This document shows positions 1 to 64,000 of a stretch of DNA of 64,000 nt, one piece after another (within the stretch, counting starts at the first letter, position 1; each line of letters opens with the position of its first letter). The position numbers and the translations under genes were made by a program. The stretch covers positions 1-64,000 of the forward strand of contig SJOL01004855.1 in the NCBI GenBank assembly GCA_004794785.1, written 5' to 3'. The stretch is from Opisthorchis felineus (Eukaryota > Platyhelminthes > Trematoda > Opisthorchiida > Opisthorchiidae). The notes beneath the pieces were generated by a model. That model was not told where the DNA came from, did not search any database, and saw nothing but the letters and a program-made list of their open reading frames with translations.

Positions 1-109
1 TGGAACACAAAACCCAACTTTACGCAGAGCTAAACCATAAGAAAGTTCCGGATATGATTATACCGAATAGGCTAGTAACTTCGTTGAAATAAAACAAATG
101 CGAAGTGAA

Positions 110-300
110 CCGATGTATGATCGAGTGTCCTTCCGTATTTTCAACTTGCACAGGAAGCCCCCAGCAGTATGGAAATCCACAATACAGTGAGTGGAAAATT
201 TCCGACGGATTTAGTGCATACTGATGAAAAATTTACGGATGCAACCAGACATTGCTGGAATTTTGTCATCTGGTTAATTTACTTGCTTACAGAAAACAAA
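110..300. repeat. Repeat F, copy 1 (partner 1010-1235)
   Basis: Shared landmarks are cagcagtatggaaatccaca, gtgagtggaaaatt and a following ctggaattttg-like stretch. It contains paired splice-like sites, but the enclosed length is not a multiple of three. Confidence 0.5.
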
Positions 301-1009
301 ACTAAGGCGTCCGAGACAACCTGAAACCGACCGATCATAGCCAGCCTATCATCTGCATATTGTCCGAAATGTTTACAAAATGTTAGCTTAAGGCGATATA
401 AACCCACAACGTACTGAGTAGATTTTAAGCAAAGGTTATAAACCACAGTTCGTAGAATATTGCAGAGAGAGTGTGGGAGTGAACAAACCAACGACAATTT
501 TACATAAACGTTGAGCTTAGGCAATCCCACCTTTCCACAGTGGGACAGAGGTTTATTACGTGAAATGCTTCCCAGCAGATAAGACTGTGGTGAGCATGCG
601 ATGTGACGAGTCAAGTTCTGTTTGACAACAAATATTTGGTAATCAGCTCCGGGCTGTCAGGTCTCAGTGCAGAAAAGTAGGGTTGCCAGTGGACAAGTCT
701 TCTTGCCCGACAATGCAAGACCAATCCGGTTGGTTTCAGCTTATAGTTCTTCGATATCATTGTGCGGGTCGCCTTTACCGCAAACGTATGCGCTGCTTCT
801 TGGTTATAGTCGAATTTGTAGAGCGGCAGTGCAGGTAAATTTACATCCGCAGCATCTCTAATGTCTTTCCATTATTCCTTTCAATGCTCAAATGACACTT
901 CCACAGTAAACGTTATTCAGTAGAATGTCAGACCGATGAATTGATGAAATGATTTTGTTAAAGTCTGGCCCCAGGAACTTATGTCGGTATTTCTGATAGC
1001 CTAGGTACT

Positions 1010-1235
1010 TTGATGCGATAAATCAAACGGGAAATGAACCCAAGTGCGTCTGAATGTCCCTTCATATTTCCCACTTGTACAGCAAGCTCTCAGCAGTATG
1101 GAAGTCCACAATATAGTAAGTGGAAAATTCTGGATTGATTTGCTCACCGAGAGAAACCTACTGTAGCAACTAAATATTCTTGAAATTCTGCTGCGTGGTT
1201 TTCTTTCTGGTCTAAAACACAACATAAAGAGGCGC
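1010..1235. repeat. Repeat F, copy 2
   Basis: ctctcagcagtatggaagtc and gtaagtggaaaattc match copy 1. There is one ambiguous base (N) nearby at 1378. Confidence 0.5.
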
Positions 1236-2084
1236 ACAATATATTACTATTTTCGTCCAAGTCACACATACCCACTCTTTATTTTGAGTTACTCGAATCA
1301 CGCTGATTCACTAAAGTGGTCGGTGTTCAAGTCAGGTTAACGGTAGGTTGACGAAGCTCCGGTAATGCCTTATCCATNTAGTCGCACTACCGAAGACGGA
1401 ATGGCCTAGCACCATTGAATATCAAACACAACGTCGGGTCGTGTTAGAGAGCAGATGATAAAAAACGGACACCTCATATTTATGGGAGATGATACTGGTG
1501 GAAGAATCGCGCCATTTTAGTGACCAACACGAAATAAGCGGCTGCTAGCTATCAGTTACGAAGTAGTAATCCTCATTTACACAGAATATCTAAAAATTGC
1601 ACGTTCTCAAGCATCCACCTAAAGTCTCCCCGACGTTGTTTGAATAATACACAAATATAAACAAACACCGCAAAATGGTTCAATAACTTTCGTATCACCA
1701 GATGCACGGATGGCGATTTAGCACTTGACCAGTCGCTACTAACCTGTTTCACCAGTACTATACACAGTATACACACTACTGAATTCACCCTGTTGTTGGT
1801 CGAATTGAGCGTCGTGCAGATCCATGAATTTCAATCCATCCTGTTCACACACCGTTCGGTAGGCTGGTCTTCCAAAATGCAATAAAATTTATATAACCTT
1901 ACTAGTTGCCATGACGGCGAATCGCAGCTACGGTAACGATCCTCTATTCGGTCTTCTTCCTCAGCGCAAAGCTCGAACGACATGTGTGAGTTTGAAACAT
2001 TGCGTGGAATTGATGAGATTACCCGCTGGCTAGCATAAAATTTTGCAGCTGACTTCTCGCACTTTTATCATGAAGCCAATCAAT

Positions 2085-2230
2085 GCCGAAGAGCCGAGAA
2101 GCACTGTGCGGCTATTTCGCCCTCATTAGGAATCGTCAGCAGTGCGGCTTCCAGGAAAATCTAGGGGGATTCGAACACGCAAACCCTCAGCTAATAGCTG
2201 AAGCCATCCGGCCATAACCAACTTTAGAAT
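2085..2230 (-). mobile_element. tRNA-derived SINE family S2 with hammerhead relic
   Basis: The tRNA-like head on the minus strand contains tgcgtgttcgaatcccc (B box, about 2158-2180). The hammerhead relic at 2101-2145 keeps stem I GCACTG/CAGTGC, CTGACGA and GAAA, but its cleavage triplet is GCA instead of NUH. The next bases (cttctcggctcttc) are the S2 signature. Confidence 0.7.
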
Positions 2231-2234
2231 ACGG

Positions 2235-3440
2235 ACGCACTTTTCTGTGTAGGGTCGGGCTCCCAGGTTACCAGAATAGTCATTTTGAACCAACATAGAG
2301 GATTTGGCGAGTCGCTTATGAAATTTTCCCAGAATATTATCCAATATACACCAAATGTACACCGGCTCCGTTCCCTAATCTTCACCTGGACCATACTGCT
2401 GCATTAGCTGTTATACAATCGTGGTTAAGTCGCCTGCTGGCCCCAAGCCGGTCTCAATGTGCTTTTTCGTAGATCTTATTCCCCGACATTTACATCGGCA
2501 CCAGCCGCTTGCTCGCGGCGCCACGTTCAGTGCGGCTAAAAACCCCGTAATTTTCCGCTTCTAGTCCAGTTCTATAAGCACATTTGCCCGATAAATCCAT
2601 TTCAGATGCTGTCCTTAAAAACAGGGAACACCCCTCATGCGTTAACGAACTATGATGCTGCACGGTGAGATGCACCTCGGAAGTTATCAATCTGACCGTC
2701 TGAACTTCACTTAAGACAGAGTAACTACCTAGCCAAAAATACGAGGAATAAACTTATGATGGGTAAACGTACTGATGGTGGTGGCTTCTCCTCAGACAGG
2801 CCATATGACCCATTCCGACATGAAACGAAGTAGTATATAATGCCAGTTAAGATCACACGCTTTTTACAATGCACTCCGTGATAGTTCCGCGCTACTTATT
2901 GGCAGTTTTCATATGACTTTTATATGAGAAGTTGATGCAACTAACTAAGACTCTCTGGATTTGTTGTTTCCATAACGGTGGGCTGTCAAGCAGAGCCGTC
3001 TCACCATAATCAGCTGCACCAACTACGTTTTGATGTTGTTCCCGGGAGTGCTGACGAGACACTTACAAGCAAATCGCCTCCTGTTCTGGTAAACCCACCC
3101 GACGACTAAGTGGTCTATACTAATAGTTCCTCATTCTTTATAACTTTTAGTGTATTCGGCACTTTCTACCGGGCTGCACAACCAAATAACCAAATCCGAG
3201 CGCAGTGAGTTACAGTCTTCAATTTTGGGTTCAACCAAAGTTATGCCTTTATACTTTCATCTTGCTCTACTGTTCAGAGATTCAAACGAGTGATGTAAAG
3301 ACCCGGGGACACCAGACTTAGTGAACGTATAAAGACAGGGTCTTTCGTCGACAAATTTTATCTTTAACCGATACGTCACATCAAAGATTGGCTCAGTTGA
3401 TGGTCAGTATTTGGAGCCCGTTTTTTGGATACAGCACCGC
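2235..3440. other. No recognisable gene
   Basis: Only short unsupported frames; no domain, SINE head or long repeat seen. Confidence 0.5.
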
Positions 3441-3539
3441 ACTGGAAGTGTGGGACCTTTGAATCTACTACATAAATGTTTTCCACAAATGTTCAGTCAA
3501 TGTTCGTCAGCTATCCTCCGCACGAAGCAGTGTTTGCTT

Positions 3540-3910
3540 TGAATAGACGTAACACACTACTCACAGGGTTGGTGAAAACTCGTCGACAGCCCACGACCGG
3601 TTTCGCCTTTCTTCGGGCTCACCAAACAAACGCATTCCCCGAGTTTCCGTCAACCATATTTTTGTTCTATTTGAACCAAAAATACACGAAATTAGCGAAA
3701 TAAACTCATTTGAATGCTAATTTGGTTTTGACGGGAGACTCAAGTGAATCCAGCTGAATCTCTCGCCTACGATGTTCTTCTTCAACTGGATGTGTTACAC
3801 CAGCTCGCCTTATGTCCCACTCGCTATGATACTGCATTGATGTAGAACACTAGTCATAAGGTTGCTGAAACCTCTTCGGCAGTCGTGGGCTGTCGAGATT
3901 CCACTGGGAT
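3540..3910 (+). repeat. Repeat C, about 1.3 units of a former tandem array
   Basis: Block a (acacactactcacagggttg to gagtttccgtcaacc) is followed by block b (gacgggagactcaagtgaat) and then block a again (aacactagtcataaggttgc at 3847), giving a period near 297 bases. Confidence 0.6.
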
Positions 3911-4219
3911 TCAGGTGAGTCTCACGTGAAGAGTTCTATTTGACTTATTATTTTGTGACCAATGTGAGCAGTTTCTTTGCGTTGGTGCTCCTTGAAAGCC
4001 TACATCTCTTGCGGACTTAGAACATCCGTTTAAATAAAAAATTCCCATTATAAGCAAATCTATCTGGTGGATGTCGGCAATCCTTTGAACCCTATTCTAG
4101 CAGAGGTCTCCATGATCATGGTTGAAAGGGAGTTGGTCGATCTCCTGTCAAAGCAAATGTGCGAACGCTATGTTGACAACCCATTAGTCACTGCCACGAA
4201 CAAGGCATTAAGGAGGTAG

Positions 4220-4490
4220 TTTATTATTTAACACACTACTCACACGGTTGCTGAAAACTGTTAGACAGCTAACGACTGGTTTCGGTCGTCCTTTTTGGAA
4301 CTGATCAGGTAGGTGCAGTCCCCAGGTTCCGCCAACCTAGTGTTTTACTTAAATCCAGAAAGCGGACAAAATTCGCGAAACACCTTTTTTCGTGCACCAC
4401 TTTGGTTGTAAGGGGAGATTCACCTGATTCCCAGCTAACTTGCTCGTTTATGATGCCCGTCTAGAACTCAACGTAACCTACGAAGAGGAG
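4220..4490 (+). repeat. Repeat C, further unit
   Basis: Block a (acacactactcacacggttg, gaggttccgccaacc-like) followed by block b (aggggagattcacctgattc). It is diverged from the 3.5-kb copy. Confidence 0.55.
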
Positions 4491-5334
4491 GTTGACTACA
4501 ACATTCCATAGTTGGAGGTGTTCAATACCCTTAGCCTTGATAAGTCTGCTAAACCCACGTATTCCCGCCACTATAGGCTCTTCCCGATTTTCAGTCTATG
4601 TTGTCTGGAAGCAACTTCTTTCAAGCTTTTTTATCACGTAAGCGCCGCGTTTTCATAGATTAGTGTCTCCTGGACGGGCTAGCGTGTAACATAAACACAC
4701 TGGCAGGAAAAAAATATCCTTCCAAATTTGTGAATGAAGACTGAAGTCAGTATGTCCTAGCAGTCATTGCAGCACCCGGATGTTACAGAATACCCTTTCA
4801 ACCTGTACAGCTCAACCACTAGAACGAGAAAACGATGAGCCTCACTGCCGAAGAGGACGCACTACACTGCAGAAGTCCGGGTTCTTAGACAGGTTAAAGG
4901 GTTGCCGCTACCTATTGTCAAATGGCATCAAATAATTCGTGATAAAATCTGTCCACGTGTTACTGTTCAGTAGGTTACGTAGGCAGGATCGATAGATGTC
5001 ACACAATTCCAACAAAGAAGGTCGCACCTCTCTTGGTCCAAAATCAGATTGACACACTATGTATGAGCTACCGGTCACAGGTCACCGGGTGTGTCTGATG
5101 TTGGCGTCTGATATTCTTAGCGGAATTCGTGCATTCAAAGTAGGCTTGATATGTCAATCAGCTTGAGTATAGAAGCCATGTTACTATTGGCTACTCAGCC
5201 CCTATCTTGTGACTGCAGAAAACTCAGATTTCTTGCCATTTGTAATTTTGGTCGTGGCGAGCCAACACGAAAGACGTACATCTCCCAGAATGAGAAAGTT
5301 GGGACATTTTCGACTCAGCTTTCGTCCTGTGAGT

Positions 5335-5445
5335 GAATTCAGTCGGTACCGAAAAGTCAAGAACTACCAAGAAAATCTAGGGTTTTTCAAACTCGCAGCC
5401 CCTCGGCCGGTAGCTGCGTTCGATCAGGTTGTGGACCACAGTTTT
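5335..5445 (-). mobile_element. S2 SINE relic
   Basis: The minus strand has a tRNA-like run (ctaccggccgaggggctgcg, then agtttgaaaaaccctag) followed by a decayed tail. It abuts the repeat-A copy at 5435. Confidence 0.5.
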
Positions 5446-5755
5446 CCTAATGCCTTCTTAATACCGTGAACCCGAGCCTGGATAGCCGCTTGATAGCCTG
5501 ATGTGTTTAGCCAAACCAGCAAGCCAATGAACGTGCGAATCAGCTGATCTATTGAACGCTGACGCGTACAGGCGTGTCATGTGCATCCGAAAACGGGAAA
5601 GTTCTAGGCGGGCCAAAAAATGATACTAAAAAGAAAACTCTTTTGTCGAGGACAATTGAAGAACTGCCAATTAAATCTGTCCCAACGAAAACGGTCAATC
5701 CATTAGCATTTGTGTAATCCAGTTACGTTCGGAACTGGTTCTTCTAATAGAGCAC
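5435..5755 (+). repeat. Repeat A, copy 1
   Basis: It runs from cacagttttcctaatgcctt to ggaactggttcttctaata. It shares gacgcgtacaggcgtgtcat and ccgaaaacggg with copies at 55.4 and 58.6 kb. It lacks about 21 bases (ctgtttataaagctcacgtg) present in the others. No coding capacity or terminal inverted repeats were seen; the class is unknown. Confidence 0.75.
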
Positions 5756-5889
5756 GAACGGTTGATCAGCAGTGTAACTAGCTCACACCTGGACAGGATA
5801 AAGCGTCATCGCTCATCCCTCTTAAAAGGAACCTCCACGGAATTTCTGGATCATTCATCTCAGTGCATTTGATGACTCGTCACTCGAGG

Positions 5890-6095
5890 AGACACGTGGT
5901 GTTGGTTCCGTGACTGAAAGCTGAATAGCTCTGTATCCGCTATATTTACGTATAAGTTAGTTACACTACTGGTCAGCCGCTTGTGTACGAACGACTCAGT
6001 TTTCAGCTACTGCTCAGGAAGTTGCGAGTTCGAAAATCTCCAGAGTTTTTTTAGAAATAGTTGTACAGTACTTCCTGGCCTTTCAGTACACACCA
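5890..6095 (+). mobile_element. S2 SINE relic
   Basis: The 5' part (gtcactcgaggagac, ttccgtgactgaa) matches 46260-46320. The tRNA-like B box is gagttcgaaaatctcc near 6025. The ribozyme 5' half is lost, but gaaatagttgtacagtacttc remains. Confidence 0.55.
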
Positions 6096-6099
6096 AATC

Positions 6100-9000
6100 G
6101 TTTTACAGGATGAAAGCTGATGGGAGACTACGTAATCACTAAAAGGGGCAGTTCTCAGGTTGAGGCTCAATGGTGGATTTTGTTATCACTGCAAAATTTG
6201 TAGAAGTTCTTCGCGATATTTTATCTTGAGACATTTGTTCACCGGGTAAATCTGGCCAGGTTTGAAAAGTATTACCTTATGTTTGCAACCTAACGCCTTG
6301 GTTTGCATCCTGAAATCTCTGTTCTTCAAACTGTTGTGTAAAATTTTCCCTTTGGACTGTCAAAAGGGGCGGAAATACAGAGTGTGTTGTGCAAAACTTT
6401 GAAACGACCTGCACTCAGACCCGTGATATAAGGGCTTAAAAATTATCCTTTCATATCCTTAATTTACCGCTAAGCAAGCCATTCCAAGAATAAACAAACT
6501 TTGGAGGATAACAGTTATACTCATTGGTCCTAGGTTGTTTCTCTAAACTAGGGGGTTGCTGGGAGTTGCTATCCAGTTCAGGAAACAAACCAAAGGCCGA
6601 AGGCACAAACTGCAGCACCCCAATGTTTTGATTTTTCTAAATTTCTTATAGAAACACGTGAAAGCTTCAATTTTGCGGTTCGTGATTCATGTAGTCTGAT
6701 GACTGGATTATTGATCGATCCAATGGCTTCATTTGCTTCACACGGTATCTCATAAGATCTGCGGATAAAACTCCTAGGATGAAGTGGTGCGACCTGGAGA
6801 ACGTGCAACTAAAGTACCCTTGGATGAGTGGCACAAAATCACGATGCGTACTTTCAAACACCTTGCAGTAATCTGCGCAACAAGCCAAACGATGAACCGC
6901 ATTGCTGAGTTTCTATTAAGATTAAATTGTCGTGATTCGAGCACATGTTTTCCTCATAACTTAACTTTGCATAACTTCGTTGATTGTTTCAACAGTTGAA
7001 CAGCTCTTGAGTGATAGTAAGTCCTACATTTCCGATAACTAATTTCAAAGTCCTGCCGCACAGACGTTTCCAAGTAATCAGACGCTAAGCTGTGTTAAGT
7101 TAATAAAACAATTGAAGAAGCTGTCCGGGAGGAAAGAGAAAAAACTCATTTCACAAACGCGACACACCTAAAGAAGCGTAATGAAAGGCTGTGCGAAACT
7201 CGACCGCCGCAATTTGGATTATACCACTGAAGTCGCCTGTGTACTTCATTCTTTTGCTCTTCACTTCAGGGTGTTCACTGCTACCTACGAAACGTCAGTA
7301 GTGTGACCCTGCGTAATTCCAAACAAAAAATGCTCGCGGGCATCGAAGGGGTACCACGTCTGACGGTGCATCTTTCATCACTAATCGTCGGTGCACGCAA
7401 AAAAAGTATGAGAACATGTCGTGTGACATGAGAAGTATACAGAAGGTTGCCAGCATACGGTAATCCATTTAGGCCACCGTCCTGTTGGACAAGGTTCGCA
7501 GCTTTCAAGAGTACAAAATGCCCTATTCTTGTGTTTTAGATTTACTGTTTTTCGTTTATAACTGGAACATTGCCTTAAGACTGTGAGTAACACAAAAAAA
7601 GTCGTAGTGTGTGGAGATTTTGTGGTTTCTTATTGAGATTTCGTCGCGTCAGTAAGGCCAATCTCTGCTAAAATGACGAGAAGCACTGTACATCCGTTTC
7701 ATCTTTGCTGGGAATCATCGGTAGTTCGAATCTCAGGAAATTCCAGGCTTCGAAATAGTCGGTTATAAAGTTTATAAAATTTTACCTAAACTGACGGGCG
7801 TTATCGGATTTGGAGTAGGCGATGAATCCAATGGACCTTTGGGATGAGACTTTTCTTGTCAAGTTCAAAGTTCTGTTTTCAAAAACCGAATTTGTGCCAT
7901 TGTGTCAGTGCGCTAGTGGCTATTGTTGAATAGTTGAATGCGTGCAAACCCAAGATTGTATTTCCATAGTTTGATATGCTGAAGCAGGTTTTCGTTCATT
8001 CTCACGCGAACAGCATATCCGAACAGACAAGCCGAATAGCAAGTGTGGTACCGATGGTAATTCAGTTCTCATATGGAAAGAAGACATTTTTGAGCCCACG
8101 CACTGCGAACAGACAAAGTAATGGTCTGATCGAATTTTCAGCTGGCCATAAACGTAACTACATTGCGCAACAAACGGGGCTTCTGTTTTCCTTATTTATA
8201 TCTGGCCATCTCCTTTAAGGTTGTAATATATGGTTGAAACTGTCTTGCAAGAAGTTTCAGTCTCTTCACTGAATCCACAGATATTTCATGGTGAAGGGTA
8301 GACAGTTGTGCACGGTGCCGCGCGGACGAGGACTGCATATTTCAGATGTGTAGGAATGACGCTGTATGAATGTTGGAGGTCTGGTCGTATGGTTTGATTT
8401 CTGGCTTTCAAAGGTATTCCCCTCTACACGTCCCCGCCAAATGTTCGCAAATTGTGGACCCCCGATATGTAGACGTCGCGAAGCACTATTTCGCTGATGA
8501 ACTGGAGGTTGCAGTCCGTAGTTACAGATCTCAGTTCGTGGACCAATTATTCGGTAAACTGTTTGGTCCACAGGCACACAACCGTTATCTCGTCTTGCGG
8601 GTTTATTCGCTGCTTCTCAAGGGTCTTACTGACCCGTTTGTAGATGGAGTATTAGGCGATCAATCAAGCTATCGCCGGAGGGATAGAGCTGTTCAGAATA
8701 TGCGGGTTTCGTGAAAACTGTGGCAGCTCATACCCACGTCTGGGAACGGCGTCAAACTGCTCAGGCAGCATCTGTGTGAGGAGGCGTCATCGAGGCCATA
8801 CCCAGTACACAAGCAAGTTTCAGGGCAGGTAAAGCATACAGACAAATTTTCCGGCAGTGTGGAACAATTTGGGCAGCGCGATGCACACAGTTATGCAAAA
8901 TGGCATACCACAGATGGCACCATAGCCTCAACAAAGCAAAGCTCTTGACAACTGAAGCAAACGCATGAAAAATAGGGTGAATTTCGATAGAAACCTAATT

Positions 9001-9880
9001 TGGAGAGAACAAATGAAAAACACCGAAGAACCCGTTTTCTCGAAGTTTCCATCTTACCGGAAATGGAGGTGAAACGGTTGAGACCAGTGGTCTGGTGTTG
9101 AGAGGGAATTAATTCCCACGTGCTTGATTGCCGCAGGGCAGGTTAACCAATTTAACAGACAAGCGCCAGCAAGTCACCGTCTCTAAAGTTGAAGACGTTT
9201 GATGAGCTCCACTATCGACATACATATTATCATCCGAAATTATGGATTGATGTTCTGTGTAACCGACTTTGAAAGGAGCGAATAAAGTGCGATGCAGTTT
9301 CTGGTTGCATGGCACCAGTGTGTTGTGGTGTGTCGGGACAAGGCGACAGATCTTCGCAAGACACGAAATTTCATTCCACCCAAAGAAATAACTGCTTTCG
9401 GTGCTGCCGGCCGGGAACAGTCTTGAAACAATCATTTCGACTTTGGCAACCTAACCCAGGAGGAAACTCTATGGCAACCCAATTTGAGCAGACCTCCTGA
9501 AAAGGCACCACGTGCTAAAGTTCGATGAACCATTTGGAGCCAATTTGGTCGTCTGATAATTACATGGATACTACCTGCATTCAACTCGTGATACTGTGAC
9601 TCCTAAGTAATATCTGCCTTCGGATCTTTGAATCTACGTATCCGTCCGCTTTTTTAAAACGAGAATCATAAAATCTCGTTCAAACGTACCGTGATTCCTC
9701 TCAGCAAGAGGGATAAATTAGCCAGCTTCTCTTCGGAGTGTCCGAATTCCGCTTTTTGTGTGCTGCTTAGAGAGAGTTAGCGATCGGGGAGTTAGTCTAT
9801 TGTGCAGTGTTACGCATTAGTTGGCATTTGTTTACGGGAAGAAGAAACGTTGAGCAAACTGAATTAATGAGCAGCTTTCA
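6100..9880. other. No gene recognised apart from the S2 relic at 7.7 kb
   Basis: The overlapping 114- and 103-residue frames at 8266-8714 lie on opposite strands. Neither shows a domain I know. Confidence 0.45.
7665..7765 (-). mobile_element. S2 SINE relic with hammerhead remnant
   Basis: The minus strand reads CCGATGATTCCCAGCAAAG then ATGAAACGGATGTACAGTGC (7683-7724). The first core base pair CT is changed to CC, while GAAAC, a GTA cleavage triplet and CAGTGC are kept. Confidence 0.6.
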
Positions 9881-9881
9881 G

Positions 9882-9935
9882 ACATCTTTAGAAAATTCAA
9901 CTCACTGTTCTTGCTATTCACTGAAAAGGTAGAAG
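9882..9935 (+). CDS. Weak candidate upstream micro-exon (54 nt)
   Basis: It lies between gagcagctttcag and gtaaatgt, is a multiple of three and is open in phase 1, giving IFRKFNSLFLLFTEKVE. The composition is hydrophobic, unlike the other micro-exons. It could be chance. Confidence 0.15.
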
Positions 9936-10550
9936 GTAAATGTCACTAGTTCGAACCCGATGATTGCAATCTATTCAAAGTTTCTATCTCTTGTCCGGCA
10001 TCCAGTATGTCAAATTTACGAAGAACTCATGACATGTGAGTCGCCAAAATCTGCTGCATATGAGCCTCGGTAAATTTCATTGCATACCTTCAAATAAGAT
10101 TGAGCAATTTTCATAGGATCGCGAGGAACAAGTGAAGCTAGTCCTTTTGATGCATTACTGCCAGAGACCGACGTACGTCTAAACGTACATTCAAACTGAA
10201 ATTGCTGGTCCGGGTGGAAAAATCGATTTCTCAGAAAGATTACCCCTAATTATTCGGGTCTCATTTGGTTAGCTGATGTCAACAACTGGTCTTCAAATAA
10301 AACCTATCCATGCTGACACTCAAAAGGGAATAGACTTGCCATTTGGCTGTAATTCTGGTTCCCCAAAAACAATCTGCATGACGGTTTGCGGAGTGGTGGT
10401 ACTGATGATCAGTCTATGCTCAGACTTACTCTTTTTATCCTCATCTGCGTCACGCTGTTCCCCACCCATCTATTCACTGATTCTATCGACAGGTAGTTTT
10501 CTTGGCCTATTTCGGATGCCTGAGATTGAATCCAACTTGACGTTACGATA

Positions 10551-10945
10551 ATCCCCCCATTCATTTGCTTACTCCGCCCGTGTATTTTTGGCCCCCGTTC
10601 GTCTGCCTTCTCTGTACCCGCTATTCACCTTACCGTAAAGGCTGCCCGTCCAACACTGGTGTGTGTGTGTTACCTACCCATGGGTGTTCGTGTCCCGTCT
10701 GCTGGGCCTGTTCTGAAATGATCCGTTGGATTTTAGCGTGATCACACCGCCAATGAGAATCACGAGACTGGTCTCGGATACATGTCCGCGTTGCGGTGGT
10801 CAGTGACAGACTTGCGCAATTTTTAGCACTACGAGTGTGGTCAGTTGAGATTTGTTCTGTAATTTCGCCTACCTTTCTGTAAATTGCACCGTAGACTTTC
10901 GAACCCAATGCTTCCTTTCGATAGTCGGGATCGCCAAACTTACGC
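10551..10945 (+). repeat. Repeat B, copy 1
   Basis: It runs from taatccccccattcatttgc through ccgccaatgagaatcacgag to tagactttcgaacccaatgc. It is shared with 12025-12445 (minus) and 27660-28020. The class is unknown. Confidence 0.65.
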
Positions 10946-11214
10946 ACAACTCAAAGTTCCGTATCGCGAAACTCCACCCTAATTTCCAAACTACTTATCC
11001 ACTTGTGGTGGTCTGACCAGTACCTCTTTTGTTTGTTGTCCCAAACATCCTACGTCCCGTAATAGTTTGGCCGCAACTGAAGTTTGATGCGTTGAGAAAC
11101 TGCCTGGTTTGATCAGAAAAGAAATTCGAATTGTGCTAGCTACGCTTGACTTTTATTGTCTAGTGTGCGATCTTCTTGTGTTCTACTGGCCAGAAGTAGG
11201 TCAGACAGTGAAAG

Positions 11215-11645
11215 CAACTGAGAACGAACCAATCAGAGCAAAGAAAGAAAACTACTAAAAATAACAACCGCCACAGTGAATAACCAAATGCAAGGAAATC
11301 ATACCACCCCGTGCAACCCAAATCGGAAACGAAGCAGTTGGAAGCACAGCCGAAGACCCTTGAGAAGAAGCTATTCAACGAACCAGCCGAATGCGCAAAA
11401 TACAGAACACGTGACAGGACAAACTGCTGAAGGACCCGTAGCATTACAGGAAAGCCACATGCCTATTAGCCAATCCAATGAAAGGATACCTGATACACGT
11501 TTGAAACTGCAAACCGTAGGCAGGTAAGGAGGAAACACCCAGTCAGTTGTCACACACTGATGATGTTTCCTCGAATGGTGACGAAACGTATGCAAGTTAG
11601 TTGCCACGCTCGGTGAAGAGAACGGCCACCTGACCAACCACAGTA
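11215..11645 (+). repeat. R1 repeat copy with hammerhead-like motif
   Basis: The 5' part contains ttcaacgaaccagccgaatg, a landmark shared with 13.9, 37.4 and 49.4 kb. The motif at about 11568-11600 reads ctgatgatgtttcctcgaat, then ggtgacgaaacgtatgcaag. The two opposite-strand frames here are shadows. Confidence 0.6.
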
Positions 11646-12024
11646 TTTTCACATTAACGGTAGTGGCCAATTTACCACCTTTTCCTTGTTCCATTCGTTC
11701 CAATTTTTACGTGGTAACCGGTAAACAGAGTCAAATATTGCCGTGTAGCGAACCTTGGTAAAAGTGGGCACCCGCTCATTGCCTGCTCATTAGTTGCCCA
11801 ATTTCTGCCGACTTCTAGGACGTATCCACATCGATACCTTGGGTACTCATTGTTAGCTCAAGACAGAAGTTCGTTATTCGAACGGTGCATACGGTAATTA
11901 GAAAAACAAGTGAACAATTTAGGACAGCCTTGACCATGTGCCTACAACATTCAAATGCGTGTTCGCAAGTGCTCAAGCAATGACACAATATACGCATTGA
12001 GGTCTCCGATATGAAAGTTTGAGT

Positions 12025-12445
12025 CACTCGTAGGTTCCACGATCCTGAATATCGAAAGGAGGAATTGGGTTCGAAAGTCTACGGTACTATGTACACAATA
12101 GTGAGTAAAATTGTACAACAAAGCTGAATTGCCCACCTTCATGACGTCAACAGGTGCGCAAGTTTGTCGCTGACCTATAACGTGCGATGTCAAGGTTCGC
12201 GCACCAAACAACGGCAAGCCGAATGTTGGCTCGGTAGTGTGGGTTGCGGTTGTCCCTTCCGAGGACAATCTCGTGATTCTGATTGGCCGTTTGATTACAC
12301 GGATGTCATGACAGAACAAGACGGAGCAGGCTCGGCAGACAGGGCACGAATACGCATGGGTAAGAAGGCCAGCTGTGCACATTCACACACGCACACATGC
12401 TAGTAAATAGGTGTCGGACGAGGTGGCCTTTACGGCAAACTGAAT
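12025..12445 (-). repeat. Repeat B, copy 2 (inverted)
   Basis: The reverse complement carries acccatgcgtattcgtgccc, gccaatcagaatcacgagat and gtagactttcgaacccaatt. It lies 1.1 kb from copy 1 in opposite orientation, so the two could form a large hairpin. Confidence 0.65.
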
Positions 12446-12832
12446 GGATGAGCAAATCAAGTGGAGATCAGAGGTACGTGGGAGACTTATCATAATGTCA
12501 AGCTAATATCTAGTGTCAGGCTGAATTCGAAACCTCGTCTTCAATATCAATTAGCTTTGACCGTATTACGTTTATACCCCCCCCCCCGACAAAAGCAAAT
12601 CAAATCCATGGAGTTCTGCTATCTAAACTCAGCAGCTGAGCTTGAGCCAAACCTGTAACGACCTAGAGTCACACCGCTGTGTGTCATTTAGAAACTCAGA
12701 CTAGATAGACTCATCACACAGCAGTTGGATGTTGGGTGTATTATAATGGCCATTTGTATTCATTCACCGTATTGTTCCCTATTTGCTAGAACCTACTGCA
12801 TGCACTATAGTTTGAGATTTTCCTGTCCAAAG

Positions 12833-12847
12833 TTCTTGTCGAAGCAA
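12833..12847 (+). CDS. Weak candidate upstream micro-exon (15 nt)
   Basis: The acceptor is ttttcctgtccaaag and the donor is gtgagttt. Phase 1 gives LVEA. It fits the length and phase rule of the VAL micro-exons but is too short to judge by sequence. Confidence 0.18.
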
Positions 12848-13599
12848 GTGAGTTTATTCGAAAAATTCAACGTTTGATCACCGTTTACCCGGCGTCATTG
12901 TTACAGCTGTAGTCATGTGATTTTCTTTCCAGCACGAACTCGTGACCTTGATGGATCTCCCTGATTGGTTAATATGAAAGTTTGGATTTAGAAGAGCATG
13001 AACAAGCCGTAATGTTGCACCTGGATTTACCCTAATTACTTGTCTGTGAAAGAATAACTAGCCCAAGCTTGTGCGTATGTGCAATGTCGGATGTTCGACT
13101 GAGGACGCATAGCGTGCTTGCCTAAAAAAATCGTCTGTAAATTCACATCTGTTTTGGTGGGAGTGCGAATTTACTTACCTTATGAGCAAATCTGCGGCAT
13201 CACTCATCCTACATACTTAACTCCGCTATATATTACAGTAAACACCGTAGTCTAGTTAAGCTAAGCATTTTTCTCTCTCCTATAGTGAGAGCAGTGAAAA
13301 ACCACCAAAGATGTCCACAAGTTACGAAAGCTTCGTGAAATAGATGACCGCTTTGGATTGTTTATGTCTGTTTCAAAAAAAAAGATCGACCTGGTGTTTT
13401 CAAAAAATGCGGAACATCTGCTTTCCACGTGTACGGACGTCCTCATTTTCACTACTATGTTTTTCTGCCATCTACCTGAGGTTTCATCATTAGTCAGCGT
13501 TGTGTCCGTTGGAAGTGTACTGGTGTTTTCCCTGTTCACACAGTCTCCACCACCCAAATGGTTAGCAGAAAATGCGAAGCCGCACGCGAGCCAAACAGC

Positions 13600-14140
13600 A
13601 AAAGAGTGTTTATATTAGTGGCGAGGATTCTGGGAGAACCGCTTCTATTCTGGTAAAAACCCAACTAATTGGAGGTGCCCTTCCAGGTGGCATGCAGCAG
13701 AGAGATGCCAGCTTGTTACTGGTATCTTTCTCCTGTCTGACTGATCCGTTTGTCGTTTGGCCAACCGAGGGCGTCAAGTCAACCAAGCAAGCAGCCTGAA
13801 GGCTGACTGGGACGTGATGTACTAGAAAAGCACAGTGAGCCAATGGGAACAGAGGAACAGTACTACTGAAATGGAGCAACCCAATGCAACAAACAGATGC
13901 AAGATAACCAGACCAAAACACAGCGCAAATCGCGAAATGACCAATCATGTTAAGTGCCGGACAGCCCTCAAACAACCGCCACCCAACCGCGCACTTAAGA
14001 TGCCCACCCGCAGGGTGACTAGATATTTGAAAGCCAGTTGTCAATCTCGGCGAGCAGATATACTTTCACCCGATCATTCGCCAGTTAGCTCACTAAAACT
14101 ACAAATATTTAGACACATCACCGACAATCAAATATTCAGT
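13600..14140 (+). repeat. R1 repeat copy, diverged
   Basis: Landmarks are caacccaatgcaacaaacag and aagataaccagaccaaaac, then gggtgactagatatttgaaa and ctcggcgagcagat. The 144- and 117-residue frames on both strands fall inside it and are not supported as genes. Confidence 0.5.
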
Positions 14141-14651
14141 CGTGATATAATCAAATTACTGACGACTAGTAGCCGTCATTGTTCGTGAAACAACCTTATT
14201 TTTAGATACCGAAAAGTGACAATAGTATTAATAAATCGAGTTCTTTACCAAACGTCAGATGAGCTATTATTCACACACCCAATTGCGGTACCCAGTTCGT
14301 TAGACACAGAAACACGGGTTTGTGTGCATTTGTTTGCTTTCCGCTTCCCGTCGACCACTTGGTACTACAAATAGAAGGGCAGTTGAAGCGAAAACTTCGA
14401 CATTTTGTGCGAACCCTTTGCTGCACTGTGAAATATATCTGCATCTTTTCCTCGAAACTTGAATGTGAGGTTACGACTGACCGATTTTCCAACATCATAA
14501 TTTGTCATTTTACCAAAAAACTAGGCAGTCATGCTTGATAAGTATGACTTCTCTCCAACATATCGGTTGCAGTTACGCATACAGTAGATGTTTCTTATTG
14601 GTCATTTATCAGAGTATGAAATTCGTTTTCAACCATTGTTTTCTTATCAAG

Positions 14652-14666
14652 GACCAGTTGAAACAG
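14652..14666 (+). CDS. Weak candidate upstream micro-exon (15 nt)
   Basis: The acceptor is ccattgttttcttatcaag and the donor is gtaggc. Phase 1 gives PVET, and its last G would join TG of 17562 to make Val. Like the 12833 candidate it obeys the phase rule but carries little information. Confidence 0.18.
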
Positions 14667-14799
14667 GTAGGCGATACAGAGCTTTTGCAAACAAACGGAT
14701 TAGTCGATTTATCATGTCTTTCTCCTGATCGTTTTGTCAAAAGGGGCACTTCGGCAGTGGTTGTTTTCAATACAGTTTTTCTCCTGTCAGTGAAGACAC

Positions 14800-14985
14800 T
14801 TTATGCTGAAAAGTCGAGATGCGCTATACAGCTGTTTCATCCTTGTCGGGAATTGTCTATGGCGCGCATCTCACGAAACGCAGAGTTTCGAACGCGCGAC
14901 CTGCTGGCCAATCGCTGAACATTAACCGTTTGACCACGAGTGACTGATCACCAGTGTGCTCAGCTCTCACTTGGGTAGGACATAG
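14800..14985 (-). mobile_element. S2 SINE copy
   Basis: The minus strand has a 5' part (gctatgtcctacccaagtg), a tRNA-like head with ggtcgcgcgttcgaaactc at about 14885-14945, and a ribozyme remnant at 14821-14865 ending GATGAAACAGCTGTATAGCGC. The CTGATGA core is lost. Confidence 0.65.
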
Positions 14986-15714
14986 CGTTGTCTTCTATGC
15001 GTCATTTATGATGGGCGATGAAACCATCAAGATTCAAACAAGGAGTTCATGTCTTCAAACTAATTTGGTTTCGTCGAGAAGATAAGATTCTTCAACTGGG
15101 GTTACTAAATTCCACAGTCTGCTAAATAACACCGGAATAAAATTTCTGTTTGGAAGAAGTGACCTCGTGCGTATTGGCAGGTATTCATTCCGCAGGGTGC
15201 TTCCAAACCATAATTCTTCAAAGCAGGAGTAATCAAGTGTATCCAAATTTCAATGTTTGGCTGGGTTTACATGTGACTTCAGAAACCAGTTGGGCACCAA
15301 AACCTCGCAAGTTTATTGAGTCACGGATCGATTACGTAAATGGTCGTGTAAATCAGTGAAAAATTGAAACGACTATGTATTCGTCCCTTTAAACAGAGAA
15401 CACTCCTGATAACGGCCAACTTTATTCTATTGTTTGGACTGGTTTTCTCTCATGAAACAAATCACCAGTTCGAGCACACACTGCCGAAATTCTGCGGCAT
15501 AAAATGACGGCAAACTACCGATAAATGAAAGTGGAGCACAAATAACCACATTCTGTTGAATTCAGCTTATTCAACGAGAAAAAAAGAGAATATCCGTGAT
15601 CCGCAGCTTCATTCAGAAATGTCACTAGTATTTGAACCCCACACAAATCATTGGATTCATGGTAATGTCTTCATCTTCAGTAAAGATTTCATCATGTCAG
15701 TCAAACCGGTCTAT

Positions 15715-15790
15715 GGTGAAATCCCGAAAAGAACTGTACATCTGTTCCTTCCTTGTCGGGAATCATCAGCATAGACCACCTCTCGTGGCT
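15715..15790 (-). mobile_element. S2 SINE fragment with near-intact hammerhead core
   Basis: At 15731-15775 the minus strand reads CTGATGATTCCCGACAAGG, then AAGGAACAGATGTACAGTTC. The core CTGATGA is kept, but GAAAC is changed to GGAAC. Confidence 0.6.
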
Positions 15791-15799
15791 TTTATGGCC

Positions 15800-17561
15800 G
15801 GTGTGGTCCCTGATGATATTTGATGGCGCACCACAATTTAGCGAAACAGGTAGAACTTTCTACTGGATAATGTAAAACCTTGAATCGTGTACACGGGCAA
15901 TCTGGGTTTCTATCAGCATCTGATGTATACGGTACTGCTACATGCGGTCAGCATGTTTGCCCAATGCTCTAGTCATGACGCCAACTGTCACACCTACAAG
16001 CAACTTCCAATTCTCGGGGCTTCCAAAGCAGCGAATTGTCACATTACTTGCAGGCCATAACGAACCACATCCGCGGGACCCCTATCAGCCGCATCGCGTT
16101 GGGATAACCACTTATTTTTTGTTATTGACGTCAGCCATACGAATGTACTTCCCACAAAGCAAATTATCAAACAAAATGTCTCTGAAATGAGGGAGCGCTG
16201 CTCCTACGATGTCCTTGTAGTTTAATGAAATCCAGACGACATCACACCAGGTCGAGGTAATCGTTCTAACCGTTATGGTATAGTTTATCCTAAAAGCACG
16301 TTTTATCCCCTCTGCAAGTTTTAGAGGTTGCTATTTTCGTGCATAATTCAGGACCTACGTAAAGCTCGAAATTGAACAGTTACCAGAGCTCCTCAGTTTT
16401 GAGCACTTTAAACGGCTGACGTTTATTCTTTCCATTATTTGATGAAAAATTAGCCGAGAGACATATAAGCCGACGTGAGTTTTACCCTGATCTCTCATAT
16501 AAATATTTGACTAAATAATTCCGCCGCTGACCACTAAAACTGAAACATAACTTGGAAGTAAAACAATTTCAATCATTCCAAGTGATTTCTTGAAATAGTC
16601 TGAGTATATGTATTAGCATGATTTTGTGTTTCTGGTTCACTAAAGTGATCGGGCCCTTGTGGGCAATTCACTAGCCTCAAATCATGTTACCCTGCTTCTT
16701 CCGGGGCCTAAAACACCGTACGCAAATTTAAAGTAAATTTACGGACGAGCGGTCATCATCTACGAAGATTGCTGGCAACTGCAATCATTGCAGAGAAGTT
16801 CTATTCCACCCTCTCGGGGATCTTGCTCTCTGGCTTGATTTGGACAGTTGGACTATATATAATGCTATACAGTGCTGGGCATTAAGTGTTTTCCCAATCG
16901 CATTCACAGTATTTCAAATGGATTTTCACTTCAGTCTGAAAACATCCGCGTACCTGGATAATCCATGTTTTACAATCTATCGCGCGCGACCATGTAAGAA
17001 GCGCAAACTTATTTCATTTGCTCTCTTTTGTTAATTCCTTCTGAGGAAAACACTTATTGAGATGTGGCGACCTGCAAAAAAACAACATCAGTGGATAGCT
17101 CACTTAAGAGTAAAACAAACTGCGTAGGGTATAGCGGCATTCTTTTCATTCATTATATATTGTTTTTAGCTGGTGAAAAGCCTGGAACATGGCATAAATG
17201 TTTCCCCCGAAGCATTCTGTGAGCTTCTTTTACGCACTCAGTCTAACCCAAAACTCGTCGTCACTTATGTGCGAACCCGGAACATATCGATTAATCGATT
17301 AATCGAATTAATCATGTGACATGAACTCACAGGCCAATCAAAAATACTGACGTTAATCTCTTGTCTATGCAAGCGGCCACCGAATTCAGGCAAAGCAGAC
17401 TAGCAACAGGCGTGGCGCTCAAATGGATATAAAATGAGCATGAATCCAGCAATTTTGCGGCAACTCACTACTATAACTTGTAGATAACTGAACAGTATTG
17501 TTCAGGAAGTTTGCCTCTAACGGGTTCATGCCTCCTTCTCTAATTCCTCTCAACTGGACAG
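15800..17561. other. AT-rich noncoding stretch
   Basis: Putative intron upstream of the first well-supported micro-exon. No repeats or domains recognised. Confidence 0.45.
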
Positions 17562-17597
17562 TGACCAGAATGCAAAGTCATGAACAACCCCGACAGC
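17562..17597 (+). CDS. Candidate 36-nt micro-exon of the VAL gene
   Basis: It is flanked by ctaattcctctcaactggacag and cgtaagta, both good splice signals. Only phase 1 is open; phases 0 and 2 each hit a stop. In phase 1 it encodes [11 protein letters not shown], a polar Gln-rich peptide like those of the other micro-exons. The last base C joins CT of 27574 to make a Pro codon. The following intron would be about 10 kb and would contain the CTGA microsatellite, the Ty3 relic and the large LINE. Confidence 0.5.
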
Positions 17598-20500
17598 GTA
17601 AGTAGCGTTTTCACGAGTACTTCTCAATCTGTTCAATCTGTTTTGATAAATCAAATAACCGTATTTTTAAGTCCTAATTTAAATTAGACGCGCGGTTCAT
17701 AGGTTGACGTGCTGAGAGAATTCCAGGGAAATATATTGCACATAACTTTCAGAACGTTAGCAAAAATGTATTTTTAGTGGGACCGTTTGTTCAGGGGTAT
17801 GATTATTCATGCAGTATACAGTGAGCCTCCGAAAAAGAGGATAACAAGGGGAAGACCGCGTTGTGCATTGTTCCCTTCGCACAGTGGATCTCCTGACGAA
17901 AGTGTGCAGGATTAGGTAAAGCTACCGACGAACCAGGTGAATCACCGTCATTTTGTTTCATTTAGCAACGTTTTCTGGCAAACATAAAAGACCAGGGTTC
18001 ATAATTTGGTCTACCGATGGGTATGTTAATCCTCCACTTCGAAAAGAACTGCACTCGCCAGTCTCAGTTTGACAAACTTACAGGGTCACTTTGAGAACAA
18101 TCCACAAGAACGTACTCTCTCATTCACGGTATACGAATCCGTGATATAACTCCCTCTGAAAATGGGTAATTGACCAAGTGACACAAGAGTTCTACATTTC
18201 TGTGGAGGTTTCTGTTCTTGTTGTTGATTGTAGTGGTGTGGGTCGGAGCGGTTAGGTTCGAGGCATCCACAAAAACATATTATATCGGCATGCATGCAGT
18301 TGCGCTACCCACAGAAACAACCGATCCTGTAATTTCACCAACCCCAATTTCAACTTATCGTCGAGAAATGAACCTTCGCCGCATCAGAGAGTATCTACGA
18401 GCGTGCAGCAGACAAGATGCTGCGTTGTTACTGCGATTGGATATGCCATGAATAGAAAAAATGCAGATTTTTACAAGATGAGAAATTCAAATCGTCAAAG
18501 TTGTGGAACGGGAAATAATGAAAGAAATAAACTTTATAAAACTATTACTATTTTGATTGGATCACCAAAATGGTTCGAGGGCCCTCAGTTCGGCATCATC
18601 TGTTGAGTGAGCTAAAGAGGAAGTTCATTCTCACTAGGAATGACCCAGTTCTGAGAGACATCAGTTATCGGTTCCCTTGCTATTTAGGCTGCGAAAACAA
18701 CAACATCGTCCGTGTCCTTCAGGATTCGCTCTTACTGTCTGCCTTTCTTCCACTGTTTCAAACACTCTGTTATCTGACTACAAGTTTTGTCCAGCGTGGG
18801 CTTGAGCGTTTTCAGTGTTTCCACTTTACAGCCGTCCCCAGACTTAATATCGTATGTATCCAGGGGATGAACTCAAATCCGAGTCTAAAATCCATTTTAA
18901 AAAATTGCAGAACCTTTCTTGGCATTTTTTGTTTGCCAATCTGTTCCATTCAAAAGACCTCCATGTAAAATATGTCACGTGCGCTTGGTTTTGAGTGAAT
19001 GTGGACTCTTCTTGGAAGATGTGCGACAACTTAGCGCAATTTTACGTCAAGCATAAAAGTATCCCTTAATCTGTCTGCGCCAACCGTGTACTTAAGAGGA
19101 AACCCGCTTCAAACATCGAGAGTTTTGGGTGATTCGCCATTGTCCTTTTTTGTGAAAAGAATCAAATTTATGCAGAGTAGATAAAACCGATCACAAGGGC
19201 GACTCATGGATAACGAGAACGGCAGGTCTGAACCAAAGGTTCTAGGATGTTTTGTGCAGACTGACATGAAGATTGAGGGTTACTCGTAGGCCAGAAATAT
19301 TCATCTAGAGATCACAGTTTATATGTAGATGGGAGCAGCATTTTCAACATCCTTAGACCGATGCATTTGGGGATGACAATGTGTTCTTGAGAGTAATTTC
19401 CACAAACCTAATTCCCAAGAAATCCCAACTTCATACGGAACCCATCTCACTCAGCAGAAATGATATAAACATTATTTCAATAAGACCAAAATACCTATCT
19501 GCATTTGTCCTCATTTTTAAGTAATTATTATTGATCGTCGCTGAAAAAGGACGTTATTATGACACCTCCAGAAGAGAATCGCTTGGCAGATTCCGCGGAT
19601 TCCTGTTGCAGATTCCTACAACAAACGAATGGTGAACCTGAAAGATATGATCCTGTCATGATACAAGCAGTGACCATGTATCAAAGCTACTGCTATCTGA
19701 CTGCTAGCTGTCAGTCTGCTTTTTCGGATAAGCACCGATGAGCTGATTCGGCCATGGCCTCCATTAATCTCCCCATCCCTGGTGAACGAAGCTGTAGTAG
19801 ATTCAGCAGACTGATTCAGACTGACTGACTGACTGACTGACTGACTGACTGACTGACTGACTGACTGACTGACTGACTGACTGACTGACTGACTGACTGA
19901 CTGACTGACTGACTGACTGACTGACTGACTGACTGACTGACTGACTGACTGACTGACTGACTGACTGACTGACTGACTGACTGACTGACTGACTGACTGA
20001 CTGACTGACTGACTGACTGACTGACTGACTGACTGACTGACTGACTGACTGACTGACTGACTGACTGACTGACTGACTGACTGACTGACTGACTGACTGA
20101 CTGACTGACTGACTGACTGACTGACTGACTGACTGACTGACTGACTGACTGACTGACTGACTGACTGACTGACTGACTGACTGACTGACTGACTGACTGA
20201 CTGTCTGACTGACTGGGATGAATCGTACGAGATTCCGGTAGCAGTCGCTCTCGCTTTATGTTGATCAGCACTACTGACCCGATGGTTTGCAGTATGTGTT
20301 AACTGGGAAAGAAGTCGCGATTTTTTCATACAAACCGAGTGAGCATGGCTGGATAAGATTGTGGGGTTCAGTCGCGTAGGCCGCGGCATCTTGGTACCCA
20401 TCGAACACAGACAGCAGATCCTTTGCGAAAGCAAAGATTGCAGGCCGTACCAGCACAACTACAATGTCGCCATGCGTATTTTACTACTTAATGAATTTAA

Positions 20501-23500
20501 TGGGAATTAAGTTCATGTACTTGGACTGTAGGTTTGAAGAAGGGTGCACGCCCAGTAACTTCTTCAAACAGAATGCGTCGACCATCTAAGTTGCTGCATT
20601 CTCCTTCAACCTCTCTCGTAAAAACTTGCTGGTGGTAACAGTCTTCAACATTGAGGAAAGTCTGGAAGAGCTCGCCAGGAGATTGCGTCAAAACAAATCT
20701 CTATTGCTCCCTTTTATTTCCAATTCTCGGTGCCTCTCAGTACTTTCGAACGTTTCTGGCGATGAACCACACCCTTTACATGGACCAACTGATTCATTCT
20801 GGTTGTACCAGTATGATGAATATCGCTCGCACACTGTAGGTGACACTTACCCACTGGTAATCGACCTGGCAAGCATCAGACATGATGTGATATGTGTGTG
20901 CGCGTTGTGGTTCCAGTGTTAAATACCACAGAGTAGCATTTTGCAGTCTTCAGTCGATCCGAAATATGGCGTTAGGCACAACAACGTCCATAGCGCCGGC
21001 TCTATCCAGAATATGAAGTCTGTGTTGAAAAAGCCGAAATAGGTGAGCAAACCTGGGGCGGGTGCCAAAGACGTGGGAAAATGGATAGATCGTTACAAGT
21101 CGGAGGTGATAGCTGAAAAGCTTGATATGGCAATCAGGATGTGAAGACATAGAGGTAACCTGTTTCATTATTGATGAGCAGCGCGTTGAAGTCACTAACA
21201 ATCCAAGGAGAGGTACTCGAAGTTCTGGAACGTTTTACAAATTCTGGAGGTTGTATCAGTTCAGACTGCCGTGTGATAGACGAGCTCAATGCACGAATCT
21301 GTAAAGCTCGAGTCGTGTTTTTGTTGTATCGTGGAGCCGCTTGCCAGAGCAAGCGATAAAGAGAAGACGGAAACCAAGAACACGGCTACAATGTCAGGTC
21401 AAACATACAGAGCTATTGCATAAATATATAGGATGGTTGAATGGCCAAATATGATCACCCGCTTTGCTCGTTTTTGCCAAGCCAACGATGAAGTCCCTGC
21501 CGTGACCATTTTCACACCCGCTCCGCTAGTCACACGCTGCTAAGTCGTGTTTGTATTTTCCGGCCCGGACGGGTCCTGAGGTTCCCCTTTTCTGAGACAT
21601 ATCGCAGGTTCTCAAACTGGGGTGCTCCTGGGACCGTTTAGACGGAACTCTGCCTCGTCTAGTTCTTCTTTGCATCGAAGATGGGTTGACGTCAGTGTTT
21701 ACTTCCATCGATCCATTCTTCGGGTGCAGTTCAACGTTCCAAAGAGAAGATACAACCGTAAATCTGTTTTTTCTTTCTTGGATGGTATTGGGCGGAGCGC
21801 AATATTGAATTTGATTGGTATGCCGAATCCATACCACTCCGCCAACATCTACTCTACAGAAAACGCTCCTTTTCATCGCAATATCACTCCCGAACTCCAG
21901 CCATTTGCTGAGTAGTCTCTGACAAGAACAGAGTCTCCAGGGCTAAAAATACGTCTAGTGCGACATCTACCGTTGAATTTTTCTGATTGGTATTCGCCGC
22001 CGGTATGTCTGGTTTTCCCGGGCCGCAGTGCATCACACAATGTCTTCATTTTCTGCCCAAACATAACCTTGTATGGAGGCTCCCCATTTGGCGTATTTAG
22101 GTCTCATGTCATTCGGTAGTTGGTTAAGAGAGCATCAATCACGTTCTCCGCTGGTCTCTCCCCTCGAGATCTCAACAGAGCTCGCTTAAAGGTGTCCACA
22201 TTTCGCTCAGCTTGTCCATGTGATTAAGGGTGTTACGGCAGACTCCAGATATGCATCAGCGTATTGCGAACACAGAAGTCATGAAATAGAACTGAGGTGA
22301 ACCTCGAAATGTTTTCCGTTACTATGGTACGTGTTAACCCGAAAAAACTGAGTAGACTCCGCAGTTTATTCGTAGCTTCGGCAGATTCCTTGTGCATGCA
22401 AATTCTGGCCACTTCGTGAAAGCGTCTACAACTATCAAGTAGTCCAGACCATCAACTGGACCCACGAAGTCCATATGTGGCCGTTGGCATGGTGCCACAA
22501 GCATAGGCCAATCTTGTGGTTCGCATCGTCGCGGAGACTTGGCAACTTCCATGCACTGAGAACCATCGCGGCAATACTCCTCCAAATCCTTATCCATGCC
22601 GGGCCAATAAACATAAACTCTGACCAATGATTTCACTCGGCTTACTCCTAGGTGGCCGTTGTGAAACTGCCTGATTGCTCTTCGTTGGAGGATCTCTAGT
22701 ACAAACAATCTCTCAGCAAACATTAGACCGATCAATAGCGCCTCTTGCCGATTAGCATACAGACAAATCTTTGGATTGATGTTCTCTCTGGGCCAGCCAT
22801 GTGGAATAAAATTCATGACTGCTTGCAGCTCACAGTCGCGTTCAGTGGCCTCTTGAATAGGAGCCATGGTTAATGAGAGGGCTCATACACCGTCAGTGAT
22901 GATGCACCTGACGTCTGTTTCAACATTACCAGTTGCAATCACTGTCATCAAAAACCGCACTTTGAGATCCAGTGAGCGTCTTCCTTTTCGAAGGTGTTTG
23001 TCTGATATTTGATCAAAAAGGTGTATCCTCAATATGGGTTGGGCGAGGGGTTAAGGGTAAGGTGGGTTGAGGTAGCGTAGCACTCCCGGGATGGTAAATG
23101 TCTGACTGAGAATAATACTGCAATACCCACGAATGGGATGGAGCACGCATTTTCGAGAATGAGCACTTCGATGGGTCTCGACATCAGGCTCTCATATACA
23201 CGCAGGTATATCTGGGTCATTCAATGTATAAAAATCAAAACGAATCAGAGTAGAAAATTGAAACAAGTGTGCTAAATGCAGATAGACATTCCGGAAGTAT
23301 TCGCGAGTCACGGTCATCACATTTGATCGACTGTCATGTTTGTCTATTCACTAAAGAAAAGATCATTGGACAGATCAGGTCCTGCCTTGCCTGGACATGG
23401 CAAGCACAGAATGGAATCAGACGAGTTCGGACCCAGATCTCAGTGAATTTTTGTGGTCATGGTTTCTATGGTGTGCAATGTTTTACACCTCGTATGACGC

Positions 23501-26500
23501 GGTGTCGTGACGAAGAGACTGGATCTTACCGTGGTGTGACGGTTTGCGTACCTCCGTGACCCGTCGAGCTATATTGGGCGTGTCCGCGTGACACTCACAG
23601 AGTCTCCTATACCAGTTTGGTCAATGGGTAGAGGTCTGACGAACACAGTCTCCTGGCCCTTCAGGTTGGGGGTTGGAACATGTGTGGAGACGTGTTCCGT
23701 AAAAATGTTAATGTACTTGCATTTCCCACCAAACACCGCTGCCTTGCGATCAGGCTCCTGATTCGAAGGCTTTGGTCTCGGACACTAATCGTCCTCCGGC
23801 ACGTTGACAGCGTCCCAGTTCGCGTACAACCATGAATTTCACACTTACAACCAATCTCATATCACACCGGCAATTGCGCGGTGAATTCGGCCGCATGCAT
23901 CGCGGCGAGTAAGCGAATAATGGCTGCTGCTGACGCCTCCATTCTTCCCCTTTTTAAATGATTTTCCTTCTCTCATCCTACAACCCACTATTAAATCGTT
24001 CTTTGTGGGAACATCAGTTAGGGCTGATGAATTCGTTTGCCCTGCACCGGTTTTGGCAGCAACATCTGCGTGTCATCCGGCGCTGACATCCTCAGTTAGC
24101 TCGAAATCAATCTTCAGGCCCAGTCTGTCTGGCTGCTTTCAATGTTCGCATTCGCATTCTGAAACAAGCAGGACAAGGTGCTCTTGCTCTCACACTGGAC
24201 TTGCTTGACATTGATGTGTGCTGTGCATAAGAACGCAAGCATTCAAGATTCTCCCTCTGCTGCCGGCTGCGCACCGCTGGCGATCCAGAGGCCGCTGCAG
24301 CAGGATGGATACCCGTTGATAGTTACCTCTGTGCGGTTTGTCTAGCAACATCTGTCAAGTGTCACAAAAGAGAAGTTGATCGGTGTGTTTGTCGTCTGTA
24401 CCTACACCCCAGCCGACTGTAGTTCTGACACCATCACAGACTAGTTTTATGAACCCTTGAGCACTCAGGTACGTCAAGCCAGATGTTCAGATACCGCGGT
24501 AGTTGCCGGAGAGCTGAATGCAAGTTCGGATAGCCCAGCGAATCGCATATTACATTAGATGGTCGGAATGAATTGGACTCGGTAGGTACGGACAATGACG
24601 AACGATTGCTTCACCTATTAGCTGACCTCAGGCTACTATTTATGCAATGCTAACTTCCAGAATAACAGAAGTCGTCTGGCCAAATGATTTTCTCCAACAG
24701 CGTGCCAGCTACGGACCCATATTGATCATATCGTGATCAGTTACCGATGTTGCGGATCAATAAATGACTACCGCTCGTTCTGGAACACATTTGTGGATTC
24801 GAACCCCGTGCTCGTCCGGAGTCGCTTCTACCTTGGTTTTCAAGGGCCTTCCAAGGTGTGGACAAGTTGCTTGGCAACTGAAAGGCTAGCATATCCGTAG
24901 TTTAGGCCAACTGACCAGAACCTAGAGTTTCTTCCAACTGCTCTACCATCAGAGGTGAATTCATGCAGAAACGAGATCAATACCTCTCGGCATATTGCTA
25001 CTTCTCTTGGAGTTTTACCCGGAGCACGACGCTAATAGGTCCGCGCATGCACTGAGTGACATAGAGAACAATGGTACTACTTGATTTTCAAGGAAATGTT
25101 GCAGCCAGTCTCCAACATAATTTGGCCCGACGAATTAACAGACGTTAAGTGTCAGTGAGCGGGCGCGCCGACCGTGAAGCCTAGTGGACTCTGAAGGCTG
25201 AGAAAATCGAAGTGGCCCAGAAAGCCGGGAATGCCTGAAAATTGTTTCAGTTGATCCATGCGACAGGTCCCGGAATCCGGCTATTAGCGGAACCATCAAG
25301 AATGAAAGTGGCACGACCATTCAGAATGAAGAACGCCTCGACCGCTTGGCCAAATCCATCGAACAACAACTCTCATGGCCACCCACTACCACTCATTTGG
25401 AATCTACAGCTGGAGTAGGACCCTGGATGGTGAACCTGGAACCCCCAAGGCCTCGGACGTTCATGACTGTGTATGTACTCTGAAGCTCCACGGAGCTTCT
25501 GGTCCGGATGACCTGCTACCAGCATTATTCATCGGTGGAGGTGAAGTCCTCAGCGAGCACTTGTCCAAACTACTTGCCTGAATCTGAGAAAAGAAGACTG
25601 TCCCAGACAAATGGAGAGAATCGATGATAGTGCCCATTTTTAAAAAACGGGACCGTTGGTGAATGCGATAATCACAGGGGGATCGCCTTTAGGCTTCTTG
25701 GTGTGCAAGTGTATGCAGAGGGCTCTCCAATGATGTCCGTACGCAAAGTGTAACCGTCAGGGCTGGCCACTCTCTCCATTCCAGTTCATCTTCGTCATGG
25801 ACGAGGTAATGAGACGAACGCTGGAAGGTCCTCGAAACCCTGCTATTCAGATAGCTGCTCACGAAAACCTTATCGATCTGGAATATGCAGACGAAATAAT
25901 TATCGTCTTTGGAGAGGAAAAAAGGCATAGGTGTATTTGGATGATCTGATCAAAGTCATCCTGTCCTTTGGTATGCACTTTACACCCAACAAGTGTAAGA
26001 TCGTGTTCGTGGACATGCAGTCACTGAACACGCCAATGACAATCAAGGGAGAGACACTTAAGGTTGTGGAGCGTTTTATATATGTTGCAAGTTGTACCAG
26101 TTCCGATTTTAGTGTGACAAATGAGGTCAACGCACGACTCTGCAAGGCTCGGGTCGCGTTTGCTAATTCGAGACACCTATGGTGGCAAAGTGGTTTATCC
26201 CTGAATCTCAAAGGACGTGTGTATCAGGCTATAGTGGGGTTGTTTTGCTGTACGGCTGTGACACTTGGCCTGTTCGAGCAGCGGAACTCAGACGACTTAA
26301 ATTGCCCGACAGCCGTTGACTCAACCATAGCTCTTGTAGGTTGGTTTTGGAGAATCTGCAACGAGGCAGTTAGAAAACGAGTGTTCGGTTGTGCAACGGG
26401 AGCTTCCACTGAAGAATGTGTCCAGCATCTGAAGTTTCGTTGGTTAGGTCATGCAGTGCTTATGCCAAACCATCGTTTGCCGAAGAGAGTGCCGTTTTCC

Positions 26501-29500
26501 GTGCCCAATTCAGAGTGACGAGAGTAGAGAGGTGGCCAACCCTTGAGCTGGTAGAGGAGTATGAAAGAGATTGCGGAAAACGTGTGTGATGTCGGTGGGA
26601 ATCGTTTTCCAGGATGGGGACTACGTTGGAGACGATGCAAGTTATGGCTGCCAATCAATGTCAGTGGCGTTTGAGTTGCCAGATTCTATCCCGATCGCCT
26701 GGATGAGTAACAGGAAGTTTGGGCTTTCAAAAAAATCATGGTTGTATGGAAGCCAACCATCAGTGCTGAACACTGAAGTCATACCGTCGATGATGATGAT
26801 GACAGAGTTTAGCAAAATCGGGAGGGTAATGCTTGTGCCTAAGGAGCCCCAAATAGGAAGAAACCGGTCCTGGGTTGTCGAATGTGCTTCAGCAACCTTA
26901 CGAGTAGTGCCTAGTCAGGAAACGATAAAAATTTTCCATAATATGTCACACTTAAGTTTACTCTGCTGAAAATATTCATTTTTTTCTCACAGTGACATAT
27001 CACCATGGCGGACCACCACCAACCTCATCGTATTATTCATGTGAGTCCGAACTCCTAATTCTTCTTTACGAAATTCTCTCTAAGTAAATCGATCACGCGA
27101 GTTTTTCGCTTGGCTCAAGTTGAAATTTTTGGTCCGATTGAGGTGTATATGAAACCTGATTACACATAAACCAATAAAAGATTTCTCCATATCCCAGAAA
27201 TTTACGGAATCAGCGCTAATTCAATAGTAGTTTACCACGTGATTTGTGTGTTTGTGGAGCAAACGAGTCACGTGATCTAGTGAGTGGTCGCTGCATACCT
27301 AGCACGAGCCAAAAGTTCTGTTGGGACAATTCCGGACAAATTACACTGAAAATCGTGGAGAATGTGAAAAGTAGTTTTGGTCTGTCCGAATTATCAACAT
27401 ATCCTCAGGGGAGATTCCACTTGTGCGGATCCGTTAGGTCATATGGGCTGGACAGATGTTCACGAAGAAAGGTTTACATAAATCTTCCCAAGTATTCTGC
27501 ATTCTAGTGAAATGCTTTTCAAATATCATGCCAAAACGGAATTGTGCGCATGTTGTTTGTTTGAAAATTCCAGCTGCTCAAAATGCGTATCAATGTAAGT
27601 TGCATGTTTATGGCAGAACATTGGACTGTAATATCAACCTTAGCTCTGAATATAACTTGACCTCGTGATAATTCCCCCATTCACTTGCTCACTTCGCCTG
27701 TGTACTTTTAACCCCCACTTGTTTTGCTCATTTGTACCTGCCACTCACTTTGCCGAAAAAGCGGTCCCGTCCGCCACTTGTTTATTATCATGTGTCTGAG
27801 TGAATTTGCGCAGCTGACCTACCTACCCATGCGCGTTCGTGTCCCGTTTGCTGAGCCTGGCTCGACTTGTTTTCCCATGAGTTCCGTGTGATCGCACCGC
27901 CAATGAGAATCACGAGACCGTCGTCGGAAAGGATGACCGCAACCCACACTACTGAGCCAACATTCCGCTCGCCGTTGTTTGGTGTGCGGACGTTGACACT
28001 GCACTGTGCCGGTCAGTTTAGAGTAGCAGAAGTAGAGAGGTGACCAACCGTTGACCTGCAAGAGGGGTATGAAGGACATTACGAAACGTATGAGTGCTGT
28101 CGTTGCTACTCGCCTTCCAGGATGGGGGCCGCGTGATCCTCACTGCGCCTAGTTGGAGACGCTGCAAGATATGACTGCCAACCGAAGTCAGTGACGATCT
28201 TGTTGTCAGTTTCTATCCAGATTGCCTGAATGAGTGTCTGGATGTGTAGGCACCTCGGAATGATTGTAGTACGCTGGCACTAAGTCACTTCCCCGTCCAC
28301 CTTTATCCTTTTCTTCACAATAAGGCTTTCAAATAAATCATATTTGTAAGGCAGCGAACCATCGGTGTTGAACACTGATATCATTGACAGATAGGTTGAC
28401 AGATCAAACACATCTTTAAGTAGCTTATTGTGAACAGTGATCACTCCGAAACCTGGACCGGTTGTCGACTTCTTAAATTAGTTGGTTAATTTGATTTCGA
28501 ATGTCTCATCACCAATCAGAGTGAACTCATCAGTGCACCGTGTGGATGCAGCGCGCACATGGGTTGATACAGTGTCTACGCACCGAGATTGACTGACCAA
28601 TCATTGACCATTCGGATGAGTCTTCCTATTGGCCAAAAAACTATTCATGTTCTCACTACAGCGAGGGGCGATCGTCAGCACCTTCGCCGCCACCTCCACT
28701 ACCACCACCGCCAACCTCATCGTATTATTCATGAGAGTCCGAACTCCTAAGTCTTCTCTGCACACAGCATTCAACAAATAAATTATGCCACTAAAGAAGA
28801 TGGTGATGATGATTTGATCTAACTGCTTCAGCTCACAACATTATCCCGTAACCTCAGCGGTTGTGAGCTAGGGAGTGTCATGCTTTCAGTCAATTGGAAA
28901 ATGTTTGGGACCGATTGGGTAGTCATCGTTTCAGAGAGGTTTGGTAAACAATCGGTAGATTTTTTGCTAGGCAACGTTTCGCTTTTGACACAAAAGCTTC
29001 GTCAGTCCAACTGAGTAAGTAAGCAGGTTGATCTGGTTTTAAGGCAGTCAGGGAACCAATCCGCAGTATTTCTTATGCCTATGCGACTTGCTCAGTGCTG
29101 GGTGTCGGTCTGATGTTCCTGTTTGATGGTTAGTGAGGATGAGTAACATTTACGATAGATTGGTTAGGTGGGATTGTCTTAATGTTGAAACCGGATTTTG
29201 CGGCCCTACTTTTTCGGTCTAGGACATCTTGATGGAATATTCCTCTTGAGGATCGTTCACAGATTTTGTTCGCCTCGTGTCATCTCGGCTGATCTAAGGA
29301 CAAGCTTGCCAGTTCCACGCCCTCTATTCTATTCACGCTGGGATGCTTGGCGGTTTCCACCGCCTCGGCCACCAGTCGCTGTGGTGTGAATCTTAGTCCC
29401 CGACTCAGAATGCCCACATTCTCCAAATCTATCCAGTGCATGCTCTGCCACTGCCGAATCTTGGCTATCGCATGATATTCACCTACGTTCCTCGGTGGTC

Positions 29501-32500
29501 TGTTAATGTATCGCTTATGCTCACGATTCTGGTGTGCAATTTCCTGGCTGTCTGACCTATATAAACCCTCGTACAGTCGCTACATTTTATGTTGTATACA
29601 CAGTTCCTAGTCCTATCAACCGGATCTTTTCCAGATAAGCCCCGCCAAAAAATTAACCCCAGCCACTCAAAAAAGATTAGAAAAAAAGAGGATATGAAAT
29701 TTGTACTTTTAGTTTTTATTGAAGAGGGTGAAATTTGCATGAAAAGGTCCGTTTTTCGGTACCTTCGCCTCCAAACAAACTCACACAAGTAGCTGTTCAC
29801 TAAAGATCGGTGTGTGCCGCATTGGCGTTTATTCTGCATCTTGTAGACAGGCCAAAGAGATTCGATGGTTTGCAAAAAACGTATTGCCGTCTCCTTGTCA
29901 TGAACGAGAGTTGAAAGCGTCAGAAGTTTCATTTAAGGTTTTACGTCCGAACGGAGAAAATGTTTGCACAAAATGAGCCTAGATGTGGATAAGGAATTGT
30001 TTTCATCAAAAATAGGTCTAGGTTGTGTGCGTACATTAAATTGGAGCTGGCAAAAAGTGGCGGGGATTAACTTTTCGCGCATGCACTTTTTACACTAGTG
30101 GCGGGGCTTATCTGGAAAAGATCCGACGATCCTTCAACTGCACCTAAACCGAGCGTAAAGTCTTTCCTTTCTGGAATGCTAGTCTAATGTTGGCCGTATT
30201 CAGTACCCTTCTGATGACTTCAGATGTCTCTGTTTTGTATGGAATGACTATTGCTCCGATCCACTCCTTTATTGGGCCTTGGTGTTGGCGCCGATACCCC
30301 TCTTAGTTGCCGCCTAATTAAACCCACTGGGTATCCGCTATCTTGAAGTCATTTTTTACCTCAGGTTGTGCTGCTCTTCGGTCGACCTCCTCTGTGCACA
30401 GTGCCCTTACTCTCCTAAACATCTTTGAGACCATGCTAGTGTATACTCCCTTTTGTTGTGCTGGGTCATCTCGTGTCATCTCGGCTGATTTGAAACCGCT
30501 CTCCACGCGCTTGTCAGTTCTACGCCCTCTATTCCATTCACGCTTCTGACCGAATTGACTCCCCAGAGAAAGGTTGCCCAGCAAAAAATCAACAAATTGT
30601 CTATCAGAACACTGTAAAAATATGTTATGATGTTATGGTGCCAATAGTGATCAAAATGTGAGGAAAATACGGATGTTGAAAACTTAGACCAGAATCATAG
30701 ATATCAGTAAAAGCTAACTAAGGAACTACTTGGGGTCTTGTGTCCACAAGCTTTGTCGAAAATATTTTTACCAGTTATAGAATTAGTGGATGGTTGCGGG
30801 ATTTGTAGAATTCGCGTTCACATTAATCTCGTTCGCACAGTCCTCCTCTTCCTCTTATCGTTCTGCCGTAATTGTTCACGTGAGCTTACACCAGAGAGAC
30901 CCAGTGGACTCGAGGTTCACTTCTACAACAGAGCTACTCAGCAACGTCTATCGTTGGTCGTACGTCTGGCGAGCGTGTTCACGCTATTCCACGAGTGTGC
31001 GCTGGACGCACCTGAAGTATTGCGCGTGAACACGTAATGGTGTGTTCACGGTCGATCCATGTGATGAAACTCGCATCCAGTGCTTCTCTCACCTGTATGG
31101 CTTGAACTCACCGGAGTTATTGCACCAGGACAGAAAGAGGACTGTTCAAATGAGACTAACGTGAATTTCAATTGCACGCATCCCGCAACAACCACCACAA
31201 ATAGCTCATCACAATCACCAGGCTTATCAGAATGCCAGGATGTTTCGAACACTTGTCTGCAAATGAAAGGTCAGCATCCATATTTTACGTTTCTTTGAAT
31301 TACTACTGAGATGAGGACTGGATAACTCATTTGCTGCAGCAGAAACACATCAGTCCGTATCTTGGGGCCTTAAATGATGTTTGTGAATAGATCCTTCGTG
31401 GAACAAACTAAGATGCAATTCGCTATTTTGTCCACCTAATTTAGCACAACAAGAGCGAAGCTACCGCGGAATTGAGCGTAAGTTTTCTATTAGTATATCG
31501 AAACAAAATCATTTTTGACATTCAGCCATAAGGATATTGACCAACCCGTGTGTTTCATCCATGTGAACAATTGGGACCGTTGTGTGAGATCTAGCAGCCG
31601 ATTCCGTCATAACCGAATGCGAGTTCCTAAAAGTGCAATTTGTTCTAAGTCCAACTGGGACAGTTTCTCGTGTGTCGCATGACCGATTCATCCATTCATG
31701 AAATCCAATCAGGTCAAACCGCTGTACCCAACCTAGGGAGTGTGTTTGAGAGAGTATTAATACAAAAGCGCGAATTTCTCTTCAAACACGAACCGTGTGG
31801 GAGCAATGAATCATTTGTCCCCATTCTTCGAATAACTGGCTAGTGGTTCTGTAGCAAGGTGTTCATCAGTGTGACACTTGGAAGTTGAATTGATGCACCT
31901 CAATCGATCGGTGTTCTTGTATTGCCACAACATCGTAACCCCACACCCTGAGAGATTTACACTGCCCTTGGATGCCCACGGCTCACTAACATGTCTACCG
32001 GCGATTGTGTTCTACTGGAATCTCATCTCTGTCTCATCCTTATCGGGGATCAGCAGCAGCACCCCACGACTGTCCTGCGAAAATCCCCAAATCTACTCAT
32101 ACCATCGACAAAATATGGGTCGCTCATGGGAGAAATTATTCTCACTTATCACGAACGAAGCTCCAATTTGATAAGTCCTCAGTGGATAAGCCGGTCAACT
32201 CGTGACCACGTTGTGACCATTTCCTCAATCACATATGAATGGTGCTATGTCCTGTCTAAATACAATTTCATCACTGTGTTGATCAGCTGCTCGTGGCCGG
32301 ACGGCAGGTTGCGAGTTCGAATCCCCCTAGCAATTGGTGAGTTGCGCACTGGTGATTATACCGAAGAAGAATAAAATAACTGTTCGAAGTCAGTTGTTTC
32401 CACCTACCACACAGTCATCTACAGGAGCATAATGAGCACCGTAACTAGGGTCAAACCAGCCCTAAATCGCACATTTCTTCGGCCTTTGCGCTGATACTCG

Positions 32501-35500
32501 CGCAATCCCCTTCCTCCGACCAGCCGTACTATGCGAATTCTGTCTCAACCTGTTCACCAGACATTATCGGTTATCTCCCGAACATACTGACTCTCTTCTG
32601 CGCCGCTATATCTGCAGAGGGTCCCGCGTTTGCAAACGCGGGAGAACAGAATCACAAATTGAGGTGACATCTTTAGTGCAAGTTTGGGTGTCATCCCGAT
32701 TGGTGATGAATCATTTGGAAGCTAATTGCCCAGCTTGGTGATCAGATCAGCGGCCACCTGACCAATCACCCATGAACGCACCCGAGCTACCGATATTCCG
32801 GTACAGCTCACCACATATCCTAAGATGGCCTTGGACCGAAAGTTCAAATGAGGGCTGGACTTTGATACAAGGTGTACTACATCCATACTGCAGCATTCTA
32901 TATCCAAAGCCTTTCCCTAAAGTTATGGTAGATCACCCCATTTGGGGCTGATTCCTCGCGCGGATTTTTTTCGAACCCATTTGACTGTATACTTCTATCC
33001 ATTTGAATCAAAAGAACCGAAGTAATTGAAAAACTCCGTCCAATTCTTCAGATAGTCATTTGGGAAGCTGGTATGGTCCTTAGACTGCGAGTTAGTGGGC
33101 TTGCTTCCACAATGACAAGGCCACGTACACATGTGCCATTGATGACCAGAATGATGGTGGGGAGAACACATTCGCATTCGTGTTGATCGGGTAATTCGAC
33201 TAAGGTTAAGCATGTATGCTTAGTGTCTCCATCCACATTGGCGCATATCCGTTGCTCTTATGAATACAAGCCAAGAGTTGACCGAAACATTAGTTCAATG
33301 ATGTTTTTGATGAGTCTCCGCTTCACCCAGCCAGTATGTACTTCCTACCTATGCTGCCCGTCCACTGGACGTTCCTAATCTATGGTCGAAGCGCGAGTAC
33401 TATGCACCTGCATTGAGATAATGTAGGATGGCTGGCGTGGTTCCTGGTTTTTGTTCACACTGGCTCCACTACTCTCATGTGACTGTCCTGTGTACCATGC
33501 TGGCATACAAGACTGAAAAGCACCCCAGTGGTTTGCTTCACTTAATGGTCGTTAATCGACGGAACACCCATAAATCTAGATTGATCAACATCCTTGCTAT
33601 CCGAGTAATTATTCCGGCTGCTGAAGTTCCTACCCTCTAAGATGTCCTTCATGCTCTTCGAGATATCAATGCTCCAGGTAAATTCCAGTTGGCATTAATG
33701 TTGCGGTATTTCAGTTCTTTTATCTATATGTGCATCTGCACAATCGTTACAGTGCGGTCAGAACGGAATCACGTGACACTACACAACTTGACTGGTAGAC
33801 AGTCGCGCCATATCCTACCCAGTTAAGGATGAATCATTCTGCTGTTCAGCTAGTGTTCACCTACTGGAAGTAAAGTTGCCGTTTTGAATCTCTATCGAGT
33901 CACGTGAGATTCACGCTCCTCATTATTCCGAACAAGGACGAAAAAGCGGTACAGCGATTCTCGGATTTTTCAGCATAGTTTGATTTCGCTTGCTTGTTCT
34001 GTGTTTGTTGTCACTCATGGGTGGCTGTGCACCGCAATCCAATCAGCTCAACTTATTATCTGCTCAATTTACGCATTTTTTCAGAATCTGAGAACGAACC
34101 AATTGGAAAAACTCGCTTTTGTAAGTGAGATCCCTCAGTGATTGCTTGGAACACATGACTGAATCCAGTTGGACTTCTGACTACATCAAACTTTGAGATC
34201 AAACAGGGAATTCTCACTCCAAGACATACCACTCCTTAGACTCTCAATTTTAATTTGGAAGCGCTTCACTAAGCCTTGTCGCCCTTCGCCACTTGAATGG
34301 CTTTTACATGTGTGTTTCTATTGAAGCTATATTTCGTTTCGGTGAAAGAACACAAAGGGAACCGTTCAAGGGTATAGGGATTCATTAGCTGTGTACAAAC
34401 GGCTCGGTCATACTACCCTTCTGCCAACCCTCTCAGGAGACGACGTACCTACCATTTGAATTGGCGATTTTTCCCCTAACTCGTTGTGGAATTTTTCAGA
34501 CAAGTTGACGGATGTGAATAGTCTCTGACGTTATACTTTACCAATTATCGCTTCTCACGGGGAAGTTTTTGAGTTAACTGCAAAGCTGTTTTTTTAACCT
34601 CATAAATGTCCACACAACTGTGCTTTTATCATTTTCCTGCTCTTTACTTTTTCCAGTTAATGCGGAACACAATAGATGTAAGTTTTAGTTCTTAGGCTCT
34701 ACTCCGTGTTGGTGCTAACAACTTATCTGAAGGTGAGTAGCTTGGGTAGGCAACCAAACTCAGCGAGTACATATGACGCTTTGAGTGTTAAGAAAGATTT
34801 GTGCCTCGTGAAAATATCGGAAACACCTCTGGTTCAAATACTTAATGTCACATAGGGTATTCCATGACCGTTTGCTCTCTGGATGTATCAGATGTGAACT
34901 CCTCATTTGCTGAAATCCGAAAGTAGCGGAAAAACGTTTTAACTGCACCTGTCCGACTATTAACAACACCGGATGGACTGTCGAGTCTCGATCTCTTCTA
35001 GTCAATATACACCTATTGCCTATGAAAACAAAAGGAAGCAATGGGTAGAAATGAAACAATGATAGACGGAGTCTGTGAAAATTGTGATCAATTAAATGAG
35101 TGTGCAGTGGTCACGTGAGAAAACCATAAAAGCCTCAGTGCATGTGTATACGCCTACTAAGTACACAAACATAGGTTATCTGAGCAAATGCAATGGCACC
35201 CCTCGAGCTCTATTGACCAGAATAAGAGACTGCGAAAATATTGACGATCGTGAACTCGTGTTCTGATTTGGAAGAGGAATCCATCATGTGAGTGAAACCA
35301 CAAACAATGCCAAGCAGCAAGTGTCGCAAAACTTTCTGCTTGGCTAAATTTAGCCCGGATATCAATCAAGATTTATCATAACTCAGAAAATACTTGGAAA
35401 GTCCAAATTCAGCAAGTGAAATTCCCGAAAATCGAACTGCCTGTGATTGGTATTTTTAGAACCCGTCCACAGATGTGTGTTGGTTTGCATCGACATAGTA

Positions 35501-38500
35501 TTCGACTGCATAGTCTCAACAGTTGATATGTTCAGTGATTCGATACATCTAGTGGTATGGACCGTGGCAGTCTTTCTCCCAAAATCCTTCGAAATATGCC
35601 CTGTACTCTGATGCCATAATGGGGAGCTAAACCAAATGATCGAATGCGCAAGTGTTTTGTGTGAAAGTTGTCCATCTTGCAGCATTCTGATCGAAAACGT
35701 AGGACCCCCATTGATGGGCACTAGTAATCTCCACGCCCTGTGTAGAAGACAGCTGATCAAGAACGTGCTCCCGTTCCCCACCATATGTGAAAGTCCATTC
35801 CCGTAATTATAATCCCCTGATCCGAGGAACTGAAACTCTCTTGTTTTAATGAACTATTTTTATAACTTTTACCGATTTTGGTCGGACATTGTGTTTTTGT
35901 GGTCACTCGCTGTCGGCATCTGTTGTCTTGTGACGATATCGATTTTAAGGCGAGGTGAACTGCGATTTATCCTCAGGCTGGTATTTGTGCCGCCCTATTT
36001 TGTATCTTCTATGGTATCCGCAAGAGAGAAACTGTTGAGGTTTGTTGAATATGTGTATTATTATCCTTGCAATAGTACCGTGATTCCAGAAATCGGGTTT
36101 CTTGGTCCGTTTTTGTGGATTGGCACGCGTCACTCAAGTTCAGAAGGCAGATAACCGTAACACCCTGTGCACATGATTACCCAAAATATGACAACTGTGG
36201 GACCAAAAAGAGTGACGTTTAGACAGACTCCACTTGTTAGCGAATGGGAAATTCTGAACAAGGACTTTCATGTTGCTGTACGGATAGTAGCTCAAATTGA
36301 GCTACTTTCTTAACAAAAGATAAAACAACTACTTTTACCAACAAAAATATCATTTTCAAGGCCAGCGTTCACTGCTTCGTTTCGTTCCACAGGTGGTTTC
36401 GGCGCTCACACCAGTCTGAAACATGTAAAGTTTTTTCTCCCGCTCCCTCGCAAATTTATTTCTAAAGGTGGACCGTGAAATTTATCGGTAGTTAAATGCC
36501 TTTTAAAGAACTTTAAAGGGCCAGGGCGACTGATCCTACTCCATGAAATTTTACGTCTTACGGATAGCGATTATCCTCGTTACTAAAATTAGCTACACTG
36601 GACACAAAAGGTACTACAACTCTGCATTTAATTGTTTCGGTAGTCCGAACCAACCTACGACCGTGATCGGCTCGTGCTCGTAAAATTGAACTGGACTAGC
36701 GAAATACATTCATTTTGACGGGAGACTAACCTGGAACCCAGCCGAATCTCACGTTTATGATGTTTTCAAGCAACTGCATTTGCTGCACCCGGCAGCCTCA
36801 TGTTTCAGTTGGTACGACATTCGAGATATCACGATACATGTATAGACTTAATACACTACTCGCAAGGTTGCTAAAGACTCTTCGACAACCCACGACCATT
36901 TTCGCCCTTCTTGGGGCTCATCAGATAGGCGCAGTCCCCGAGTTTCTGTCAACCTGGACAAGAATCAGAACTGCTAGTGAGCATCTCGTGTTTCCGTTTT
37001 TTTTCTATTGGTTTGCATCGAGGCTTGACTTAGTACTGAGATTCAATATACATGAATGCGTCATTCCGAAGTGGATCCCACACAGCAGTCGTACCAATAA
37101 AATAGTTCTGTTGAGTCTTACAGAGTCCATCAGTTCCATACAAATATACGCGAGCTCAAGTGACCCAACAACCTTTTCACATTGGCAATGTTTTGGAATA
37201 TAGGTAGCTCGGGTGCGCTGCTTGGTTGTTGGTCTGTTCGCCGAGCTTGGCAGTTGGATTGCAAACGTTTCATCACCAATCGAGGTGACATCATCAGTGC
37301 GGGGTTGAGTGGGTGAATTCCTCCTCTTCTGCCTGTGCTTATATGGCTTCTAAACAGCATCTGGCAGCTCTGAAGGCGGTCTTCGCGTAGTTTGATTGGT
37401 TCCCTGTGAATCTGGGTTGGTCTTCATCTCTTGTGTTTGGTTGGTTCGTTGGGCGCATTCAATTCGACAGTTCTGTCCTATGTGGCTCAGAGTCCCGTGA
37501 CTGTGTAGTTCTTTTGCTCGTAACGGTTGATAGACTGGGTCNATCAAACTACGCGAAGACCACCTTCAGAGCTGCCAGATGCTGTTTAGAAGCCATATAA
37601 GCACAGGCAGAAGAGGAGGAATTCACCCACTCAACCCCGCACTGATGATGTCACCTCGATTGGTGATGAAACGTTTGCAATCCAACTGCCAAGCTCGGCG
37701 AACAGACCAACAACCAATCCTTTTCACATCTCTGTCTATTGTCATCCCCGCTCCTGGTGAGCTGTCGCATCTGGGCGTATGGGTTTGGGCGGTATGCGGT
37801 GGGCGCGTTGGCCGCGGATTAATTAGCGCAGCCGGCTGACTTTCATTGTGTATTGTCTCGACTTCAACTCACACAGACTGAAACTCACAGGCGCACTGAA
37901 TATTCATCAAGTTGCGTTGGATTGTTGATCCATCCGTTGTATCGATTTTTTCAACGCCTTTTCGTCGACAATATTTGCTCACTATACGTGCCAGCGGATC
38001 ACTCTTATCTTCACAACCAGACTAGTTGCTTTTTTCAGACCAAAAGAAAATACCAAGGCATTGTGTTTCATGTACCAATTATATAGGGTGGTAATAAATG
38101 ATGTTTGAATATTCATTTTTTCGTTGCTTTTCAGGGTCAACAGTACATTATTATGGTAAGGTTTATAAATGGTGTATCTTAGTTACCAAGTGGTGGTTAA
38201 AAGATTACTCGGTGATTTCTCTCACATGGGTAACGTAGCTTCCACTCAAAGTTGTTTGAGCCAACCACCACACCCTTACCTGATGAATCTTGAAGGGTCT
38301 TAAAGCTGGAGGGCTGCTTGTTAGGCTTGATGTTTTGTCCCATCAGCGTCACCATTCGTATGATCCGAAGTTTGTGAAAAACGAAACCTCTGGCCTGTTG
38401 ACAATGTATTTGGCATCGCACCAAAATATAACCTAATTAAACTGAGTGTGAACACACTAAGTAAAAGTCGGCTCTCGGACTGAGTTGCTCTTGATGACTA

Positions 38501-41500
38501 TCGAACAAAAAGCGAGCGCAACCAAAAGATATATATTTCGTGTTGGCAATCTGAGGAGATTTTGGAACTTTCGATGAAGGTGCTGTCCTGTAGGTGAAAC
38601 CCATCTATGTGAAATGCTGGCTTCGCCTGCAGGACCGGTCCCACCTACAAGCTAAGAGTTAACCAGAAGGAAGGATGATTCGCACGGGATGTAGTGTTCC
38701 ATTGACGATCCTTTTGGCTTGCCTTACGGTTGTAGATCGATTACTGGAACTAGTCAACAGCTAGCCGGTTTGTCTGCCAGACCTCCGGGGATTGTGGTGT
38801 CATCATGGATTTCCGCCAGAGTTAGATTTGTTTGTGAATTCGGTGTGGCTGTCGCTGGTTTCATCACTATGTGGGTGGCGCGTATACAGAGGTGTGCATT
38901 GGGATGGATTCTATATGGGAAAAACAAAACAGCAAGATACGGACTTCGCATCTCTGAAACACGGTACTGAGGTAGATTCGCCAACTACGGCCCTAGCAGA
39001 TAGAAGCTAAAAAGCACGCTACCCAACTGCCTGGTGTCAGTGCAGATCAGATATGCTGTCTAGTAAATGATGGGCGAAATATTACAGCTGAGTAAAAAGG
39101 TGACTCAGGCTTAAGCAAAAAGATCAAACAGCGTTTTCAATCTTTCTTCGTCGAAAGGTATCAGAAGGTTGTTGGGAACAACCAGAAAAGTAACGTGAAT
39201 TTGGGCCAGGTTGTTCCAACATAAAGAAGCAACAGTTCACTTCTCACATCCCTTTCTGGGACAAGACATTTTGGTCACCACTGAAAGTGGAAAGAAACAA
39301 GAAGTCCATAACATAGTTTGTTGTTTATATCCAACAAACCAGAACTGTTTTAAGTCAATAAAATTGGTTGGCTTCCAGTAAGCACCAACCGTACCATCGA
39401 TAAGCAGATTAGTTTTGCGTTGCTTTCTACTTGGAGCAATGTGACTTCATTGACTACGAAACGTTTAAGTAAGAATTGTTGAACGAACATCCCTAGCATG
39501 CAGTGTTCAACCCAGCGCGAACATTCAGACAATTGCGTTTCACAACCTTGAATCAGTCATCAATACTCCAACTGTGTGAACTCATAGTGAGTATTTGGGT
39601 ATGTTCTAACACCTCGTATCAACATCCCTCATACAGGCAGTGAAAACTCGCGCGGGCTACCACAAGCACTTGAGATAGCCGTTGGTCGTACCACGGTTCA
39701 GTCCTATCGTGCACACACTTTGAACAGCTCACTTGATCGATGCTAATTGCTGCGTTGATCCGCCCAAATAGTTCAGCATGGCCTATCTGGTGTTACCAGA
39801 GCTGTTGGACAGATTGCGTCCGCAACAGCTGAAGTAGTTGCAACTCGATTACTACAACCGACGCTTCATCACCAAAAGCACCACATGAAACCGTTGTGCC
39901 TGCAAACAAAGTGACCCTAACAATGATCAATCAGTGGCTCACAAGTTTGCAGCACGGTTTCACTAACTGAGTTCGTCGAACGATAATCTGGCAACCTTTC
40001 CCTTCCCTTAAACCATTATTTACTTGTGGCCGACAGTAAGACGCGCGTCCATCTTTGTATGTGTCCGTGTCTCTCCCCAAAGTGTCAATTCACTGAGACA
40101 TCCGGAGTCTTGTCCACGCAAATTGTCTTTGTTTGGCCGTGTCCGTTATGTACCATTGATTTGTCTTGCATCCTGTTTATGGGCCACGCTTGTCGATCTG
40201 TCATAAATGTCATACCTCCAGTCTCGCAGCCGGTTGCGTCATCCTGTTCTCCGAACCTGCCAGATAGCTAAGCAGGCGATCTCCAGTTAAGACCTCGCTT
40301 ATCAATGTCCTGGTCTGATGAGAATATATCGACATCATATGGCTGCGATCCGTTTACTCGAAATAAGCATGAACCAACCTACCTAATATGGATCTGCTGA
40401 GATTAGAAATGGCGTGGGTTGAGGACTTTTGACTGGTATATTGAACGTCAACGATCTAGGCTCCAACCGTCTGTACCATGGACTCGCCCGATTACTCTGG
40501 ATCAATTTTTATGCTGTTTCGTCCATGCAGCTCATTTCTACACGGCAAAACAGTTCCTGGATAAACATAATTTCTACAGAAGAAGATTGCTTCATGGGAC
40601 AGAACCTGATGGCTTCAGGGCCAAGGAGATGCCTGATCTGGTAAGATCCTTTTTTCAATGCAGTTACACCAGCCATTTGAGCTTTCGCTCACTAGGTATA
40701 TGATAAAAATAGCAGCCTTTTGCTGGGAATTCCCACTCTAAAAGGCTATAACATGTAGTAGGTACATCGTGTGGGATTCCCTATCCCATGGTCTTTATTT
40801 TTCTTGGATGTCTTACACAGGTTTCTCAACATGAAGATTCTGTTCAGCCTAAAGACGATTATAAAACAAAATTATGAGCATCAGGTCTTTCTGGAGTAAT
40901 CGAGTAAAAATACACACCACCCCCTACTGGAGCACTAATTTGATTGCTCCAGGTTGTTTACACATCCGATCACTAGAAGCGAACCGAAATTAATTTCACC
41001 GAAACTATGAGGTTTTCGAAGTGGAGAATTTTACAAGGAGTTATTCCAGTCAGGCTGCATATTTCAGTGGGATGTTGCTCACAGCTGTTTGTTTGATTCA
41101 GCAAATTTCCAAGGTGACAAAACACCACCGATTCGTATACAACTAATAGTTTACCAATAAATCACACCATCGAAACGTTGAAAATTTTAACGTTCCTAGG
41201 TACTCTGAAGATTGGTACTAACTTTCTCATAATTTCTAATTCAAATCCTATCAAGGTGGATACGTAAATAAGTTATCGATCCGTTCTAATCGTTCCATGT
41301 AACAAATTAGATGAATTGGTTCATAGAAGTTCGGCAGGACACTGTTCTTTGCAACGCTCACTTGCGCCGAGTGTAATATTTGAAGAGGGCTTGATGCGTT
41401 GTGCAAAAGGACGCTACTGTGCACGGTTTCCGCCACCGGGCTTGTGCTAATATTCAGGACACAATAGGCCATGCTCTACTGAAGGATCTTCCTCACTAGA

Positions 41501-44500
41501 ATGCATAATCTAATCCAATGACCGGCAACGGCTATTCATCATCATAACCGTATGCGTTTTTGATTAACTTGGTTGAATATCATAACTGCCGGATCCATGC
41601 CTACGCGCGCAGCTGATTATGAGGCATTTACTATGCATGACAGCCCAATCTTGATACAACTGTCTTATGGCCTCTTCTGAATGGCTTCAATAAAACACGC
41701 TGCGCCCTCGATTGACCCAAGAATATCCTTGTTGCTTACTAGTCTCGATTTGTCACCATTCCTTGGCCAATCCTGATTACCTCAACAATTGATTCACTTA
41801 AGACGTTCATGTACGGAGTTTTCTACAAACCCAAGTACGATGTCGCGATGACGGTACTTCGACTGCCATATCCAGTCTGATGGCCTTCCCCTAGTTCACC
41901 ATCTCTACTATTTCCCGGCTAGGCGTGTTTCAAGCTCCTACAAAACCATCTCAGTCTGTTGAATTTGTTCCAAAACTCCAAAGTACTGGCCACTCTATTG
42001 AACCGTCTCTTCGTTCTGCCTACAAACCCACTAATTCTTCCCACGCCACTACCAAGGACTTATCATACCGGTGAAGGCAGAACTTTGCCGGGCGCCCAGT
42101 GCAGCGTGTGCCATCTGTCACTTACAAAACCCACCAAACTTGCTAGCTACGACGAATTCCTTGGCCATGGTTTTGTCTATCGAGACGTTTGCTGCATCAA
42201 TAGAAAACGTTTTCGTACGTAACTCACTAATGGCTATTTCATTTTGAGCTTGTGCGGATAAAGTCGACGTAAATATTGATCACGCATTCTTTGAAAACAT
42301 TTTCGAATCCGATAAAGAAAACAGGTGAAGAAGCCAACCTCTCCACAAAACCGTCCACCGTCCGCTTAAGCAAATTTTAGCAAACCCGCGACCATCTGGG
42401 GATAGTTTCTAGTAAATATTGTCAAAGCCTAAAACCATACGTAAAATTTTCATTTGCTCAAACTATGGTTTCAGAGAAAGTTTGGGTGTGCGTCTAAGAA
42501 TCGGTTTTTGGCTAGTTCAGGAGCTAATAACTCTGAATTACGAAGGCCACTGACAGGCATGCGCTCAACCTTCAAAAAGCTGTGCAACTGGGAAACATGT
42601 GGCGGTCACATTTGCTTGGGTTGACGTTGACGTTTGCTAATCACGCCATTCACTCTGTGCGTTGAGCCAAAAACAAACAAGAAACTGGTGGGATTACTCA
42701 AACTAATAAAAATTCACAACATCTCATTCCACCACGATTATCCATACGTTAACTATTTTTTAAACAAGAAATCACGTGGAGATGACAGAAAAGTGAGATG
42801 GAAGGCGATTATGGGAAGAGTCTAGAAACGGCAGTGAATATAAGTGGACAACTACATGGTTGGTAATTACAGGAGATCCAATTGTATCTCCCAGTTGTAG
42901 CTTGCATGCATGATGTTACTCTATTTCACAAAATCCGCCTCGTTTGAAACCATATTCAGGATTCCGAAGGTGCAATGTCTACATGAAAATACCTACTGAG
43001 TAGATTAGCACTTCTGGTAACTCACTAACCGTCTCCCACATATTGGTGCTCAGCAGGGGAGCCCCATCTCGATTTTTCGATAAAAGCTCGCCCAGCGATG
43101 CCGAACTAAGTTGCCGGATCATTTAATTTGATACTGAAGAATGTAGTGACGCTGATGGATGGTGAACATCTTGGGTCACCCATACGGGGATAGCCTCACC
43201 GCAGTAAGGCCGCTATTCAGGTGACAAAGAGCGCCCTTTGGGGCACTCACGGCATGTCCAAGGAAGATTCCACAATCTTCCTTCCTTCCACAATCTTCGT
43301 TCATGAAAGTGATAGTTCCAACTCATTTCTTTTATCCGGAAAGCATCTTTGCACAAGACGTAGCATTCGCGCGATATTTCTGAAACCTGACAAAAGTATC
43401 CTCAAAATGGTAAGGCCAACGGGACCACCCACTGGAACCCTTTCTGCTGACCAAAAACCTAAACAGAAATCAGGTGCTGCGTTGCTTTAGAAACCCGGTC
43501 ATCAACCCGTATAGCCTAGATCTCTAGTTACATGAAATTTCATGTGTTATCATATGAAATATTTGTTTGGATATAGGTTTCGTTGGAAAAGCGCAAACTT
43601 TCCGAATAAAAGTTTTATTCCAGGTATCCGTGAAGGAATATGCTTGGGAACGGACAGTCTAGTATGGCATGGTTTAATTGCACCTGAGGGACTGGACCAC
43701 ACTCGATCGGTTATGCCCTTACTTCTGTGGTTATGAATGAACATTCGCAGAACGTCTCTTCAGGGGTCAACTACAGTTGGTTACGGACCACTTTTTCATT
43801 TTTGCAAACGGTGTTAAATCGGATTTTCTCTTAATATTTATTTCCGCGACAGCGATTGGTTTGTTTTTTACCAGTAAACAAAGAGGGTGAAAATGTCAAC
43901 CGGAGGAGGATTCGGATGACCTAAGGGACAAAAATTGATCTGGTTGATAGATTGTGACCCGATTTACCTGCTTTTTAAAGATGCGCTATAGCACTACAAA
44001 AAACACTTCCTGTGTGATGTGCGAATTTAGCCGAGCAGTGTTTCTTTCGACGAGAAACACGTTGCAATACCGGAAAGAAAGAAGAATTGTATGTGAATTC
44101 CCCCTCGATTGAAGAAATGCCGGTTTTTTCGAGAGGATGTTTTGCCTCCTGTGTTCGTTTAGTGGGCATCAGAGCACCTTTACCGTTTGCTGTTCTTACT
44201 GGACTACTTCAAATATCGGACGATCACGTACGCACCAACCCTGTATGTTACAATACTCAAGGGTCCGGATAATTCTGACTGATGATTCCATTTGGAACAT
44301 TCACAAATTTTAATCATGCTTGCCCGTGATACGCCAAGCATACTTTCACCTTATAAGACCACCTTTAGCGGAATCTTCGAAGTTCCCGTTCATATTTATC
44401 TACCTCCCATTATACGGTTTCGATTGGCTACCTGGTTGAGAACTCAAGTACCCGACAACATTGCATGCTTCGGCAGAATTGCTCTTTATTGCTTTTTTTC

Positions 44501-44624
44501 AGGTGTGGGATCAAAAGCTCTACGAGGACGCCAAAAGACATGCCCAAATATGCATATTTGAACACAACCCTGAGGATGAAGTTTATGGAGAAAACTTGGC
44601 TTTAAGTTATGGAAAAATTGCTGA
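17562..44624 (+). CDS. Partial VAL (CAP/SCP domain) gene with micro-exon-encoded N-terminal extension
   Basis: Composite model of eight exons: 17562-17597, 27574-27594, 31445-31477, 34085-34120, 34657-34677, 38135-38155, 40531-40640 and 44503-44624. The last two encode the first half of a CAP/SCP domain, the fold of secreted venom-allergen-like proteins that parasitic worms release at the host interface. The six upstream pieces are 21-36 nt, each a multiple of three, flanked by pyrimidine-AG and GT(A/G)AG-type sites, and open in the phase needed by the CAP exon. Junction codons at successive joins give Pro, Ser, Gln, Phe, Trp and Ala. The joined extension is about 56 residues, rich in Gln, Asn, Glu and Arg, with no stop. 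The start Met, the signal peptide and the second CAP half (the CGHYTQ region) were not found. Short symmetric exons are typical of flatworm micro-exon genes and of variable exons in schistosome VAL6. The CAP part is firm; the chain of micro-exons is inference. Confidence 0.6.
17598..19818. other. Putative intron, nothing recognised
   Basis: A 132-residue frame at 18570-18968 has no visible domain and no splice context that fits the VAL series. Confidence 0.45.
19819..20215. repeat. (CTGA)n tetranucleotide microsatellite, about 99 units
   Basis: It is near-perfect over about 397 bases, with one clear substitution near the right end (ctgtctg at 20201-20207). On the minus strand the repeat has no stop in any frame, which creates 151- and 280-residue SQSV frames that are artefacts. 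It lies in a putative 10-kb VAL intron. Confidence 0.97.
21150..21357 (+). mobile_element. Short internal fragment of the same LINE family
   Basis: The frame at 21171-21359 reads [25 protein letters not shown] and [13 protein letters not shown], matching the stretch at 26030-26165 of the larger LINE. Both ends are cut off. The antisense frame over it is a shadow. Confidence 0.75.
21520..22870 (-). mobile_element. Ty3-type LTR retrotransposon relic: 3' end of pol (integrase)
   Basis: Read on the minus strand from 22867, a 177-codon frame carries the integrase zinc-binding region ([14 protein letters not shown] followed by [16 protein letters not shown] and a final C) and the start of the catalytic core ([20 protein letters not shown]). 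Both are typical of Ty3-like flatworm elements. Core and C-terminal pieces continue in other frames: QAER and [16 protein letters not shown] around 22140-22210, [11 protein letters not shown] near 22070-22100, [12 protein letters not shown] near 21920-21960, and [15 protein letters not shown] near 21820-21860. There are at least two frameshifts and a stop, so the copy is dead. Reverse transcriptase, RNase H and LTRs were not recognised, so it is truncated at the 5' side. Confidence 0.85.
22871..24169. other. Between Ty3 relic and LINE; nothing firm
   Basis: It could hold the eroded 5' part of the Ty3 element or a LINE 5' region, but no motif is readable. Confidence 0.4.
24170..26808 (+). mobile_element. 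Decayed non-LTR retrotransposon (RTE-like), endonuclease to 3' tail
   Basis: Pieces occur in the expected order. An apurinic-type endonuclease relic lies at about 24180-24850, with [15 protein letters not shown] near 24400 and AGELNA near 24510. Reverse transcriptase traces follow from about 25150, including [15 protein letters not shown] at 25480, [16 protein letters not shown] at 25600 and FVMDEV then [14 protein letters not shown] at 25790-25915 (the catalytic YADD is YADE). The region after the RT is open at 25931-26518, with [19 protein letters not shown] and [19 protein letters not shown]. The 3' end is a short GAT repeat at about 26788-26802, a tail style common in RTE elements. Many stops and frameshifts are present, so it is inactive. 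It lies inside a putative VAL intron. The clade is uncertain. Confidence 0.8.
27000..27065 (+). repeat. Repeat E fragment (partner 28690-28760)
   Basis: caacctcatcgtattattca is followed by gagtccgaactcctaa and then a cttct stretch, shared with 28705-28760. Possibly LINE-derived, since both lie just after LINE 3' ends. Confidence 0.55.
27574..27594 (+). CDS. Candidate 21-nt micro-exon of the VAL gene
   Basis: The acceptor is tgtttgaaaattccag and the donor is gtaagt, a perfect match to the consensus. In phase 1 it encodes AQNAYQ plus split codons at both ends (Pro upstream, Ser downstream). The length is a multiple of three, so inclusion or skipping would not change the reading frame. Confidence 0.55.
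27660..28020 (+). repeat. Repeat B, copy 3, joined to LINE 3' end
   Basis: It starts ataattcccccattcacttg, includes cacaccgccaatgag-like and ccaacattccgctcgccgtt motifs, and stops where LINE sequence begins at about 28020. Confidence 0.65.
28020..28390 (+). mobile_element. LINE 3' end fragment
   Basis: From 28020 (agagtagcagaagtagagag) the sequence tracks 26520-26775 of the larger LINE: the motif ttccaggatggg, then gttggagacg, then ctatccagattgcctgaatg, and finally atcggtgttgaacactgat. It is joined directly to the end of a repeat-B copy at 27660-28020. Confidence 0.7.
28480..28550 (-). repeat. R1-type hammerhead motif fragment
   Basis: The minus strand reads gcactgatgagttcactctg, then attggtgatgagacattcg. 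CTGATGA is intact and GAAAC is changed to GAGAC. Confidence 0.5.
28690..28760 (+). repeat. Repeat E fragment
   Basis: It has the same core as 27000-27065, preceded here by a ccacctccactaccaccacc simple stretch. Confidence 0.55.
28796..28860 (+). repeat. Retroelement 3' end shared with 61265-61320
   Basis: gatgatgatttgatctaact, then gcttcagctcacaacattat and cccgtaacctcagcg, matched on the opposite strand at 61268-61318. It fits the end of a GAT-tailed retroelement. Confidence 0.65.
28965..29010 (-). ncRNA. Hammerhead-like ribozyme motif in the Penelope terminal region
   Basis: On the minus strand: CTGACGA, one extra A, then the stem-II arms GCTTTTG/CAAAAGC with loop TGT, then GAAAC. Stem II is a perfect 7-bp hairpin. 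The single extra base after CUGANGA is also seen in the 37.6-kb repeat. Stem I and the cleavage triplet are not clear, so activity is uncertain. Confidence 0.6.
29627..30119. mobile_element. Small terminal-inverted-repeat element (MITE-like) inserted in the Penelope relic
   Basis: Twenty-one-base perfect terminal inverted repeats start ttttccagataagccccgcc at 29627-29647 and are mirrored at 30099-30119. Both ends abut GATC, which could be a 4-bp target duplication (it is palindromic, so it might also belong to the repeat). Subterminal ccccagcc/ggcgggg blocks extend the symmetry. Removing about 493 bases brings the two halves of the Penelope reading frame together. No transposase is encoded, so it is non-autonomous. 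The open frame spanning it is part element, part host. Confidence 0.75.
30790..31055 (-). mobile_element. S1 SINE copy
   Basis: Read from 31050 down, it carries the 5' part, a degraded tRNA-like head (gtggaatagcgtgaacacgc), a much decayed ribozyme region (tgctgagtagctctg) and the body to atcccgcaacc at about 30795. Body similarity to 60760-60870 is clear. Confidence 0.65.
31060..31205 (+). mobile_element. S1 SINE copy lacking its head, head to head with 30790-31055
   Basis: It starts at gatgaaactcgcatccagtgc (the 3' half of the hammerhead) and continues with actcaccggagttattgcacc, ggacagaaagaggac and atcccgcaac, tracking the 60.7-kb SINE body. Its lost 5' part ends inside the ribozyme, as at 58330. 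Confidence 0.68.
31445..31477 (+). CDS. Candidate 33-nt micro-exon of the VAL gene
   Basis: The acceptor ends ccacctaatttag and the donor is gtaagttt. In phase 1 it encodes [10 protein letters not shown], again polar and Gln/Glu-rich. It lies just downstream of a head-to-head SINE pair but outside its recognisable sequence. Confidence 0.52.
32225..32385 (+). mobile_element. S2 SINE relic
   Basis: It shows the 5' part (gtgctatgtcctgtctaaa), the tRNA-like head with ggttgcgagttcgaatcccc (32308-32327), and the start of the ribozyme (gcgcactggtgatta) before the similarity ends. Confidence 0.6.
32640..32830 (+). repeat. R1 repeat fragment
   Basis: gtcatcccgattggtgatga is followed by agcttggtgatcagatcagc and gaacgcacccgagctaccg, matching the outer flank of the 37.2-kb arm (cgcacccgagctacctat). 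The ribozyme core is eroded. Confidence 0.5.
34085..34120 (+). CDS. Candidate 36-nt micro-exon of the VAL gene
   Basis: The acceptor tacgcattttttcag and the donor gtaagtga are both strong. In phase 1 it encodes [11 protein letters not shown]. About 16 bases of it (ctgagaacgaaccaat) also occur at 11218, so part of this segment could be repeat-derived; that lowers confidence. Confidence 0.48.
34657..34677 (+). CDS. Candidate 21-nt micro-exon of the VAL gene
   Basis: It has the best acceptor of the set (cctgctctttactttttccag) and a gtaagt donor. In phase 1 it encodes NAEHNR flanked by split Phe and Trp codons. It sits only 536 bases after the previous micro-exon. Confidence 0.55.
36700..36965 (+). 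repeat. Repeat C, unit in b-a order
   Basis: Block b (gacgggagactaacctggaa, atctcacgtttatgatgttt) precedes block a (aatacactactcgcaaggtt, ggcgcagtccccgagtttct), the order expected for a cut tandem array. The 148-residue frame here is repeat-derived. Confidence 0.55.
37222..37717. repeat. 175-bp inverted repeat made of two head-to-head hammerhead repeats (R1)
   Basis: Arms 37222-37396 and 37543-37717 are reverse complements with one mismatch seen (ggcgg against ggtgg). The spacer is 146 bases and its last base is an N (37542). Each arm contains CTGATGATGTCACC, then GGTGATGAAACGTTTGC, a hammerhead-like core. The two 46-residue frames starting [12 protein letters not shown] are identical copies of this non-coding repeat and are not genes. 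Confidence 0.85.
37640..37717 (+). ncRNA. Hammerhead-like motif in R1 repeat
   Basis: CTGATGA is followed by one extra T, stem-II arms GTCACC/GGTGAT (closed by a G-U pair) with loop TCGATT, then GAAACGTTTGC. The minus-strand arm at 37222-37310 carries the same motif. The cleavage site and stem I are not evident. Confidence 0.5.
38135..38155 (+). CDS. Candidate 21-nt micro-exon of the VAL gene
   Basis: The acceptor is ttttttcgttgcttttcag and the donor is gtaagg. In phase 1 it encodes STVHYY. Its final G plus the CT that opens the CAP exon at 40531 makes an Ala codon, linking the micro-exon series to the CAP domain in frame. Confidence 0.55.
38200..40530. other. Putative VAL intron, nothing recognised
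   Basis: Short frames only. The sequence near 39.4 kb has an isolated cgaaacgttt but no paired ribozyme core. Confidence 0.45.
40531..40640 (+). CDS. VAL gene, CAP-domain exon 1 (HN..YR helix)
   Basis: This 110-nt exon starts after a pyrimidine-rich stretch ending in gcag and stops at a gtaaga donor. It carries two leading bases plus 36 codons. The frame reads through [15 protein letters not shown] and ends EMPDL, the opening helix of CAP/SCP domains (consensus L..HN..R followed by P....M..L). It joins exactly in phase 0 to the exon at 44503, whose first residues VWD complete the conserved L.W motif. That an independent exon 3.9 kb away continues the domain in frame is the strongest evidence in the window for a functional host gene. 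Reading into the flanking intron loses the similarity, so the boundaries look correct. The 5' edge could shift slightly if another AG is used. Confidence 0.82.
40641..44502. other. VAL intron between the two CAP exons
   Basis: 3.86 kb bounded by gtaaga and ttttttcag. No transposon domain seen. Small frames inside have no support. Confidence 0.6.
44503..44624 (+). CDS. VAL gene, CAP-domain exon 2 (FEHN / GENLA)
   Basis: This 122-nt exon follows a strong acceptor (gctttttttcag) and ends before gtgagtga. It encodes 40 codons plus two bases. It opens [15 protein letters not shown], then a Cys, then FEHN, PEDEV and YGENLA. These match the second helix and the conserved core of CAP/SCP domains; the His of FEHN and the Glu of GEN correspond to residues of the cation-binding CAP cavity. 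There are no stops, frameshifts or unusual substitutions, unlike the decayed transposons around it, which argues for selection. The next exon must supply one base first. The best candidate is 48172-48196. The part carrying the second conserved His (the CGHYTQ motif) was not found. Confidence 0.85.
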
Positions 44625-45984
44625 GTGAGTGAAACCTGGAATTCACAGTTACCGAAGTATTCTTTCTTAAAAATAAATCTACAGGGAAATGTAAGAAAAA
44701 TATTTACAGAAAAATCCAGGTGGCATGCGTGAATTAACAGCGAGCTGTGATATCAATCTGGGGATACTGTGAGACTTAGATAGATTTAACAATCTCTAGT
44801 ATTACGCTGAAACCCAAGCACAAAACCACTGGACCGGACTTTCACTGGAGCCCTTTGGCAACACATTTTTTGGCGTGGCGGGATTGGAGCTTCAGAACTG
44901 GAACATGCAAGAGGGGCACGTTTTCTCTAGTCTGGCAGCACACATTGGGCGTACAGTACTCAACACTGTAGACAGCTACTGTGGGGGATATGACTTATTC
45001 AAAAACTTGATTCTGGTTACATTTACCGATCAACTCGCCTGTCTGGTCTTCTTCTAGTGTCTTTATGAATTCTTCAAACTTGCATAACGTTTTGTTTAAT
45101 TCCTATGATTAGTTGCGTTGGTAGTAGAATGGCTATCCGTGCCAAATTGGAAGAGGCCCTTCTCCTCAGTCATCAAGGGGGGATAGTCACTTCAATCGCT
45201 TTGCCCTAACACTCTTTAATGATGACAAGAGTACATTTGACATGCGCTGATGGGCCACTGATAACTCGCACTTCTTTCATGTCGAGAGAGAGAGAGGAGT
45301 TCGATTCTCACCAGTCACAAATGTGCACACTGCCAATAGGTCTAAACAACAGCAGTCTGGCTGGAATAGGCAGAATATCCGCGCACCTGTACAAAACGAC
45401 GACTGTTACCACTGAAATCATATGGAAACACCTAGAGTAATTACAATGACGGAGGCGCACTGATGAGAAAATTGCAAGGGTGAAGCAAACAGGGTCAGGC
45501 TTCAGAAAAATAAGACGACGATACAAATGGTATAAGGAATAGAGCGTTATGACAAAACCGCAGAACAAAGCCAGCTACAAGAATACTGCTTCAGAATGGC
45601 GGTCAAGCAGACCAGTAGGTGATCAGTGCTCGAGAAGCAAAGAGGGACCATGTCCGAAGATGTAAAATGGGACCAAACCGCCAAATGGTGCAATCCTGAA
45701 AGTACGCGAGGGATGACTGAGACAGGCAGCTTTCCACGAGACTAGACACAATAAGAATTGGCCTACAGAAACTGTAGATACACAAAGAAAATTTCGCCAC
45801 GATTTCCTACCCGAGACGTCGGTTCATTAAGGGGAAAACGGGTAATTATGGATTGTCCGGTGGTTCCAAGCTCAGAACGTATGTAAAAGATCGTGTGTGA
45901 CAGCTAGGATGCGGGTGCAAAAAAATGTTTTTCCAAATTCCTGGCTTCTTGCGAAAATAAGTGGGATAATGACACTACTGATCG

Positions 45985-46140
45985 GACGCTCAGAGCCGAA
46001 CGGCGTATTCCTCAACTACTAGCCAGGAGGTCGCAGGTTCCAATCCCACTGGAGGTTCGTCACATGCACCCTGCAGCGAGTTCTCAGTAAGGATAAGCCA
46101 GCTGTACAGTAACTCCTGGTTTTTAGGCATGGGACGACTT
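45985..46140 (+). mobile_element. S2 SINE relic
   Basis: The tRNA-like stretch contains ggtcgcaggttccaatccc (about 46030-46050), followed by a degraded ribozyme region (ggataagccagctgtacagt near 46093) and the S2 tail. Confidence 0.55.
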
Positions 46141-46224
46141 CACTAACCGAAAGAAGCTTCGATTGAACATCTCAAATCCTTTCATATTATCAGGAAAATG
46201 TGAATAGCTTAGAAGGAATAATAA

Positions 46225-46510
46225 TCCCCACGACGAGTGAAGCTTTCATCTGAGAAGTCATCACTCGAGAAGCCAGTGTTTACCTGGACACATGATGGGT
46301 CTTCCGTGACTGAAGGATGAATGAAGCTATGTCTTGTCTGCCTCCGAGTTAATTACACTGATCAGCGATCGGTCGTTCGTGGCCGTAATGGTTAAGTTTT
46401 GAAAATACTAGGTGAGAGGTAACGGGCTCGAAAATTCCTGGAGTTCTGTGAGGTACACATACTTTCAATGAAACAGCTGTACAGTGCTTCTCGACTTTTG
46501 CTCATAGACT
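46225..46510 (+). mobile_element. S2 SINE, longest copy
   Basis: The 5' part (catcactcgagaag, ttccgtgactgaagg, aagctatgtcttgtc) is followed by the tRNA-like head (cgttcgtggccgtaatggtt; B-box-like ggctcgaaaattcc near 46427) and the ribozyme 3' half, aatgaaacagctgtacagtg at 46467-46486, with a GTA triplet. The CTGATGA half is eroded. It defines S2 as roughly 280 bases. Confidence 0.62.
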
Positions 46511-46514
46511 GGGT

Positions 46515-49055
46515 TCTTCACATGCGAGACGACATCCCCAAGCGCCTGATTCAAGCGTGCCTTCGTTCGCTTTGCCTCATCTGTTGCAGGTGGTGTACCA
46601 ACAGGATGTTCAACTTCCAGGACTAGGTGTGAGCTAGATTGGCCCAACTTCGGTTTAGCAACCGAGCACACCGCCCAGTGTCACACGCACATTCTTGAAA
46701 TTGGGAAAGATTTCACACAAATTTGTATCTAATGTGGATGAAGAATGAAACTTGGCAAATTTGTTTAGATTTACAAACAATGACCACGTTTTGCATAACA
46801 TCCGGATTGGGTTACACAGTAGCATTTTCGCCTGTCCTCACTGGGAGATAGATTTCTCTTTTTTCGTTATCGCAACCTCAAAATCGCCAGAAATATAAAA
46901 TAATTATTCTTGTAAAGATATCTGCATTTTTTCTGGGTCGAATGCTAGGCGAACACCTGCTGGTCCCGTTGCTGGTTTTGACGCAATCCTAATCCCAATG
47001 TAGGCTGATATTCGTCAGTCCGTCCACGTGTTCACTCGGACTGCCATCAATTTAGCGGCCGCTGAAGGGACCGGATTAAAACGATGATTTTAAAGAGAAC
47101 TAATGTTGCTTAGAGTAGTATGGCCCGGGGTTTGTCAATAGTCTTAAGCGTACTTTAATGTAAAATAAACGTTGTTCGTTCTTGGCATACTGTATGCCAG
47201 ACTGTCTCCTGTAACTAAAAATTTATAATCCTGTGTAATCGGGACTGGACAGGAGTGAGTGAAATGGAGAAATTAAAATGCACGATTTCTGTAAGGAGGC
47301 AGAAAACGGAAAGGTCGGTCCCTACATCTGAAGGCGCGTAGCATATCGTGCACACGGATGAACGAACACAGACGAGACCGGAACTAACCGAGGAATTGTT
47401 AAATTCTGCCGCGTGGTCCACTCACAGGGCAGAACACAAAAAAGCAGCTGTAGAATCCAAACGCATTAGGGCGTTTCAGAGATAACGCGCGTCTTCTGTT
47501 GCTTGTGTTCGTGCAGCCCAGTGGAATCGTGGTACGAAGGTCGAAAGACGAGTGGACACTACGATCAAGTGAGTACCGTGGTGTGACAAAGTTTTCCTTC
47601 AAAACAAACTCACCAGTCTTTTCTCACGTTGTTTAAATCCATGGAATCATGTAAACATCAAAATATAACTTGATAGTTTTTTATCACTTCCAATCTCACT
47701 AGTGTTTTTCAAAATCCGACCAATTTCGTGAGACTATGCGAACTGATTTACCTGTCACCTGTTGGCCATTCGCACTGGTTGTAAATCTCCTATACGTTCT
47801 AACGATATTTTGAGGTTTCGCATGCTATTTCATCAGGCGCTTGAAATCCGTTTGTGACTAATGACAGTTTTTATTCCACTAGGTGACAGCATTAATTTCT
47901 CGGGAGGCATTTTACAGACGTTAGAAAATCCTAAGTTATGGAGAACAAATTTTTTACTCGGTTTATCACGTCCTTACTTACTGTATTTCATTAATATTTT
48001 TGTCTGTCGTTTTTTACTGTACACGTTCTACCGACCGGTACATAGTTAGGAGGTGTGCGTTAACCCTCAAAGTGCAATCTACTTCTGGTTGGTGATACTT
48101 AGTGGAATCACACTTAGATAGAAGACGATGTTTTCCATAATACGGTTGATTTCACAATGCACTGTTCTGAGTGCTGTAGATTTGCCCGAGATTCAAGTAC
48201 GTGTTTACCTCATTTATCCTAATACATCGCCGAAATGTTGTGACTTAAAACTTAAATCTTAAAGACTGAGTCCCGTTGACCCATTTGAATAGGGTCCAGT
48301 CATTAGAGAAGCGTCATGGAACTTTCCAGCTAAATGAAAGTTGCTAGCTTGAGATCGTGGCCGTCCTCGAAAACGGGAGAGCGAGAGAGAACGAGTGCAA
48401 AAATCACAGAAAAACCGAGAGCTAGTTGGTGTTTTGTTTTATTCTGTGGCTTTTTGAAGTTGGACTCTCCTGCTTTCTACTCAACTGTTATCCCTGATCT
48501 GCCTGGCCTTCATTCTGAGGCGGTTTTCTAAAAACTATCGTCTCCAGCGTTATGCTGAGTTCTCTCGCGCCGTTTACTCACTTCCTAAAATACGTCTGAG
48601 GACAAACAGTTTACTATCAGATAGAACTAATCCCCGGCGAGTTCGTCTAACCTTGCAGATGTTTTTGCCGAAATAGGGTAGTGCAATTGATTGTTATTGA
48701 ATTTCCATGAAAAAACGTTTGTTGTTGTCTATAGTTTTTGCGGTTCTAACTTTCTTTGCTCCATGTTTCTATGCGAAGCTGGTTCCAAAGCATTCTCTGA
48801 CTTTCTGCCAGGACGCTTGGTGTTTGATTGAATAACTGTCTACGGCTTATTCTGTGTTGTTTCCAGGTGGTTTGTGCGACGACAAGACGGGTGGGATGCA
48901 TCATGATCTTTTGTCCCAAACTCCCAATACCGGATCAGAACGAAACAATATCGAACGCCTTCTACTCCGTTTGTCGTTACATGCCTCCGTGAGTGAACTC
49001 CGTGCGATAGTCCTTGGACTGTTAAACCGGTCGCAGTGCAGTTTCACGACTGTGC
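46515..49055. other. Mostly unrecognised; one weak exon candidate at 48172
   Basis: Short frames only. The segment near 47.2-47.4 kb has slight similarity to repeat F. Confidence 0.4.
48172..48196 (+). CDS. Possible next VAL exon (25 nt)
   Basis: The exon at 44503 ends with GA and needs one base. This segment supplies T and then encodes AVDLPEIQ, giving D-AVDLPEIQ after the GENLA region. In CAP domains this position usually reads DAV.LW..E. The donor gtacgtg is good. The acceptor (cactgttctgag) is weak and the W/Y is missing, so this is a tentative call. Confidence 0.25.
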
Positions 49056-49059
49056 TCTT

Positions 49060-49445
49060 AGCAATGTATCCAAATATTGGTAGCTCTATTGAGTTTACTG
49101 GCCGTTGATCAGGTGTCAGTTGAATGGTCCGTGGAGCTAGACAGTCGGCTGACAAATGTTTTACCACCACCGGGTGACGAGACAATATCAGTTCGCCTTT
49201 GGATGATTATATCCTTCAAGTCTTTCTGTGATCATATATAGCCACCAAAGAGAGGTTATTATCTTTATGGTCAGTGACTGTTCGAGGATTGGCCCGCGTG
49301 TAATTTGATCGGGCCATTTTGAGTTTTTGTTGCGTTGTGATCTGCTTATCTTGCATTTGGTTGGTACGTTGAACACATCCATTACCGCAGTAGTTTCGTT
49401 CCTCATTTCCGCCCGGTTCGTTTTGCTCTTCGCGTGTGTTGTTGA
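49060..49445 (-). repeat. R1 repeat copy, minus member of a head-to-head pair
   Basis: The minus strand has gttcaacgtaccaaccaaatg and aagataagcagatcacaac (49330-49390), then ctgatattgtctcgtcaccc and ggtggtggtaaaacatttg (about 49140-49190). The ribozyme core is decayed. Confidence 0.55.
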
Positions 49446-49504
49446 ACAATCAAATAACAGGTAGACTGGCTGGTACACTTCTTGCAAGAAGACAAGATTT
49501 GTCA

Positions 49505-49790
49505 ATAAGTATAAAGGAACAGAACTACTGAACTGGAATTACTCAGTGGACTAACCGAATTCAACATAATCGGATCACAATACAACGTGAACGAATCAAT
49601 GTACTTCCGGGCCAGTTCTCAAACAACCAGTCACATTACAGCTCTGACATACTCTTCGAAAGCTATCAGACCGCAAGCGAAATCGGAGGATTTACCCATT
49701 TAATAAGGAGCTGACTAGGCCTCCTTGGATGGTGGAGAAACGTTTGCAACCCAATTGCCAAGCTCCGCAAACTGATTATGTACCCCTTGG
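49505..49790 (+). repeat. R1 repeat copy, plus member of a head-to-head pair
   Basis: It ends with ctgactaggcctccttggat, then ggtggagaaacgtttgcaac and cccaattgccaagctccg. GAAAC and its downstream sequence are well kept, while CTGANGA is changed to CTGACTA. Confidence 0.55.
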
Positions 49791-50009
49791 ACCGTTCATC
49801 CTTTTGGAAACGGATGTTCTCACTTTTACTGTCGCTGTAGAAACCTTCGAACTTGCATAAAAGAAGGTTAGTTCAAGGAATAATGACACATATTTTGGTA
49901 TTTTAATGCGTAGTGTTGGCGCAACATGGATCATCGGTTACGAAGACGGTGTATGCTGGATTTCAGTCGGTGTACACAATTGGCATCGACAACTGCACCT
50001 CAGTGGTGC

Positions 50010-50905
50010 TAGCAAAACCTTGCCCGATTGGCCAAACACATTCTAACTTTATCACACGGTTTAAGATGAAGGACGGTGTCGATGATGAAACAACGCAGGC
50101 AAAAGTGCACTGACGATCGTATTCCGATTAGCACCGGATGCTAAGTTCGGTACGTAAATGAACCGTAGTCAAAAACGTGTCTCACGTCAGATTCTGGAGG
50201 CTTGCAGGTTGGAGAGTGTGTGACATGAAACCGGAATCAGTGAAGCTGCTATCCGTGGCAGAAAACAGGATCAGTATATATCTGATAGGACCTCTAAAGT
50301 GCCAGTCTGATCCGTATATATTAGGGCATTGAACGGATACTATAAAGGTTCGAAGATATACCTGATGTTGCTCGAGGATTACAAGAATGAACAAAATAAT
50401 CGTTCAGCCCCAACACTATTTCGGTGCCCAGCTGTCGTGCCACCCGAAGAAAGCATGAGGTCTGATCTGCGGCTTGGATACCCAAGTCTAGAGAGTAACA
50501 GTCGAGCTACTGAGGTTGGGTTTGAACCACGGACCTTCTGTTCCGTAAGTTCCCGTATTATCGACTGAGCTATCTCGAGTTCGGAACACAAGAATATCAT
50601 CAAACAGAAGTGAAAAACAATGACTAATGATACCTGTTTTGTATAGGTTGCCCTATGAACACATTGCGTATTTCCTTTGACCAGTTCATTTACTGCCTAT
50701 ATCAATTTCACATACTCATGCAGCAAATACGTGGAGCACGAACCATACGAAAAAATATAGGACGCCAAAGGCTTGCGAAACAAAGGAATGGCATTTTTGA
50801 ATGCATCTTTCAGTTTGTTTTGCATTCCAGTTGAATAAAGAGGACGTTGGGTTTATCTATTCTCTTGGTCTTCTGATATGGTCCAGAAATAGACCGGTTT
50901 GGATT
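50010..50905. repeat. Diverged segmental duplicate, copy 1 (partner 53100-53975)
   Basis: The two segments share order and sequence from ttgtccgattgg-type starts through the S3 SINE to gacatggtccagaaatagac, with many substitutions and indels. Both contain a degraded hammerhead-like stretch (actgacgatcgtattccgat at 50107). They may be copies of a longer Penelope-type terminal region with an S3 insertion. Confidence 0.75.
50390..50585 (-). mobile_element. tRNA-derived SINE family S3
   Basis: The minus strand starts with a tRNA-like head: gagatagctcagtcgataat (A box), then ggtccgtggttcaaaccc (B box, about 50515-50540). Its body runs toward 50390. A tRNA-like gene is unlikely because the sequence continues into a repeated body. 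Confidence 0.65.
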
Positions 50906-50914
50906 AGGTACATC

Positions 50915-51835
50915 GTCATCATCATCATCACAGACAGTGTTGACACTGAGGTCTCACTACCGTACAACCATCAAATTTGTCTAATTATATTTCAAGCCTG
51001 CAAATGAAATGGAGAGGAAAGAGTGGGTAAGGGAGGTGACCTGGTGTTAGCCTGCCGCAAGCATCCTGAGGTGCCTACACCATTAAATGCTCAGTCGAAC
51101 AATTTGGCAACAAATTGGCAACACGGGGACCACTGACATCGATCGGTCGCCATTTCTTGCGATGTCTGCAGCCAAGCGCAGGCGAGGTCACGGGCACACA
51201 ATCGTGAAAGGCGTACAATACCAACAACACTCAAACTCTTCGTAATCTCTTTCACATCCTTCTGCCAAGTCAGGTTGTCAACCTCGTGGTTTCCGCCATT
51301 CCGTAGTAGGCATGGTGAACAACACTCTTCTCGGTAGACGGTGTTTCGACATGCGTAGTACATGGCCAACAGACTGTAGTTGATGGTGCTTGTTATTGTC
51401 CGCGATTGAAATATCTGCAGTACAACCAACTACCCGTTTTCTAATCGCAACGTTACCAATCCGTTGACACCATCCAACTCCAGCAACGACTCCGAGGCAT
51501 CGGTGGTCAGAAGCCCGAAGACGCCTCACATCGTCTGTCCGCAGAGGCCATGTTTCACAACCATACAACAATACAGCCCTCACTTTAACTTGGTACACGC
51601 GAGTCTTAAGACCCAGTGAAATGCTTTTTTGACACCACAAGTGATGCAAATTAGCTAGCGTGGTTTTGGTCTTTGAGATACATGCACTGATTTCATCAGA
51701 CAAACTTCCGCCAGGGCTAATACAACTGCCGAGGTATGTAAAATTCCCCAAAACCTCCAGTGATTCTCTTTGAATCGTAAGGGGTATGTTCAGAGACTGC
51801 GTGGTATTAAGCATGACTTTGCAAAACGTTTTTTG
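50915..51835 (-). mobile_element. 5'-truncated LINE with GAT-repeat tail
   Basis: On the minus strand, 51814-51278 encodes the conserved C-terminal part of an RTE-like polyprotein: FTYLGSCISPGGSLSDEIS, HHLWCQKSISLGLKTRVYQ, VLLYGCETWPLRTDDVRRL and GHVLRMSKHRLPRRVLF. It continues after a frameshift near 51290 with LTWQKDVKEITKSL, LACAWLQTSQEMATDRC and QWSPCCQF. The 3' untranslated part ends in a gatgatgatgatgac tract at about 50917-50932. It is less decayed than the copy at 24-26.8 kb. Truncation at the 5' side is typical of target-primed insertion. Confidence 0.85.
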
Positions 51836-53099
51836 TTCATAATGGTCAGATCATGAGGTTTAACCGTTTTATTCCGGCTGAGGAAGCTGATCAAAAACCC
51901 ACTTACTGCAAGGATGTCAAGAAAAATCGGAATAATTGCAAAAACGATAGTCAAATTTGTTGACAATGCGCTGAATCTGGTAAGGAATGCAAACAATATA
52001 AAACCCATCAATTAGTCTCTAGGTGAAAAACCTCTGCAGTCAAGCTGGGAGCACGTATTTGAGGGAGGAAATAATTTTCTGCATCTCGTCGTTAGCTCCT
52101 ACATATAGGTAAATGAATCTAGGCCATTCACCAGGTGACCGTTCAGAAGGCCATAAAGTTCAAATCTAAAAAACGGGAGGAGGTAACAAGAGACCGGATG
52201 GAGTGCTGGATTTTTGCGGAGTCATCTCGAGAATCAAAGTTATCTGGGCCGATCGGTTGGTCCGGTGTTGTCCCCCAACCTGTGGCAACTGGGCAGAACC
52301 TGTTGGGCTATTTCAGGCATGCAACTAGAGTAAGACGCTTCTGGACGCGAAACTCACTCCTGTAAATCGCGACGACCTCTCGGGTGATTTATAATCCTGG
52401 ATGTACGTGGTAACTTCCTATCAGCCTTGTGAATAACGATATGTGGTGTACCAGAATATACTTGGTGTCCAGAGTATACAAGACGTTAATAGTTCTTAAA
52501 ACTCAAATGGACATCCGGAGAGACATATATTATCGTCTCGTGATAAAATTGGTTAGCCTCAAATGAGAATTAATTTTACAAACACAGAGGTGGTGATCCG
52601 ACAAGGCAATTGATCTTCTAGCATTTACCGGAGTTGTGAACGTTGGATTACGGTTGCAAATTGTTTAAAACTGCAGGTCACTTTGTCCTGGTGGTGTGCC
52701 GTCTGCAATATCTTGACTGGCGTGTTGTACAAAAGGCACACCAGATTACATTTGAACTTGCGTTGGCACATCTAGCGGGCGTGATACATCAGGTGGATCC
52801 TACCTGGATCCTTCTGCTGTTCTTACTCTGAAGTTTCCACTGAGAACCGGAATTCGAGGTGATTTATAGATGGATTGAAAGTTTTTTTCCAAATAATGTA
52901 AAGTCGTTGGTATGTTGTTTGTTCGTTGTATTTGTTCAGCAGTTTATCTGCTTCTACGCAGCTAATCAGATTTAATTTGGTGTCATGGTTGTTCAATCTT
53001 AACCACTTCATCTATCCTCGGACTGGAAGCGCCGGGCTTGCAGGCAGTCAGTCTGGTCAACTGTTAAGGGAAAACATGCAGTCTCGGTTTGCGGGCAAA

Positions 53100-53975
53100 A
53101 ACTTGTCCGATTGGTCAATCACATTCTACCTTCAACACACTTTTCAAGATGAAATATCGATGGTGAGACAACGCAGACAATAGAGCACTGACGACCGTAT
53201 CCCGATAGGCACCGTAGTGTTTGCAATCGGATGCTAAGTTTGGTACGTAAATTACCCGTGGTCAAAAACGCGTTTTGCGTCAGATTCTGAAGGTTTGCCT
53301 TTCGGAGAGTGTGTGGCACGGGACCTGAATCAGTGAAGCTGCTTTCGGTTGCAGAAAACCGACTCAGTATGTACTTGATAGGACCTCTGAAGTGCCACTC
53401 TGATCCGTACATATTAGGGCATTGAACGGATACTATAAAGGTTCGAAGATATACCTGATGTTGCTCGAGGATTACAAGAATGAACAAAATAATCGTTCAG
53501 CCCCAACACTATTTCGGTGCCCAGCTGTCGTGCCACCCGAAGAAAGCATGAGGTCTGATCTGCGGCTTGGATACCCAAGTCTAGAGAGTAACAGTCGAGC
53601 TACTGAGGTTGGGTTTGAACCACGGACCTTCTGTTCCGTAAGTTCGCGCCTTAACGACTGAGCTCTCTCAAAATAGTCAGTAGTGATAACTGTTTCATAC
53701 AGGTTACCTTATGAACATACTGAACAAATTCTTTGACCATTTTATTTACTGCCTATATGTATTTCATTTACTCTCGCAGCCTATTCGTGAATCATGAGGC
53801 ATATGAAAAAGTATAGAACGTCAAAGGCATGCAAAACAAAGGAATAACATTTTATTGAATGCATCTGTCAGTTTGTTTTGATTTTAATACTGTATTCCAG
53901 TTGAATAAAGAAGATGTTTGGTTTACCTCCTCTCTTCGACTTTTTGACATGGTCCAGAAATAGACGGGTTTGGAC
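53100..53975. repeat. Diverged segmental duplicate, copy 2 (partner 50010-50905)
   Basis: It is colinear with copy 1 at an offset of about 3.09 kb. Within it, 53411-53645 is identical to 50318-50552, whereas flanks on both sides differ at many sites. Confidence 0.75.
53483..53680 (-). mobile_element. S3 SINE, duplicate copy
   Basis: The head is gagagagctcagtcgttaag then ggtccgtggttcaaaccc. The body is identical to the 50.4-kb copy up to 53645. See the 235-base identical block. Confidence 0.65.
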
Positions 53976-54364
53976 TGGGTGATTCGGATTTGATTTAAGC
54001 AATGAACCCGAGTAAAAGTCACTCTCTTTTTAATGGGCTACAAGGGGAAAAGAAGCAATTTGGCAATTCCCTCCCCCCAAACCCGTTTATCTCAGTGTCT
54101 CATATCCACAACCTTCATTCAGCAAAAATACTGCTGCCCATGAAAGTGGTGACGAGTTCGACTCAGCCTGATCCACTTGGACTATGCACACTATCGGGCG
54201 CATTTACAGAGTTCTTGTAGACCGGACATCATGGGGTTTCACTGCCTTGTATCTTATTGGCCAACCGAATAATGAGTGTAGACAAATACGATATGCAATG
54301 GGAAGCGTACGTCGGCCGTTACAATATCTGATTGGAAAGCACTCATGCTGTGTATAATGGTCAG

Positions 54365-54515
54365 AGAGATAACCGTCCACCCTTTCTGTACATAGCTACC
54401 ATACCAGCCGAACGAAGACCGCGGGCCAAGATACAACCAGACCGTCCCAGCCTAAACAGCAGTAGTCGCGGTGTAGATGTTGGGTTCCGAAAACTCCGTG
54501 TGGCCTCGCATAGGG
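54365..54515 (-). mobile_element. S3 SINE relic
   Basis: Plus-strand landmarks (accataccagccgaacgaag, agcctaaacagcag, gatgttgggttccgaaaac) line up with cgtgccacccgaagaaag, gtctagagagtaacag and gaggttgggtttgaaccac of the 50-kb copy. Confidence 0.45.
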
Positions 54516-54789
54516 GATTTCATAACCCTGGATAAAACAATGAAAAACAGACCTCTCAAATTCCACCTGATCATCCAGTGTAGCCAGTGAGCACTCCGGA
54601 AGTTTGCATCCGGAGTATTTGAACATGTCATCAATTCCGAAGACAGTAGTGCTCTGCGGTGACAAAAAATGCGATATCTGTGGTCCGGCTGATTTGGTTT
54701 GCCAGTGACACGAAATAAGACGTGGGGAGAAATTTGCGAGAATTTGAATAACAAGGCAATCTTCCTCAGAGTCCTTGATTCCAGGAAGG

Positions 54790-54975
54790 CATTTTGACTC
54801 CAGCAAACACAGTGAGGACCAGAAGGGGTGATATCTCAAAGAAATAATTGAAAATATGCTAGGCAGCAGCATTGGAAGTAAAACCCAAATTACCTCAGAA
54901 TTCAATGATATTCTACTTCAGAAGTTCCCCTCCGACCACCGAAAAGTAGAATTCTAGACCTTGGTGTAACGGTGC
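54790..54975 (+). repeat. Repeat D, copy 1 (partner 56955-57145)
   Basis: ggggtgatatctcaaa, aatatgctaggcagc, ccgaccaccgaaaagtag and ctagaccttggtgta line up with the partner copy. The class is unknown. Confidence 0.5.
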
Positions 54976-55369
54976 ATACTACTGACAAAGTTTGTCAGTA
55001 GTCTCATGTCTGGTGGCCAAGCTCCGCTCCCGCCTCTGAGGGAAGGTGAAGCTTAACAAGAAAAAATTATGGAACGGCTTTACAGTTTCAGCTCACCATT
55101 GTTTATTATTCCAAGAACATCAAGAGAAGTTGAAGGAGAAGCTTTGAAATGTTCACTTTTCAAAAACTCTGAGCAGTTGAAACTTTCACGTCTAATGGCT
55201 TGTAACGACTTAGTTTGTGTTTGCCAGTAGGTAACTTCGCAGCGAAGGGCTTTCACAGATATATGAACTCCACTATTACTTGCTCGGTTCAATATACCTA
55301 TATCCTAAAGTTTTACCATCAATTTTTTGGTTGCGTGGGAAATGGGGTGTTACAATCAGTATGTTGTGA

Positions 55370-55705
55370 ACTTCAGTTTTCCTAATGCCTTCTCTTTGAC
55401 CGTGAACCCGAGTCCGGATAGGCGCTTGTTAGCCTGGTGCGCTTAGCCAAACCAGAAAGCCAATGAACATGCGAATCCGCTGATATATTGAACACTGACG
55501 CGTACAGGCGTGTCATGTGCAGCCGAAAACGGGCTGTTTATAAAGCTCACGTGGAAAGTTCTAGGCGAGCCAAAGATGATACTAAAAATAGAACTCATCT
55601 GTCAAGGGCAAGTGAAGAACAACCAATTAAATCTGTCCCAATGAAAACGGTTATTTCATTGGCAGTGCTGTAGTCCAGTTGCGTTTGGAGCTGGTTCTCC
55701 TAATA
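55370..55705 (+). repeat. Repeat A, copy 2
   Basis: Same landmarks as copy 1 (cctaatgccttctctttgac, tgacgcgtacaggcgtgtca, gagctggttctcctaata). The short open frame inside is not conserved between copies. Confidence 0.75.
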
Positions 55706-56574
55706 CATTATGACTTCAGTAACTCATAATCACTAAATTCATCTAAGCCGGAAACATCAATGGGTGATTGTACTGGGAACGGGAATTTCAGTGGCCGAAA
55801 TTCGGGTGGGCCGAAATATCCAGCGTTACTGCGGCCCGGATACCAGTATCAAGTGGTCCCTGAAAGAAAAGATTATCGTATCACGTATATCAGGGACCCA
55901 CACCCCAAGAATAATAAAACCGCCGCCGGAGAATTTTCAACACCCAGTAGAGCATTCAAGGTGATCGTCATTTATCCCCCCCCCCGGGTCAGCCAGGTGT
56001 GGAGGTTGTCTCTGAATAACGCCGGCCTGGAGACTTTACTGGGCGGTCTCTCGTGTTGTCAGCCTTGTGCATACATTACCACCCATCCGTGTCAATTTAT
56101 ACCAGCCTGTCTACCACTGTAGGATTGAGGTGTTATGCCGCACCGATTGCGGACAACAAAAATAATTCTTTGACCAAAGCTTTATTTGATGGACTACTCA
56201 CACACACAAACTACCACTCAAATACTTGTCTCTAGACGTCCTTGTATACAGCATGGAGCGTTGCCTGCCGAGTTTGAAGTAACAAGCAGATTGGAACCTA
56301 GAGTTCTACTTAACTGTGTATAAGTAGTCAGGTAGATGGGCAAAAATTCCAAATACACGGCCCAACGAATACGGCGGAATTTTCGGTATCTGGGCTGTTT
56401 TATTGCGAGGGAGGACATTTTTACAACACATTTTCTGTTCCAATTGACACTTGTTCGAATCTAGAAAAGCGCCATTCAGCGTGCGGCGAAAACCCACTCG
56501 TTATGAGGAACTCTTTTAGGAACCGAAGTGATAAACGAATACACTTGTGTTGTAAGGAAATTTGGGGGTCTTAC

Positions 56575-56745
56575 CGGGGATTCACTCCTATTTTGAAAAG
56601 CTGAGAAGAACTGTGAAGCTGCTTGATCCACATTGGGAATCATCTGCAGTGCGAATCCCATGTAACTCCAGAGAGTCTGGAACCAGAGACCTCCCTACTA
56701 GTGTTCAAACTACGTAGCGGGAGAACTCGGGTTAAAGACTTCCTG
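56575..56745 (-). mobile_element. S2 SINE copy, head to head with 56750
   Basis: The minus strand carries a tRNA-like head (ggtctctggttccagac near 56690) and a hammerhead relic at 56608-56652 with GCACTG and CAGATGATTCCC kept, but GAAAC lost. Confidence 0.58.
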
Positions 56746-56749
56746 GAGC

Positions 56750-56845
56750 TTGGTCAGATGCGCACAGTTGATGATTCCAAATATGAGTGAAACAGCTTAA
56801 CAGTGCTTCTCAGATTTTTAGCATAGAATGCCTCAACTTTCAGGA
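56750..56845 (+). mobile_element. S2 SINE fragment with hammerhead relic
   Basis: At 56761-56806 it reads cgcacagTTGATGATTCC, then GTGAAACAGCTTAACAGTGC. It has one core change (CTGATGA to TTGATGA); GAAAC and stem III arms are kept, and the cleavage triplet is lost. The tail cttctcagatttttagcat follows. Confidence 0.6.
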
Positions 56846-56954
56846 CGGAATCTCCATTAACACGAATTATCTCTTAGCAAAATTTGAATAGGTTTTATCG
56901 GACTGGTGTAATTTCACAAGGACAGTGAAATATCTTGTCTTTCAGCTAGGTGTT

Positions 56955-57145
56955 TTGGTTCCAAAAACACACTGAGAACTGGACAGGGTGATATCTCAAA
57001 TTCGTACTTGGAAATACGCTGAACTAAAGTGCCAGCAGTGGCAATAAAATCGAAGCCTACAAGATCCCATGAAACAATGACATCCCACTTCCGAAGTTCA
57101 CTAGCGACGACCGAAAAGTCAAGTCCTAGGCCTTGGTATGTAAAC
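56955..57145 (+). repeat. Repeat D, copy 2
   Basis: agggtgatatctcaaat, aatacgctgaactaaag, cgacgaccgaaaagtcaag and ctaggccttggtatg correspond to the 54.8-kb copy. Confidence 0.5.
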
Positions 57146-58129
57146 TTTATGTTATTCCATCATAATTAAGTAAATAATTACATGTAACTCTCCACACATT
57201 TAAGACCGACTCTTTGCAAGCTAGTTATAACTCCTACAGGAAACTTCAAGGTTCAAGTGAGATTTCATTCTCAGGGTGAAATGATCTACCACACGGCTGG
57301 TTCTCCCTTTCTGGGATTCACCAGAAACGCTCGATGGAGCCCAGAAATTAGCTTCTCCATTAACCAATATACGACGCGAATCACTCTTAATTGAGTGTCG
57401 TATGGTGCCGCTGTCTCTTATTTGGTTCACTACACCCGGTGAAAGAGCAAAGTCCTTTCATTATGGAATAGTCTATCGGACAATGAGAAATGACAAGTTA
57501 CAGGCCATTAGACGCGAAAGTAAAACTTTCATCTGCACAGTTTTTGAAAAGTAAACCTTCTAAAGCGTCCTTATGAAATTTTCTAGACAGGGTTTGAATT
57601 GTGGGTGACAATGAACAAACACTACAAAGTGGCTTCATATTTTACATACCAAACTTCCATCAGATGCGGGAACGGCGCTTTGACACCTGAACGGACACTA
57701 CTAACATGTTTCATCAGCAGTATACACTATTACACTGGTAGGCGTTGACCGACTCTCAGGAGTAGTCTTTTAAATCCTTACATACCGTTCTTTGTTTCTT
57801 GATTTATTCCCCGTCTGTTTAACTCGAAACACTCGAACTTTTACGATAAGTGAGACAAAACCTCTAGTCATGTGAATGAGGATGAACACGGAGGCCTGAA
57901 GTGGAAGCTAAGCTGTTGAGAAGCTTCGTTTTACAACTTGGTCTACACAGTAGCTAACAAGTATAAAGAATGCCATTTAGATCTACTGAACTGATGGGTC
58001 AGTCTCACATGGTAATCTTTGAGGTGAGTGTTAGGCAAAAGTTGTTTTTATTATTCAGAATTCATATTTTCACAATTTCTTTTGAACAATACTCTACGTG
58101 TCCTGACTCAGTTATTCTCGTAAATACGC

Positions 58130-58328
58130 ATCAAAGGGGGAAGCGCTAGGCTCGAGTTTTGCTTTCATTAGAGCTCATCAGTAGTGCATACCTTTAGTCA
58201 TATCGAAGTTCGAAATCCGTACATCTGACTTTCAAGACGAGCGCGGTAGCACTACTCCACTAACGCACCGTGGACTTACCTGAGTTAACACGTCCAATGA
58301 GGCGAAAGTGTTCACACTTGCTCAATGC
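58130..58328 (-). mobile_element. S1 SINE copy, head and ribozyme part
   Basis: On the minus strand the 5' end (gtgtgaacac) is near 58320, the tRNA-like head at about 58205-58290, and a hammerhead relic at 58143-58187 retaining CTGATGA and stem I, but with GAAA changed to AAAA and a broken stem II. The body is missing. It lies head to head with the next feature. Confidence 0.7.
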
Positions 58329-58329
58329 G

Positions 58330-58450
58330 CTGCCTAGTGGTTCCCCTGTAGTGTCGATTCACGGGAATTGTTGCGCCAAGACAGGAGGAGAACTGTTCAA
58401 GCGAGGCTGGTTTCAATAAAAATTCTACAATCCAGCAAACACCTACAACT
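58330..58450 (+). mobile_element. S1 SINE copy, body only, head to head with 58130-58328
   Basis: It begins at cctagtggttcccctg, which aligns to the bases just after the hammerhead cleavage position in the 60.7-kb copy. It continues with gttgcgccaagacaggagg and the shared SINE body. The head is absent. Confidence 0.65.
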
Positions 58451-58559
58451 ATTCAGGTTTCGACAGCAAGGATCCGGTCTTTCCAAGGTCGTCGATAGAT
58501 TGCAGTTCATACTAACTGTTAGGAGAACCAGATCCGAACGTATCTGGACTACACAACTG

Positions 58560-58870
58560 ACAATGGAATAACTGTTTTCGTTGAGACAGATTGAATTGGT
58601 TGTTCTTCACTTGCCCTTGACAGATGAGTTCTATTTTTAGTATCACTTTTGGGCCCGCCTAGAACTTTCCACGTGAGCTTTATAAACAGCCCGTTTTCGG
58701 ATGTACATGACACGCCTGTACGCGTCAGTGTTCAATATATCAGCTGATTCGCACGTTCATTGGCTTTCTGGTTTGGCTAAGCGCACCAGGCTAACAAGCG
58801 CCTATCCGGACTCAGGTTCACGGTCAAAGAGAAGGCATTAGGAAAACTGTGGTCCACAACCCTAACAATG
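58560..58870 (-). repeat. Repeat A, copy 3
   Basis: Reverse orientation; closest to copy 2. It starts near 58865 with ggttgtggaccacagttttc and ends near 58560. Identity to copy 2 is high enough to read by eye along its length. Confidence 0.75.
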
Positions 58871-58999
58871 CTCCGCGTCTATCGTGCACATGAACTTTAG
58901 ACAGGAGAACAGTGAATTGTTTTCAACAAACCTAGGTGGATTACATGTAATGTCGCATGGTTATTAGCGCGCTGAGTTTTCGAGGACATCAAATCGCAT

Positions 59000-60580
59000 C
59001 ACTGAATCAGTTCGCGACGCGTCACAATTCTACAAGTGTATGTTAGCTTCGATTTGTTCGACTTTCCGACTCGAGTTTCAGAATTTCCAGACTTCGGCTT
59101 CCAGGATTCCCGGGCTTCTTTATGCGGCTGGCAGAATTTTTCAGGACGATGGTAGAGTAAAGTTGGCACAACTACCGTGAATCTACATAGACTGTCTAGA
59201 TGTCACGTGATGTCCAGTTTGTTTTCTATCTATCACGCAGTAGGTTCCGATAAGAAGTAATCCATGAAGCTGGTTACATCAAGACAACATTTGACTGACG
59301 GTTTAGTGCAAAGCGCATTTCTCTAACTAAGCTAGTGTTTGCTGTTGACACAGTTGGCACTTCTACGTCTTGAAAATAAACGTAAGAAAATTACCAGGTA
59401 CCTGACAAGCCAGTTTTCGTGATTCCTGAAACACAGACGCTGGAATTTTCTTGTTAGCTTGGGGCAAATTACGGAAAAAATAAGCAATGCTACCTGGAAG
59501 ACGTTTATCCATTTTTTTCCTTCAAGCAACAAGGTCGTTTCTCGTTATACACTTAAGATGAAGGTCACTGGAAGGCCCGTGAACCATCGGGAAGCAGCAT
59601 GGGTTGAACCAAACTGCGCTGTCATCAGACTAATGCCGACCAGTGCAACCGGACGAGTAAAGTATGAACGGGTACGGTTGCACCCAGTCTGGTCAGTACA
59701 GATCACCGAAGCATTTCAGCTAAGCTTACAGACCGATGTACCGAATTGGTCAGGAGACATAATTTCATGCAAATAAGCGATTGGAAAACGCCTGATCCTC
59801 GTACTGCGGCTACAGTCCATTTGGCTGCATGCCTGTTGTGAATTACTCGAAGCAATCAGTGCCATTATCCATGCAGGAAGATTATGGTGGATCTAGGTGG
59901 CACCAACTCTTCATCATCAGGACATTACAGCAGAACTTGTCAAAGATTACACCGAGTACACCTTCTGGATACAATACCCGGTGCAAAAAAGTAATAACCC
60001 GCTTTATCGATCGTCAGTAGTCTGGTCACTGACTGCAGTCTTCTCACTCCACCAATGTCTACCACCGTCTGAGTTCAAAGGATCTGAAAAATCCATCTCA
60101 TAAGGAAGAGAGATTTAGAACCCGCTGTATGGACTAACGGTACCAGAGGAACGCGATGAGTCCGTGCGGCTATGCTAACTGCAGATCCAGGTTCACCTAA
60201 GCGCCAGAATCAGAAAGACACAGCTACACTAAATGCATCTCATGCAACAGAGTCTCTTTGACGTGATGCGTGGCACATGGGATTCTCTCCTTCTCTGGAA
60301 AGCAGAGTTGAGAAAATAGTCGAGAATCGCCTTTTTATCAATAAAGGTTGACGTAATTCTTGTTTTCGTAAACCATCTTTTACCGTTTGGTCCCTTAGTT
60401 GTTGGGCACGATGGCTTCCGTAAGCACACATTTGCAGACCCAGTATTAAGTTATAACATGCTTCATTCACCTGAGGAATTCCCAGGTGGTGAACTCACAT
60501 GTGAGAAGAACAGAAGAGGACATCTCATAACCGATCCACCCTCAAATTCCATGAAACTGCTCGTCTGTTTGTTTGTTTTG
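59000..60580. other. Nothing recognised
   Basis: A 105-residue frame at 59459-59776 shows no domain and no codon pattern to suggest a gene. Confidence 0.4.
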
Positions 60581-60589
60581 TTTGATCAC

Positions 60590-60890
60590 ATCACTCAAGT
60601 GTGAACACGTTTGTCTGTTCAGATGTAAAATTCGGATGCGTTGGTGGAGTGGTGATAACACGCTCGCCTCGCATGTCAGATGTCCGGGGTTCAAATCCCG
60701 GCACGGCCTTTGGATATGCACTGCTGATGAGCTCTAATAAGAGCGAAACTCGAGTTTAGTGCTTCCCTCTGGTGTGGCCTCACCGGAATAATAACGCCAG
60801 AACAGGAGGACGACCGTTTAAACGAGAGTGGTGTGAATATGAACAAAATAGCTATCCCGCAAAGCCCCACAACTGAAACACCATGTTTTA
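60590..60890 (+). mobile_element. tRNA-derived SINE with hammerhead ribozyme (family S1, best copy)
   Basis: It starts near tcactcaagtgtgaacacg, followed by a tRNA-like head at about 60636-60708. The A-box-like part is gttggtggagtggtgataa and the B box is ggttcaaatcc inside a 5-bp T-arm (ccggg/cccgg). A hammerhead follows at 60718-60762, and then a body shared with the copies at 31 and 58 kb (agaacaggaggac, atcccgcaa). The architecture matches the ribozyme-bearing tRNA-derived SINEs known from schistosomes (Sm-alpha). The 3' border is approximate. Confidence 0.8.
60718..60762 (+). ncRNA. Type I hammerhead ribozyme, apparently complete
   Basis: Stem I is GCACTG (60718-60723) with TAGTGC (60757-60762), six pairs counting one G-U. 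The core CTGATGA is at 60724-60730. Stem II is GCTCT/AGAGC with loop AATA (60731-60744). GAAA is at 60745-60748. Stem III is very short (ACT/AGT around CG), and the expected cleavage triplet is GTT, just before 60757. All conserved core bases are present. A minimal stem III suggests activity as a dimer, as in other metazoan type I hammerheads. GTT is a slower triplet than GTC. Confidence 0.8.
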
Positions 60891-61314
60891 TCCCGAGATT
60901 TGCTTTTGGTTTCTCTTCGAACCACCAGATATGATAAACATCAGAGTGAGCTCACGTCAACCCGAGAACTGTGGCTGGAGTCTCCTAATGAACTCAACCC
61001 GATTCATAGGAACAGGACCTTTGGTTTCCGTTTCAGTCATACCACACTTGATGGGCCTGGCTACTTGAATTTACCAAAAGACGTTTTACTGTCACACTTT
61101 AGTAACCTATTCCCAAGGCAGGTGCCGTAAGTCCGCGATCCACAACATACATACTCTGCGTGTTAAGCAAAGGAGACAATAGAAGACACAGGCGCAATCC
61201 TGATACATGAGGATCATTGTACTGAGGGTCCCTGGGCCTACAGATTCAACCAAGAAGCATGACACACAAACGCTGAGGTTACGGGATAATGTTGTGAGCT
61301 GAAGCAGTTAGATC

Positions 61315-61362
<48 letters not shown>

Positions 61363-61440
61363 ACATCATCATCATTATCATCACCATCATCATCGTCGTC
61401 GTCATGTTCACCATCGTCATCAGCAGCATCATCATCATTT
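61315..61440. repeat. (CAT)n microsatellite
   Basis: About 14 perfect units are followed by imperfect ones with cgt and cag changes. The 45 bases before it are the reverse complement of 28810-28856, which also carries a short GAT run, so the tract probably grew from the simple tail of a retroelement. Confidence 0.9.
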
Positions 61441-61444
61441 ACGG

Positions 61445-62325
61445 CAACCCCGGATGAGATGGCGCTCCACTACAGTTAGTCAAGTGAGATAACTAAGGAT
61501 GAAGGAGTCAAGTTTATTCGAAGACCGTCCGTACCATAATGAGAAAGCGAGACGTAATCCTATAGAAAAAGGGTCGGGACAACAATGAACTCAACCGATG
61601 AAGGCTCGGCCAACCATTTTACGGCCTAGGTTCAAATTGTCAACTAACAAGTGATTCTGGACTGTCGAATTAAATCTGAACTCAAGAAGATTGGAGCGGA
61701 ATGCGAGTGATAAGTTTTATCTTATATTGTGCTACGAGTCACACGCCAAAATCGGAGTCACATAATACTTTTCTAGCTAACAGCATAAATCCAACTAGTT
61801 GAGTCACAAGAATTATGGCCAGTTATGAATAAATCTTTGGCCATACATAAGTACTTTGTTTTCCTAGCCTACTTAAATCACGCTGTACTACTCTGGGCTA
61901 GCTACCTTTTTCGAAGTGAGATGTCCTCAGTTTGTGAGGTTGTCTGCACTTTACCTGCAGTGAATGTGCCATAGACCGGTTATTGTTTGTCAAGATGGAC
62001 TGATCGAAATCGCCCACACTCTATATGTTTCGAGTTGCCGCACAGTGAAGTGACTGTCGGTGAGACACAAAAAGCGTTTCAGGATCCCTAATCTCAAGAA
62101 GGGATTTCTGATCTCAACGATATTGTCAACGATAGTGTGTAAAATGTCTTGTTTCAATAGCAACAGCTTTTGTCCTTTAAGCTGCTGCAGCACCTAAATC
62201 CATCTACCTGGAACGGCGAAGCGTAGCAGTTTCCTGCACGACCGACCCACGTGCTTTTTACCTGGATATCAAGTCCTTGCTGAAAGGAGAGTACATGTAA
62301 AGTGCACTGAAACGATTTCCTGCTG
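61445..62325. other. Nothing recognised
   Basis: Lies between the CAT microsatellite and the unassigned candidate exon. No repeat landmarks seen. Confidence 0.4.
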
Positions 62326-62329
62326 ATAG

Positions 62330-62486
62330 ATGTGGGGAATATATACTCACGTATTAGCGGACATGTGAAGAAGTATAAAAATGAATGTGAACTACTGTTA
62401 GCGGACCCAACTGATCGACCTACCCCAATCTCTTTTGTTCGGAATGTTGCGAAAGATTTTGATGCTGTTATTCCTCCTAATCTGTG
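62330..62486 (+). CDS. Candidate internal exon of an unidentified gene
   Basis: This 157-nt stretch is open in one frame from a cctgctgatag acceptor to a gtgagttc donor. It reads VGNIYSRISGHVKKYKNEC, then ELLLADPTDRPTP, and ends DFDAVIPPNL. The composition is protein-like and does not resemble the transposon proteins in the window. I do not recognise the family. Its entry phase (1) does not match the exit of the VAL exon at 44503, so it is probably a separate gene, or an ORF kept open by chance. No neighbouring exon was identified. Confidence 0.3.
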
Positions 62487-62920
62487 GTGAGTTCAAATCA
62501 GACCGTCTGCGCACTTCCAATCTGCTATTTAATAAACCTTTGGTCGCATTTGCCTACACACGGAGATTATGCAGATTGATCCAAGCGATAAGCTAACGCA
62601 CTACTAAGAAATTGGGTTATTGACATCTCGAGAGGGTTGCCATTTTTCTAGGTTTGGTCTCTTGGACGAGTAGTGTAATGGTAAAAGACACCTACGAGGA
62701 AATACCAACCCGGCTTCTTTAACGGTTCTTTGAATAAGGTACGAGTCCGTATGAAGACAGCACGGGGAAGGGACATCTGACCTCTCTTGATGGTGATCAA
62801 TCGAATCGCAGCCGATTCGCAATGTTCTTGTGGACACTCATATACATGGCCTCACTTCGGATGTATCTCCCTAAAAATCTTACCATATGTATATGCATAC
62901 GTTGGTTGTAAGTGGTTTAG

Positions 62921-63118
62921 AGAGCGGAAGCACTGAACTTGATTTTTGTTCTAATTAGTTCTCAGTACCAGTGCATACTTTTAGTCGTGTCCCGAACTCT
63001 GAACCCCGGACGTCTTACATGTGAGGCGAATAGGTTACCACTCCTCCACAAGCTCACAGTGGAAGCATCTGGATTAGTACGCCTGAAAAGGGGAACATGT
63101 TCACACAAGAGTGATGTG
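62921..63118 (-). mobile_element. S1 SINE copy, head and ribozyme relic
   Basis: On the minus strand, the 5' end gtcacatcactcttgtgtgaaca is near 63118, the tRNA-like head with gtccggggttcagagttc at about 63000-63062, and a ribozyme relic at 62940-62984 that keeps only the GCACTG/CAGTGC arms. Confidence 0.65.
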
Positions 63119-63239
63119 ACTGGTTGGCCGGCGCCTCGAAAGACGACTTTACTTTTTCCCATAAGACATCCACCCCCACCATGCTAGGGCATTAAGAGCA
63201 GAGCACCCAATGTGCTGATTCGGTTTCCAAATATCCATC

Positions 63240-63440
63240 GTGATAATAGTTTAATAATCGTTCAGCTATAGCATCCTTTCGGTGTCTTGTTACCATTCCA
63301 CCCGAAGACAACAAGAGGACTGAGTTACCACCAGGTTGCCCGGAACAGACCGGAACAGTCAGGGCGCCTTGGTTGGGTTCGAACTACGGACCGTCCGGTC
63401 AGTAAGATCACGCCTTAACCACCCAAACATCTGCGAGCAT
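63240..63440 (-). mobile_element. S3 SINE, diverged copy
   Basis: The head is gtttgggtggttaaggcgtg with B box ggtccgtagttcgaaccc. The body retains taataatcgttcag and ccacccgaag in reverse orientation. It is clearly related to the copies at 50 and 53 kb, but much more diverged. Confidence 0.6.
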
Positions 63441-64000
63441 TCGGGAGGTTTTGTGATAAGTGCACTGTTAACTCAAGCATCATCCATCATCATCATCATC
63501 ATAGGTGCGTGGCATAGCGTGTCTACAAAGTCGTCTGTGGGTTTCATTGTATAACTACTGCACATTGTCCACTGTCCTCTCAACAAGCATTACATGAGTG
63601 CCGAAGACTTGTTGGAATGGAACGTCTTGGATGGTACACCAAGTGTACGATGGCGATTTTCATCGTCTTCTCGCCTCACCTGAGCAACGCATTCGACTTC
63701 TATCCAGGACGCGAATGTTGGTAGCTCAGGTTGTTCACCCCGTGGTCGAATCCGACACCTACTTCCAAGTGTCCTACAAGCCGCTGAGACATAAACGGCA
63801 CTGCGTAGCTGTGTTGCCGGATAAATGTGGCAGCATGAGGTACTGATGAGGTCAGTGTTGAAATGTTTACTATCAACCCGAAGATAAAACAGCAATGCTA
63901 CCGCCAGTCCTCCTTAAATATATCGGCATACGTGACGTTAAGATATGATACAATACAGTACAGTGTGACAGCGTGGCCCATTGTAGTGCATAGTGTAGTA

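What the first reader, a model, noticed from the sequence alone, without database searches (positions are those of the whole stretch)
17562..44624. VAL gene with a micro-exon-encoded N-terminal extension
Two exons 3.9 kb apart join in frame into the N-terminal half of a CAP domain (seen directly). Six upstream pieces of 36, 21, 33, 36, 21 and 21 nt have consensus splice sites, are all multiples of three, and are all open in the single phase that exon 40531 demands. The joined peptide is uniformly polar (Gln, Asn, Glu, Arg), as expected for one disordered segment. Known micro-exon genes in flatworms make variable secreted proteins, and schistosome VAL6 has small exons in its C-terminal extension. 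A string of symmetric micro-exons before the CAP domain would be a different arrangement, allowing many isoforms of a host-facing protein by exon skipping.
Basis: partly seen in the sequence, partly recalled or inferred. Interest (0 to 1): 0.9.

Follow-up and report, generated by a model that had tools for sequence, protein, structure and literature searches.

The report
Fluke VAL gene with micro-exon tail
A cat liver fluke gene of the venom-allergen-like family starts with a string of tiny, skippable exons where most sister genes examined have a secretion signal, giving the protein a variable front end in a layout that appears new for this family.

Summary
The gene is real. The window encodes, letter for letter, two deposited isoforms (193 and 223 aa) of Opisthorchis felineus CRM22_002805: a start exon, five symmetric small exons (48, 33, 36, 21, 21 nt), four exons carrying the CAP domain and two alternative last exons. 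One (17562) is the 3' end of the start exon. The second, given without coordinates, is probably 27574-27594 and is in neither isoform.

The shorter isoform skips the 33-, 36- and one 21-nt exon, so cassette skipping before the CAP domain is in deposited models. Introns 1-6 are all phase 1; introns 7-10 are 0/2/0/2, the pattern of all 23 group-1 schistosome VALs. In 7 of 10 comparable first CAP exons of this genome, Met plus a hydrophobic stretch sits in that same exon. Here it is absent and the micro-exon module stands in its place.

So this is a group-1-like VAL core with a micro-exon front, opposite in end and group to SmVAL6. 'Host-facing' is unproven: the deposited start shows no signal peptide. 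No RNA reads were seen.

The parts
17428..17434 (+). TATAAAA 100 nt upstream of the start codon; candidate core promoter for exon 1
   Evidence: TATAAAA lies 60-150 nt upstream of 10 of 1089 ATGs on the + strand of the window (this one included); suggestive only
17528..17597 (+). Exon 1, coding start [23 protein letters not shown] + 1 nt; ends phase 1; in-frame stop upstream at 17489; no visible signal peptide
26993..27040 (+).
27574..27594 (+).
   Evidence: rank 8 of 803
28704..28757 (+). Partial copy of exon 2 and its donor region, 94% identical over 54 nt, with GA where the donor has GT: apparently a dead exon copy
31445..31477 (+). Exon 3, 33 nt, symmetric phase 1-1; skipped in the 193-aa isoform
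34085..34120 (+). Exon 4, 36 nt, symmetric phase 1-1; skipped in the 193-aa isoform
34657..34677 (+). Exon 5, 21 nt, symmetric phase 1-1; in both isoforms
38135..38155 (+). Exon 6, 21 nt, symmetric phase 1-1; skipped in the 193-aa isoform
40531..40640 (+). Exon 7, first CAP exon, enters in phase 1, leaves in phase 0; no in-frame Met in the 42 open codons upstream
44503..44624 (+). Exon 8, CAP exon (VWDQKL...GENLAL), leaves in phase 2
47517..47568 (+). Exon 9, CAP exon (DPVESWYEGRKTSGHYDQ), leaves in phase 0
48867..48988 (+). Exon 10, CAP exon (VVCATTRRVGC...VCRYMPP), leaves in phase 2
50724..50760 (+). Alternative last exon 11a (KYVEHEPYEKI stop), AATAAA at 50834; used by the 223-aa isoform
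53780..53816 (+). Alternative last exon 11b (LFVNHEAYEKV stop), AATAAA at 53904; used by the 193-aa isoform
50012..50909 (+). First copy of a tandem duplication that carries the last exon; second copy 53095-53980, 80% identical

Best explanation
This is one gene of Opisthorchis felineus for a single-domain CAP (SCP/TAPS, venom-allergen-like) protein. SHOWN from sequence and deposited models: exons 7-11 have the exon layout of a group-1 VAL (five exons, intron phases 0/2/0/2). In front stand a start exon and five small exons that all begin and end in phase 1, so any of them can be left out without disturbing the CAP frame. Two deposited isoforms differ by leaving out exons 3, 4 and 6 and by taking one or the other of two duplicated last exons. 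INFERRED: in 7 of 10 first CAP exons examined in this genome the signal peptide is coded in the same exon as the start of the CAP domain. Here that exon has no such start and instead receives a spliced-on, polar, probably disordered tail of 46 or 76 residues. By exon skipping the fluke varies the length and charge of this tail while keeping the CAP fold. The tail most likely sets where the protein goes and what it binds, with the CAP domain as a constant platform. With the deposited start the protein should not enter the classical secretory route, so a role inside the worm or at its tegument, as proposed for SmVAL6, is likelier than direct secretion.
For: Both deposited isoforms are reproduced exactly from the window. 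CAP in both at 48 bits, cut-off 21.1. Introns 1-6 phase 1 (6 of 6), introns 7-10 phases 0/2/0/2, as in 23 of 23 group-1 SmVALs and unlike 5 of 5 group-2 SmVALs (1/1) in Tables 1 and 2 of PMC2270263 (section 5 read). Best-scoring solved structures are secreted-type CAP proteins (ASP-1, venom allergen 3, GLIPR1; that these are extracellular is recalled). Sister genes in the same assembly start exons at the same two places: 19 of 19 exons checked begin after AG in phase 0, four before VWD or its equivalent and 15 before (V)VW or its equivalent; 9 of 9 sister first CAP exons end in phase 0. Seven of ten first CAP exons examined carry Met plus a hydrophobic stretch in the same exon (L026, L027, L028; L041, L045, L047, L049); exon 7 and its two nearest relatives (L033, L037) do not. 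The extension is 72% polar/Pro/Gly, has no Cys and lies on the disordered side of the charge-hydropathy line. The genome paper says consensus models were updated with alternatively spliced variants by PASA, with RNA-seq of metacercariae and adults (PMC6530080, passages and section 25).
Against: No reads were seen; support for each junction is taken from the paper's general method. Two distinct isoforms only were seen (the clusters count 2 and 4 member sequences; members not read). Counterparts of exons 2-6 were not recognised in 20 kb upstream of either nearest relative, so the module may be unique to this gene or too diverged. A signal-peptide exon upstream of exon 1 or beyond the contig start cannot be excluded: the window starts at base 1 of its contig, and the nearest relative has a signal-peptide-like segment with a phase-1 donor 15.7 kb upstream (L051). 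The disorder index separates weakly: the CAP part itself sits on the boundary (0.422 against 0.421). The CAP domain is diverged: an 11-residue gap after WYEG, VVW is VVC, five Cys instead of six, and one Glu of the recalled active-site set is one residue off.
Confidence: 0.72

Rival explanations
1. The deposited 5' end is incomplete or only one of several. A signal-peptide exon ending in phase 1 lies further upstream and splices into exon 2 or later, so the protein is secreted and the micro-exons follow a cleaved signal peptide, as in schistosome micro-exon genes.
For: Every acceptor from exon 2 to exon 7 takes phase 1. The CAP core has the exon layout of the secreted, group-1 type. The nearest relatives L033 and L037 also have a phase-1 acceptor just before the CAP start. 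A signal-peptide-like segment with a phase-1 donor lies upstream of L033 (L051 4160-4232; none on the minus strand of the four stretches). The contig begins only 17.5 kb before exon 1.
Against: Both deposited isoforms start at exon 1, with an in-frame stop 13 codons upstream of its ATG and a TATAAAA 100 nt upstream. A scan of window 1-40530 found one weak candidate (37666) against two overlapping starts of one segment on the control strand.
Confidence: 0.22
2. The small exons are noise: weak exons spliced in occasionally, with no selected function, in long introns full of repeats.
For: 803 similar open segments exist in the region, and one opposite-strand segment scores as well as the real ones. 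No counterpart of exons 2-6 was recognised near the two nearest relatives. No orthologous protein was found.
Against: Three of the five have the three best splice-site scores of the region. Six consecutive phase-1 introns followed by an abrupt change to 0/2/0/2 at the CAP core are not expected of noise.
Confidence: 0.13
3. A micro-exon gene (MEG) of the schistosome kind that happens to carry a CAP domain.
For: A run of five small exons divisible by three, long introns, exon skipping.
Against: Micro-exons make up 5 of 11 coding exons, below the half required by the rule in PMC7653826 (passages). No visible signal peptide, which PMC10526429 calls constant in MEG proteins (passages). About two thirds of the 223-aa protein lies in the CAP-bearing exons.
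Confidence: 0.06

Closest known systems
SmVAL6 of Schistosoma mansoni (group-2 VAL with micro-exons)
   Same: CAP/VAL gene tens of kb long, with small exons in one phase that are skipped to give isoforms; no signal peptide (PMC2270263, passages and section 5; PMC7957364, passages). VAL-6 has been called a possible VAL-MEG composite (PMC4350168, passages).
   Different: In SmVAL6 the small exons lie 3' of the CAP exons and the core is group 2 (phases 1/1, without the six conserved Cys). Here they lie 5', the core has group-1 phases 0/2/0/2, and there are five; SmVAL6 has 38 exons, 17 of them under 20 bp.
Group-1 SmVALs and the sister group-1-like genes of this assembly
   Same: Five exons with intron phases 0/2/0/2; matching exon starts before VWD and (V)VW and matching phase-0 end of the first CAP exon; Cys in the CIFEH, VGC, FC and VCRY contexts as in GLIPR1.
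   Different: Most carry a signal peptide (21 of 23 group-1 SmVALs clearly, 2 doubtfully; 7 of the 9 sister first exons examined). Here the first CAP exon has no such start and accepts a phase-1 splice from small exons.
Schistosome micro-exon genes (MEGs)
   Same: Small exons divisible by three, long introns, exon skipping (PMC7653826 and PMC10526429, passages).
   Different: Micro-exons are under half of the exons, there is no visible signal peptide, and a CAP domain makes up most of the protein.
O. viverrini SCP/TAPS c962
   Same: Liver-fluke VAL with a 94-residue N-terminal peptide before the modelled CAP domain (PMC3284463, passages).
   Different: Its N-terminal peptide contains two Cys; the extension here has none. 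Its exon structure is not given in the passages seen. Sequences not compared.

Membership tests
CAP / SCP-TAPS superfamily (PF00188) | Pfam CAP profile above its cut-off | tested here: met
   48.2 and 48.6 bits, cut-off 21.1, profile 1-116 of 117
CAP / SCP-TAPS superfamily (PF00188) | Conserved two His and two Glu of the central cleft (set recalled) | tested here: inconclusive
   H134, E143 and H168 align with FxHN, GEN and GHY of relatives; the fourth, Glu in WYxE, is one residue off (E161) in both alignments
CAP / SCP-TAPS superfamily (PF00188) | CAP fold | tested here: inconclusive
   Two AlphaFold jobs gave mean pLDDT 29 and 37; too few relatives
Group-1 VAL | Intron phases 0/2/0/2 over five exons | tested here: met
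   Exons 7-11: phases 0,2,0,2 against 23 of 23 group-1 SmVALs
Group-1 VAL | Six conserved cysteines | tested here: not met
   Five Cys in all (130, 174, 182, 187, 207). Four line up with Cys of GLIPR1; the Cys before GHY is missing. The six positions of PMC2270263 were not aligned directly
Group-1 VAL | Signal peptide | tested here: not met
   Deposited start: best 10-residue hydropathy 0.81 against 1.55-2.91 in seven sister first exons whose Met I chose. No signal-peptide program available; an unseen 5' exon is possible
Group-2 VAL (SmVAL6 type) | Intron phases 1/1 in the CAP region | tested here: not met
   0/2/0/2
Micro-exon gene (rule of PMC7653826) | At least seven exons | tested here: met
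   11 coding exons in the 223-aa isoform
Micro-exon gene (rule of PMC7653826) | Run of at least four consecutive exons under 70 nt and divisible by three | tested here: met
   Exons 2-6, a run of five
[quoted passage not shown]
   5 of 11 coding exons
Micro-exon gene | N-terminal signal peptide | tested here: not met
   As above, with the same reservation
Alternative splicing of the micro-exons | Isoforms with and without individual small exons | tested here: met
   P0002 has exons 2-6; P0001 lacks 3, 4 and 6. These are deposited models; read-level support not tested

The most novel reading that the evidence does not exclude
A secreted-type (group-1) VAL gene lost its signal-peptide start and acquired a run of phase-1 micro-exons in its place, turning a constant secreted protein into a splice-variable one with a disordered front. 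Together with SmVAL6, where micro-exons joined the other end of the other VAL group, this means that flukes have fitted MEG-like exon strings to the CAP fold at least twice.
Probability: 0.45. Interest if true: 0.65.

Novelty: new variant of a known kind. Interest (0 to 1): 0.5.

Why it matters
VAL proteins and micro-exon genes are two well-known expanded or variable gene families of flukes, and SmVAL6 is the one gene known to me that combines them. A second combination, at the opposite end and on the other VAL group, would show that the CAP domain is a repeated platform for splice-made variation. It would make testable whether the variable tail controls where the protein goes.

Tried and rejected
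Pfam and PDB searches with single CAP exons were too short to score. Exon 7's top PDB hit was a CAP protein at E 0.08. Exon 8's four hits were all weak; one of them, 6any (E 0.96), is also among the CAP-type hits.

The idea that the stretch before exon 7 is a relic signal peptide (it translates to ...FLCCFVHAA) was dropped: its best hydropathy (1.55) lies within the range of the other ten acceptor tracts (0.44-2.23), as any pyrimidine tract would give.

Counterparts of exons 1-6 upstream of the two nearest relatives: none convincing in 20 kb each. One 7-residue match to exon 5 (L052 9462, RNTEHNR) is the only one of its strength besides exon 5 itself in 194,572 positions, but it has a poor donor and repeat-like surroundings, so it is not counted.

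Structure prediction failed, so no fold search was run. Protein searches for orthologues: 2 of 23 candidates passed, both this gene; 7 of 14 passed, the two isoforms plus five CAP proteins without organism name at 30-33% identity; proteins outside about 123-390 aa were not candidates. DeMarco 2010 is not held. Papers searched for this layout: each with a capped listing (10 to 20 rows; one search found none); no description of this gene or of N-terminal micro-exons in a VAL was seen in those listings or in the passages read.
Full report
WHAT IS THERE. A search with the 41-residue part around exon 44503-44624 found two proteins only, both 'hypothetical protein CRM22_002805 [Opisthorchis felineus]', 193 aa (P0001) and 223 aa (P0002), each 100% identical over 98% of the query and each with a CAP domain. 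Mapping their peptides on the window gave the exon boundaries. Joining those exons reproduces both proteins letter for letter. The window is base 1-64000 of a 291,220-base contig of a 630-Mb assembly. The protein database gives a contig of 294,731 bases for the same gene, so the two assemblies or their trimming may differ.

ANATOMY. Coding exons on the + strand: E1 17528-17597 (70 nt), E2 26993-27040 (48), E3 31445-31477 (33), E4 34085-34120 (36), E5 34657-34677 (21), E6 38135-38155 (21), E7 40531-40640 (110), E8 44503-44624 (122), E9 47517-47568 (52), E10 48867-48988 (122), E11a 50724-50760 or E11b 53780-53816. Introns run from 536 to 9395 nt. P0002 uses E1-E10 and E11a. P0001 uses E1, E2, E5, E7-E10 and E11b, so it skips E3, E4 and E6. 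The two last exons lie in a 0.9-kb tandem duplication, 80% identical, each followed by an AATAAA. They differ at 10 of 33 coding bases and 5 of 11 residues.

HOW GOOD WAS THE OBSERVATION. Four match E3, E4, E5 and E6. The first (start 17562) is the last 36 nt of the 70-nt coding part of E1. The second, 21 nt, is most likely 27574-27594, which has a fair acceptor and a gtaagt donor and ranks 8 of 803 candidates but is in neither isoform. E2 was missed. Symmetry and openness alone are weak evidence: 803 AG-GT segments of 15-60 nt meet them between 17600 and 40530, and 1174 on the opposite strand. A splice-site score (recalled metazoan preferences) puts the five real exons at ranks 1, 2, 3, 4 and 7 when only intronic donor positions are scored, and at 1, 2, 3, 9 and 16 with exon-side positions. 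On the opposite strand 4 of 1174 reach the lowest real score, and the best of them (12.2) is above the third real exon (11.7).

IS THE SPLICING REAL. [quoted passage not shown]). Isoforms differing by 21-36-nt exons are what such a transcript-based step would yield and what ab initio finders seldom do (my inference). No reads were examined here. The clusters of P0001 and P0002 count 2 and 4 member sequences; I saw only the two representatives.

THE CORE IS GROUP-1-LIKE. Introns 1-6 are all phase 1; introns 7-10 are 0, 2, 0, 2. In Tables 1 and 2 of Chalmers et al. 2008 (PMC2270263, section 5 read) all 23 group-1 SmVALs have 0/2/0/2 and all 5 group-2 SmVALs, including SmVAL6, have 1/1. The best of 17 solved-structure hits are ASP-1, venom allergen 3 and GLIPR1, with SmVAL4 further down; that these are secreted-type CAP proteins is recalled. 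Four Cys align with those of GLIPR1; the one before GHY is missing. With five Cys in all the six-Cys rule of group 1 is not met. In the same assembly, CAP exons of sister genes start at the same places: 19 of 19 exons checked begin right after AG in phase 0, four before VWD or its equivalent (L001, L010, L023, L024) and 15 before (V)VW or its equivalent. These 19 were picked because they looked group-1-like. Others in the same search (for example L002, L003, L006, L007, L014) start inside the HN..R motif and look group-2-like.

WHERE THE SIGNAL PEPTIDE WENT. For four sister genes the stretch upstream of the second CAP exon was fetched. Three (L026, L027, L028) show Met plus a hydrophobic stretch in the same exon as the CAP start; in L025 none was recognised. 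A search of the assembly with P0002 gave 21 matches, 6 to this gene's own exons and 15 elsewhere, 6 of them first CAP exons. Of these six, L041, L045, L047 and L049 have an upstream in-frame Met with a hydrophobic stretch (L049 the weakest), and L033 and L037 do not (L037 has an in-frame Met inside the exon but no hydrophobic stretch). That makes 7 of 10 first CAP exons with the signal in the exon, exon 7 being among the three without; L025 is not counted. The nine sister exons all end in phase 0. L033 and L037, the two nearest relatives (59% and 50% identical over the exon), have a phase-1 acceptor at the same place as exon 7. The exon-10 counterparts on their contigs have lost the conserved Trp (MVS, VVS; here VVC), while the seven other exon-10 matches keep it. 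The three genes therefore look like one divergent subfamily.

THE EXTENSION. 76 residues in P0002 and 46 in P0001 come wholly from E1-E6. In P0002 it is 72% polar, Pro or Gly against 59% in the CAP part, has no Cys, and lies on the disordered side of the charge-hydropathy boundary (0.363 against 0.418); the CAP part lies on its boundary (0.422 against 0.421), so the index separates weakly. No signal peptide is visible: best 10-residue hydropathy 0.81 against 1.55-2.91 in seven sister first exons. The start codon has an in-frame stop upstream at 17489 and a TATAAAA 100 nt upstream; 10 of 1089 ATGs in the window have one at 60-150 nt.

MECHANISM. Shown in deposited models: exon skipping that keeps the frame, and alternative last exons. 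Inferred: the variable tail alters localisation or partners while the CAP fold is constant. For SmVAL6 the published picture is a non-secreted protein tied to the tegument, which bound its two partners more strongly without a 73-residue part of its tail than with it (PMC7957364, passages). I take the same reading here at moderate confidence. The main rival is an unseen signal-peptide exon: all acceptors from E2 to E7 take phase 1, and L051 4160-4232, upstream of L033, looks like such an exon. In window 1-40530 one weak candidate was found on the + strand; on the control strand one segment with two overlapping starts.

WHAT DID NOT HELP. Structure prediction stayed below a mean pLDDT of 40. No counterparts of E1-E6 were recognised in 20 kb upstream of L033 or L037. 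No orthologue was found in the protein collection. No genome of Clonorchis or O. viverrini was searched.

PLACE AMONG THE KNOWN. It works like the variable tail of SmVAL6 but is built on the other VAL group's layout and at the other end. It is not a micro-exon gene by the rule of PMC7653826, because 5 of 11 coding exons is under half, and it lacks a visible signal peptide, which PMC10526429 calls constant. N-terminal extensions in liver-fluke VALs have a precedent in O. viverrini c962 (94 residues; PMC3284463, passages). I saw no paper on this gene or on N-terminal micro-exons in a VAL in the capped listings.

Noticed in passing
window 50012-50909 and 53095-53980: Tandem duplication around the last exon, 80% identical overall, but a 277-nt patch (50300-50576 / 53393-53669) is 97% identical, as if partly homogenised.
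   Followed up: partly
window 26506-27065 and 28014-28757: Collinear repeat pieces (74-84%) followed by a 94% copy of exon 2's end; the copy has GA where the donor has GT. A retroelement carrying along an exon (3' transduction) would fit but was not tested.
   Followed up: partly
window 37222-37396 and 37543-37717: Near-perfect inverted repeat (99.4% over 175 nt, 146-nt loop).
   Followed up: no
window 22337-22882 (-): Open frame with an integrase zinc-binding domain (Integrase_H2C2, E 1.2e-12): retroelement remnant inside intron 1.
   Followed up: no
window 19819-20215: (GACT)n array, 99 copies at 99% match, inside intron 1; open in three frames on the minus strand, so it is listed as long ORFs of Ser-Gln-Ser-Val repeats.
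   Followed up: no
window 5427-5750, 55363-55705, 58516-58861: Three copies of a ~340-nt repeat, two of them 93% identical and inverted.
   Followed up: no
G000 C951:70039, C951:76086, C495:123635, C495:127543 (L033, L039, L037, L043): Probably two sister VAL genes with a phase-1 first CAP exon and without the conserved Trp; what splices into them is unknown.
   Followed up: partly
L051 4160-4232: Signal-peptide-like open segment ending in a phase-1 donor, 15.7 kb upstream of the first CAP exon of L033.
   Followed up: no
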